DNA from: Ascidia mentula
Lineage: Eukaryota > Chordata > Ascidiacea > Phlebobranchia > Ascidiidae
Reading direction: 5' to 3'
DNA: 64,000 bases
Assembly (NCBI GenBank): GCA_947561715.1
Contig: OX387198.1
Span: forward strand, 2,232,001-2,296,000
Shown: positions 1-64,000 of the stretch, one piece after another
How the letters are laid out: the number at the start of each line of letters is the position of its first letter
How positions within the stretch are numbered: position 1 is the stretch's first letter
Notes under the pieces: model-generated
The model's input: only the letters and a program-made list of their open reading frames with translations
Told to the model about the DNA's origin: nothing
The model's database searches: none
Translations under genes and position numbers: made by a program

Positions 1-3000
1 CAGTTGTTTCCTGAGGACGAGTTGGCTGAGAGTTGGTTGCACTCTCTGGAGTGTTACGAACTTGTTCTGCACAAGAGATATTTATAATACATTTGCCGAC
101 GCACACTGTCTAAACATTTTTAGTAGACTGTTTTGCAGTTGCATGACGATATGCTCTGTTTATTTTTGTCCTTTTATGCAATGTCAATCCTACAAGTATT
201 AAACACGTTACGACAAGTTTACCACATTTTCTAGATTTGTAGAAATAAACATTGAAGAAACACAGCAGCACAATTAAAAGATTGGTGCAAGGATAGTTTA
301 CTGCATAATTGGTGACTTGAATATTAGGAGAAATATTAAACCATGCATCGGAGTAAAATTTTTTTTTTTGGAGAATGTGTTACAAAATAAAAGCTGCATG
401 TCAATTAATAATGCACTTTTTCGAGTTTAGTTTACCCTACTTGACAATCGCATAATTGTTTGTTGAAGTAAACTTTGTCTAGGATTTGATGTTTGTTGTC
501 TTTGTACATCGTCGGCTCCTTCAGTTATATCTAAAAGCATGAATTTCGACAATCTATCATGTTTCTTAATCAGCCCTTGAGTCTCTGTTATAAAACAGAT
601 TAACAAGACGAATACTTGTTGCAAGCTATGGAAGGATAAAACATACTGTGGGTACATTGGCGTTGATTTTATTTTCAGGGTAGGCTAATTAAAATCATTC
701 TACGGTCTAAGTTCTTTGGGATATAAACGTATTTGTATCTGACGCGTCACGCGCAAAAAATATTGGAAAAGCGAATTTGTGTAAAAGCACAAAGCTTGTA
801 ACGATCAAACGATTCATTTGCAGGAACCCAAAAAAAACAAAGCGATGCAACCGAAATATCGCAGGACGCATGACTTCAGTATATGGACTACCGACGGACG
901 TTTCAAAACCAGGATAGGCAACCTAGCCTGGATTTTAAGCAGGTTAGGCAGGCCTTCCCTGTTATAGGAAGCAAAGCCTTGGCCAACCAATCCCAAGGTT
1001 GGGGGTCTTTAAAATAAGTTTAAAGTTTTTATTCCTAAATACAAGATTATCACAGCGATTACTTGGCGTACCCACAGTGAGAGTATGTTTCACTAAAAGC
1101 GTTGAAGCATATTTTAAGACTTTTTTATTACATTCCAAATATGTAACATTCAACTTAGCAAATGAGTGGTAATATGAATCACTAAGGTAGTACTTTAAAT
1201 AAAACAAAAATTCACTGACCTGATATTGTTTGAACATTTCGTAAGTTAATTTCACTTTGTTTAATCCGCTCCTTCCTTATCTCTTCAGTTATGTCTGTTG
1301 CCATTCCCAAAGCTTGAATTGATCTTTCATAAAAATCCACACTTTCATCCAATCGATTTGTTCTCCAGCAAACAAAACCAAGCATGTACAACAAATGTCC
1401 GAACACTTCATGCTTTGCTGAGTTTTCACCAAACTGTTTCCTCATCATTTCAAGTCCAAGTTTGATTGTTGATTCCTGAGATGAAAGATCTTGCAACAAC
1501 TGTTGACTCCATTGAATGTGATACAAACACCAAACTTGACTTAGACATAAAACTTCCTTTTCCACGTTTTCCATGTTTTGTATTTTGAGTCTCATCATTT
1601 CCATTAGATTGATCACGTAGTCCCCAACTATTTGTTTGTTTCTGAATTTTAAAAGTAAATCCGATGATTTTATTAAATCTTCGCATGTCTTTCCCAGACC
1701 ATCCACACAGTCCTTCACACCGTTGGCTGCTTTTCTTCCATCTGGACATTTTTCATACAGTTGCGATGAAAGATAGTAAAATAAAATGGAATGAAAAAAT
1801 TGCTTCTTTTTTCTCATTTCTTCTCCGATTGATTTCAAATCTTTAGGCGTTAACCAAAGACCCTTAATTAACCTTGATAGTTGGTTTCTTGCTTTATTTG
1901 CTGCAGAATATTTTCGTTTGATTAACAAATCTACGTAATTTGCAATCAGTGGCGTCGGGTCAATGTTTTCATCTGAAACAACATTGGTGAAATAAACTCC
2001 CTGGAACAATTAAATACCCATTATCTTTTAAGTGTCTGTTGTTTTGGCAAGATGCCTAGCGAAAGGTCAACCAGATATCATGTGAGTCGTTAAATTAGGT
2101 ACAGCTGCTGGGTTATGAGTTCAAACTTTACCGAAGCCCAGATTTTTAAAAATCTTGCTCTGTCGTCAAGAGAAATGGCTAAAACTGGGTGACTACAACA
2201 CTACGGCTTCAGTGTCTGTGAACCTTGCAGTCGTGCAGCAAGAACAAAACTGTTTAATTGGAAGTGATTTTTTTGAACCCCATGTTGTTTACTACTGTCA
2301 GTGAAACTAAAGGTACAGCAAGCGAATAATGCTAATAAAACATACCCAAATCCTGCAGTGTTCCCTGCATGATGTTCTCTGGGTAATTTGGTTTGTCACT
2401 TGATAGTTGGTTGTGAGTAACATCATAAGAGGTGGTTGTGGGCTCCGCTGTTCTTTGTTCTGCAATACATCACTTATTTTTTTTTTGTCAATATTGCTTG
2501 GAAATTTACACATTAAAATGTTTGCAAACTATTTGGGGATGAAAATTATTGTTGGGCGATCACTTGCAAGCTAGTCAGTTTTAAGATATCCAGAAGCACA
2601 CAAATTATGTCCGCAAACAAACTAAGGTTAGGAGATCAAGCAAATCTATAATTGGGATAAAATGTATAAGTAGTTGCACTGACTTAACGTTGACTGAACA
2701 GTTGCCAAGCAGCTTTTGGTATCTTCAATCCACTTCTTCCTTTCCTCTTCAGTCATGTCTGTTGCCATTCCATAAGCATGAATTGCCCGTTCAAAGCAAA
2801 CCACGCTTTCATTCAGTCGATTTGATTTCCAGTAAGCAAGACCAAGTTTGCGCATCAAACGCCCGAACACTTCATGCTTTGTTGAGTTTTCACCAAACTG
2901 TTTTTTCATCATTTCAAGTCCAAGTTTGACTGTTTTTTTCTCAGACGAAACATCTCCGATTAAATTTTGACATATTTGAATCTTATGCAAGCACCAAACT

Positions 3001-5001
3001 TGGCATAAACACGAAACTTCCTTTTCTACGTTTTTCACATTCTGTATTTTGAGTCTCATCTTTTCCATTAGTGGGATCACGTGATCACGAACAATAAATT
3101 TGTTTCTTACCAATTGTAACAAATCTGATGTTTTCAGCAAATTTGCGCTGAAACATTTCATACCCAGCACGCAATCCCTAACACCCTCCGCTGCTGTTTT
3201 TCCATTGGGATATTTTTCATAAAGTTCCGATGATAAATCGTAAAACAAAATCGATTCCAAACAATCCCCCTCTTCTCTCTTTTCATCTCCAGCTGTTTTC
3301 AAACTTTTTGCAGTTGCCCCACGACCTTCAAGTGACCTTGAAAGTTGGTTTCTTCTTTCATTTGCTTCTAAATATTTTCCCTTATTCAACAAATCAACGT
3401 AATTTACTGCCAGAGACACATCAATATAATCTGAAACAAAAAAGCATTTTATTCTTTACTAAAAATAAGATACGCAAATACAATCTCCTTCAGAAGAACT
3501 AAATGTTGACTCAGGTTTCTCCAACTAACCTGTTTGCTGCAACGTTTCCTGTGTGTTGTTCTCTGCATCATTTGGTTCATCACGTAATGGTTGACTGTCA
3601 GATACATTATGAGAGGTACTTGCAAGGTCTGTGTGGCTCATAATTTGTTCTGCAAAAAAAATCCAAGGGCTACATGTTACACAATGAATACGTATACTTT
3701 TTTGGTAAACTGTTTGCAAACAACATAAGTTTCACATGACAAAAAAGGTTTACACAAATAACCGTTAAGCGGAGCTGCATATTAATCGAATAAATCCACC
3801 AATATGTGGCGAGCGGTTAAACTAAAATGATTTCCTTTGTATAATTATGTTATACTTACTACGAGATGGTCGTGATATGTAAAGTCCATCAACTGGCAAT
3901 TGTGTGTTTTGCACAAGCTTATAAAAGCCTCGCAAATCCTCGCGAAAAATCTGTATCAGTGCAAGAAATTATTTTAGTTTCAGTAAATTCAATAAATATG
4001 TTTGGACAAAGCCTATGCAGGGACGCTCACGTTTGCAAAAAAAGAAAACACTCCGTGTATCTCGACTCCTATGACTATTAAAACATTTGCCACAGACTAC
4101 TTTGCTACCTTTTGAATAGAATAAAACAAACAATATCGCTCATCTTATTACACAACGTGTAACATTCAAATGCGGCGACGAGATCTAAGGTTATATACGT
4201 TTCCTTCTCCCACTTGTCTTAGTCTCTGTACGGTTATTGAAATTTAAAAAAATAGTAACATGGACAGGATCATTATAATGTCGATTTGATTATTAAACCC
4301 AAATCCGATTTTCCACATGTCAAAAATGTACCCATATGTCGGGATGTAATTACAATTTGACACAAAATATAACAAAGTCGGATGCACCTTGAAAACTACA
4401 GCTTTTGTGGCCACATTTTTTTGTTAATAAAAATGCTGTATATTCCAAACTATGTAGCAATTGCCTTTTTCAAACATAAAGTATAAAACCCTGTAACTAC
4501 TGTTAATAACTAAAGTTTATTAAACAAAAGTATATTTGCCTGAAATGATTTTAGTCCTTCTTTAATTGTGGTGGCAACATTTTCCTTGAACTGTCGTTGC
4601 ATATTTTTCCATTCATGTTCACTGACTTTCAGTCCATCTGTGCCTTTAATCTCAATATTGTGGAAATTTCCCACTTGATAATGATTATTGAGTTCATCAA
4701 GTAGGGAATTGATTTCTTTCAATATTTTACCCGAGGTACAACCGCTTGTAATGCGATTGGCAACGCTTTCCTTATCAGCAACAACTGTGACTATGATACT
4801 TCCATTAACATCAACAACCTGTCCACCTCTGCTTTCAAAGGGTTTTAGTATGGCTCGTACATAGTCCTCACTGTTTATTCTTGTCCATGGTAGGTGTGTA
4901 TCAGCTATAATTCCTGACTCTACTGTGGATGTTAACACAACTTCTGCAGCTGGTCCAGTAAGCCAAATATGCAGAAACTTCAAATCAACATTTTCAGCCA
5001 T
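1..5001 (-). CDS. Gene A: TRADD-N-like N-terminal exon followed by linker + TPR-like exon units; 3' end cut by the window edge
   Basis: Exons read from splice sites on the minus strand: 5001-4510 (or spliced earlier, see its own entry), 3950-3860, 3649-3530 (linker), 3430-2684 (TPR-like), 2459-2346 (linker), 1972-1220 (TPR-like), 66-<1 (linker, cut by the window edge). From 3860 on, every exon ends in phase 1 and every linker length is a multiple of three (120, 114). The TPR-like exons are 747 and 753 nt, encoding helical proteins with a final TPR-type hairpin. The whole locus is a tandem copy of gene B about 10.5 kb away. Molecular function is unknown; TPR-like modules are usually protein-protein scaffolds, and its relatives in this window are joined to kinase, ZU5 and MADF parts. 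Whether the 5001 exon belongs to the same transcript is inference. Confidence 0.6.
1220..1972 (-). CDS. TPR-like module exon A2
   Basis: 753-nt exon with acceptor gtttcag|ATGAAAACATTG and donor ATCAG|GTCAGT, in phase 1-1 (251 codons). It carries the same landmarks as the other modules: YVDLL near the start, FYYLSSQLYEKCPDG, MEMMRLKIQN, GLEMMRKQFGENSAKHEVFG, and a C-terminal TPR hairpin containing NRLDESVDFYERSIQA. It differs from copy B2 (12415-11663) at roughly 33 of about 250 residues. Confidence 0.7.
2041..2240 (+). repeat. tRNA-derived SINE copy in an intron of gene A
   Basis: A B-box-like gagttcaaac at about 2116, followed by a body with gatttttaaaaatcttgct and agaaatggctaaaactgg. The same body follows the tRNA-like head at 52559-52487. 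Its A-box half is degenerate. The copy at 12484-12680 came with the segmental duplication. Confidence 0.45.
2684..3430 (-). CDS. TPR-like module exon A1
   Basis: 747-nt exon with acceptor tttgtttcag before 3430 and donor GTCAGT after 2684, in phase 1-1. It encodes about 249 residues. The N-terminal half has the family pattern YVDLLNKGKY...NQLSRSLEG, then FYDLSSELYEKYPNG, MEKMRLKIQN and GLEMMKKQFGENS. It ends in a TPR-like helix pair (VFGRLMRKLGLAYWKSNRLNE...). If the donor is not used, the frame runs to a stop at 2646. The reading frame is intact. Its counterpart in gene B is 13911-13165. Confidence 0.7.
3860..3950 (-). CDS. Short exon of gene A, entering phase 0 and leaving phase 1
   Basis: 91-nt exon, acceptor gatacag before 3950 and donor GTAAGT after 3860. 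It encodes FREDLRGFYKLVQNTQ followed by LPVDGLY and a basic/proline end. The same exon is at 14432-14342 in gene B. It converts the frame to the phase-1 convention used by every following linker and TPR exon. No domain recognised. The open frame on the opposite strand here is a shadow. Confidence 0.5.
4510..5001 (-). CDS. 163-aa protein, possible TRADD-N-like domain; first exon of gene A or a separate small gene
   Basis: ATG at 5001 lies in AAAAATGGCTGAA, and the frame runs to TAG at 4510 with an AATAAA overlapping the last codons. I do not recognise it firmly. The core, beta strand GSIIVTVVA, then a helix, then SGKILKEINSLLDELN, resembles the layout of TRADD-N-like domains seen at the N-termini of many invertebrate immune-type proteins. 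An internal GTCAGT donor at about 4628 (after DGLK, phase 0) would join in frame to the phase-0 exon at 3950, so this may be exon 1 of the TPR gene. The copy at 15529-15026 differs by indels of 9 and 3 nt, both codon-sized, which argues that it is translated. Confidence 0.55.
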   Translation of the reverse strand: MAENVDLKFLHIWLTGPAAEVVLTSTVESGIIADTHLPWTRINSEDYVRAILKPFESRGGQVVDVNGSIIVTVVADKESVANRITSGCTSGKILKEINSLLDELNNHYQVGNFHNIEIKGTDGLKVSEHEWKNMQRQFKENVATTIKEGLKSFQANILLFNKL

Positions 5002-5280
5002 TTTTCAGTAGTGCTTGTTTTACGATACAGCTATTCTGTAAAATTCAACCTTCACAAAAATGTATGCAACACTAGTAGTAAATGTTGGCTACCACATTCA
5101 AATCCCTTGGTAAAAACAAGAATGCGGTGCCCAAACCGCATACAACCCTGCAGCCAAAACAGCTCGAGCGCCTGAATTACCACGTAACGTACAAAAAACA
5201 ATCCAATTTTACATGCAATCGTGTTCAAAGGGTCCTCAGAGGACACCGCTCTAAACCTCCATTCAAGATATGCCTTGAAA

Positions 5281-5850
5281 ATCGTGCACAACATCACGGA
5301 ACGCCTCGACGCTATTGTAATTCAATGAAACGTAAAGTTAAAAAATGACAGCGCCCCAAGACAAAAGCGCGCTTGCGCGTGACCATCACCACGACAACAG
5401 GTAGTTCTCATATGTTTAAAAGCATAAACTCAGAAATATATTACCTGCGGTGACATTTGGTGTAACAATTTTTTGTGAAATTGCTTGATCGAATCTGCAC
5501 TAGGCTACTATTGCATACAGTTTCTAAGTGCGCATGTTCACAATATCTAACACCACGCCGCTGGCAACCTGTGACGCACAGTTCCGTCCATAAATTTTGT
5601 ATTCTTAACGATTATGTGTTTCTCAAGTAGCCTACGTAGAGAGCATTAACTATCTCACCTTGCTATATAACATCTATATATTTACCTCCACTCAAAATAT
5701 ATCTTTCATTAGCCTCACAGATCGCTTTGACGTCTTTGTAATTCAACGAAACGTCAAGTTTGAAAAAGCCAGCGCCCCCCAGACAAAAGCGCGATTAACT
5801 GTCCCGTGACTGCCTCGCGACTGGAAATGTCACGACAGCAGGTAGTTTTT
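5281..5850 (+). repeat. Two direct local repeats flanking about 330 bp of other sequence
   Basis: 5285-5410 and 5733-5850 share ttgtaattcaa.gaaacgt, then cagcgcccc..agacaaaagcgcg, and end with acgacA.caggtagtt. No gene seen between 5002 and 9167 apart from the features listed separately. Confidence 0.5.
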
Positions 5851-6004
5851 AGCAACAACTGTTACTCTTAACATTTCCATTACAAGCATAAACCACGTTT
5901 CTAAAGTTGAAAGGGTTACATTATTACATCAAAATGCTACCTCTTCTCATTGGTATCAAATAAAGCCTTTTTGTCATTCACTTTTGGTTCTGCTTGGTTT
6001 AAAG

Positions 6005-6493
6005 CAGTGTTTCTCAAACTTTTCTTCTGTACCGCCCACCAAACACCTAAGTCATTTAACAACGCCCAACAGAACAGACAAAAAACACAACGAATTCATT
6101 TGTTGCTTGTCAATTAACGCGACGGGTGAGGTTAGTGCAATGACACCAATTTCTCAATATCAGGTTACATGTCGGACAAAAACAAAAGTCTCCTCAATTG
6201 TCGATATCAAGACGATTTCTTTTTCCGTCTAAAAGAGTGGTGAATGCGCTGAACGCACGTTCCACCAAGTAAGAGCTAAGAAAATTACGGAAAGGTGCTC
6301 GCGTACCACCTGGAATGCGGTCGCATACCACTAGTGGTAAACGTACCACCGGTTGGGAAACACAGACTTACGCTATAAGAAAAAAATTGCCATGTCACCA
6401 AGCGCCCCCCAATCGCCCATTCAGTCTCCAGCGCCCCCCGTACGATTGCAAACGCCCCCAGGTGGGCGCTGGAGCCCACTTTGGGAACCACTG
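6005..6493. mobile_element. hAT-type MITE with 8-bp target duplication GTTTAAAG
   Basis: Left end cagtgtttctcaaactttt; right end reads as its inverse (ttgggaaccactg). It is flanked on both sides by gtttaaag (5997-6004 and 6494-6501). 489 bp, no transposase. A second MITE end is nested at about 6285-6365. Confidence 0.85.
6285..6365 (-). mobile_element. Nested fragment of a second MITE family
   Basis: Read on the minus strand, this part (tgtttcccaaccggtgg, then gcattc and gagcacctttcc) matches the left part of the MITE at 15870-16083. It is inside the 6005-6493 element, so it inserted later or was captured. Confidence 0.55.
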
Positions 6494-6769
6494 GTTTAAA
6501 GGCTCTGCTGCGGTGATGCAACTACAGTATAACTTGATCATGAGGAAACTTTAGTTCAATATTCATAAATTTTGTTGCCATTTCGTTATCATACCACACA
6601 AAAAAGACAACACAAGAATAATTTATGCACGTAGTTGATTTTAACAAAGTCAAACATAGGCTACATAACCACTGTGCGATGTAACCCGCAGTGTCAACAT
6701 TTCATGGTTTAAAGGGTCGGGTGCCGACCAAAACGTATTCAAGCTAAAGTTTTTCAGTGGACTAACATA

Positions 6770-6910
6770 AACTGAATGGAATAAGCATAGACGCGACCCA
6801 GGTGTTTTCAATTGCTAATTACGGTCATAATTTCAGTTGGAATTCATAAATTGTTGCGACTGGTGTTGTCAAACCATAAACAATGTATTCTGTTACCGAT
6901 GCCGGCAGGA
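6770..6910 (+). repeat. Dispersed repeat, related copy at 18950-19110
   Basis: Shared blocks include aattacggtcat, ttggaat.cat.aat, gcgact.gtgttgtcaaa and gtattctgttaccgatgc. Unclassified. Confidence 0.5.
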
Positions 6911-7173
6911 ATATATCTGGATATACTTCATTGGATACAATTTCTTGTCACATGAAAATTAAAAAGCCGATTATAATCAGCCAACTTTAACTGATTGGAT
7001 TCCACACATAATAAAGTCGCAGACAGAACGAAGGATGCAGGTGAAGTATTCATGCAGAACAGTTAATGAAAGCTGAATTAACTCTCATTCTCTATTTTAA
7101 TACTTTCACAACCTAAAAGTTATTTTTTGAAAATCGTATTTTGCAAAGAATATTACCTGCTTGAACGTGGTTG

Positions 7174-7270
7174 CTATGAATGACCTGCTGGGCCTTTTAT
7201 TCCATAAAACAGTTCAGGGTCAATTTCTACATCCTCATCTAAGGCAGCGCTCCAGGGGATGAAGACATAT
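7174..7270 (-). pseudogene. Orphan ZU5 exon relic
   Basis: Minus-strand frame reads VFIPWSAALDEDVEIDPELF, YGIKGPAGHS and then a stop. It lines up with the ZU5 exon of the kinase gene (21678-21526), which reads ISIPDNALHKNEEIVVESFYGIKDP. IP..AL is the ZU5 signature. No neighbouring ZU5/UPA exons were found, so this is a fragment left from a gene with the same architecture. It lies about 1.9 kb downstream of gene B in the same orientation. Confidence 0.55.
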
Positions 7271-7794
7271 GAGCTTGTTTGTAATAAAAACCGCACAATT
7301 AAATAAAATTAATAGCTTTTTATTTTCAACAAACTTTGACTTTACCGCAGTTAGATTTCGTTAAACCTAACCCAAGACTATGGCTAGAGTGTAAAAAAGT
7401 CATTTTCACCGTTAAAGGGAGATACTGTATACCTCGTTTGTTGCGTGAAGATGCTACAAGAGTGTAAGTATGCAACATAGTACACGATGTTACAGTTGCC
7501 TTTACGTTTGTCCATTGTAACGTAATTTTACGTTACGTAACAACGTTTGCATTCATGGATATATGAACTATGGTCACATAACAGCCAGTTTCGTCATCAA
7601 CGTCCGGAATCTCTTTCCATGGGTTTTTTGTGTAAAGGCATTCTATAGGTAGCGTCTTGTCCAGCATCTCATTTCAAAATGTATAGCAACGGTTGCTTTC
7701 TCACGTGATTTGATCTCGTTACTAGTTTCTACGCAACAGCTGTGTTTTTATGTGATTTCATTGGCCAGCTTAAATGTGTCGCCTTAGAGATGTG

Positions 7795-7865
7795 TCGCTT
7801 CATTGTTTTGTGTGAGAGTGCGTCTTTTGTTAACTGTTCGCTGACCGTTAGTTCTTGAATCGCCT
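7795..7865 (+). repeat. Dispersed repeat, inverted copy at 59410-59475
   Basis: cattgttttgtgt...tcttttgtt.actgttc.ctgaccgttagttcttg reads as the reverse complement of 59413-59470. Unclassified. The remainder of 7270-9167 shows no gene. Confidence 0.5.
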
Positions 7866-9167
7866 TTCTTTCACGACACTTCGTTCGCTTTGTTTCTCTC
7901 CGGTTTTAAATAATGAAACTTTCCGTGTGCGTTTAGCTGAGGCGGAGCGGGGCAGTGCAGCGGTACTGTGCTCTCCTCAGTTCGTAAATTCACTTAGTTT
8001 GGCGTTGGTATAATTGCGCATGTTAATTTCGTATCCAAAATTGTTCGTGGTAAATAAATATTGGTGTAGTGTTTGCATCGAGAGTTAATTAAGTCAGGTT
8101 AGGAAAACACAACAATTAGAACTCACGTGCGATCTAATGTCAAATGCGCGAATCAAATAGGATTCCCATCGTTCATAAATTATATTGTTAAGACCAATTC
8201 GAGACTCATATTTGACATAACAAAGGTCGCAACAGCCAACTAATTCCTAACTAAGAGTCAGAATGGGCGTGTAGATACCACAGATTGATATCTGGGTTGA
8301 CATCCGTTTATACGAGGTTAAACGTAAGTTCTATTCTGTTATTACTGCACAATGCGTTGTAAACGAGTGTAGCCTATTTGTATGTCGTAACGTTATTATA
8401 ACTATTATAGCTATTATCAAATACATGGGATTCCAATGCTTGAAATGATATGCCAACATACGCATCTTTGCAGCCGGTCCGTACCGACGGGTAGTTAAAA
8501 TTTATAATGCACAATCCAAAGCTAAAAGTCTAAAACATTTAAATCTGTACATTTTGCAAAAATCATACTAATTTTAGAATGTACTTGCAGATTGTCTCTG
8601 AACTGTCGACATGCAGGAATCACCGACAAAAGGATTCTGTACAAATAGTTTATTGTCAGACTTAGGGGAATAAATCCCAAGCCGGCAAAGTGCTTGTTAA
8701 ATCAAGTAAATCAGCAGTTGTTATCTTAAAACAGTCTTACAAGAATTAATAGTCGGTAAAGGCAAAAGCACTGCAATATATACAAAGACGTGGCATAAGC
8801 GACACAAATAGAAACAGCAATGCCAAACAATTACTGCAAGGCTTGTCATTATACGCTACAAACACAAATTCGCCATTCATGCACAAATAACTTTATCTAC
8901 AACATATACATAAATGTTACAGATACGAAAAGAGGCAAATCTACGCATACATGTACAACGTGATGAAATCGAAATAGGTTTCTTTTGCGCGAAATACTAC
9001 AAGGGTTGAACAATAAAGCACAAGAAATCAAAGGCACGGATAAAATCATATCGAGTCAGGTACCCAGTCGCACTGTGAAGTGATGATGGGTTGCGAGAAG
9101 CCGCATAGGACGTTAGGTGGCAACCCGACTGTTAGAGCAAGTCCACAAACCACATTAGGACTAAAGT

Positions 9168-9925
9168 TTATCGACGAAGCATTTTTTGAATTCTTCTGAA
9201 ATTTTTTTCACTCCAGTTTATCAACTCATTCCTTCTCTCCTCATCTACGTCTGTTGCCTTTGTGAGAGCTTGGGTTGCTTTTTGAAACAAATCCATGCTA
9301 TCATTCAGTCGATTTGTTTTCTCACAAACAACACCAAGGTAGTGTAACAAACGTCCGAACACTTTATGCTTTGCTGAGTTTTTACCAAACTGTTTCCTCA
9401 TCATTTCAAGTCCAAGTTGGATTCTTGATTCACTCGGCAAATAATCTCCAAGGAACTGTTGACTCACACCAATGTAATATAAACATTTAACTTGATATAA
9501 ACATGAAACTTTCTGTTTGACATTTCCGATATTTTGTATTTTGAGTCTCATCATTTCCATTAGTGGGATCACGTAATTGCGAACAATTTCTGTGTTTCGA
9601 AGTTTTGGAACCAAATCTGATGTTTTGAGCAAATCTTCGCATGTGGAATGCAGACCGCGCACACAATCCTCCACACCTTCTGCTGCCAGGGTTCCCTCAT
9701 GTTTTACATAAAGTTCCGATGCAAGATCGTAAAATAAAATCGATTCCAAACATTTTCCCTCTTCTCTGTTTGCATCTCCAGTTGTTTCCAAATCTGTTGC
9801 AGTTGTCCCAAGACCTTCAACTGACCTTAAAAGTTGGTTTCTTTTTTCATCAGCTTCGGAATATTTATGTATTTTTAACAACTCGACGTAATGTTTCAGG
9901 AGTGCATCCAGGTCAATGTTTTCAT
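9168..9925 (-). CDS. TPR-like module exon B3, terminal exon of gene B
   Basis: 758 nt from acceptor (a)ag|ATGAAAACATTGACC to a TAA after LRR. Same family landmarks: FYDLASELYVKHEG, MEMMRLKIQNIGN, GLEMMRKQFGKNSAKHKVFG, and the TPR hairpin RLNDSMDLFQKATQALTKA. Unlike B1 and B2 it has its own stop and no donor. Its counterpart in gene A would lie left of the window. Confidence 0.7.
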
Positions 9926-12900
9926 CTAAAATACAAATCGATGAAATATATCTGGCAAGATGGATAGCAACAGTGACTTGTTTGTTTTGTACATAGGTGT
10001 ATATGTAGGCGTCTTAGAACGATGGGCAGCCACATTTTAAATTCGAAAAAAATATGTGAAAAGAAAACACACATAAAAATTGTACAAACTATTCTAAACG
10101 CAGCCAACAGTTAAATTACAAAAACAACGAATTATTAGAATGAGGAAAGTTGGGCACAAAACGCTGCAGCGGAAACAAGGAAAATGTGTAAATTGCCAAG
10201 TGTGGGAGGCCGATCTCGGGCCGATAAACCGGCAATTTTATCCTTTGAAATCAATATGATAACTGCTGTGGTTAGGTTTAACGTTATTTAATGACTGCCG
10301 TCAAACGTACGAAAACTGAGATTGCAGCATATTAAAAAGAGAGTGCTTGAGGTAAAATGTTTTCCTGGCCTACGTTTACATACCGGTTTGTTGTAATGTA
10401 CCCTGTAAGTTGTTTTCATCTTCAATTGTCTCGTGAGGACGAGTTGGCTGAGAGTTGGTTGCACTCTCTGCAGTGTTTTGAACTTGTTCTGCACAAGAGA
10501 TATTTATAACATTTTTGCCTACGCACACTGTCCAAACATTTTTAGTGCTCACTTGTGACATCAAATGACGACTGTTTTTCAGTTGCATGACGAGATACTC
10601 TGTTTATTTTTGTCCTTTTATGCAATGTCAATCCTACAAGTATTAATCACGTCACGACAAGTTTACCACATTTTCTGGATTTGTAGAAATAAACATTGAA
10701 GAAACACAGCAGCACAATTATAAGATTGGTGCAAGAATAGTTTACTGCATAATTGGTGACTTGAATATTAGGAGAAATATTAAACCATGCATCGGAGTAA
10801 AATTATTTTTTTTGGAGAATGTGTTCAAAAAAAAAGCTGCATGTCAATTAATATTACACTGTTTCTTGTTTAGTTTACCCTACTTGACATCCTCATAAAT
10901 GTTTGTTGCAGTAAACTTTGCCAGGGATTTGATGTATGTTGTCTTCGTACATCGTCGGCTCCTTCAGTTATATCTAAAAGCATGAATTTCGACAATCTAT
11001 TCTGTTTCTTAAATCAGCCCTTGAGTCTGTGCTATGAAACAGATTAACAAGACGAATACTTGTTGCAAGCTATAGAAGGATAAAACATACTGTGGGTACG
11101 TTGGCGTTGATTTTATTTTTAAGGTAGGCTAATTAAAATCATTCTACGGTCTAAGTTCTTTGGGATATAAACGTATTTGTGTCTGACGCGTCACGCGCAA
11201 AAAATATTGGAAAAGCGAATTTGTGTAAAAGCACAAAGCTTGCAACGATCAAACGATTCATTTGCAGGAACCGAAAAAAAACAAAGCGATGCAATCGAAA
11301 TATCGAAGGACCCATGATTTCAGTATATGGACTACCGACGGACGTTTCAAAACCAGGATAGGCAACCTAGCCTGGATTATTAGCTGGTTAGGCAGGCCTA
11401 CTCTGTTATAGAAATCAAAGCCTTGGCCAACCAATCCCAAGGTTGCGGACTTTAAGATAGGTTTCAAGTTCTTTTTCCCAAATACAAGATTATCAGAGCG
11501 ATTACTTGGCGGACCCACAGTGAGAGTATGTATCACTAAAAGCGTTGAAGCATATTTTAAGACTTTTTTATTACATTCCAAATATGTAACATTCAACTTA
11601 GCAAATGAGTGGTAATATGAATCACTAAGGTAGTAATTTAAATATAACAAAAATTTACTGACCTGACAGTGTTTGAACATTTCGTAAGTTATTTTCACTG
11701 TTTTTAATCCACTCCTTCCTTGTCTCTTCAGTTATGTCTGTTGCCATTCCCAAAGCTTGAATTGATCTTACAGAAAAATCCATACTTTCATTCAGTCGAT
11801 TTGTTCTCCAGCAAACAACACTAAGCATGTACAACAAATGTCCGAACACTTGATGCTTTGCTGAGTTTTCACCAAACTGTTTCCTCATCATTTCAAATCC
11901 AAGTTTGATTGTCGATTCCTGAGATGAAAGATCTTCCAATAACTGTTGACTCCATTGAATGTGACCCAAACACCAAACTTGACTTAGACACAAAACTTTC
12001 TTTTCCACGTTTTCCACGTTTTGTATTTTGAGTCTCATCATTTCCATTAGATTGATCACGTGGTCACGAACTATTTGTTTGTTTCTGAATTTTAAAAGTA
12101 AATCCGATGATTTCAGTAAATCTACGCATGTCTGTTTCAGACCATCCACGCAGTCCTTCAGACCATCGGCTGCTTTTCTGCCATCTGGACATTTTTCATA
12201 CAGTTGCGATGATAAATAGTAAAATAAAATGGAATGAAAAAATTGCTTCTTTTTTCTCATTTCTGCTCCGATTGATTTCAAATCGTTAGGTGTGAACCAA
12301 AGACCCTTAATTAACTTTGATAGTTGGTTTCTTGCTTTATTTGCCGCAGAATATTTTCGTTTGAATAACAAATCTACGTAATTTGCAATCAGTGGCGTTG
12401 GGTCGTTCTTTTTATCTGAAACAACAACAGTCAAATAAACTCCCTGGAACAATTAAATACCCAATATCTTTTAAGTGTCTGTTGTTTTAACAAGATGCCT
12501 AGCGAAAGGTCAACCAGATATTATGTGAGTCGTTAAATTAGGTACAGCTGCTGGGTTATGAGTTCAAACTTTACCGAAGCCCAGATTTTTAAAAATCTTG
12601 CTCTGTCGTCAAGAGAAATGGCTAAAACTGGGTAACTACAACACTACGGCTTCAGTGTCTGTGAACCTTGCAGTCGTGTAGCAAGAACAAAAATGTTTAA
12701 TTCGAAGTGATTTTTTTGAACCCCATGTTGTTACAACTATCAGTAAAACTAAAGGTAAAGCGAGCGAATAATGCTAATAAAACATACCCAAATCCTGCAG
12801 TGTTCCCTGCATTGTGTTCTCTGGGTGGTTTGGTTTGTCACTTGATGGTAGGTTGTGAGTGACATCATAAGAGATTGTTGTAGGCTCCGCTATGCTTTTT

Positions 12901-15529
12901 TCTGCAATACATTGCTTTGTTGTAAACGTTTCCAGGCACAAACTTAAACGGATGTGATTATTTTTTTATTAAATATTGCTTGGAAATTTTTGCGAATATT
13001 TATTGCAAACTATTTGGGGATGAAAATTACTGTTGGGCGATCATTTGCAAGCTGGTAAGTTTTAAGATATCCGGAAGCACACAAATTATGTCCGCAAACA
13101 AACTAAGCTTAGGAGATCAAGCAAATCTATAATTGGGATAAAATGTATAAGTAGTTGCACTGACTTAATGTTGACTGAACTGTTGCCAAGCAGCTTTTGG
13201 TATCTTCAATCCACTTCTTCCTTTCCTCTTCAGTCATGTCTGTTGCCATTTCATAAGCATGAATTGCCCGTTCGAAGCAAACTACGCTTTCATTTAGCCG
13301 ATTTTCCTCCTGGCAAACAAGTCCAAGGTTGCGCATCAAACGCCCAAACACTTCATGCTTTGCTGAGTTTTCACCAAATTGTTTCCTCATCATTTCAAGT
13401 CCAAGTCTGACTGTTTTTTCCTCAGACGAACAAACTCTGATTAAAAATTGACATATTTCAATCTTGTGCAAACACCAAACTTGGCATAAACATGCAACTT
13501 CCTTTTCTACGTTTTTCACGTTCGGTATTTTGAGTCTCATCTTTTCCATTAGTGGGATCACGTGATCGCGAACAATAAATTTGCTTCTTACCAATTGTAA
13601 CAAATCTGATGTTTTAAGCAAATTTTCGCTGGAACATTTCATACCCAGCACGCAATCCCTAACACCCTCCGCTGCTGTTTTTCCATTTGGATATTTTTCA
13701 TAAAGTTCTGATGATAAATCGTAAAACAAAATCGATTCCAAACAACCCCCCTCTTCTCTCTTTACATCTCCAGCTTTTTCTAAATTTTTTGCAGTTGCCC
13801 CACGACCTTCAAGTGACCTTGAAAGTTGGTTTCTTGTTTCATTTGCTTCTAAATATTTTCCCTTATTCAACAAATCAACGTAATTTACTGCCAGAGTAAT
13901 ATCAATATAATCTGAAACAAAAAAAAGCAATTTTATTTTTTACTAAATATGAGATACGCAATTATAATCTCCTTCAGAAGAACTATATGTTGACTGAGGT
14001 TTCTTCAACTAACCTGTTTGCTGCAATGTTTCCTGTATGTTGTTCTCTGCATGATTTGGTTCACGACGTAATGGTTGACTGTCAGATACATTATGAGAGG
14101 TACTTGCAAGGTCTGTATGGCTCATAATTTGTTCTGCAAAAATATCCAAGGGTTACATGTTATACAATGAATACGTATACTTTTTTCTGGACTGTTTGCA
14201 AACAAGATAAGTATCACACAACAGAAAGGGCTTTAACAAATGACCATTAAGTGAAGCTGCATATTATTCGGATAAATCAACCAATATGTGGCGAGCGGTT
14301 AAACTAAAATGATTTCCTTTGCATAATTATGTTATACTTACTATGAGATGGTCGTGGTATGTAAAGTTCATCAACTGGCAATTGTGTGTTTTGCACAAGC
14401 TTATAAAAGCCCCGCAAATCCTCACGAAAAATCTGTATCAATGCAAGAAATTATTTTAGTTTCAGTAAATTCAATAAATATGTTTGGACAAAGCCTATGC
14501 AGGGACGCTCACGTTTGCAAAAAAAGAAAACACTCCGTGTATCTCGACTCCTATGACTATTAAAACATTTGCCACAGACTACTTTGCTACCTTTTAATTA
14601 GAATAAAAACAAACCTTAGATCAGAACATATAAGGTTAAAATGCGGCGACGAGAGCTGTGCTTCAATTGCGTAACGTTTCCTTCTCCACACTTATCTTAG
14701 CCTCTGTCTCAGTCTTCGTTACCGTAGCTTATGCCCATCGATTAAAATACGTTTATTGAAATTAAAAAAGAATAGCAACATGGACAGGATTATTAAAACG
14801 TCGATTTGATTATTAAACCCAAAGCCGATTTTCCATATGCCGGGATGTAATTACAATTTGACAGAAAATATAACAACTAATAGCAACGTCTTATGCACCT
14901 TGAAAACTACAGCTTTTGTAGCCACATGTTTAGTAAATAAAAATGCTTTATGTTCCAAATTATGAAGCATTTTACAAACATATATTTGTACACCAAGTGT
15001 AAAACCCTGTAACTGGTGTTAATAACTAAAGTTTATTAAACAAAGGTATATTTGCCTGAAATGATTTTAGTCCTTCTTTGATTGTGGTGGCAACATTTTC
15101 TTTGAACTGTCGTTGCATATTTTTCCATTCATGTTCACTGACTTCCAGTCCATCTGTGCCTTTGATCTCAATATTGTGGAAATTTCCCACTTGATAATGA
15201 TTATTGAGTTCATCAAGTAAGGAATTGATTTCTTTCAATATTTCACCCGAGGCACAACCGCTTGTAATGCGATTGGCAACGCTTTCCTCATCAGCAACAA
15301 CTGTTACCATGATACTTCCATGTGTAATATTAACAACCTGTCCGCCTCTGCTTTCAAAGGGTTTTAGTATGGCTCGTACATAGTCCTTACTGTTTATTCT
15401 TGTCCATGGTAGGTGTGTATCAGCTATAAGTCCTGACTCAACTGTGGATGTTAACACAACTTCTGCAGCTGGTCCAGTAAGCCGAATATGCAGAAACTTC
15501 AAATCAACATTCAAAACATTTTCTGCCAT
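9168..15529 (-). CDS. Gene B: N-terminal TRADD-N-like exon plus three linker/TPR-like units
   Basis: Exons on the minus strand: 15529-15143 (if the internal GTCAGT donor is used; otherwise open to 15026), 14432-14342, 14133-14014 (linker, 120 nt), 13911-13165 (TPR-like, 747), 12901-12788 (linker, 114), 12415-11663 (TPR-like, 753), 10488-10384 (linker, 105), 9925-9168 (TPR-like, ends in TAA). All junctions from 14342 on are phase 1, and the exons from 14432 sum to exactly 896 codons including the stop. With the N-terminal exon the protein would be about 1024 aa. Three TPR-like modules in tandem suggest a scaffold with repeated binding surfaces. A possible 5' leader exon with ATG and a GTAAGT donor lies near 15784-15756. 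Partner and pathway are unknown. Confidence 0.6.
10384..10488 (-). CDS. Linker exon B3 (phase 1-1)
   Basis: 105 nt, acceptor gcag|AACAAG, donor CCG|GTATG. Hydrophilic Ser/Thr/Gln/Asn-rich peptide ending in the family signature LQQT/G. Its duplicate starts at 66 and runs off the left edge. Confidence 0.55.
11663..12415 (-). CDS. TPR-like module exon B2
   Basis: 753 nt, phase 1-1, donor TGTCAG|GTCAGT. Same landmarks (KCPDGRKAADG, MEMMRLKIQN, MMRKQFGENSAKHQVFG). Intact; duplicate of exon A2, and the source of the hand-made divergence estimate in the findings. Confidence 0.7.
12484..12680 (+). repeat. tRNA-derived SINE copy in an intron of gene B
   Basis: Duplicate of the element at 2041-2240, with the same B-box-like and body sequences. 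Confidence 0.45.
13165..13911 (-). CDS. TPR-like module exon B1
   Basis: 747 nt, phase 1-1. Acceptor tttgtttcag; donor at GTCAGT. Same landmarks as the other modules (ELYEKYPNG, GLEMMRKQFGENSAKHEVFG, NRLNESVVCFERAIHAY). Intact frame; duplicate of exon A1. Confidence 0.7.
14342..14432 (-). CDS. Short phase 0-to-1 exon of gene B
   Basis: 91-nt exon with acceptor and donor identical in position to the copy at 3950-3860. It encodes FREDLRGFYKLVQNTQ, LPVDELYIPRPS. No domain recognised. Confidence 0.5.
15026..15529 (-). CDS. 167-aa protein, possible TRADD-N-like domain (copy B)
   Basis: ATG at 15529, stop at 15026. It is a near copy of the 5001-4510 frame. Compared with copy A it has three extra residues after MAENV and one extra before the GSI(M/I)VTVVA strand, both codon-sized indels. 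Amino-acid changes are scattered (D/N, K/E, T/A). An internal phase-0 GTCAGT donor at about 15142 is conserved, so it could be either exon 1 of gene B or a stand-alone gene whose 3' end overlaps a poly(A) signal (AATAAA in the last codons). Confidence 0.55.
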   Translation of the reverse strand: MAENVLNVDLKFLHIRLTGPAAEVVLTSTVESGLIADTHLPWTRINSKDYVRAILKPFESRGGQVVNITHGSIMVTVVADEESVANRITSGCASGEILKEINSLLDELNNHYQVGNFHNIEIKGTDGLEVSEHEWKNMQRQFKENVATTIKEGLKSFQANIPLFNKL

Positions 15530-15869
15530 TTTTCAGCAGTGCTTTACTCTAAACCTGCAGTGTGCAACTCAACCTGAACAACAAAAAATACAACACTTGT
15601 AATTGTTAGCTACCACATTCAAACAAAGATATGACAACAATATTTTACATTTTTCTTGCATATACTCTGAAATGACCACATCAGATTTAAATACACCTAT
15701 TTTTAAATAGGACATGATATGCCTATTTACAGTAAAATGTATTTCGTACAACTTACCACAAGGAAGTATGGCACACGCAAGCATGTTTAAGTCGTTCCAG
15801 CAACTGCCTTTGTGTCAGCTGATTTTCCAGTCATGACGTGAATCACAGTTTCCTGTTCACGACTTACTG

Positions 15870-16083
15870 TAGTGTTTCCCAACCGGTGGCACGCGACGGC
15901 ATTCGAGCACCTTTCCATAATTTGCGGATATAGTTCTCAAAAAAATTCAAAAAATCGTATGTGATCCAAAAATGTTTGTTACTTCATCCCCTAGATTACT
16001 TTGTAACACTCAATAAGGTGGTACGCGTCGAAATTGTTTTACCTCCAAGTTGTACGCAACCACAAAAAGGTTGGGAATCACTG
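15870..16083. mobile_element. hAT-type MITE with target duplication ACTTACTG
   Basis: 214 bp. Left end tagtgtttcccaaccggt, right end aggttgggaatcactg (inverse). Flanked by acttactg at 15862-15869 and 16084-16091. No coding capacity. Confidence 0.85.
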
Positions 16084-16670
16084 ACTTACTGCGTTACTTT
16101 CCCGATCACCGTTATCGCTGACGATCACTCACAGGTTTATATTATTTTATAACCTTGTTCTTTTATTATTTTATTCCAAGTGTTGCATAAATCTCACGTG
16201 ACTAAATCAACCAATCACCCCAATAATAATTACTCGTGTGCGCCTTCGGTTCTGGGCGTTTTATAAAGTCTATACGGCTCGGTATATAACCAGGCTCAAA
16301 TTTATTCTGTATTTGGTGTTTTAATGGGTGACAAGACGCTGCCATTATTACTGAAACTCTACAGCCTTTTCGCCGGCTTGGCTTTATTCCCAGCCTGATA
16401 ATAAACTGTTTATTCGACAGATCGATCCGCAATACAGGTAAAACCTTTACACTTTCCATCTGATTACACTGAAGTTAAAAACCACCCTGTTGTATTGATG
16501 TGGAGAAGATGGCAGGTAAACACGCAAACGCCAAAGTTCTCATGATTTCTTGTTTCGTTTTGTTTTTTTATTTTAATTTTTGACACTTTAGTTACGATCA
16601 TCGCCAACCGAATATTCAAGATTATTGAGTGTTTGATGAAAGAATTTAATATGTCTTGTTGTGGAATAAG

Positions 16671-17110
16671 TCACGAAATAAATTCGCTTTTGCAGGTATA
16701 TTGCACCATGAGTTAGTTGATTGGTGTTGCATTGTTCAAAATGGGGCCACAGAAGCAACAAGTTTAAGTATAGCCTTGGTTTAAAGCAGGCAATTGATCG
16801 AAACTTTAGGAGACAAACAATAACTTCAGCACATTTTTAATGCAGAAAGCAACTACGACACCTCAATAACTTGTGTGAGTTCGTTATGAGATCGATAGAA
16901 CACAGAATCGCCAGATTCCACAAAAGCACAAGTCATTGCTCTCATCATTCAATCCCAGTCGATAATTTGTTCTGCCCAAGTCAGGCGATTATAAAGCTGT
17001 TCCGGTTTGGGCAAACATTGTAAAACTTTGTACATCAGGCAAACTGGGTTGTCGCGATAACAGAAGGGCGCACGTAGGCGATTTACACGAGGGCAAACAC
17101 ACCTTGCTGT
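16671..17110 (+). repeat. Direct repeat, first copy (second at 17744-18160)
   Basis: Both copies begin tcacgaaataaatt.gcttttgcagg, and share ttgattggtgttgcattgt, acaaacaa and cacagaatcgccagattcca. Noncoding; about 1.07 kb apart. No gene seen between 16092 and 20234. Confidence 0.7.
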
Positions 17111-17743
17111 GTACAATTAAGAGGGTCGCAATTAACATTCTTTGAACTGCTATCAAAACATATATGCATATATTTTTCTTGATTCATAATTAAAACGCTT
17201 TGGGTCAGCTTTGCACGAAGGAATAACTTTAGGTAATCTTGAACCGTGGTATCTCGCAGTACACGATGGGAACAGCATCCATTGCCGTATAAACGTTCAA
17301 TAAATTAAAAAAATAGTACTGAGAATGAAGAGACTGGCCCATACTAATGTCAACCTTGTCATGTGTCATGCAAACGTTTCGGCAAGCACTTATGCTATCA
17401 TTAAAAACCAGTACTTTTTCTCGATATTTTAATGTCATGAGGAACAAACGGGTTAGTGAAGCAACAATAGTGTTTGTTTTACGGTGGTGCGATTTGGCAT
17501 CGGGTGATATCCAGAGTGCTTTTATATGTGTGGGCGCAGCAAACAAACGTTCAATGCTAGGTTTTTCCTCGTACGCAGTTGCTTCAAGTATAAACCCAAT
17601 GATGCAATTGTTATGTCAATATTTCCGCTTCAGACGTATTTTGTTTCTCGTTGGTACGGATACACACAAACATATTTATACTGGAAGACTTTCCATTGTA
17701 TAAGTGGTCAATTTCTCAGACTCTTTTTTTGTTTTGTTATCGA

Positions 17744-18160
17744 GTCACGAAATAAATTGGCTTTTGCAGGGAAATTGCACCATTAGTTGATTGATTGGTG
17801 TTGCATTGTCCAAAATGGGGTCAGAGAAACAAAATGTTTAAGCCTTGGATTTAAAGCACGCAATTGATCGAAACTTTAAGGGACAAACAACTTATAGACG
17901 TTTTTAATGCAGAAAGCAACTACGACACCTCGATAACCTGTGTGAGTTCGTTACGAGAACACAGAATCGCCAGATTCCACCAAAGCACAAGTCACTGCTC
18001 TCATCATTCAATCCCAGTCGATAATTCGTTCTGCCCAAACTAGGCGATTATCCCGTTGTTCAGCTTCAGCATACATTGTAAAATGAACTTTCTGCAGGCG
18101 AACAAGGATTTCGCGATAACAGAGCTCGTAGGTGGTTTTTAACGAGGTCATACATACGTC
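17744..18160 (+). repeat. Direct repeat, second copy (first at 16671-17110)
   Basis: See first copy; several small deletions relative to it. Confidence 0.7.
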
Positions 18161-18949
18161 ACAACGACGTCAAACATACGTAACCAGTGTGCGACAAATG
18201 ATTAACCTATGTATTAAAAAACGTTAAAATGATTTTGAGCAAGATAACTATGGGTTAAAATCAATACATTGGCGACAAATTCCGGAACACCCGATGTCAC
18301 CCAGTGTCCAAATCTCCTTTCAAAGAAAAATCCGCTACATAGTGAAAAAAAATGGGCCTATGTAATCAATTACAGGGTTGCCCTTGGTGGAAGTGTGATT
18401 AGGAGTGGTTGTTTGCAATTGCACGGTAGGTTGCACCGCTCGATTTGTTACGAATGAAACGGTGACTACAGTTACTATTGGAAAAACGCCACAGTGATTT
18501 CGTTTGAGGTTTTGGTGTGGCAAAAGGTAGGATTTTTTCATTCGATCAATGGATTGAATTAATGCAGCTCTTTAACGCCCACTGCCGACTTAATTAAATA
18601 GAATTAGGTTAGCACTACCGCGTTTCACCACTTGATGTGCTACAAATAAAAACGAGATTACTGTTTTTTTACACACAGGGATTCGTATCCGGGTTACCTA
18701 TTCTAGCCAGGAATTCCTATCAGTTTTTCATGTTGTTATATGGGTCGGGCGTCTAATTCACAGATGTGACCAATCTCTCGTCTGAAACGTTGTTTTTCAA
18801 CTCTCCAGTATTTGAGACCAGGATATCCTGTCCACAAATCTCTATCAGGTTTTCTTCTAGGTTCATAAGTCGGACGCTTGACCAATGCTGCCAATCACTC
18901 GCCCTTAGTTATTGCAGTTAACGTTTTGAATGCACTGATATAGCTCTTT

Positions 18950-19110
18950 GACGCCCACTGCCGATGGAATAAGTGACATGAGCGTACACAAGATATCCTT
19001 TTTCGGTTGATAATTACGGCCATGTCTTCATTTGGAATACATTAATAGATGCGACTAGTGTTGTCAAATCTAAGCTTCGTATTCTGTTACCGATGCTACA
19101 AGACGTATTC
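18950..19110 (+). repeat. Dispersed repeat, related to 6770-6910
   Basis: Shares aattacgg.cat, ttggaat.cattaat, gcgact.gtgttgtcaaa and tattctgttaccgatgc with the copy at 6.8 kb. The phrase gacgcccactgccga occurs here and again at about 18577. Confidence 0.5.
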
Positions 19111-19165
19111 ATAAACGTTAAATAAAATCAGCGGTATAGCTATAGATGAGCAATTTTCATTAAGA

Positions 19166-19219
19166 TCTGCAGACAGGGTGTACACATTGTTTCGACTTGT
19201 AAGGTCTCATCAGTGCAGC
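19166..19219 (-). ncRNA. Hammerhead ribozyme (type I-like), slightly degenerate
   Basis: Minus strand: stem I gctgca pairs 5 of 6 with tctgca's complement strand. Core CTGATGAG, stem II GAC/GTC, core GAAA, short stem III (ACA/TGT with an inner palindrome), then the cleavage triplet GTC. The cut would fall between 19172 and 19171. Hammerheads of this short-stem-III type are known in animal retroelements. No protein-coding element is attached here. Confidence 0.7.
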
Positions 19220-20234
19220 TGTTGACTGTGGCACTGGACTAGCTTTTACACTAGCAGGCACACTGATTTCCCCTTTGTGGTACTTTTACCCGACGAACCA
19301 CCGAGGAGCGCAATATGGCCAAACGACTTCTGCAAGCTTGTTGACAATTTCTTTCACTTTTCTGTTTGGCACTCGGCAATATGGCCTGGTAGCAACATAA
19401 AAATATGCTCGAGCTCGGCAATTAAAATTTCTATGTAGGGGATGTCCCCATATAAAAAAATTCTCAATAAATTACCTTTCACCTGGTTCAGTGAAAATAG
19501 ACAAAAGTTTAAATGCACTAAACCTCCAACCTAGGTGTTCCATGTTAATTGCGCCAACTCTTTGCGCCAACAACAAACTTTTTACAGAAATCGCTTGACA
19601 CGATCAGTTTTAGCAAAACAAGTACAAAATAACTTTAAGGTTAGAAAAATGCACAAAAAGTTTTAAATGAAATGAAATCATGTTTATTTTTGCGAAAAAA
19701 GCAACTACGCGGACAGTTGTAGTGGTAAAAAACAACACAATACAACAAGCAACATTCAGAGAACAATCTATCTGGCCACAGTGCAGTTAACAGTGACGTG
19801 TTTATCAAAGACATTGCAGTGGAAGCTTCGCGATTATAAGTAGAATGGTTTATCTAGTTTTGCTGGATGTTTGAACAACCACTAAACCGAAACTTCAAGT
19901 TCAACTCTTGTATATGCTAGAAAATTTGGCACCAGTTTGAGCATTAGTTTAAATATGCATTTTTACAAAAAGTAACAAGAAATGGTGACAGATTAAGGGT
20001 CAAAATTAAACTCGGCCAATAGTATTGATTTACAAACTTTCCATGAGAAAACGTTGCAAAAAATCAAAATTAATGACGGATTCCCATGTCAGAATGTGCT
20101 TTAATTACATAAAAACACACAAGCACACTGCAGAAAAGCATATGGCATAGTTTGAATACAGTATTTTGCACAAAGAAATTGTACACTTCAGTATTCATTT
20201 CTTGTCAAAATGTAGAATAATGACAACAGTTGAA

Positions 20235-23200
20235 TTAATTTCCAATTTGCAGATTTTCAGCCGTCACATCATATCTCACAGTGGCATGATTAACTAAAAA
20301 CAAAAAGATACATATTTATGTACAGACTGTATGTATGTTATTGTACATGTAATATTGAACACACTGATATTTTGCACTCAAATGCCTAAAAACCAAGGAG
20401 ATTTAACAATGACTTACCTAAAGCTTCCTTTCTAATATACAGGTCCTTCTCCTCCAGAGTTGTTTGTAGTTGAGCTGATTTTAAAGTAATTTTAATTTTG
20501 TTGTCTCCCAAGCCGTTTCCTTGACGATTCTTCAACTTGACATGAGTTTCAATTTTTGTCTTTTTCCAAATTTCTTTTATCGATTTAACTTCTTCATCAA
20601 ATTGAACCTCATCACTTGCTAAGTTGACGATTAGATCTTGATCTCCACGTCTGCATGGGAATTTTAAATAATATAACTGTTCAGAAAGGTTTGCAAATGG
20701 TACAGCGCAAGGCGGTACTGTGCCATTTTAATAATGTTGGGAGCGTCGTATGATTAATTAAGGCTGTGGAAGAATTTTACATCTATAACCAACTGATTTT
20801 TGAAGAAGCCAATAGTTAGTGCACTCGGATGTGACCAATTAAGTCTCATCGGTGCAATTGGTGATGGATTTCTATTTCAAACATCCACCAAATAACCCAA
20901 ACAAACTTACGTGACAACAAACATGGTTTCAATGAGTTGGTTTGAGTTTTTTAATTCCTTTGCTGACGCAACGTTGTCACAAATTATTAAAGATGCAACA
21001 GTTTCTGTTGGTATCTCAGACCCTGGTTGAACAGCAACAATCAAAGCCATCTCTTTTGCAAGACCCAGCAAATGTTGTAGGGATTGAGGAATGAGAGCAT
21101 ACCTATGTGAACACCTGCTTAGAAAATGTAACAAAAATAACCAGTGACAGCTTTTTTTTTACCAAGAAAATTCCCTTGTGAAAATCCTGAATGAAGTGGT
21201 TCCAGGTTTCATGCAGACACTTCCAATCTTGACAAATCGCATTGTGTCTTCTGACGCTTTTACAAGCTGAAAAATTAGTATTTTGAAAATAGTACTTTAC
21301 GAAGAATGTTGCATGCTTTTAGCGGTGTGGTAAATATGACCTACCTCAATCATTAACTCTTCGTTGGTCCGATAACATGTTGGAAAGTTGATTTCAACAT
21401 TTTTTTGGAAGCGAATCCCATGTGGTTTGCATAGAAGTAAAGGAACAAGTTGAATATTGTCATTCTGTTCCTGTAACAGCCAAAACTTAATCTTTGATAA
21501 CCAAAACTACAATTAAACTTTCTACTTTTGGGTCTTTTATCCCATAAAATGATTCAACCACAATTTCCTCATTCTTGTGTAAGGCATTATCTGGTATAGA
21601 AATCATACATCCTCCAACTTTAATTACTCCTCCTTTTTTTCCAATGACTTTTGATGCTTTGTGATGGTGTGTATAGTCCTTAATGCAAACAAATCAGTCT
21701 TTTTTTCGTTGCAACATTTTTGTGATAGATGAAATGTGGCAATTACCGACGCATCAGCACTTATGTGGAATTTGCCTGCAGGTAACGGTTGTTTGGGATT
21801 TTTCGCTGAAGGTTGAACAGAAACTGAAAAAATATTAAAGACAAAATTAAAGACCTGTTGATAGCATACAATTCTGCCTGACAAATGTTACAAAACAAAA
21901 TTTAAAAAATACAGCAATAACAAAGTACACATCTGCATGCAAATGTAAACAGAACTAAAGTATAACAGAAACTGCACAGAATCAGTTTGAACAAGGGATC
22001 AAAATAATTTTACTAACCTAAGGTTTCTGTAACACTCAGCAAACTCTTTTTACTTCTTTCAATCAACTCCTTCTTTCCCTCTTCAGTTATGTCTGTTGCC
22101 ATTCTGAAGGCTTGGATTGCTTTTTGAAAGAAATCCACACTTTCATTCAGTCGATTTAATTCCATGCAAACCACACCAAGGTTGTTTAACAAATGTCCAA
22201 ACACTTGATGCCTTGCTGAGTTTTCACCAAACTGTTTCCTCATCATTTCAAGTCCAAGTTTAAGTGTTGATTCCCTTGAAGAAATATCTCCAATTAAACC
22301 TTGACTCTGTTCAAGGGAATGCAAACAGTCAACATCGCACAAGCAAGCAAATTCCTCATCAACGTTTTTCATGTGCTGTATTTTGAGTCTCATTGATTCC
22401 ATGAGTGGGATGACATGACGACAAATTATATCCTTGTTTTTCATTTTTTGAACGAAATCAGATATTTCCATCAAGGTTTCAATGGACTCAGCCATACCCT
22501 GTACACAATCCTTGATACCTCCAACCCCTTCTTGGCCACTTGAATCATTTTCATAAAGTTGCGATGAAAGAAAGTAAAATAAAATTGCATCGAACACTCT
22601 TCCTTCATTCTTGTTTTCATCTGCAGCCATTTTCAATTCTTCTGCAGATGCCTCAAGACCTTCAATCGACCTTGAAATTTGGTCTTTTGCTCTCATGGCA
22701 TCTTGATATTTTTGTTCTTTTAGTGAATTTACGTATGTTTGGATGAGTAAATTTGGATCGATAACTTCATCTAAAAAAAGAAAAATTATTGTAATGACCA
22801 ATTGTGTGTAATAAATGCTAATTGGTTTGATAAAGAGAGTCAAAGCTAATATGCTGTTCATATTAGTCCAAGTTTTTTGCACATTTTTGTCTGGTATTAG
22901 TTAGTGCACAACTGGTAATACAAAAGACTTGTTACGGAGTGGTTTTAAATCCACAAAGGTGAAATTTTCTTAAGTGCAGCAAATCCTGTTAAAATTAGTT
23001 CTCACCTGTGGGGTGCAGTTCTGTGTACGGAGTTGTTGAGGTTTCTGCAAACAACAACAGTATGTTACAGATAACAACAAAAATTTTAACGAAGGAATTC
23101 ATTAGTTATCCATTCATATATCCAGGAAAAAAAATGCATTTATTGTATAAGATACTATTTGATATTGTAATTTTGCAAACGTGAAGTTTCCACCTGTGTC

Positions 23201-24937
23201 ATGCACAACAAGTGGCGTTAGAAAAAGGTTGATTTCGTAATGAAAATATTGAAGGTTGTTACATCAACCAAGGTTATGGTAAAATGCAATACCTGATGTT
23301 CCAGAAGTGGTGTAGTACCCACTATCAGATGCCTTCGAAATTCCATCACTGGACTGATCAGTTTTCTTGGAACGTTGTTCTGCAAACAATAGCATTTTTG
23401 ATACATACATATATACATACATTTTACAATGTGATAAAACTAATGTAATCTTCAATAATACGTATATAAGTATTAAACAAATTCAGCACGGGTTTCATCT
23501 TTTCTGCTATTGTCAAACCACAGCTTTTATACATGTTTAAAAACAATACATTTGCAAAAATAAAACAATAAAAACAACAATAAACACAACAGCTTTTAAT
23601 GTTTTTACCATGACATTTTTCTCTCCACAATTGACTCAGTGGAGTGTGAGGATTGAGGTTTGATGGGGGAGGATAAATTTCCTTCAACTTATTTAGAGCT
23701 TCTTCCACTTGTTGCTCGATAACATCTGAACTTTGCTGGTCAAGGATATGCTGTAATCTCTCACAGATTTCGGTCATGCTTGGTCGGGCAGATGGATCTT
23801 GATCCCAACACAGCTTCATCATCTGTTCAAGCTCCTCCACAATTGTTCCGTCACCGATGTCAAGAGATTCTTTCCATTCATCAATTTCCTGACAGTCAGG
23901 TCTATGGCCTTTTTTGACAGCATCTGTTATTGCCTCTACCTGGCCATGTGGGTACGGCATGCTACGAGTAAGGACAATGTATATGCATATGGCAAATGAA
24001 AATACATCAAATTCTTTTGTGGGCTTCATTGTAGGGTTTGCCAATTTCTCAGGGGAAGCGTAACACCAGGTGTAATGGGGTTTATCCTTCTTGCTTTTGG
24101 CTGTAGGATCCATGGTTGTATTGGAACCAGTTGTAGTTGCCAGTTCTGCACTACCAAAGTCACATAGTTTGGCAATTAGCAAACATGTGATAAGGATGTT
24201 TTCTAGCTTGACATCTCCGTGAACCAAGCGTTTTAGAGGCAAATTATGGCAGCATTCAAGAGCTTTGGCAATGTTTAATAATAACCGAACTCGCAAGTGA
24301 AGTCCAAGTGGAATTTCTCTATTTAAAAGAAGGGGTTTGACATCTCCAAACTCGTAATACTCCATCACTATGCCAACAGCAAAATCCAAGTCCACCCAAC
24401 CAAACACTTGTACAATGTTCTCATGCTGTGCTTTCCATAGGTGCGTCATTTCCTCAACCACTCTGTAGAAGCAAAGTTATTGTAAATGAGTTACGCATGG
24501 TGATAAAATGTGCATAAAATCTAAACAAAGCTAAGGTAACCTTTGTATTTTTTGACTTGCCAACAAAATCATTATGAATTTAAGTCATCATCAATATCAA
24601 TTTAACCACATACATGGATCAAGTGAAGCATACACAGTTCTTTCAAGATTAAGCATCTATATAATATATATATATACTTTGCAATGCATATTTTTTTTGC
24701 TGAGAGCTTGTAAAGTTTCAAGGGCATAAAGGTCATTAATTATTCTTACGTCTCTATAGTCAGTTGCTTGTTAAAATGGCTTCCAGTAACTCTGTATAGT
24801 TTAACAGCAACATTTTTATTCCAGACTCTGTGATGTCCGAACCAAACTTCTCCGAATCCACCTTTTCCAGCTTCATGTTTTCCAGGGTCAGGATCAAACA
24901 GAAGGTCATCAGCATCGATCTTCTGAAAGTCCGGCAT
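20235..24937 (-). CDS. RIPK-like kinase - TPR-like - ZU5 - UPA protein (958 aa, 12 exons)
   Basis: Exons: 24937-24750, 24462-23609, 23379-23293, 23044-23006, 22770-22018, 21823-21747, 21678-21526, 21470-21345, 21266-21163, 21114-20911, 20650-20418, 20293-20235. They sum to 2877 nt (959 codons) with GT-AG borders and matching phases throughout. Residues 1-315: kinase with GKGGFG loop (24-29), VAVK lysine 46, HGD 144-146, DFG 164-166, SPE for APE. Residues 348-389: Ser/Thr linkers. 390-640: TPR-like module in one exon. About 680-795: ZU5 (GGVIKVGGCMISIPDNAL; CKPHGIRF). About 797-945: UPA-like. No death domain follows. The first in-frame ATG after an upstream stop is 24937. Family knowledge: RIPK-type kinases and ZU5-UPA proteins (UNC5, PIDD1) act in death and inflammatory signalling. 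This combination is unfamiliar to me; its role in immune signalling is inference. Confidence 0.85.
22018..22770 (-). CDS. TPR-like module exon of the kinase-ZU5 gene
   Basis: 753 nt, phase 1-1, acceptor tttttttag|ATGAAG. Same landmarks as the other modules: FYFLSSQLYENDSSG, MESMRLKIQHMKN, GLEMMRKQFGENSARHQVFG, NRLNESVDFFQKAIQAF. It splices with TTAG|GTTAGT to the ZU5 exons, so here the module is internal rather than terminal. Confidence 0.8.
23609..24937 (-). CDS. Kinase-domain exons (1-2) of the kinase-TPR-ZU5-UPA gene
   Basis: Exons 24937-24750 (188 nt) and 24462-23609 (854 nt). The 62 codons + 2 nt before the first intron match exactly the split of the second kinase at 54.0 kb (18 + 170 nt). 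HGDVKLEN replaces HRDxKxxN, so the kinase is of the non-RD class; Asn151 and Asp164 are kept, so it can be catalytic. A helix with IEQQVEEALNKL ends the exon. Confidence 0.85.
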
Positions 24938-25734
24938 ATTATTTGCCACGACTTCAAAAACTTAATCTCCTTTTAAACCTATTTCCTGTAAATAACTAAA
25001 TAAATGACAATGCCTGCAAATTATTATATAAGCCTGTAGAACTCAAGTATTTTACAAGGACCCTTAACATTTTGGTTTGTAAAACGTCCAAACAGAATTA
25101 TAGGAATAAATACACTCATGCAAATGATGTAAAAGGGTCTAGTCTAGTGTATACAATTGTTTGTACGTAACCATGTTGTCATAATCAGGAGAGCCTCAAA
25201 CTACGTCAAATTACTGGTTTGCAGTTTTATTAATTGCAGACATTGTCTGTCAGTCATGCATAAATCTAAATCGGCCACATCGTTGCATTGCAACAAAAGT
25301 TTTTACACAATAAACAACATTCCAAAAACAAAACTGAAGAAGCATGTGATTCCAGGGTAATACTGAATGTTTCTAGTGTTAATAAACTAAACAATACATG
25401 TCATGTTGATCTGTTTAAATTTTCTTTGCCATAATGAGTAACTTAGAGGGTATGAATTTTTAAATCAACTGTAATATAATTAACAATTTATTTGTTTACA
25501 ATGTGAAAGTTAAATCCGGAAGCGGCATAACCACTCATGCGTGTCGGCATTTAACAAGTACCAAATTAATGCAAATATTTTCCTAAACTTCTTTAATTTT
25601 CTTGATTAAATAAAGGTCGGATAAGTGAAGTTATGCCAGACGTAATTTATTTTTTTCTGCAAGGTCAAACAAAACGCGGCATTTGCTTGACAGAAGCAGT
25701 ACAAAACTAAGTGCCATTGGGTTGTGTGTGAGAC

Positions 25735-26213
25735 CAGGGTTGCCATTTGGCCGTCTTCACGGCCAAATTCCAGAAATTTGGCCGTTTGAAAATCGGCCTG
25801 GCCGCGAAAAAATCGTTTGGCCGTAAGGCAGATATTTGGCCGAATTTGGCCGAATTTCACTTGGTACTATATAAATCCACAAAAGGCATTGCTGGTTTCA
25901 GGTTATCAATAGATTTGTGGACGATTGTGTTGTCATAAATATGTTTTCAAAAAATTGTTACGTCATAAACTAATCTTGACTGAGTTGGTAAAGAATTATG
26001 CTGCAATCGTAATGTTTTAGCAACATAACCGATTTTGAAACCACTGATCAGCATATAGATAACAGTGTTTTAAACATACAATTTACGAATTTATTTCCGG
26101 CTATATAGTCGTTTCTACAGAAATCATCAAACTTATAACGTGATTTGGCCGAATTTTGGCCGTAAGAGAAAAAAAAATTGGCCGTCAAGTGTTTTGACCT
26201 TCTGGCAGCCCTG
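25735..26213. mobile_element. hAT-type MITE with target duplication TGTGAGAC, many TTGGCCG motifs
   Basis: Ends cagggttgcc and ggcagccctg (inverted). tgtgagac is at 25727-25734 and 26214-26221. The subterminal parts contain repeated ttggccgaa/ttggccgt words, the usual place of transposase-binding sites. 479 bp, noncoding. Confidence 0.85.
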
Positions 26214-27758
26214 TGTGAGACAATTATCCACACCATGCAGTCGTTCGGTCATGAGGCGCACCGCAGTGGATCGTCTCTATTGTAGTTGGGTACTGCAACG
26301 CATCGATGTTGACTCCTAAATATAACGACAAAGTAGAAAATTCGGTGTCCTTCATTTTTAAAGCTAGTTTAGTGAGCTGCAGAGATGTGATCTAACAGGT
26401 CGAAAAGATGTGAACTGTTGTCAATTATATACGTTTTGTACCGCAGAAAGGCGAATGTGGACCCCACTGTAGCGTTAATGTAAATAAATGTAACTTATTG
26501 CTCACTTCGCCCCTATTTAGGGCGAGGACGAATTCAGAAATTGAAAGGAAGCGGTTGCGACCCAACACTTATTGCGACAAACTGTTGGCAAATTTCGGCC
26601 CTAGATGAGAAGATGTTCGAAACCTAAACCAAATTTGAAAGTTTGTTTTCATTGTATCGCCTGTTGTCTCTATGGCTAACGAAGACTCAATAATTACCTC
26701 CATTAGTTTGTTTTCTTTGAAACGACTTTTTCTCACTTATGGATAAAATAAATATCAATCACCGCCGCTAGATGGTGCAACTGAAGTAAAAATATGTTGA
26801 CTGTATTTCTTTAATTTAGAAAAAAACAACCTTTTCTTGGATTAAAAAGTCCTGTTCGCTTGGGGGAGTTTTGTTTTTCGCAAAAGCCCAAATTAACACC
26901 GAATGTGACGTAACAACGGCGTGTATTCCGTCATATAAGGTAAGTAGAAACAAGGGGAAGATGATGCATAGCTGCCGAAAGCGGGATTGCGACAGAATGT
27001 AAACTGTGGTTTAACAGTAAACAAACTACGTTAGTTCGCCAATGTGAAGTGCGGATAATAAAAAAGAATGCTTGAATAACGTATTACTTGCCGTTTGTGT
27101 TCAGTGAAATGCGTAAATTCTTAAATTTTTATTAGTTCGGTGGTCATGTGATTTTGCCGCTTGCTACTAGAATAAAGGAACATCGAGCAATAAAACATAA
27201 AAGTGCATTAACTATGCTGAGAACTTGGCTGTAAAGTGTAAAGCAGGATATGATTTTGCCGCTTGCTACTTTTAGGTTACGATCCTTGAATAGATTGTCT
27301 TATGACTATAATGCAGTGTACTGGCATTATGTCCTTGTTTGTATTCGGCTGAACAACCAATACAGGCGCACGTTAGTATTTGATTAGGCGCTGTATAATT
27401 GACAACAGGTATTTAACCTCTTCTTTCGAAGAGAAGAGGTCCGTTTATCACCCAAGCAAGGAACTGTAAACAACATTATTGAGCCAGTACTTTACTGTCT
27501 TGTATGCGTCAACTGTATAAATTTGTGTTACTTTAAAAGGTGTCGTCGTGAAGACGAACACATTTGTACCACGTCTTATACGCATGTATTTTGTAAAGTA
27601 ATGGAACAAATATGTCCCCTGACCTAGCGGTGCACATGGTATAGGAGTTTTACAAAAACTGTGCTTAGTGCAAATCGCTCTACAAAGTACTACGCGTGAA
27701 TTCTGCAACTTCGTTTCACCAGAAAAGGTCTTTGTACAAAACAGAGTGGATTTCAATG

Positions 27759-27805
27759 AGAGCTGCAGACAGAGTGTATACACGCACTGTTTCGACCTGT
27801 ATGGT
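27759..27805 (-). repeat. Decayed hammerhead-bearing repeat
   Basis: Shares ctgcagacag, gtgta.aca and cactgtttcgacctgta with the ribozymes at 19.2 and 53.3 kb, but the CTGATGAG core is missing. I see no gene between 26222 and 33470. Confidence 0.5.
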
Positions 27806-29005
27806 GGATTTCCATTGAATGATTTTTTTCCCAATGCAGTCCCCGCCGCCCTATACATGTTGATTAATAAGCAGTCAACTTATTATTATAGTTTGCCGTT
27901 CGGTGTCAGTGTTCGCCGTGGCACGAATAATTACTCTATAGGGGGAAGTTTATATTCGCTTGTTACTGTTGCCGCTTCCCGAATATTGTGACGTCATAAT
28001 TGTGAAGTAGAAACGCCTCGCGGATGGGCTGCGGTTTAACCACAAATAAAGGCAGGTGGTGAAATGACGGCAATGCAAATTGTTACAGTGTGGTATTTGT
28101 GCTTCAGGACGGTTTCTAATCTTCCATTTGTGTAATAGAGGTAGCACCACTAGTCCAAGCTATTGCACTCATTTTGCTGCGAGAAAATATACAAGAGCTT
28201 CCTAATAGTTTATCAACGTCATGTTGATTTTGCGTTGCCAGCTACGTGATATTTCGTCTGTTTGTGTTGATTAATGCGTGGTGCAGTTCAATTCATTAAA
28301 GGCTAGTTCATCTTGTATGCAGAAGCTATGAAAATTATACAAGATCTGTTATTTTCAGTAATTAAATTTCGGTGAAACTCTTTGCGCGTTTTTTTGTTTA
28401 AGTGAGGGTGATGCGTGAATTGAGTCAATCGTTACAAACCGCTGAGAAACATCATGGCTTTAAACTGCGGCATGTTTGTTCCTTGGAATGTGTTATAAAT
28501 CACAGTTATATATTAGAACAGTAAAAAAAATGTCCTCACAATCTAGGCTGTAACTGTTAATGTTCGTTTGCACAATTTGAAAATTTATTGATATTGCAAT
28601 ATGATCAGGAGTTTAACTTTTTCTGAAGTTGTAAAAGTTAAAATTTGTTATTGTATATAAAAGGGCAACGTTGGCTCAATGGCTGTTTTTCGAATGCGTT
28701 TTCTGTTGAGTCAGGTAAGCACATAGCACCCTATTCAATTTTGGAATGTATTGTCTTCCTGTGCAAATTTCGTTCGATTGTTATTTATCGGTGATTGTTA
28801 CGTAACAACTATGGAAGGTAAGGTGTAAAACTCAGACTCAAGCAGTAGAGTATGTTAAACAAACGTTCTGAAAGGGAGCTGTTTACACCGAGCCATGCAA
28901 CTTTAATGTCAGCTTCCGCCTGTAACAACAACTGCTGTGTGCTTCTTATTTCCCCTTATGTTTGTAATAAAGCGGAGGACGTTTTCTGTGCCACGTTCAG
29001 TAAAG

Positions 29006-29269
29006 CAGGGGTTCTCAACCGACGGTCCGCATCAACTTTTTACAATGTTATGTCTTAATGTCGCCTTGCAGAAACTTCATAAGAACCGCGTTTAACATAT
29101 ATGATATCAAACATACAGCAGCAAACTTCTCATTAAATTTTTCATAATTCTTTTGTATTGCATATTTTTGTCCTAATTACATTTTGGGTTGACTGTGAAA
29201 GTCCACCGGTCCGCAAAATTTGTTTTGAAAGTTTACCGGTCCGCAAACTTGAAAGGTTGAGAACCACTG
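29006..29269. mobile_element. hAT-type MITE, 264 bp
   Basis: Ends caggggttctcaacc and ggttgagaaccactg (inverted). Flanks cagtaaag (28998-29005) and cagtaacg (29270-29277) match at 7 of 8. An internal repeated ggtccgcaaa word. Confidence 0.8.
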
Positions 29270-32200
29270 CAGTAACGGAGCTTAAGGTGTACGGTGAACA
29301 CCAGGCATGGATAAACTGCACTGTTATGTCTTTCAATTTGTCCCACCATGGGTTGGAATAGGCCTAAATTTCTCTAAAAGTTCAGAATTCTGGGGTGCGC
29401 CGTAGCAACATAAAAATGAGTACGTCATGCTGGGTGCTTGGAAGAAGCACTTGTCCGCAGTATTCTAATTCTCATTGAGGCCCCAAAACCACTGACACAG
29501 CTTGCTGGGTGTTATACGTGGACAGTCTGCACAGAAAGAACAAAAACGTTATTTGTAATTATTAGTCATAATTTGATGATGTCAGCACAGCACGCTCCAC
29601 ACGCTCCACACGCAGCTACGAATGATAGTTGCGCAGTTATCCAACTGTCACATGGTATCGTATTGGCTCTCACTAATGCAGCGTTACGTAGAGTTGTAAT
29701 TCACATGCACTTAACATTCGTTGTTTGTTGATGCTGTGCTTATTTGCTATACCTTGACGACAGGCCAGTGAAAATACTACTTGCATTAAACCCGTCCGTA
29801 CTTCAAAAAAGAGGGCGCTTGATTTAGGAGGCGCTTGGTTTAATTTGTGAAGAGTTCAAATACCTGAACAGTGCAGATTTAAATTAAGTGTATATGTAAA
29901 AAAGTGTCGTTTGTCATAACTTAAGTATCTGTACTCATCGACCGAAAGCGTTGTGCGGCCGAAAGAGTGCTCAAAACATTAGCGACAGCAGATCAATGAG
30001 CGTGTAACGCATTAATATTAATTGCAAGGCCTAAACCTAAGCCGAAGAAGTCCCTGTGGGAGTGGTAAGGTTTATTATTAGCCTGAACCTTGGCACGCAC
30101 ATAGTCAAAGAAACAGTTTCGAATTATGAAGTAGCATTATCATGATTTGAATGCTGTCATTGGCTGGCAGATATCACGTTAAATCTGGCGCACATGGATA
30201 TTGTTAATGGGATGTAGGGCTTTCGTGGTAATGGGGGCCCTTTCATGGTGGTGGCTATTTGTGTCGTCACAAAATTTTGGTCCTATTTATTGGTGATATT
30301 TCTTTCCTTTATCATTTCTGCATGAACGTGTTTAGTTTAAAGTTAAGTGGGGGCATTGTGCATTGTAAATTCTCGTAGTCAGAAACAACAATTTTTTGTC
30401 TAATTGTATTTTCTATTATTTGTTGATGTAATGCTAACAAAAATCAGTATGTCATTTACGTCCAATCATTGGTTTTACTGTGGTCCGGTTCTGTTTTGAA
30501 AATATGCTGTTATGTCGGATGGAAATTTATGTAATGCTGGCGCGCACATGTCGTTTATCCAACGCAACAGATTGGCAAATTGTCCAATTATCAAACAATC
30601 TTATTTATCGAATGTTGATTGAATAGGTTACACCTGGGCTACCTTAAGCGCAGAGGGCGTCCGCTAAATTATGTATGAGCTTTGGTTAAAAGACAAATTG
30701 AAACCCGAGTTATATCTACGGTTTAAATCTACTTTGTGTAGTATTTACTTTATGCGCTCAAAGCTTACTTTAATCGGGTTGCAGTTACGCTCCTACGTGA
30801 TTTCATTTTTGAATTATTAGTGATAATGCATTTTTGGACGAACGTCAATTTCATCATTTTATGTAATTTTTGTTACGTTTGTAAAATCTACTCCATTTGC
30901 ACACACTGAAACAGTGAGCAACAGGGTTGCGCAGGAGCATTAAAGCCTGGCGCCAATTTCGAGATTTTCGTTTCAGATATAGAAAGGGGATAATATTACA
31001 CGGCTGATAAAGCCGTTGGTGATCGATTTTGAAGGAGGATTGTAGCAAAAACGTTGGCACGATCGCAAATGCATCGCACGTCAGCTTAAAGCAAAGTAGT
31101 TTGTCGTTCGATACTGAAACTGCTACATGTCAAGTTATAAAGTATTTCTTAGGTTGCTCGAAAATCATTACAACGCCGACACTAATTTTGAAAGGAAGAC
31201 ACAACCCTTATTTTGGAATGAATTTTAAACATAAGGTGCAGTTCGCAGGTGATGCTGAGATCAGTTGTTCAAATATACTTCCACTGCTAAGTTTTTCACA
31301 TTTCGTATAGTTTATTCCTTTGTTTTTCTAGCGAGTGTGCGAATGTTGTAATATCTGCTAAACTTAAAGTTGGTCCCAGATCTAAAAATTGTTAAGCGAG
31401 AAAAATCAACGCACTGCTTTGCTTTGTATTGTTTCGCCTCTAGTACAGAGCATCATATTTGGGCATTCAAATGTGACGTTGGTTAATCGACCGTGGAGAC
31501 GTGGTCCTATATTACATGCAGAGGATTTAAACTGGGATCACTTTTACAATCGCGATGCGATTCGACACCCATTGTGTTTAGACGCGAGGGAATTTTGTCA
31601 CATATTCTTATTCATTCGTTGTGCTTATTTACAAAGTTGTTGTAGCTTGCTGTGATTTATTTGTGGCAAACATTTGTAAATTCTGTAATGTTCGTTCTTT
31701 CAGCCTTTTCGTCGCGTTGCGTCGACGTTAAGGATAGAGCTGTGCAGACGGCTTAAATTTCATGGAAAACTAGTGGTAGTTCAAATAAAAGTGTAAGTAA
31801 TGTTTTGTGCTTTAAGTTACTTGGTGCGATTATGCAATTGGGCTTTACAATCTTCTGGGAAAAAGTTTCGAGTATATTTGTTATTGGTCAGTAATCGCTC
31901 TGATTAAGCGATCAGATAGCAAACGTTTTTAATTAAATTATTGAAACGGTATTTTTACCAACGAATCCATATTAAACACATCAAAGTCTCATAAAAGACA
32001 CAATATCAAATGTGTTGACAAGTGACACATGATCGTTAAAATCAACCCTATCTCCTGTACAGATTGGAAATACCGGACGTTTGACTGCCTTCCGTTTTTA
32101 TTTTATTAAGTTTAATTTTGAAATTAACGCTTCGTGGTTCAACATCTGGGGTTATTCGATGTCCCTAGCGCGCGTTCCAACGTAAATATTACGTCATGTC

Positions 32201-33470
32201 TACGTAAATACAGGTGTAAGGAGAATATAGGAGATACGTTTTGTCATCGCAGTAATGGTTGGGAGGTTGGGATTCTTACAGATTGATGTGTTCCGTTTTA
32301 TGAAGATGGAAAAAGCATGTTTATGGCTGGACATACAAAGGTCGATCCACCTATGCTGTGGTTTTTTGTTGTCCATAGACTTAGATTTTCAATTAAAGGT
32401 TATTTGCGCTGTTGTATAGCAAATTGAATGTGATTTCGGGTTATGTATGTCATGGTTTGTATTATATGTATTAATGATTCACTGTGAAGTCAACGACCAT
32501 TCGAACAGCAAATATTGCTGAAATGTCCCACGGTTCGTCACGACTGTTTAAAGACGATACAGCGTCCGGATTCCTGTTAACTCTCTGGTTTTCTGTCCTC
32601 CCGGGGTGGAATTCGCTCCAAATTTGAATACGAGGTATACCGCTGCTGTGTGTGAGGCAAAGAAAGTTACTTTTACGAATAGTTTCGCCTAAACGTCCCC
32701 AAATGATGTTGATGGCATGTCGCAAGTATTCTTGGGTTGCTTCGCGAATTTTAATCTGTATTATAGTCTGCGTGACCCCTTAGTTTTTGCACTGATATAA
32801 ACAATTTATCTTTGTGCATTATCTCAGAGAATTTCTTCGAAAAAAGTCATCTGGAACGTTAACAGTTTGTTAGGGATGAGGGTGCCATCTGTCACGAAAG
32901 TTGGGAATCTCTGGATTACGTGGAATAACCACGTGTTTATCCTGGGCCTTGTTGAGATAACAAGAGAAGGACAGTAAAATAGTATTTAGCAGCAACATTA
33001 ATCGTCGTGTTCCAGTGTGGGAAGGTATAGCAGAGCCAAGAATTGTTGGTTTCGATTTAAACAAAATCAATAATTCAACAGTTTTGACGATTGAAAGTGT
33101 TAGTCTCGCGTCATGGGTTCCATGCATGCTGGCGACACTAATTTCTCTGTAAAATCGACGTTAAGTCAAGTGTAAAGACACTTTTGTATAGTTTGTTTGT
33201 TATTTGAGACACTTCAATTAACAAATCATGCCACGCGTAATTTCCAACCTCTGGTTACTTCAAGGTCATGTGAATGTCACGCTCTGAGACATTCGCGTGT
33301 TGCGTGTTTTGATATAATTGCTGTTTTTCATTAACATTGTGTAGTTGCAATGCCAAAATCGCGTTTTCTACTTACGTGCAAAAATTATTTCTACAATAAC
33401 CAGTATCCTCTATTTTGATGTTTAAGCAGCAGGAAAGTGTTTTTTTTTTAAATAAAACAACATCGTTTCG

Positions 33471-34445
33471 ATGTTGCCCAAGTGCTGTGACCCTTTTGCT
33501 GACGTCACAAACTGCTCTGTTACGTTTTATCAGCATCACAATGGCTCACTTGATGATTTGAGCTACATCAGGAACTGCCGCGTACCTGTGATATTATTTT
33601 CCGCTGTCTCGTTCTACCTCCTAGCGGTGATTATTTACCGCGAGTGCTTCCGCAAGAGGCGTAAGAACAAGCGCCTCTATCACCACGTCGTGCCTGTGTC
33701 AATGCTTGCGGTCGCGCTCTATTCGGTGCAGACATTGTGTGATCTATTTCTGGGACGCATTGGCTATGCGGGTTGCAGCTCCCTCCACTGGTCGGCGACC
33801 GTGTTTTACAGCGGCGGAAGTTGCCTCGTGTACACCATCTTGTGGTCGAGGCAACGCAAATTCTACTCCGATCCCTTATTAAAGCATTCTGTGGGGAAGG
33901 TGTCGCGGACGCTCAGTTCGGCGGTGATTTTCTTCATCTACGCGCTGCTGATCGGTTCAGCATTTGCTTTCGAATTCACATACTGCCTTGTAAGCACGAC
34001 GGAAGGCTGTGTCGTGATATGGGAAACCGACCAGGGAGTTTTCTCTGTCGTTCCAGTAATTTTCGTCTTCATGAGCGTCTGTTTCCTATCCCAGTTCACT
34101 CTTCTCGCGCTGATAGCTTACCCATTGGTCAGCGGCTCCAGTACGCTGTGGCTCACTCTAGCGGCGGTTTGCAAGCCAGCTCGAACCGATATCGAGTCAA
34201 TGTTGCGTCGGTTGCTGTACTGCACGATTTTCTGCATAGCAACAACCCAAATTATCGGTGTTTTCGTGATTCTCGATGCCACGGGAGTCGTCCATATTTA
34301 CTGGTCGTTGGCACTCCAGCTTGACCTTCTGTTGAACAACTTCGCGATCACATTTTCGTTTGCCGATTGGAGGGAGCGACTCTTACCTGGTGTCCGTTTC
34401 CGTGGAGAAGGAACTCCGAATACTACGGAGTCGATTCCACTGTAA
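33471..34445 (+). CDS. Single-exon seven-transmembrane protein, GPCR-like (324 aa)
   Basis: One ATG-to-TAA frame with clearly higher GC than its surroundings. The N-terminus (1-36) has two N-glycosylation sites (N14-C-S, N24-G-S) and paired cysteines. Hydrophobic segments lie near residues 37-58, 72-92, 105-125, 148-170, 190-220, 245-270 and 275-300, separated by basic loops (RKRRKNKR after TM1). A short Thr/Ser tail follows. This fits a cell-surface receptor with an outside N-terminus. No DRY or NPxxY motif is evident, so I cannot place it in a GPCR class; ligand unknown. No neighbour suggests a role. Confidence 0.75.
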   Translation: MLPKCCDPFADVTNCSVTFYQHHNGSLDDLSYIRNCRVPVILFSAVSFYLLAVIIYRECFRKRRKNKRLYHHVVPVSMLAVALYSVQTLCDLFLGRIGYAGCSSLHWSATVFYSGGSCLVYTILWSRQRKFYSDPLLKHSVGKVSRTLSSAVIFFIYALLIGSAFAFEFTYCLVSTTEGCVVIWETDQGVFSVVPVIFVFMSVCFLSQFTLLALIAYPLVSGSSTLWLTLAAVCKPARTDIESMLRRLLYCTIFCIATTQIIGVFVILDATGVVHIYWSLALQLDLLLNNFAITFSFADWRERLLPGVRFRGEGTPNTTESIPL

Positions 34446-36180
34446 ATCATATCTTGTTTTGTTGAATGTTACGCACTTAAATATTGTTTTTTTGTTAAAA
34501 ATACCAGAACGATGGACAAAACTGATAGCAGAAACTTTGAAACCTCATTTTTTTTAGTTTTGTCGGTTCTATCCTCTGGCATTTTAAATATTGTTTCCTG
34601 TTAAGTTTTTTTAACTGTGTCTTGTTCCAAACTTTTCCATTTTTCTTTTCCTTTCGTTTTCTATTCTATTTTTCAGATAAAGCATTGCTTTATCTTGATT
34701 TGTGAGAAAACATATTGCAAAAGTGAGTAAATTGCACCCTGCATGTTGTTAGTTTGATTCTCCCACCAAAAACCAGCTAGCCTAAATTGAAAATTATTAA
34801 CAGGGCTTCTGCAGCAGCCGAAGTTGAAAGACGTGAAAATTAACACCTCTATGCTGATTTAGTATTTTTTAGTGTGCAACTATTGCTGGTAATAACCTAA
34901 AATAAAATTTCCTGTCCTGTACGATTGCACGTCAGAGATTATGTGTGCCTTATTACAAACGATATAAAAAGGGCAGTTTGTACAGTTATTAGGTTGTAAC
35001 GTTTATGCAAAATACTCCTTCAACTGTTTTCTATCGCAAGGTTTCTCCAAAAACGTACAGACAAAACTAAATTACGTTTTGTGTCGAGCACTGTTCACTA
35101 GTTGAGCGAGACACGACGGGTTCTTGTAGAACAATTCTCGGTAATTTTTTTTAATTTGATAATTTTATTTTCCCGTCGTGATAGCAGTCTATTTACGCCG
35201 TAAACATATGCAATGAACTGACGAGAACCGAACACCTTTGAACCGTAGGCGGTTATCGAGAAGGTGGTAAGTTCCGCGCTTACCAAGACGCAAGTATACC
35301 GAGCAGCATATTTTGCAACCGATCAACAACTTTCACGTTGGCTGCGATTTGGCTGGGACTTAATACTTTTGTAATGGTAGCATAGATTCCAAATAAACGT
35401 GTACAACGCTTTCTTTGCCCATACCCAACTTCCACACGCAACCAGGAAAACTGTTCTAATGACTGAATGAGGTCATTTCAACATCATAATGCAATGGTGA
35501 AATGGCGTAATAAACGTGGCTAATGTGACGTAATAATCTGTGTTGGTTTAGCGGAGAATGAGAAATCAAAAGGGAAACGCAATGTTGACATATAGTAAAT
35601 GATCGACAGAAGACAAACCTTGTTCTGTTGATATGCTGAATTAAACAGCATTTGTCAAAGCAGCATGTAGGTCTAGTGTCTAACATTGCACCAAATAAAA
35701 CACTATTAGGCGCAATAAAGACAATTTGGAGTAAACCCGCTATGGATAATGATTTGGCAATGGAGAAACACATACCGCTGTTGAACAAATAGCAAAACAA
35801 AATAAGTTGAGAAAATTGCTGTTTACTGAGTCAGCCACGGTGAGGACGTATTCTAGAACCAAGCGTTGAAGCGTCAAAGCGTCGAATGACGAGTTTGACG
35901 ACCCGGCCAACGTCCTATGGCTATAAATAACCGCTAGTTCCCTTTCGAAACCAGACAGCGATGGAACACATAGGTAGTGTTTACCTCTCATTTTGTCGGC
36001 AGAAGCAACGTTTGAGGACCGACTTTTGAACGAGAAGTAATGTATTAGAAATTAATTTAATTAATTTTGTATCAGGCCTACTGGCTGTCTGGCTCTATAC
36101 ATTTTTTCCATATTTTACTTAACTATTTTGCCAGTAGCCTACTATGTAAAGTTTTCAAAAATACTGATTAGTAGTTTAAT
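34446..36180. other. Intergenic stretch without recognisable features
   Basis: AT-rich, short open frames only on both strands. It lies between the 7TM gene and the MADF gene, so it holds the 3' flank of the former and the promoter of the latter. No clear core promoter seen. Confidence 0.5.
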
Positions 36181-39100
36181 ATGGATTTTGGCGAGGTCCT
36201 TATACGAATGGTTCGCAAAGCACCGTGTTTATACGATTCTGCAAACAAGGATTATAAAAACTCAGAAAAGAAAGAAAAAGTTTGGAAACTAATCAGCAAA
36301 AAAACTGACCAACCAGGTGAATCTTGGTTTATATCACTGATGATAACATGATATGTGATTGGAGGAATAATTATAACTAATTCGTGTTTTCAGTGAATAT
36401 GTGCAAAGACAGATGGAAAAGTTTGCGTGATCGCTTTTTAAAAGTAAAAAAAAGTTTGGACAGCCTTGAAAAGAGCAGTAAAACTAGTGCACGACAATGG
36501 GTGTATTATAAGGATCTTCAATTCTTGAAGCACCATTTAAGAAACAAACTGTAAGTAGAGCTGTAAATTGTTTTTGTATTTTCATTTCAATACTTTGTTT
36601 GCAGAGTTGTGACCGATTTGGACGTCACGGATTTGGATATGACTGAGTTGTCAGAAACAGGTACCTGCAGCACATTGGTCATTTTTTTGCAGCAATTATA
36701 TTGGTGAAAGGGAAATCTATGTGTCTTGTTGATTTGTAGAATCGGAAGCAAACAAAGCATTAGAGAAAGAGAGAATGTTGTCTGCCATTGACTTGCCACC
36801 TCCTTGCAAAAAGCGTAAGGCTGAATGTCAGGTAAATAAACACTCATAAGAATGTTATAAAAGAATAATATATAAACAGCAATTGCCTATCTTCGTTTTA
36901 GGAAAAAACACAAACCACAACAACACCAACTCATGCACAAGCTGAATGTGAAGATGAGTTTTTAACTTTTGGAAACTTAGTGGCATGTAAGCTCAGATGT
37001 ATGCCCAAGAAAAATGCTGACAAGATAATGCCCAAAATACTTGACTGTTTTGTGGAACATGCTGTGGACAAAGTGCCAGGTATGTGAAGTTCAGTAAACA
37101 AAACTTACAGCCTTCTCTTTGTTTGTAAACCCAATATTGGCTTTTCTACATTTATAAATCTATTATCCACTAACATTGTATATAACCCAAGAGAATATCA
37201 AGTAAAAGACAAAAACATACTGCAATATTCTTTCACATCAGATAAAATTTTCTGTACCTGCCTGGCACACAATCTTTTTCCACTCAAAATCTGAACATTT
37301 ATATCTCCAGTTATTTTCCTTACCTATGCATTTGACCACAGTTGGTTGTTTTTGAAAATAAAGCATTAAATCAAGCAATACCAGTAACATATCTTCTCAT
37401 GGCCATATACTCTTGCATTTGAGTGCCAACATAGATCCTACAATTAAACTTTATGGACACATTGTGTGGTGGCCACTTTGGGTAATTGGTAACCTGACAT
37501 GCACAACAGCAATTGTGATTAACATCAAGCAACATTTTTTTTGTATTGTAAGTGTTTACAATGCATACAAAACATTTTCCCAGCCAATCCAATGACAGTT
37601 AGTTATTGTTACATATCTTTCTTGCTTTGCAAATACAGATGATACCTCAGTGAATGGTTTCCATAACCCTGTGAACAATAATGGTGGAACTTGTTTTCCT
37701 ACACATCAAAGTGTCTTACCACCACAAACAGGTATTTTAAATAGATGAAAGTAAGTGTTATGGATTACTTTGAATGAAACGTTTATGAAATGTTTGACAT
37801 TTTCATTGGGTTAGTAATTGTAAACAGGTTGAAATGTTTGATACTGGCATGCATCTTGGATTAGTTGTAGCATGAACGTTTTTTTTTTTAATTTTAGTAA
37901 GTGCTGGAAATAACAACAACATTCTACAAAATCAAGGCATTGTTCCAAACCACGTCACACGGCAACCCCAGTACACTACACCAAGTTTTCCTATACAAAC
38001 AGGTATTTTAACGATTGGTGTGTTTCTTTCCATTCTGTGTTTACTGACCTGCTTTATCAATCATCAAGTCTCTCACCGATCCATATGTAAATTTACTTTG
38101 GACGTCTTGCAACAAACTAAGTTTTACATTTCTTTAAATAAACAATGGGTGGAATGCAGCAGACAATTACTTTTCTTTTTTGCATTCTCTAGCCCCTTAA
38201 AACCATTGTGTGGACCCCTTGGTGGTCCACGGACGCCGAGTATGGAACCACTAGTTTAAAATTTATCTACTAATCTGAAACTTTTTTTTTTTGTTTTAAC
38301 TTCGGTAGAATAAGAGTATTACAAAATATTAATTTTATTCAAATCAAATTTAGGACTTACTTTAATTAATGGTGGAGGTCCTACTTATTTTGAAGTTCCT
38401 CTTTACCAAAACCATGCAGCACAACAAAACACAAATTCATCAGCTCCACCACAGCAAAGAGGTAGAACTGAAGAAATTTGCATCCTCTCCATATATTATC
38501 TACTTCTTGTACATAGATTTTCCTTTCTTGAATGATGGGAGTTCCTATAATACTGTCCCCAGTTACCCACCAAGGAATGATTCCATAGTATTCACCAATC
38601 CAACACAACAATCTCTATATACCCCAGAAATTTTACAAACAGGTATAGATTCTACTAAGAATCAAAGTAAAAGTCATGTGGAAATGCAAGAAAGACACAA
38701 GACACATATGGGCATGCAAAAGTTTTTAATTCAGCAAAAGTGTATATTTTTATTTCTTTTTTTCTGTCATTGCAATTTGTCACACAAAACTTTGTACCAA
38801 TCTTGTCTACTGTAAATATTGTAGTGCCAGATTGTATTAAAATGCTGTCAGTCACAGGTTTTGTTAAACATTGCCTTTCTCTCATGTTTATTCATGTCAT
38901 GCCATCATCAGTCAACCGTAGAAAATTTGCCTCACAGTTTTATATAAAGCCAGGCTGTAAACTCTTGTAGTGTGGAGAGTATCAACATATAAAGAAGTTC
39001 AATCCCTGGTGGTCATCTTTTATTTTTATCATGATTTGATTTTTCTTTATCATGAGTAATATTGATTATGTTTCCAAATATAGAATTCACTGCAAATCAT

Positions 39101-41330
39101 GTTCAAATTCCTAATAACCCGAAAACCAGTGATATTTCTGCGAGGCAGTCAGATGCTGCAAAAGGGTTAATGCGACTTTCAGGTAAGTTTTTTTTGTAAA
39201 CAAACACTTAAAACTAATTAGTAAATTTGAGTTAAAATTTAACCTTGTTTTGTAAAAGTTTTTTTGCACATGATTCTCCATTTTTTTATCTTTCCTTTTT
39301 TTAAACTTTGTAAGGTCCTGTATACATTTCCAAGTGTGTTTGGGGATAGTATTACCACTACGCCACATACATTCCAATTTCCTTGATGCTAACATGAAAA
39401 ACATATTTTTGTAAAAGCTGTTCAAGGTTCTGAAGAACGATCAGCCTCTTCGAATAGCCCAAGGTTCACTGAACTATTAAATAGTCAAGATGTACATGCT
39501 GAAAATATTATCCAGGGAGCAATGCAACAAACAGGTTGATTCATTGTTTATTGCAAGCCCCTTAGTCACATAATGCAAAAGTAGTTGTAAATTATAAAAG
39601 AACATCCAAGGGTGAAGTTTAGATTTTTTTTGTTTAATCACTTTCAAGGCACTGAACAGCATCCAACCACCTCTTATGATGTAACCCGTGATCAGTTTTC
39701 AAGTGATGAACAGATAAATGCAGGAAAAGTCGTGAAGGGACAACAACAAACAGGTAACGCTATGTGTGTAAAAATTTTTTACTGAAAACAATTTGAATAA
39801 ACTGTATCTGCTGTTGGTATGCTACTGATAGTGGTAAACATTGCATTACAGTAAAGCAATTACTTTCCTAAGGTTTTAAGTTAAATTTATGTAAGACAAG
39901 ACATTGGCAATCACGTTTAAGAAGAAGCCTTTTTCCTTGCCAAGCCTTTTTCTTTTTATAGCCAAATCTTTAAAATTCAGTCACTCCAAAACCCCCAGGA
40001 ACAGATTGCTAGCACCTCTATTTAAAAGCTATTGGTGACGAAACCAGAATAAATTGTTAAAATGTAGGAATACCATTTAACAGAAGTGTAAGCAATGTAA
40101 ACTGCTTCAAAAGGAGCTGTTGATGATACATTAAATACAACTATTAAAAATTAAATACCATTGTATTTAAATATATCTGTTTAAACCAATGAGCAAGAAA
40201 CAAAAATCTTTCCAAAAACTTTCGGGGAAAAATTTAGGACTTTCAAATATCACAAAACATACATAAGTTTCACATTTGTTGTTTCATGACATAACAAATA
40301 ACGGCATTGACGTGTATATTCTGTGATTTTTTATTAAGCCTAATCAAAATTCCTTTTCTGGTAAATCGTAAAACATAAAAGATACGAAATCTTAAATTTC
40401 TTTTTCCATTATGTCCCCTTTTTAAAAAAATACACGTTTACCACTCTTTAGCGCCACCAAAAAAATTCCCCCGAAACACTGACACTTTGAATAGACCGCC
40501 AGGGTATGTGATGGCGGGAGGTTGGGTTTATTTATGTTTAAATTAAATAAATTGTTTTTATTTCAGATGAAAACATCGATTCAACTTTTTTGATCCAAAC
40601 TTACGTGAATTTGTTGGAAAAACATAAATATTTTGAAGCAAATGAAACAAGAAACCAACTTTCAAGGTTGCTTGAAGGTCGTGGGAAAACTGCCGAAGAT
40701 TTGGAAATAACTGGAGATAAAAAGAGATGGGAGGAAAAATATTTGGAATCGATTTTATTTTACGATGTTGCGTCTGAACTTTATGTCAAACGTGATGGAG
40801 ATGAAGCGGTGGAACGTGTGAGGGATTGTGTTGAAGGTTTGAGATGGACATGCGAAGGTTTGATGGAAACATTGGATTCGAATCAAAAACTTGAAAACAA
40901 ACGAATAATTCGTGGTCATGTGATCCCACTGATGGAAACGATGAGACTCAAAATACAAAATATTAAAAACGTGGAAGAAGATATTAAATGTGAGGAGCAA
41001 GTGTTGTGTTTGCACTACATTGAACGGAGTCAAGGTTTAATCGGAGATTATTGGTCGAGTGAATCAACAATTCGACTTGGACTTGAAATGATGAGGAAAC
41101 AGTTTGGTGAAAACTCAGCAAAGCATGTAGTGTTCGGAATTTTGTTAAACAACCTTGGTGTTGTTTGCATGGAAACAAATCGACTGAATGAAAGTGTGGG
41201 TTTTTGTCAAAAAGCAATCCAAGCTTTCAGATTGGCAACAGACATGAGTGAAGAGGGAAGGGAGGTGTGGATTGAAGAAAGTGAAAACAATTTAAGTGAA
41301 GTTGAATCAAAACTTGCACAAAGGAAATAA
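36181..41330 (+). CDS. MADF/BESS - linker array - TPR-like protein (711 aa, 13 exons)
   Basis: Exons: 36181-36316, 36394-36550, 36605-36660, 36740-36831, 36902-37079, 37639-37731, 37898-38002, 38354-38461, 38517-38642, 39084-39182, 39418-39534, 39649-39753, 40567-41330. The sum is 2136 nt with all phases consistent. Residues 1-97: MADF domain (LIRMVRKAPCLYD, VWKLI, CKDRWKSLRDRF, WVYYKDLQFL). A CKKRK nuclear-localisation-like patch follows. 166-195: BESS-like helix (FGNLVACKL..MPKK...IMPKIL). 207-457: seven Ser/Thr/Gln/Asn-rich phase 1-1 linkers (93-126 nt, all multiples of three). 458-711: TPR-like module. MADF-BESS proteins are DNA-binding regulators in animals; a TPR-like tail on one is unfamiliar. 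The linker array would tolerate exon skipping. Confidence 0.8.
40567..41330 (+). CDS. TPR-like module exon, terminal exon of the MADF gene
   Basis: 764 nt from tttcag|ATGAAAACATCG to TAA at 41330. Landmarks: YVNLLEKHKYFEANETRNQL, FYDVASELYVKRDG, METMRLKIQNIKN, GLEMMRKQFGENSAKHVVFG, NRLNESVGFCQKAIQAF. Its second half and 3' flank are duplicated at 47556-48960. Confidence 0.8.
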
Positions 41331-42180
41331 TTATGACATCACAAACACAAAATGTGTTTTTGTTAAATATGTTTGAATTATGTATTGTTTACGTAATTTG
41401 TATGAAAATGGAAGGTAGCTACCATGCACTTGAATGAATTTTGTGATTATTATTTTCATGTCGCTAGTGATTTGTAGCTGATAATAAAACAAATAAATGA
41501 TATTGACTTCAAGACTAAGCTTTGGTAAAGTCAATGCAAGGTTTTAGGTAAAAATGCAGAATATGATATGTCAGCTTAAAGAGAAACCAACTTTTGCCAA
41601 AGAAAATTAGTGTCCTGGTAAGAGTTTGCTTTTATCTTCAATGAAAGTGCGTAACACCATAAAAAAAAACTATTCAAGTATGAAAAACTTACCAATATAT
41701 TGGGTAATTCTGTTTGATAAATACGTCATTCGAATGTGCCATAGTTTTTAAGTAGCTTATTTCACATTACTAGCTTTTAGTACATGCATTTGGTGCACCC
41801 AATAATAGGTATTATAATAAAAAAGTTTAAACAGTGCTAAAAACTGTGCAAAGTAATACAATACAATGGCTAACCTCCTGCTAAGGACCAAATGTGGCAC
41901 ATTATGTCTTTGTATCTGTTCTGCTAGGAGTTTGTACAAATGAGACACTTTACAAACAAGGTTTATACTGCAGTTTGATGTAATTTTTGTACACGTCACT
42001 TACCTAGGCCACATTTTAAAGCATTGTTGTAAATAGGTTATAGTTTACCTGTAATTGTCCGCTTTATAATGGTTACAAAAGCTGCATGCCAAATTTTTGA
42101 TTATTTCCCGTCTGGTAATAGAAAAGTGTGCCCAACCCTTTCAGGGCAGAATAACCTTACCAACCATTCCACATGTGCAA
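40735..42180 (+). repeat. Direct duplication, left copy (right copy 47556-48960)
   Basis: From atatttggaatcg inside the TPR exon through the stop and about 850 bp of 3' flank, this copy closely matches the segment to the right of the transposon. Similarity fades after about 42180. Confidence 0.8.
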
Positions 42181-42792
42181 GGTAAAAAACTTTTCTGTAT
42201 GCTATGCAACCAATAGTTCAAATTACAACTGGTTACTATAGTTGATTCCGCTACGAATGCATGTTGATTAAAAGAATGCATTTCCATCATGGGTACTGCA
42301 TATATCAACCCAACTTTTTGGAATGGGAATCTGTTGAAGATTTTTGAAATAAATCTACTGATATCAATCAGAGGCCTTTTGCTTCTGACTAATTAATACA
42401 AATCTTGGTTGTGTTGGTTAAACAAATACCTGACAAAGGTTTGAGGACATGGTCATCTATATTCTAGTAAGTTCCAGTGTTTACATTCTAACAAGCCAAT
42501 TTTCTCATTTTGGGATTTTGACATCCAGCACCATATTTGCAGTTTGCACCAGATGAAAGTACTGAAACCTTTCAAAAAACTTAATACACATCTTGAGACT
42601 TTTTTGGTGAATATATTGTGCATTGAATCAGTACGATAAATCGGGCATACATTTGAGATGACAGCAGTGCAGAGTTAGTGAGATTGGCTGGGGTGAGAGT
42701 AAGGAGAAATTTCCATGTTTCTATTTCTACTGCTGGTCCTCGCTACAATTCCTTAATTGAAGTCAATTTATTTTACAAAGTACGGTGGCCCA

Positions 42793-42988
42793 CAAGTGCC
42801 ACCGCGAAATATTAACGAATCGCGAAATATATTTTCACTGCGCGAAATATGTTTACATCGCGCGAAATATATTTTGACTGCGCGAAATATTTTTTCACTG
42901 CGCGAAATATTTTTTCACTTCGCGAAATATATTTTGACTGCGCGAAATATATTTTCACCGCGCGAAATATATTTACATCGCGCGAAAG
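42793..42988 (+). repeat. Left inverted end of the transposon, about nine 20-bp units
   Basis: After the unique tip, units of the form gcgaaatatattttcactgc / gcgaaatatatttacatcgc alternate up to about 42988. Confidence 0.85.
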
Positions 42989-43100
42989 AAATGCCTGGCG
43001 GAAAGTTTAGTTGTTTCAAGTTCTCACGTACAGCGCTATAGTGTGTGCATTTAGGTTCAAATAGAAACATAGCTTGAGTGTTTTATCCCTATTTTTAATC

Positions 43101-45175
43101 ATGTATTGCACAAATTGTGGAAGGCTACTTTTTCAAGAACACTTGTATTGCGCACATTGCGGACGCGGTAAGTGGTTTATTCTTTAATTGTCGTTTATCA
43201 GCCTTGTCAATCTGTTATTTTTGAGGTAACATTCTTGCAAATGTTAATATATTAGACATATATGCCAGTGTAAGTAAAATGATATTGTGCATGTATAATT
43301 AGATTGACTCTGTGTTACAGAAAAAGCCCACGGCAGCAATCATCCTACTTTGTCTAAATCTGAAAAAGAGGGTTCTGTGATTGAAAATGTTAATTCCAGT
43401 ATAAATGGTTAGTATGCCAAACAACCTGTAGCTGAACAACTTTGGTTAACTTTGCAAAACAAAACTTTAATAATACATGTCAAATCTACAGGTACATCAT
43501 CCATGAAACGCAGAAGTGCAACAGAAATTTTGCCATTTAGTGAATTTAAAGCAATGAAAGGCTCACAATGGAAGCAAAGATTGTCGAAAAAGGATGAAAA
43601 TGAGGAAGTGTGCATTAACATAGGCATGCTTGAATATGGAGGCAAAGATTTTAAGTTAAAGCCAGTTCGGGGTCAATCCATTATAATTAATGTTGGGAAA
43701 AAAGAGTGTGTTCAATCCATACTGAATAAAGCCAAAGAACGGTACTTTCAATTTTATCCAAAGAGTCAAAGACATGGTGCAGTGTACCACCTTGCTTTTA
43801 AAGATGGCGAAAGATATATGACGAAACAAATGATTCAAGTAACATTGAATGCTCTAGTAATGGAAAACAATCTCCCTGTATTCTACAAAGTTCAATGCCT
43901 GATTTTACTGATTACTTTGATTCTGGTGAACTGGACAATATTATTGGAAATCAATGTGACTTGTTAGCCCCAAAACTCGACAAGCATGATGGCAAAAAAT
44001 TCAATGATTTGAATTCTGCACTAGAGTCGTTGCATAAAATAGTTGATGATTTAGACCAGTTGTTTATTTGTGTGCGCCGTGGGGCTCATATTCAACGTCA
44101 ACTTAACTTGTGGAAAAGAGAAACCAAAAAGAAATCAGCAGAAAAGAAATTGGTTGTCCAATTTCAAGGTGAGACGGGGATTGATTCTGGTGCAATGGCT
44201 AAGGAGTTCTTTAGTCTTGTTTTGCAAAGTATTTGTGAACAATTCTTTCCTGATGGTACCCCAGTTGACTCAATGCTTCATGTCCAAAATGGACATTTCA
44301 AAGTGTGTGGTGAAATAATAGCTGCAAGGTGGGCCTGCTCCACATTGCTTACACCCAAATGTGTTCACAATTCTTGCTAACATGGATTCAGTTGATATAA
44401 CCAACCTAAATCTTGACCAACACTTTACTGAGAATGAAGTTCAACTGATACAGAGAGTTTGTGCTGACCCATTAGTTCATACTGACATAATAACAGAAAA
44501 TGGATACACAGGCAAAATCAATATTGATAGCGCCAGTGCAATTAGTCGCACAATCATGGTGAGCATCACTAATAAGCGGCTTTGCTGCCTCAAAGAGTTT
44601 GCTTCAGGACTGAATATGTTTGGTTTGTTCAATGTTGTCAAAAATAATGCCTTACTTTTTGCACCTTTATTCATTCCAGGCAAATTGACAGTTGATGCCA
44701 ATTATGTGTTAAGTTTACTTCAACCGCAATATTCCTCAAAAAATTCCACAAAGCGGTGCGTAGAGAAGAAGATAATGGATAACTTTCAAGATTTCTTAAA
44801 CTATATTGAGGATAACTGTATTCGGGCCCCCACAGAAGAATTTTGGCTTACTGCAGTACTAACAGTGAAAATGAAGTCAATGCAGAAAATATTGGAGAGA
44901 CAATGACTGCAGCAGCTGATTGTACTCCAGCTGGTGTGCTCGGTTGGCTAACAGGCCAAAAACATAGGCCAATATTTGGTGACAGTTTGTCCATATCTGT
45001 GGAATTTAATCATGACTGCATGAGCAACAACCCAAACCACACAATCTGTTTTCCTGTTGTTGGCGCATGTGCGAAAACAATTACGCTCCCTACTAAACAT
45101 ATGGAAGAACTTCAAGATTTCAAATCCGTCTTCATTACAGCAATGTCCAATAGCCAGGCTTTTGGTTTACATTAA
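43101..45175 (+). pseudogene. Transposon-borne HECT ubiquitin-ligase-like gene, broken
   Basis: Exon 1 43101-43167 encodes a zinc ribbon CTNC-x10-CAHC. Exon 2 is 43321-43407; exon 3 starts at 43492. The long last exon shows a HECT N-lobe signature (FQGETGIDSGAMAKEFFSLV), a later GGPAP-type segment, and a C-lobe with the catalytic-cysteine context (NHTICF, then LPTKHMEEL and the GFGL-like end). HECT domains transfer ubiquitin through that cysteine. The frame changes about three times (near 43.89, 44.33 and 44.87 kb), so this copy is not expected to make the full protein. The arrangement resembles G2E3-type HECT proteins. Its role for the transposon is unknown. Confidence 0.7.
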
Positions 45176-45765
45176 AAAAATTCTTCTATTTCATTGTTTA
45201 TATTCATAAGTAGTTGTTACTTCATTGCATGTTTCAAGTGTCATATGTCAAAACAGCAATTTAGATTTTTTACGTACTCACTATTGTGTTCGTGACCGTC
45301 AGCATTGTCGAAGCAAACTTAGTGTTTTATTTTTTTATTCAACTGCGTCGTGTTTGTTTTGGTGAAACGTATTTCATCCTTTTATACCAAAATTGTTTTT
45401 ACCTGACACTTACTATTGCATTTTTGAGGTACTGCTGCATAATTGTGAGATTTTTGTGCCACTGCTACTTGCCACTGTACATTTATGCACTCATTTTTCT
45501 TCATTTACACTGCATGCTGTCTTTCACACTTTTCTATTCCATCATCTGTTCGCAATACAATCGGAAAAAAATTCGATTTGTATCCTAGCATTTACAGATT
45601 CTAGTAGTGCAGTACGCTGATTGTTAATCAGTGAGTAAAAAAACAATTTTTCACAAAGTTGCCTGTGTTTGTTGGTGTAATTTGACAATTAACATACTTG
45701 CACTAACAACAAAGTTCAATATACTGAAGTACAAACATGCATAAATGGCTGTGTACTTTGACTTT

Positions 45766-47051
45766 TTATTCTTTTGCAACCTCCATTATCCCTTTGTACA
45801 TTGTCAGTGCTTCTGCACAGGAGGTTGGCATGACAAATCCAAATTCAGTTCGAACATAGTCAAAATATTCCTCATATTCGTTGACTTCTTCGGGTGGGGA
45901 AATATCATTGCACACCACTTGAAATTTCTCTTGTGAGACTGCATTTATCATGTCTGCTCTTCCACCATACCTTTCTGGCATTAAGTAAAGTAAATTTGGG
46001 CGACCAGCTATAACATCGTGTCTTGATTTTCGTATTCGATGACTATTCCAGTGATCCATTACAAAATTTAAGTCACTTTGTAGAACTGGAGAAGCAATAC
46101 CACACACACTCCTTGCTTAAAGGAAGTGAATAATCAACAACACCTTTAAACTCGAGATCACCAAAAAAGTTTCACCACCAAGAAGTACGAAACTTGCACA
46201 ATGTTGACCACCAACTTTCAATTCTCTGATTCCTTGGTGAAGGAACGTATCGATGTGCATTGATACAGTTTCTGAAAAAGCACTGTGCTGCTGCCAATAT
46301 CCCATTTTCTGTGCCCAAATCAGACACAATTTGGACAACCTTGTACATGTGAAACAGTTCTAAGGTACATGGAAGCTATAGTGTGTGGGCATTTATTGGA
46401 GCGTATAACATGAAGCCATAGGACCTTATGACTAAAACCATCAATGGCTGCATGTATGGAAAAACCAAATGGCTTTAATTTATCATAGCCATCTATATGC
46501 CAGGCATAATTGGGCCCTGGATTGTTATACTCTCTGCGCTTCAGACAATGGCCCCTCCTGAGTTCACAGCCATCAGGATCAATTTTATTCAAAACTTCTG
46601 CAACAAAGGATCTTGGAACTCTCAAACCCTCCATCTCCAAACCATGCCACACAGAACGGTACCCCCCATATGAAGATGGACCTTCTAAAATTTCTTTGAT
46701 TCATTTTTCAGCATCATTTATAATATTCGGATCTTTTTGCCAAGCACCACGTCTATGCAGCCCCATTTCTTGTAAGCGTCTTTTCAAGGTTCTCAAACTG
46801 AAAGTTACATTGTGGTAATTTTGTAACAAATGCAAGTGTTCATATCCTACTTGAAAGTAGTGGGTGATGAGGTGTGTTTCATCAAAGGTGGTCCCTGCAA
46901 GGAAAAATTGTATTGTCCAAACCGAAATAACAAAATTGCAATGAATGTAGGCCAACTGGAAATACACAATACAAACACACTTACCATGGCCACAATGGGT
47001 ACAAAATGAATGATCAAGTCCCACATAGTGATCACAATTTAAACAATTCAT
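45766..47051 (-). pseudogene. Transposon-borne DDE integrase (rve type), broken
   Basis: Exon 1 47051-46985 encodes a zinc ribbon CLNC-x10-CTHC; the next exon starts at 46894. Then come a helix-turn-helix (TFSLRTLKRRLQEMGLHRRG), a second DNA-binding segment, and the catalytic core. The first Asp is in WHIDGYDKL, the second Asp precedes GTENG in another frame, and the Glu lies in RIESWW. The C-terminal part is in the last open frame (45766-46107). Stops and frame changes interrupt it, so it is a dead copy. It is convergent with the HECT gene. Confidence 0.75.
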
Positions 47052-47189
47052 TCAGTTGAACAGTCCCTGCCAACAACTGGAGTAGATAAATGCTTACTTA
47101 GCTGATATAGTCAGTCACCCGTCATGCAAAAATACGAACGGAATGAAATCAACGAGAACCTGGCCTGTCACTACATTTTGCGTCACAAG

Positions 47190-47554
47190 AAATATATTTC
47201 GCGCGATGTAAATATATTTCGCGCGATGTAAATATATTTCGCGCGATGTAAATATATTTCGCGCAGTGAAAATATATTTCGCGATGTTACGAAATTTTAT
47301 TTGTAGCGGTCGAAATATATTTCGCGATCTCGAAATATATTTCGCGCAGTGAAAATATATTTCGCGAAGTGAAAATATATTTCGCGCGATGTAAATATAT
47401 TTCGCGCGGTGAAAAAATATTTCGCGCAGTGCAAATATATTTCGCGATCTCGAAATATATTTTGCGCGGTGAAAATATATTTCGCGCGATGTAAATATAT
47501 TTCGCGCAGTGAAAATATATTTCGCGATTCGTTAATATTTCGCGGTGGCACTTG
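47190..47554 (-). repeat. Right inverted end of the transposon, about seventeen 20-bp units
   Basis: Read from the right tip inward it repeats the left end, then continues nearly twice as long with the same two unit types in a different order. The units contain cgcg palindromes. Confidence 0.85.
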
Positions 47555-47555
47555 T

Positions 47556-48131
47556 ATATTTGGAATCGATTTTATTTTTTCGATGTTGCGTCTGAACTTT
47601 ATGTCAAACGTGATGGAGATGAAGCTGTGGAAGGTGTGGAGGATTGTGTTTGGAGTTTGAGTCTGACATGTGGAGATTTGATGAAAACATCGGATTGGAA
47701 TCAAAAACTTGAAAACAAACGAATAATTCGTGATCATGTGATCCCACTCATGGAAACGATGAGACTCAAAATACAAAATATTCAAAACGTGGAAGAAGAT
47801 ATCAGATGTGAGAATCAAGTGTGGTGTTTGCACAGGATTGAATGGAGTCAACATTCAATCGGAGATTATTCGTCGAGGGAATCAACAATTAAACTTGGAC
47901 TTGAAATGATGAGGAAACAGTTTGGTGAAAACTCAGCAAAGCATGAAGTGTTCGGATATTTGTTAAACAACCTTGGTGTTGTTTGCATGGAAACAAATCG
48001 ACTGAATGAAAGCGTGGATTTTTGTAAAAGAGCAATCCAAGCTTAAGAGTGAAGAGAGTAGGGAGGAGTCGATTGAAAAAAGTGAAAACAATTTAAGTGT
48101 TGTTGAATCAAAACTTGCACAAAGGAAATAA
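47556..48131 (+). pseudogene. Truncated TPR-like exon abutting the transposon
   Basis: Matches 40738-41330 from atatttggaatcg to the TAA, but everything 5' of that point is replaced by the transposon's right end. Compared with the intact exon it lost about 20 bp near 48045, which shifts the frame after AIQA. No acceptor remains, so it is a relic. Confidence 0.8.
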
Positions 48132-48960
48132 TTATGACATCACAAACACAAAATGTGTTTTTGTTAAATATGTTTGAATTATGCATTGTTTATGTAATTT
48201 GTATTAAAATGGAAGTTAGCTACCATGCACTTGAATGAATTTTGTGATTATTATTTTCATGTCGCTAGTGATTTGTGGCTGATAATAAAGTAAATAAGTG
48301 ATGTTGGCTTTAAGATTAAGCTTTGGTAAATTCAATGCAAGGTTTTAGGTAAAAATGCAGAATATTATATTTCAGCTTGAAGAGAAACCAACTTTAGCCA
48401 AAGAAAATTAGTATCCTGGTAAGAGTTTGCTTTTATCTTCAATGAAAGTGCGTACCACCATAAAAAATAACTATTCAAGTATGAAAAACTTGCCAATATA
48501 TTGGGTAATTCTGTTTGATAAATACGTCATTCGAATGTGCCATAGTTTTTAAGTAGCTTATTTCACATTACTAGCTTTTAGCACATGCATTTGGTGCACC
48601 CAATAATAGGTATTATAAAAAAAAAACTTTAAACAGTGCTAAAAACTGTGCAAAGTAATACAATGGCTAACCTCCTGCAAAGGACCAAATGTGGCACATT
48701 ATGTCTTTGTATCTGGCCTGCTAGGAGTTTGTACAAATGAGACACTTTACAAACAATGTTTATACTGCAGTTTGATGTAATTTTTGTACACGTCACTTAC
48801 CTAGGCCACATTTTAAAGCATTTTTGTAAATAGGTTATAGTTTACCTCTAATTGTCCGCTTTTTAATGGTTACAAAAGCTGCATGCTAAATTTTTGTTTA
48901 TTTCTCGTCTGGTAATAGAGGAGAGTGCCTAACACTGCCAGGACAGATAAACGACAAAAT
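47556..48960 (+). repeat. Direct duplication, right copy (left copy 40735-42180)
   Basis: Exon half plus about 830 bp of 3' flank, collinear with the left copy. 48960-50082 has no recognisable feature. Confidence 0.8.
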
Positions 48961-50082
48961 AAACCTTACCCACCATTCCACATGGACAAGACAAAAACTT
49001 TTCTGTATGCTAAAAACTTATTTTGCGACTGAATTTAATGAAAACAAAAATCATGGGATTATTTTGAAGCAAAAGTTTGAAAAACCGAAGGGAAATCCAA
49101 TTTGGCAGGGTTCATTAGGTCTTTAAAAAACTGCATTGATGCCAACTATGGCTGTTTTGTTGGAAGGCCTTGTGCTTATTTGCATACACCAAACTCAGTT
49201 AGGTTATGTACAGATTTAGGTCAGCCATGGAAAAGTTGAACTGTTTGTCTAAAATTGTAATCAAAGTGCATTTCTGCAAATCCACGGTTCCACAAGTGAT
49301 CCAAGATGTACAAGAATATAACGAGCATAAATACACAAATTATTCATTTCACTTTTTTGTTGATTCTTTAGGAACCATTTCCTTTCATTGGACATAAGTT
49401 AAAAAAATACAATCTATTGCCAACATAGTTCATTAATTTTAAAAACATTTTTTTCAGGTTTCTTATTTTTTACACTAAATCATACTTTTATCAAGTTTTA
49501 ATTAATAAACATGAAAATGAATATGACAGATACACACCCAACATATTTCAACATTTCTGTACACATTTGTGCAAAAAAATCAATGCTGATAAAATGAAGG
49601 TGTTTATGTAAATGTTAAATTAACATTAAACATTATTTGTACATTGGAAAAAATTGCTGTTAAAAAATGGTATTTCAAAGTTAGTGACATATGACAGGAA
49701 AATTGTGATTCATGAATAAACCAGCATCACAATATTCCCTGCTCCACTTAAACACAAGCATTGGTCGATACAACTCCATGCATCGAGTTTGGACCAACCT
49801 CTACCTAATGTTTATTTTTCTTTAAGTTAAGCTGCAAAAAGCCAGGACTATTCACTACTCATATACATTGGAATATATGTCTACACAAAATCAAAGAGTA
49901 TGTACAAATAAAATTGCACAGTTTTGTCAGATGAGAAAGGTCTCTATTATTGCAGAAATTGCAGAAAGATGTAATCCATGGATATTGATGAAATTAACAC
50001 TGTATGTCAGGGTGTTGAAGCCACATACTGTTACCATTGTGTACAATTGTATATGAACTGAGCAAGTCAAAGGTGAAGAGTG

Positions 50083-52988
50083 TCAATTTTTCAGGATTTT
50101 GGTTGCGCGTTCGTTGGCTTGGCTAATTCTCATGTTGTTCGATTCAGCCTGCATTAAAAATGAAGATATTGTTGTACGACAGAAGTGCATTTTATGTGTG
50201 ACTGCTGCAGACGATTCAATAAAAGACATACAATCAATGTAACAGTAGTTGGGCATATGGGGGTGCTGTGCTGTTACAAATGTTTGCACAACAAAGACAG
50301 AAATGCCTTTTTAAACCACCAGACCAAACACATAATACAAATCCTACACACATTTATCAACACTTTATGCAAAACCAAACAACCATTTGGCCCTAAATAC
50401 AATTATATCAAAGTGATCCTAATCAAAAAAATCGAAAAAAGTATGGAGATTATTTGTACAAGAAGTGCCAGAAAAATAGGAACCTTAATGTTTAAATCAG
50501 AAGGGAATAACCAAACACCTACCTTAGTGTTTATTCTGTCAATCTGTTGGTTCTGGGAGTTAATTTCGTTGCCCATGTCGATAGCCATGTGTTTGAGGTT
50601 TCCAAGGACTCCGGCAACTTGGCCGAGGTTTTCTTCCATCTCATCTTCTCTTGCATCGTTTGTGACTCTGCATTCATCGCATACATATCATATTGATGAA
50701 TGTTTATAACCAGGTATGAATATGTATTAAAAATTTAAAACATTCCAAACTTGCAGGTTGGATCATTTTGTGTGCTTTACGACACTTAAGGCCGCATCTC
50801 AGAATTAAATCCTAAAAATTGAGTTTTAGAAGTCATTTGTCATTGTGCACCTGGTTACAGTTTCTCTTGTTTGCCAAAAACAATTGCCGGGTCTGATGAC
50901 TCATGAAGGGGGACTACTATTGCTGAACAGAAAAAAAATTGATTGCAGCTGCATTAAGGCAGCACATTGGGGGGTTTAGCAAAGGCTAACTGCTAAATTG
51001 TCAGTCCTAGGGGGTGTACAAACAGCCCCGGTGGGCCCCCAAGACAGTTGCAAGACATCTAATTCTTAATGAATTGTGTAGAGGAGGGTTGGTGGCTTCA
51101 CTTAATCGCAAATGGAGGGTACTTTCTGTGATTCATTTTTTCACAAAACAAACCTACACTTTTTTCTGCTTTTTTGGCCAAAATAATGGCCAACAGAGGG
51201 TCAAAATGCCCCCGGGGGAGCAGTTAAAGTAGTTATCTCAATTATAAATTTGGCCTGAATTCCTAGTCAAGGGTCGGCAGTCGGCACTAACAGAAAATCA
51301 CAAATTGACCATACTTTCTGTGATTCATTTTTCCACAAAATCTACCTCAATATTTGGGTAGTTTTTCAGCCACATGTTCAACAGCACCCTCAACCAATTT
51401 ACTGCCTGACTAATAACCCTGAAAACCATAGTAAAACTGCCCCAAACACGCTGAAAATCGCGCTGGCAACAGCCTGTTCATCTGCGCTCATTCAACCGAA
51501 ACACTGGCGCCCATGCATGACCCATTGCATTGTTACAGACAATTTTACGTCACAATGCTCATTACATCATCACATTCATGGCATGACCTCAATAACACAA
51601 AATGATACATAAGGATGAATACTTACACCTTTAATTTCATCTGCATAGGATGTTCAAAAATCGACCGAATAAGCAGTCATGATAGTTCGGTAAAGGCACA
51701 GAAATATTTGTTGCTTTTTGACTGTTTGCAAGCAACGTAGTACAAACATTAACATACTAAAAATTCAGCTCGAAACTCTACCCACGTTTTTAGTAATTTG
51801 AATTTATATGTGAGTTTCCTATCTCTTCGTATGCAAAAAGTCGCATTTGATCTCCTGGAAATCATGCGTGACGGAGACAATGGTTGCACTACCATAATAG
51901 TATACTATGGTTACACTAATTTTACTCTGTTACGCAGAACAGAGTTCGAGAAGGGTATTTCCCAACCGGGAAAGTCTTTTCTATAGAAATACAGAGATGC
52001 GGCCTTAAGGATGAAAGTTTACACAAAAAGTTTATGAGGAAATAATTAGGGAATAGTTTGGTATCTGAGGTTATTGTCATGTGTGTTTCAGACCCTAATT
52101 TTCACTTAATTGAATTGTGCATTTTTTGTATTAAACCATTCGGGACAGTTTGGTGAAAGAATTCATGAAAAATTTTACAGACACTTTTCAACGTGTGTGG
52201 TTTTTTTCACACCCAACATTTTATTAAATAGTTTATTGACCAATTTTAACGTTTTCAGAATTTCCTGTAACTGTAGTAGATATATGGCCTGACACTGTGA
52301 CACATGTAAACAGACGAAACATCTTAAATCCCAATTGTTTCGAAAGTACAAATTGATATAAACTGAAGAAAACTATGCATATATTTTAGCCATCATGAGG
52401 TTTTCAGGCTTGGCAGCCCAGGCAATGCAGCCCAGCTGGATCAGCCACTTTTTCCTGACAAGTCGAAGCAAGATTTGAAAAATCAAGCTCCCGGTGAGGT
52501 TTGAACTCACCACCCTGGGCTAACCAGGCCCAACGCTCTACCAACTGAGCTACAGGAGCTCAGTGGTTTCACGGGGTATATTGTGGCCAAGGTACACTGG
52601 TGCGCAAGCGCACAACTTGCCAGGCAACCTTCACATATACGTAGGGGATCTCTACCACCGTATCAGATGACGCAGTAATATTTCATGCAATGGCATGATA
52701 GGCAGGATCGCCCCACTGCCAAGCAAGGACCTGCGCAGTGGGGCGATCCTGCCTATCATGCCATTGCATGAAATATTACTGTATATTTCAGCCATTCCTG
52801 AATTCGGTGCAGGAGTTTCAAAGGTGATTAAGACCAGTTTTAAGGCAATAATTATATTTTTACCTCTGTATGTAAGCGCCACCAACTTGTGCTTGTTCTC
52901 GTGGGTCTTGTACACGTAACACGTTGAGGTTGGTTGCTAACCACCTTTCCATCTTCGTTCGATTGCCATGTTTTCTTGTATTCGTCAC
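50083..52988 (-). CDS. SNAP25: SNAP-25-like SNARE protein, C-terminal exons (partial gene)
   Basis: Three minus-strand exons: 52988-52864, 50667-50523, 50148-50083. They encode [13 protein letters not shown]...[54 protein letters not shown]; and [19 protein letters not shown]-stop. This matches the SNAP-25 linker and the second (Qc) SNARE motif that zippers with syntaxin and synaptobrevin in vesicle fusion. The first SNARE helix and the cysteine palmitoylation loop were not found upstream. In the 52988-52864 exon the frame slips: VVSNQPQR and [14 protein letters not shown] are in different frames, with an imperfect 7-bp tandem repeat (cgtgtta/cgtgtac) between them. It is either a partial duplicate (pseudogene), an allele, or a sequence error. 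Confidence 0.7.
50790..52004. mobile_element. TTAA-flanked nonautonomous DNA transposon, 1.2 kb
   Basis: Ends ggccgcatctc and gagatgcggcc are perfect inverted repeats. TTAA is at 50786-50789 and 52005-52008, as with Kolobok or piggyBac elements. It carries an internal direct repeat (actttctgtgattcattttt at about 51121 and 51311) and no long frame. It lies inside the SNAP-25-like intron. Confidence 0.75.
52400..52559 (-). repeat. tRNA-derived SINE with tRNA-like head 52559-52487
   Basis: The head folds as a tRNA: acceptor stem gctcctg/cgggagc, A box tagctcagttgg, B box gagttcaaacc, T stem gtgag/ctcac. The anticodon arm is two bases too long, so it is probably not a working tRNA. The body after it (gatttttcaaatcttgct..., agtggctgatccagctgg) matches the elements at 2.1 and 12.6 kb. 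A T5 run sits right after the head. Confidence 0.6.
52673..52781. repeat. Near-perfect hairpin, 47-bp stem and 15-nt loop
   Basis: Arms 52673-52719 and 52735-52781 are exact reverse complements around a loop caagcaaggacctgc. It lies in the SNAP-25-like intron. It could be a foldback MITE or a small-RNA precursor. Confidence 0.9.
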
Positions 52989-53285
52989 CTAAAGTTCTTT
53001 GCCCTTACAAAAATGTATTACTTTTAGGCTTGTTGATGTACAACTGTAGCAAAATATTGGGAAGCCAAGACACATCAATTACGATGGGTGGGATTTTTTG
53101 AGTTGCCTTCTTCTATGGTGGACATATAAAAAACCTTGGTTACATTTTAAGTAAGGGTCAACAGACTTGTCGATCTATAAAAGGAGTAGGTGACCATTAA
53201 AAGATTGGAGAACACAGGCCCTACTTATACTTGTAAGGCTCAGTTAACTTCTATCAAGCAGACAACTTTTATTAGTGTTTAGTGG

Positions 53286-53334
53286 GCTGCAGACAGGGGC
53301 ACTGTTTCGACCTAATAGTTCTCATCAGTGCAGC
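53286..53334 (-). ncRNA. Hammerhead ribozyme, well-formed type I-like
   Basis: Minus strand: stem I gctgca with tgcagc (6 of 6), CTGATGA core, stem II gaac/ggtc, GAAA core, stem III ACAG/CTGT with a small loop, cleavage triplet GTC. The cut would be between 53292 and 53291. The second copy is at 19219-19166. It lies between the SNAP-25-like exon and the second kinase gene. Confidence 0.8.
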
Positions 53335-54029
53335 TATTTTCATTTGGACTGCTGCCGTACGTTTCAGCCATCTTAGTAAAAGATTGTTTACCTGATTGGT
53401 GTTGAATATACGGAGTTTACAGAAGAACACGCATTAAACGCAACAGCATCAACAGCAAGAACACGCAAGCAGACTTATCTTCAGCACTGCAGGCGGCCGA
53501 AATGATTTGGTACGCTGCAGCGTTTACCACCTTTTTTAATTTCTTTTCGACTTCTTCACTGAACGATTAATTTTATTTGTAAATATTCCAATGTGTTATG
53601 CAGCAAATAATGCCTAAAGTGCCCACACAGCGAAGTACAAACTCAGCTAGTAGAAATCATTGGCAGCACTGACGCACAACAATAGACTTGATAACCGCTT
53701 TTCAAGTTACGGGTTAGTGTGGTAACCCGCACCATGTTTCTGCAAATTTTAGCAAAAACAAACGTAAAGTATAATTCAGCTGAATATCTGTCTTACCCGC
53801 AATTTTTTTCGCGGATGCGAAGGACATTTGGTTACCCTTGAGCGATGGCGCGGGTGGAATCACCCCAAGCAACTCTGTTTGTTGATTTTGTTGGGGTTCC
53901 TCCTTTTTTCCTTTGTTTGGTTCCTGTTCGAAACCACCAGCGCCATTTTGAAAAGGGGAAACAAAGAGAAACAGTTCTTGTGGAATACGTTTGCAGGTGT
54001 CCTTTCTGTCCTGATTAGATGGTGGTAAT

Positions 54030-57000
54030 ATGTCTTCTGTGGAAGAGGTATGTGGAGTTTTAAATTCTAATCGTAGTAGTATTTTCCATAAAATTTACTA
54101 TGCGCCCTTTTCGAAATGTTACCAGGTTAGCCTACCCCACATATCCTCATGTTTTTGATCTGCAATATTGGTAATAGTAACCATCTGTTTATATATGTTT
54201 TGTAGTTTCATTTAATCAAAGCTGAAGATATTTTATGTGACCAATGGAATTTTGTTGCTGGACAAGGTGGATTCAGTGACGTAATAATTGGTTACCATGT
54301 TGGTTTGAAGCAATTTGTTGCGGTCAAAGTAATTAAAGTTGTTGGTCGTCACAGTGAAGAACTCTTCAAAAAAACGTAAATCCAGCATTCATGATACACT
54401 ACTGTAACTGTTTTTTTTTACAATGATATATTGTTGCAGAATTGGTGAAGAGCTGGAAAACCTGCAAAAACTAAATCATATCAACATAGTGAGTGTTTAT
54501 GGTTGGACCAAATGGCCATTTGCCTTAGGGATTGTCATGGAGTTCTGTAAAGGAAGGAGCCTTTTGGAACTGTTGCTGAATACCTCGATCAGTTTGGGAT
54601 TTCCCTTGCGTGTCCGGTTTTTACTGGATGCTGCAGAAGGTCTAAAAGCTTGTCACGGTTTACCTCTGAAGAGAATGATTCACGGAGATGTCAAGCCTGA
54701 AAATGGGTTGCTTACCAAAATTCTGCGCCTCAAATTGTGTGACTTTGGAAATGCGGAACTCGCAACCATAACTGGATCGACGACAAAGAATCCTTCAGCA
54801 AGAAGCAAGAAGGAAAGACCTCAATACACACCGATGTACACAGCACCTGAAAAAATTGAAAAACCTACAATGAAACCAACAAAAGAACTTGATGTTTATG
54901 CTTTCGGTGTGATGATCTTTACTGTTGTGGTTAGGGCATTGCCATACTCCACCGACAACCAGAAAGCTTTACTAGACTCTATTAAGGAAGGGACTAGACC
55001 AAACTGTTTAGTAATAGAAGAAGAAAAGCAAACTCTTAATGAAAGCGACAGAGCAATCGTTGAAAACCTGGAGCAACTAATGAAGCAGTGTTGGGATCAA
55101 GATCCATCTAAACGACCAACGATGATCAAAATCTGTGAGAAATTGCAGCAACTTCTCGACCAGCAAAGCCCAGTAGTGATCGAGCAACAAGTGGAAGATG
55201 TTGTCAGGCAGAAGAACATGAAAGATCCCTTTCTTGTCAAAGATGAGAAGTTGGTTTCCCTTCAATGGTTTTGCACAAGAACCCGAAGATTCCAAGGTTT
55301 GTTCTCAAAATTATACCAACCAGAAAAAATGTCGAATCATTAACTGTATTAACTATCACTTTCACTGATATGTGGTCCTTTCTTTGCACAGTACCTGACA
55401 ATCCTTCGCCCTCTAATGATGCCAAGAAAGATCATTCATCCACTGACAAGAAACCAGTTTCAGGTGATTCTGTTCAAAGCCCATCATCTTCTAGATTGGC
55501 ATCAGAAGTTAATCGAGATTGTTATTTAAAACCTAATGTCAGACAGAAAAATATATTTTTGCAAGGTACTGGCTTGACTGATTGCGCCATAGTTTTTTTT
55601 ACTTTTGCTGTTGAAAAATAGAAACTATAACAATTACTTCAATACATTGTGTCCTTCTCTGGTCAAGAAATTTGCAGCACCAAATGAAGTTAGATTAGGC
55701 TCACAAAAGCTCATGCAAATAAAGTGTTTAGAAGCCACTTTTTCAAAAACAATGCAACAGCAATTACTAAAACTATAACAAGTTCTTCTTAAATGCATAA
55801 AAATGTGTGAATAGGAGTATATTCAACTAATACTTGTTAGAAATGATATTTGTGGTGTATGATGTTGTTTGTAGCAACCGTGTATAGAACTCATTGTAGA
55901 CAAATTAGATGTAGCACTGTGGTAAATACAGATGCCATAGCTCAGGGGTCGGCTACCTTTTAAATGCTGTGGTCAGTTTACAAATTATGTTTAAATTTTG
56001 ATGACTTCATGTGCCAACCTATATGTGTACACAAAAGTATGTTGGCCTTTTTTTAACCATTCTCTGCATAGTAACTGATCATATGGGAATATATGAAGGC
56101 AGCACACAAGCATGGACATTGGAGTAATGAACTTGTAAAGCACTCACAGTACTATCAAAAATCATCTCAAATTTGTTATGGATACCACATATTGTTGACT
56201 CTGCCATACATTACTTGTGCAATGTAAAATTTTAAGAATGTTTGCAATTTTTGCTTTTGACAATTTCACTATGAATTGATCACATTTGTATTTGTCTGCA
56301 CTTATCACAAAAAAAACTAAATCCCTCAAACATTTAGTCCCTGTGTTTTCATCACAGAGACCAATCCAAACTCTGATGCGGGAAACCGATCTCCTGCACT
56401 TGGTGATGTCACCCTAACTCATTCATCCACAGATCAAGTGGTTTTTGGACAAGCAGGTAATGTTACAAGCTGGTGTATGCAGAGATTATGTGCCTATATT
56501 GCGCAAACATAAATACTGATCACTTGAGTAAAAGCCCGTCTTCACTTTAAAGTGCTGATCCTAAATTTTTTTATAGCAGGTCAAGAATTATCCAATGTGA
56601 GGTCACAGCATTATGACTTGAATGGTGAAGAAATAGTGGAGCAACAGCCAGGTATATTCAAAGATGTTGTATGGTTTAGGATAGTTTACTAAAAACAAAA
56701 ATCACTCAACATAACATTAAGTGCCTTACACATGACAACAATGAATATACCAATAAACAACAATTAGGTATTTAAAAATACTGTTAAGTTTGCAAGTTTG
56801 CTTTACATCTTTTTAATGTTATTATAATATCAAAAGCTCATTGTAAGGCTTTGTGCAATTTATATTTCCATAAAAAACTGTATGACCTCTCAGCTGTTTC
56901 ACTGCTGAAAATCGAGTCATTATATTACCATGTAAATTCGTCTCTAAAAAATATTCATCGCCATAAATAAATATTAGTATTACATTTTGTAACAGATGAC

Positions 57001-57434
57001 TGTTTTCTCGTTTGGTAAAGTTAGAAACCACGATCTAGTTTGATTTAACTGCTCTATACAAAATTATTACCCATTACAAAACCTAGTTAATACATTTGCT
57101 CTGTTTCCCATCCTGGTTAATTCTCCATTTCTTCATTGTCTATCTATTGACAAAAAGTATTCACGCCAGGGTTTATTTGTTGCAGTTTTAGCAAACAGTT
57201 TAAAACCACCTGGAACATTTGACTTTCATGTTTGTATTAAAATAATAGTTGACATTAGCAATCCATTCTCATTCAGCTTTGAAAAGAAAATCAAGCAATG
57301 ACGTTCCAAGCGCTTCCAGTGACAGCAAGAAAATTAAAAAAAGTACTGAAGATGGAACATCACGAAAGGAAGAAGCAGGTGAAAAAATAAAACTTACGAC
57401 CTCCGTCATATATATTTTGATATTGTTAATGTAG
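54030..57434 (+). CDS. Second RIPK-like kinase with linker exons, no TPR exon
   Basis: Exons: 54030-54047, 54206-54375, 54440-55296, 55392-55462 (or to 55565), 56358-56456, 56580-56651, 57277-57378 or read through to a stop at 57434. The first two exons (18 + 170 nt) equal the 188-nt first exon of the 24.9-kb kinase. Kinase features: GQGGFS loop (third Gly is Ser30), VAVK lysine 47, HGD 144-146, DFG 164-166, APE, and CWDQDPSKRPTM in the C-lobe. Linkers are phase 1-1 and Ser/Asn/Asp-rich; the last is basic (KRKSS...KKIKK). The expected TPR-like and ZU5 exons are missing. The upstream frame 53828-54028 stops just before this ATG and is probably 5' leader. Confidence 0.7.
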
Positions 57435-57479
57435 GGCACCTGTTATGACATCACAAACTAGTGATTGTGGTAAACATAA

Positions 57480-59860
57480 TATAAATAAATGTAAGTTCAT
57501 GTTATATTACTTCAGCAGGCATGGTGTCAGACTGAGACTTTTTGACGATGTTAATTTTGGGTCTTCGAGGATGGAAGCCTCCCAAAATCATCGATTCGGG
57601 ACCCTACAACCTGGATAGATTAGGGAACCGTTACCGTAATTTAAAGTCAAATGTATCACTGAAGTATAAAATAAACAGTCCAATGAAATGAGTAAAGATT
57701 TATTAACAAAATTAGTTTTTTATGTATCTGCCACAGAGTAATGTTAGCAACCTTGGATTTTGAAACCGTTTTCACTGCGTATCAGCGATGACCTTTATTT
57801 TGGGTAATGAGTTAACCTCATATTAGTCCCGGGTTACTTCTACATGAGAGAAGTTATTGTGTTGCGGTTGTTGCGTTTTATGCGTGTTCTTCTGTAACCT
57901 TCTGTTCGCTACAAGGTTAACGCGTTGCCAAACCTCGTAAGTTTGCGAAACAACCTTCTGCTATTTCCCCCGTCGGGCATTGATGAAATAAAATATGACG
58001 CAAGTCCATTGCTTTACATGACTGAGAATAGTTTGGGATGCAAAAAGACATAGGCTTGATGCTTAATTAGGGGTCGGGAACATTTTTGTCTAAGGTAGCA
58101 AGGAAAGCTATATATTAAAAAAGAATTTCTGTGTACAGCCATGTAACATTTTTCAACGCTTTAATTGGTTTATACAGTACACACAAGGTGGAACGAAGTC
58201 ACTTTAGGGGAGGAAAGCTATAGGGTGTTTTTTTCCCATGCTGTGTTTTAAGGTGGTCAGTTCCACTTTTTAGGGACCACGGTTTTAGGTGGAAATTACC
58301 GCCTATAGGGCTGTATTTAAATTTACAGTGTAAGTTGGCATTTCGTATAGCACGATTGTACGTTATGGCAAATGACAGAAAAAGTTTTATTCGTAACATT
58401 CGTGCTAAGAAATGTCAACTTAGATTTATCTGCGAGCCAGATGCCGTCATCAAAAGAACCACATCTGACTCGCGAGCCATGGGTTCCCGCGGCCAGTGTG
58501 CTTTTCGATTGGGAGACAGGAAAGAGTACTCTTTCCGCTTCTTAAGTATGCATTTTAATTGGCGAAATGTCTTGGGGAGACACTGCAGCGTTCCTAATTG
58601 CATCCCCGGTCGGCTGCTTTGTTGAAGCTAAAGTCTGCTTGCGTGTTCTTGCTGTATATTACTAAGTTCGACTCCGTGGCAGACTTGTTTATTAATTGAA
58701 AGGCACGATTGCAATACTAGGTGGCTTAAGTTTAATTAGTTTCAAGCGCGTTTAACACGTGACTGAATTGCAGCGAATTAACTATTAAAAGAACGTGCGA
58801 ACGTTACTGCGCGATGGCGAGAATAACAACAGGGCCGAGAGAGTACGAGCGACTAAGAGTAGAATGGACTAAAGACTGGACTCCGTTCAAAAATTACGAA
58901 ATTGGCGTTTTATAACAAAGTGTCAGAAAAATGTGTTGTCCAGCAGGATGCCAGAAAGCCTGTGGGAGCTCCGGCAGGAAAGCTTAACACCGTCTGCAGT
59001 CTTCGGTCCGTATGTGTTCCAAATGTGTAAAGAATTAAGTAGGGAAACATGCGTGTGGCTACAACACTAACAGGTACTCCCTGTTTTCCGGTCTTGATTG
59101 GGTGTAGGCCTACGTTACAATTCTCCCTGAACCGGAAAGAGAGCGCAGAGAGAGAGAGAGAAACTATATTAGTCATTTCCCCTGTCGAGTTGTTAGCTGT
59201 TTTTCGTTTCGGTGTACCTATGATTCGGACGACGTCTAAACGCAATTATGTTCGCCGCTAAAACTGGGGAGAAACAAAGCAATATGTTTTGGTGACAAGA
59301 TTTACGTCAAACTAAGGCTACATTTTTAACAAAAAATAAAGGGCAATATTATAATGACATAACCACGAAGGATAGGCGTATTACTTGTGTTCAGAAAAAT
59401 TTGTTTAAAAGAAGGACGATCCAAGAACTAACGGTCAGTGAACAAAAGACGGACACTTACACAAAACAATGAAAGGACTTTTCACACGAAAAACGTGACG
59501 TTTTTAAGGCGTCCTTAACCGACAGTATATGTACTGTAACTATAGTATAGTTACTCACAAGTTATGATAACCGTGTTGATTAATTTTTCGCTGTGATAAT
59601 ATTAGTGACCTCACATGGCAGCAAAAAAAGGCCCTTATATGACTCCCCAGCAAACACACAACGTAGTTTCGACGTTCGCAACGTCGCTGGAAAGTCGAAA
59701 ATTGGTTGCATACCACGTTATTTTCAAACTAAACGTTGCATGAAAGTTGGTAACACTGACGTTAGTAATGAACGTTGTTTGCACCAAAAAAGTACGTCAT
59801 AAATAACGTAAGTAAAACGTTCACTATATACGTTAGATAAAAACCTGAATGCAACTATTT
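57480..59860. other. Gene-poor stretch
   Basis: Only short frames. 59410-59475 is the inverse of the repeat at 7795-7865. Many ACGT words begin near 59640, leading into the minisatellite. Confidence 0.5.
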
Positions 59861-59861
59861 A

Positions 59862-61325
59862 TGTACGTAAATTTTAACGTAACTGGGACGCAACTTCGAT
59901 ACGTTTTAGAAAACCCCAAATCGACCATATTTGCACGTAGTTATTGACGTAACCCAGACGTTGATTTGAAACGTTTGATACAACCCGAACGCGACTACAA
60001 TTGCACGTCAATGTTAACGTAAGAAAGACGTTGATTTGATACGTTTCGATACAACCCGAACGCGACCACAATTGCACGTCAATCTTAACGTAAGAAAGAC
60101 GTTGATTTGATACGTTTCGATACAACCCGAATGCGACCACAATTGCACGTCAATGTTAACGTAAGAAAGACGTTGATTTGATACGTTTCGATACAACCCG
60201 AATGCGACCACAATTGCACGTCAATGTTAACGTAAGAAAGACTTTGATTTGATACGTTTCGATACAACCCGAATGCGACCACAATTGCACGTCAATCTTA
60301 ACGTAAGAAAGACGTTGATTTGATACGTTTCGATACAACCCGAATGCGACCACAATTGCACGTCAATGTTAACGTAAGAAAGACGTTGATTTGATACGTT
60401 TCGATACAACCCGAATGCGACCACAATTGCACGTCAATGTTAACGTAAGAAAGACGTTGATTTGATACGTTTCGATACGACCCGAATGCGACCACAATTG
60501 CACGTCAATGTTAACGTAGGAAAGATGTTGATTTGATACGTTTCGATACAACCGAATGCGACCACAATTGCACGTCAATGTTAACGTAAGAAAGACGTTG
60601 AATTGATACGTTTCGATACAACCCGAATGCGACTACAATTGCACGTCAATGTTAACGTAGGAAAGATGTTGATTTGAAACGTTTCGATACAACCCGAATG
60701 CGACCACAATTGCACGTCAATGTTAACGTAAGAAAGATGTTGATTTGATACGTTTCGATACAACCCGAATGCGACCACAATTGCACGTCAATGTTAACGT
60801 AAGAAAGACTTTGATTTGATACGTTTCGATACGACCCGAATGCGACCACAATTGCACGTCAATGTTAACGTAGGAAAGATGTTGATTTGATACGTTTCGA
60901 TACAACCCGAATGCGACCACAATTGCACGTCAATGTTAACGTAGGAAAGATGTTGATTTGAAACGTTTCGATACAACCCGAATGCGACCACAATTGCACG
61001 TCAATGTTAACGTAGGAAAGATGTTGATTTGAAACGTTTCGATACAACCCGAATGCGACCACAATTGCACGTCAATGTTAACGTAAGAAAGATGTTGATT
61101 TGATACGTTTCGATACAACCCGAATGCGACCACAATTGCACGTCAATGTTAACGCAAGAAAGACGTTGAATTGATACGTTTCGATACAACCCGAATGCGA
61201 CTACAATTGCACGTCAATGTTAACGTAGGAAAGATGTTAATTTGATACGTTTCGATACAACCCGAATGCGACCTCAATTGCACGTCAATGTTAACGTAAG
61301 AAAGACGTTTTTGTTTTCGGAAAGT
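59862..61325. repeat. 71-bp minisatellite, about 20 units
   Basis: Monomer: gaccacaattgcacgtcaat, gttaacgtaagaaagacgtt, gatttgatacgtttcgatac, aacccgaatgc. Central units differ at a few bases (gtaagaaagacg / gtaggaaagatg variants alternate in blocks); edge units are more diverged. Each unit has four ACGT tetranucleotides. Repeated 65-residue minus-strand frames here come from the 71-bp period and are not genes. Confidence 0.95.
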
Positions 61326-61889
61326 CCTAGTTCCTGTATTCTTACGTTCCGTAAAACGTAGAGAAGATGTTAATTTGATATATTTAAAAAAATATAATTG
61401 TGAGTATTTTAGCAGGATATTATTGTTGACAAGATAGGCCAGATAAGAGTGTTGTAAAATATCGTTTATATTTGAGGCGAAGTGGGCTAGACATTGTTAT
61501 TAACACGCTTTTGATTCATCGTTCAGAAAGTTAAATTACAAACAAACTATCTGAGTTAAGAACAAAAATCATTTTCGCATTCGCTTAAACTCTTGGCGCG
61601 TTATTCCCCGTTGATGCAGCCATTAAATCTTGGCCGCAAACGTTTCACATGGGAAAAAGGTTTTATCAGTCAAAGTCTGACAATTGTTTACGCTTCAGAT
61701 ATTCCTTTGCTCAACGTCGACCGACTCCCTTCGCGTCAATTCTAGTGCAATAGGAAACTTTTCAGGATTGGATTTCATAAAACTGCTAAATTTGCTTTAT
61801 TTGAAATCAAACAAACACCTAAAATACGGACTTTCCCATTACAGAGAGCGATTACATTCAAAATGAGAGTGAAAGTCCAGAATTCGTTT

Positions 61890-62730
61890 TGCACATAGGC
61901 ATAGGTTTTTACAGTTCAACTCAAAATAGCGTGTACTAATATTGTGCAAAATTTGATTTCGATTGAAGTTGAAACAAACGAATGAGAGACTGACAACTTG
62001 TTTAAAGACAAGGCACGACCGTCGCGCTCGGCTATTGACTGACCCATTGAAATGCTTAACCGTTTCGCTCTTGAAAGCCATTCCAATTAAAAGAAAGCGG
62101 TTTTTGCAGTTCAACTCAAAATAGAGTGTTCTAATAATGTGCAAAATTTAATTTCGATTGAAGTTGAAACAAACGAATGGGAGACTGACAACCTGTTTAA
62201 AGACAAGGCACGACCGTCGCGCTCGGCTATTGACTGGCCCATTGAAATGCTTAACCGTTTCGCTCTTGAAAGCCATTCCAATTAAAAGAAAGCGGTTTTT
62301 GCAGTTCAACTCAAAATAGAGTGTTCTAATAATGTGCAAAATTTGATTTCGATTGAAGTTGAAACAAACGAATGGGAGACTGACAACTTGTTTAAAGACA
62401 AGGCACGACTGTCGCGCTCGGCCATTGACTGGCACCTAACAATGCTTAGTCGTTTCGATCTTAAAGCCATTAGAATTAAAAGAAAGCGGTTTTTGCAGTT
62501 TAACTCAAAATAGAGTGTTCTAATAATGTGCAAAATTTGATTTCGACTGAAGTTGAAACAAACGAATGGGGGACTGACAACTTGTTTAAAGACAAGGCAC
62601 GACCGTCGCGGTCGGCTATTGACTGCGCACGTAGCAATGCTTAGTCGTTTCGATCTTAAAAGCCATTTAAAAGAAAGCGGTTTTTGTAATTCAACTCAAA
62701 ACAGAGTGTTGTAATACTGTGCATAATTTT
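61890..62730. repeat. 195-bp tandem repeat, about 4.2 units
   Basis: The word actgacaac.tgtttaaagacaaggcacga recurs at about 195-bp steps (61988, 62183, 62378, 62571). Because 195 is divisible by three, minus-strand frames stay open across units; no domain is visible. Confidence 0.9.
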
Positions 62731-64000
62731 GCATCGCAGGATAGTGAAGGACAAGTCTTTCCAAAATTGTAAAAGAAAACGTAAACGTGATGGAAAGGCC
62801 TTTGTGTGGTTTTATAGTTGCTACTAAACATCTGTTTTTAGGAAATGGGGCGAGATCAGTTGTTTTTAGAGTGATGATTTGCAAATATTAACGTCATATG
62901 CGCAGTATTTGTCCCGTACACAAATTCTACATCCCTTTGACACACACACTGTGATTAATTGGGACTGTCCACCGACCTCGCTGTAGTTCGTCCCTTATGG
63001 ATTTTCCACAGCGTGTGGTCACAGTTCGGCAAGTCAACGCACCGCATACCTCACATGTTCATAAAAGAAAATTTGGCGCTATCTGGCCTTGCCGCGGCTT
63101 GTGGGAGAGAAGCCGGTTGGCGGGAAAGTTTTTCAAAGTACCGTTGGATTCCTCTCGGGAGGGATATATTATTGGTATTGGCTGCGAGTCAAATCAAACT
63201 TATGGGTATCCTCCAGTCTTTCACATGTCAGAAACAGAAATAGCATCAGATGATATTATAGTATTATACTATGATAGCATACCCTTACAACATATATTTT
63301 GTTTGGTTCTATTTAGCAAATGTTGTGTTTGTTGTTGGCCTTTAGTGTACTTGGATTGTTTTGCAGATTAATCGTTTGTAAATGGCTTTGGTGTGAAATT
63401 ATTTGTTTGTTAAGTTCAAAAGTTCCATGAGAATCATTTTGAAAAGCAGGACAAGGAACCTACAGAAAGTAAAGGTAATTTAACTTTATCGTTGTATTGT
63501 ATATATTGCTATTTTTCATATTTCATGTACAGTTACGTTGGTTCCAAAATTATGAAAGACATGTGTTTTAAATCTTACACCAAAACCTGATTTTCAGATA
63601 TTCTATTTTCTCTGCGGTACTTCTGGGAATGTGGAAAAAAAACACCCACAGAACAAATGAATAAGTAGGTGCTGGTTTTGTCTGGATACTATAATAATGA
63701 ACTTGTAGCGGATTGTTTAAATCAACTATAGGGTGTTAAATTATAATTATAGAGTACAAAAATCTTTTTTCCAGATAATACTTGCTATGCGTATAACATA
63801 TTATGTCCCGGTACTGCAGTACATGTCACGGCTTGTTTAATGCACTTTAAAGTTAAATTTCCATTTTTACAGGAGCTTGCCGAAAAACTACATTCTGCCC
63901 CCAAGAAATCAAAAGGAAGTGGGTTGTTTTTTTAAGCATGCACCGAGAAGGCAATGCGGAGAGAAAGGCAATGTGGCGACTTTTAAAGGGTATGTTTTTG
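62731..64000. other. Right end of window, no gene supported
   Basis: A frame at 62997-63371 and possible plus-strand exons at 63598-63667 (ttttcag|ATATTC, ends before GTAGG) and 63873 onward (acag|GAGCTT) may belong to a gene continuing off the window, but I recognise no domain. Confidence 0.3.

Follow-up and report, generated by a model that had tools for sequence, protein, structure and literature searches.

NLR/STAND receptors join a conserved signalling part to a variable repeat domain and are encoded in tandem arrays. IFIT proteins are TPR proteins that occur in expanded families under positive selection and, to our knowledge, carry no fused signalling heads, and the kinase RIPK1 possesses a C-terminal Death domain. 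As described in the main text of PMC8195603, from which the words "tunicate" and "Ciona" are absent, TRADD-N has undergone lineage-specific expansions in metazoans, in which death and immune domains were recombined with kinase, UPA-ZU5 and TPR partners.

Here, we describe a 64-kb window (the whole stretch of DNA analysed, C2:2,232,001-2,296,000 on chromosome 2 of Ascidia mentula) together with its relatives in the 195.8 Mb (79 contigs) of genome searched. In this genome, COX1 on contig C79 carries AGA/AGG codons at positions where glycine is expected, in keeping with the mitochondrial code of ascidians, and polyA RNA-seq for the species is listed in PMC11109543 (ERR10378036). Judged from the sequence, a TPR tail is combined in this genome with three or more N-terminal heads that are unrelated to one another, namely a RIPK1-like kinase, MADF and a TRADD-N-like head, and the tails are very similar across head types and the heads conserved, which suggests a so far undescribed family of recognition proteins with swapped heads and, in one array, a fast-changing TPR module. 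Similar to the TRADD-N expansions, it is a large lineage-specific expansion in which signalling domains have variable partners. Unlike them, as far as they are presented in PMC8195603, where TRADD-N and a death-like domain are the constant part, the TPR tail is constant in A. mentula and the heads vary.

The A. mentula kinase domain is nearest to RIPK1 among solved structures (all 13 PDB sequences at E<=1e-20 were RIPK1, a ranking by sequence similarity), whereas the predicted 954-aa kinase-TPR-ZU5 protein has no Pfam Death domain match at E<=0.1 and carries TPR and ZU5 instead. In contrast to NLR/STAND receptors, no NTPase domain match was obtained, and neither NACHT nor NB-ARC was found by Pfam in the parts scanned, which were the whole kinase model (954 aa), residues 1-273 of the MADF model and, for gene B, its head and its TPR exons. 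The only comparison with IFIT proteins, a search of the TPR-module profile against PDB, returned no IFIT chain at E<=1. No description of a TPR-tail family with such heads was found among the best matches in the open-licence literature, and 122 pattern matches in viral contigs included no relatives.

The TPR exon and its three architectures

The window holds seven intact copies of a TPR exon of about 250 residues and one relic (Table 1), and the copies are 45-58% identical to the copy at 22013. A phase-1 AG/NN acceptor precedes all seven intact copies and was also present at 30 of 30 loci examined (L029 among them being the window's own copy) and at 33 of 34 additional loci (L118 again being the window's own, and L092 not being located by the anchor). 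The core of the original prediction, the recurrence of a phase-1 TPR-like exon in the window, is borne out far above chance. Linker and TPR exons upstream of the ZU5 part have phase 1 at both ends, with the exception of the terminal TPR exons.

The exon was predicted to fold into an 11-helix TPR superhelix (pLDDT 95.5) with the tandem helix-turn-helix arrangement by which TPR domains are recognised. The best 50 Foldseek matches in PDB were mainly TPR domains, with E values of about 1e-4 to 2e-3, and also included 14-3-3 proteins. Among them, the TPR domains of LGN/Pins, KLC and NASP have the same superhelix fold as the Ascidia model, but at 10-18% identity and TMq 0.23-0.63, which is a likeness of fold and no family membership. 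The curated Pfam TPR cut-off of 27.8 bits was not reached by any of five copies scanned (best 22.3) nor by two further copies, and the TPR alignment, used as a profile against PDB, produced three matches at E<=1, of which the best had E 0.081 and not one was meaningful.

Table 1. Features of the window and of related loci (positions 1 to 64,000 of the window unless a locus is named)
Feature	Position	Strand	Basis
Gene A TPR exon 2, phase 1-1	1220..1972	-	Identity to 22013 copy, splice model
Gene A linker exon 2, phase 1-1	2346..2459	-	Splice model; homologous to MADF linker 39649-39753
Gene A TPR exon 1, phase 1-1	2684..3430	-	Identity, splice model
Gene A linker exon 1, phase 1-1	3530..3649	-	Splice model
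Gene A connecting exon, phase 0 in/1 out	3860..3950	-	Splice model; similar exon by eye in L064
Gene A TRADD-N-like head exon, GC donor, phase 0	4540..5001	-	Homology, splice model
Gene B TPR exon 3, terminal with stop	9168..9925	-	Identity, splice model
Gene B linker exon 3	10384..10488	-	Splice model
Gene B TPR exon 2	11663..12415	-	Identity, splice model
Gene B linker exon 2	12788..12901	-	Splice model
Gene B TPR exon 1	13165..13911	-	Identity, splice model
Gene B linker exon 1	14014..14133	-	Splice model
Gene B connecting exon, phase 0 to 1	14342..14432	-	Splice model
Gene B TRADD-N-like head exon, GC donor	15056..15529	-	Homology, splice model
Head-exon GC donor	15056, 4540; L009-L018, L020, L021		Conserved CAG/GCAAAT
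Kinase gene, 7 C-terminal exons: linker, ZU5, region proposed as UPA	20235..21823	-	Splice model, Pfam
Kinase gene TPR exon, phase 1-1	22018..22770	-	Identity, splice model
Kinase gene, two phase-1 linker exons (23293-23379, 23006-23044)	23006..23379	-	Splice model
Kinase gene main kinase exon, RIPK1-like	23609..24462	-	Pfam, PDB search, splice model
Kinase gene exon 1, glycine loop and VAVK by eye	24750..24937	-	Splice model
MADF gene exons 1-5 (MADF in exons 1-2)	36181..37079	+	Splice model, Pfam
MADF gene, seven phase 1-1 linker exons	37639..39753	+	Splice model
MADF gene terminal TPR exon	40567..41330	+	Identity, splice model, structure model
Relic: 5'-truncated copy of 40739-42188, early stop	47556..48997	+	Alignment
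Second RIPK-like kinase, two kinase exons, without TPR exon	54206..55296	+	Search, splice reading
TPR-less kinase gene, remainder; alignment to TPR-bearing kinase gene stops at 57513	55297..57513	+	Alignment

Instead of the at least five gene contexts originally proposed, the window contains three architectures, one of which occurs twice in tandem, as gene A and gene B. Gene A extends past the window edge, and gene B is predicted to encode an open 1053-aa protein composed of the head, a connecting exon and three linker-TPR pairs. The first intron of gene B starts with GC, and the stop codon of the head ORF falls within the intron, after a phase-0 donor CAG/GCAAAT which is conserved in 12 of 13 close head copies (L019 ends before the site). 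In distant head paralogues, a GT donor candidate was seen by eye at the same place in all seven examined, four further matches lying outside these seven, and, also by eye, the head at C2:15.85 Mb is followed by an exon that resembles the connecting exon and has a phase-0 acceptor. The head was also considered as a separate intronless gene, which was rejected once the GC donor and an exon with a matching phase-0 acceptor had been recognised. A hydrophobic Ala/Gly-rich stretch near the N-terminus of four distant paralogues (L022, L023, L025 and L028) perhaps mediates membrane association.

The joining of this head to TPR exons is predicted by the open model of gene B, and its identity as TRADD-N is only suggested. 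Pfam TRADD-like_N (PF20694) matched two of seven head-family members weakly (best E 0.0094) and did not match the member in the window, ALS_ss_C scored better in one member (E 0.00052), a genome search with PF20694 gave one match outside all head loci, and the best PDB match of the head-family profile had E 0.21.

The kinase gene is predicted to encode an open 954-aa protein with every intron GT-AG, in which ZU5 scores 31.4 bits (cut-off 21, E 2.4e-7), and the UPA domain proposed to follow it had no Pfam match at E<=0.1 anywhere in the model. Likewise, the predicted MADF gene consists of MADF, seven linkers and TPR (711 aa, open, introns all GT-AG), with MADF at 80.5 bits against a cut-off of 22, and no BESS match at E<=0.1 was obtained in residues 1-273, a stretch that includes the region proposed for this motif. 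The second linker of gene A (A2) resembles a linker of the MADF gene (M12) with z = 10.1 and none of 300 shuffles as high, and the kinase gene linker K1 gave no match of this kind. The A2-M12 homology points to a larger block that head-type and MADF genes would have in common. The relic predicted at 47.6 kb was recovered as a copy with 90.8% identity to its source. Overall, confirmation of what had been noticed in the window is partial, as neither UPA nor BESS was recovered and the splicing is predicted from sequence.

A chimeric junction and copies across the genome

The genome carries at least 171 copies of the TPR exon, a lower bound from the union of searches that includes partial copies, with 150 of 280-301 candidates scored per TPR-exon query and 141 of 338 in the kinase search; partial matches were left out of sequence comparisons. 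For 131 of the 171 TPR exons, the 15 kb upstream contain a head on the same strand, and for two a head on the opposite strand, compared with a mean of 4.6 and a maximum of 66 same-strand heads in 200 circular shifts. The nearest upstream head is a kinase in 73 cases, TRADD-N-like in 36, MADF in 20, and head plus kinase in four, and the same-strand order of head then TPR is regular across many clusters.

Kinase- and MADF-headed genes are interspersed in an array at 2.27-3.05 Mb. The kinase-TPR gene L065 and the MADF-TPR gene L066, the sole complete pair of these types compared over full length, have a tail of about 6 kb in common with 91.6-92.6% identity. The 1.5 kb 5' of the TPR exon is 94-96% identical across head types in some pairs, and others align partly. 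At position 3437-3450 of L065, a junction was located, where the match to the window's TPR-less kinase gene ends (3450) and the match to the MADF gene starts (3437), and the 3' flank of the kinase gene thereby abuts the sequence immediately before the linker exon of the MADF gene. A 221-base probe across this junction gave 37 matches in the genome: eight spanning, four with the kinase half only, and 25 with the MADF half only, five of the last being second copies inside TPR-bearing kinase genes. By coordinates, among the matches listed, the eight spanning matches correspond to the array's eight TPR-bearing kinase genes (one with a partial TPR match), and the four kinase-half matches to its four TPR-less kinase genes, including the one at 54 kb of the window.

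The kinase gene at 54 kb, which was originally said to have lost its TPR exon, is probably unfused instead, because the TPR-less kinase genes hold only the kinase half of the probe; the proposed loss was dropped and the direction of change is probably the reverse. The simplest reading of the junction pattern is a single fusion that was duplicated afterwards. In a tree of 34 tails, kinase and MADF copies are intermixed. AU tests did not reject kinase tails or MADF tails as a single clade (p 0.074 and 0.064), and therefore repeated swapping is not proven by the tree, whereas the junction indicates one fusion; later gene conversion of tails is possible. Exon shuffling within one cluster, as first proposed, is supported for the array by the one junction mapped, with the difference that the unit moved in this event is, on the alignment, a multi-kb tail of phase-1 linker exons, TPR exon and 3' flank rather than one exon.

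The same pattern might be produced by a lineage-specific expansion, in which an ancestral multidomain gene (e.g., head-kinase-TPR) was duplicated and its domains were differentially lost, with the similarity of tails due to gene conversion, which would also yield tails of about 92% identity. Such an ancestor may survive at C2:15.85 Mb, where a head, a kinase and four TPR exons stand in order, and kinase-TPR pairs are present in many clusters; MADF, however, has no relative among the parts of such an ancestor. Moreover, the array contains the two junction halves both separately and combined, and in its kinase genes the distinction coincides exactly with the absence or presence of a TPR exon, which is simplest as a fusion event. 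We regard the expansion as less probable. Read as a fusion, the array unites parental genes of both types with their chimera and its junction, and the mechanism of exon shuffling is directly open to study there.

Substitution and variable sites in the TPR exons

In 22 TPR exons of the array, from which L048 with its internal stop was left out, dN was 0.110 and dS 0.067 (dN/dS 1.64, CI 1.25-2.33), with dN above dS in 228 of 231 pairs, and a tree-based count gave a ratio of 1.69 (p = 3.4e-8), neither measure taking account of recombination among copies. Per-codon selection tests on these exons were mostly not significant. Codon positions 1, 2 and 3 differ by 0.114, 0.111 and 0.060, the near flanks by 0.073 (280 nt 5') and 0.064 (300 nt 3'), and a more distal 3' stretch by a larger 0.178. 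For the heads, dN/dS was 0.30 for the kinase (n=7, out of the array's eight TPR-bearing kinase genes), 0.30 for MADF (n=13) and 0.22 for the TRADD-N-like head (n=10).

Outside the array, dN/dS was 1.09 (n=10) or 1.17 (n=14) in the kinase-TPR set at C2 1.0-1.4 Mb and 0.88 (n=14) in the C69 array, with CIs that include 1 and no overall excess of dN in the latter, and 0.58 (n=10, CI below 1) in the third TPR of head-type genes; one 14-copy set omits L054, and L087, L088, L090, L092 and L119 entered in shortened form and contributed fewer codons. Among the sets compared, a significant excess of dN over dS is seen in the 2.27-3.05 Mb array, and it is not general.

Among the 21 most variable sites of the array exons, which combined distinguish all 22 copies, 20 are located on A helices (Fisher p = 1.1e-5, with A and B helices labelled from helix order and the Pfam TPR match), and the third-TPR set of head-type genes had no such contrast (p 0.32). 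In TPR domains, the concave groove is lined with A helices, which would place these sites on the face predicted to bind partners. Site variability also has helical periodicity (p = 0.001) and correlates among four sets (rho 0.20-0.47, L092 omitted).

The reading we prefer, and hold to be moderately probable from these sequence patterns, is a family of intracellular recognition proteins that are diversified in the germline and have outputs that can be exchanged. Phase-compatible introns would allow a recombinant to be spliced in frame, the TPR groove would bind a changing ligand, such as a pathogen molecule, a self/non-self marker or a fast-evolving partner, and the head would convert binding into an output, which may be kinase or cell-death type signalling, or perhaps transcriptional in the case of MADF. 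An immune or self/non-self role would be a candidate by analogy. More tentatively, and with a probability short of even, this would be a chordate system of germline-encoded recognition whose ligand-binding part is a hypervariable TPR groove in place of LRR, Ig or WD40 repeats, and into which recombination in tandem arrays plugs kinase, death-adaptor-like or DNA-binding outputs, possibly in immunity or allorecognition. The original prediction of a family of signalling adaptors is plausible but understated, as heads under purifying selection and a tail with dN above dS in the array look more recognition-like; taken as a whole, that interpretation was partly supported. Tunicates are the sister group of vertebrates, and if the recognition reading is true, they own a large TPR-based receptor repertoire.

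Instead of a receptor, the TPR domain could be a scaffold whose variation follows co-evolving endogenous partners, e.g., other members of the array. TPR grooves such as that of LGN bind endogenous partners and the closest folds are such complexes, and we give this account a small share of the probability, no larger than that of the expansion. Relaxed constraint or biased gene conversion, with high dN as a sign of lost function, is improbable, for although one of the 23 array copies examined has a premature stop (L048), and the relic and further partial array copies (2365880, 2793029 and 2865786) exist, the exon is open in the other 22, dN is above dS and above both near flanks, and the changes gather on one set of helices.

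Further loci and neighbouring sequences

In the window, an integrase core domain (rva_4, PF24764; 39.9 bits against a cut-off of 26) was found at 46320-46700 (-), near the TPR relic. Overlapping long ORFs at 43413-45175 (+) are HECT-like by eye, with no such Pfam match in the three scanned, and a 329-aa ORF at 33456-34445 (+) with several hydrophobic stretches is receptor-like by eye, with no Pfam match at E<=0.1.

No recognised head lies upstream of 38 of the 171 TPR copies, many of which are paired (C2:0.18-0.32, 13.76-13.87 and 2.04-2.08 Mb; C71; C52; C69), and these possibly belong to further head types. In the 24 kb upstream inspected for four such groups (L060-L063), no head was recognised in the ORFs of L060, L061 and L062 (Pfam was run on eight L060 ORFs and one L062 ORF). 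L063 contains C2H2 zinc-finger ORFs at 3116-4284 (C2:2.039-2.041 Mb, +), two of three above Pfam cut-offs, which are situated 2-3.5 kb 5' of the TPR exons at C2:2.043 Mb on the same strand and may represent either a fourth head or a separate gene.

As well, C69:19.28-19.62 Mb carries a second dense kinase-TPR array with more than 25 TPR matches, some of them partial. Finally, at C2:15849400-15854700 (L064), a head exon, a RIPK1-like kinase and TPR exons follow in order on one strand, an arrangement that is possibly a triple fusion, and a second head-kinase pair is present at C2:15.918-15.921 Mb.
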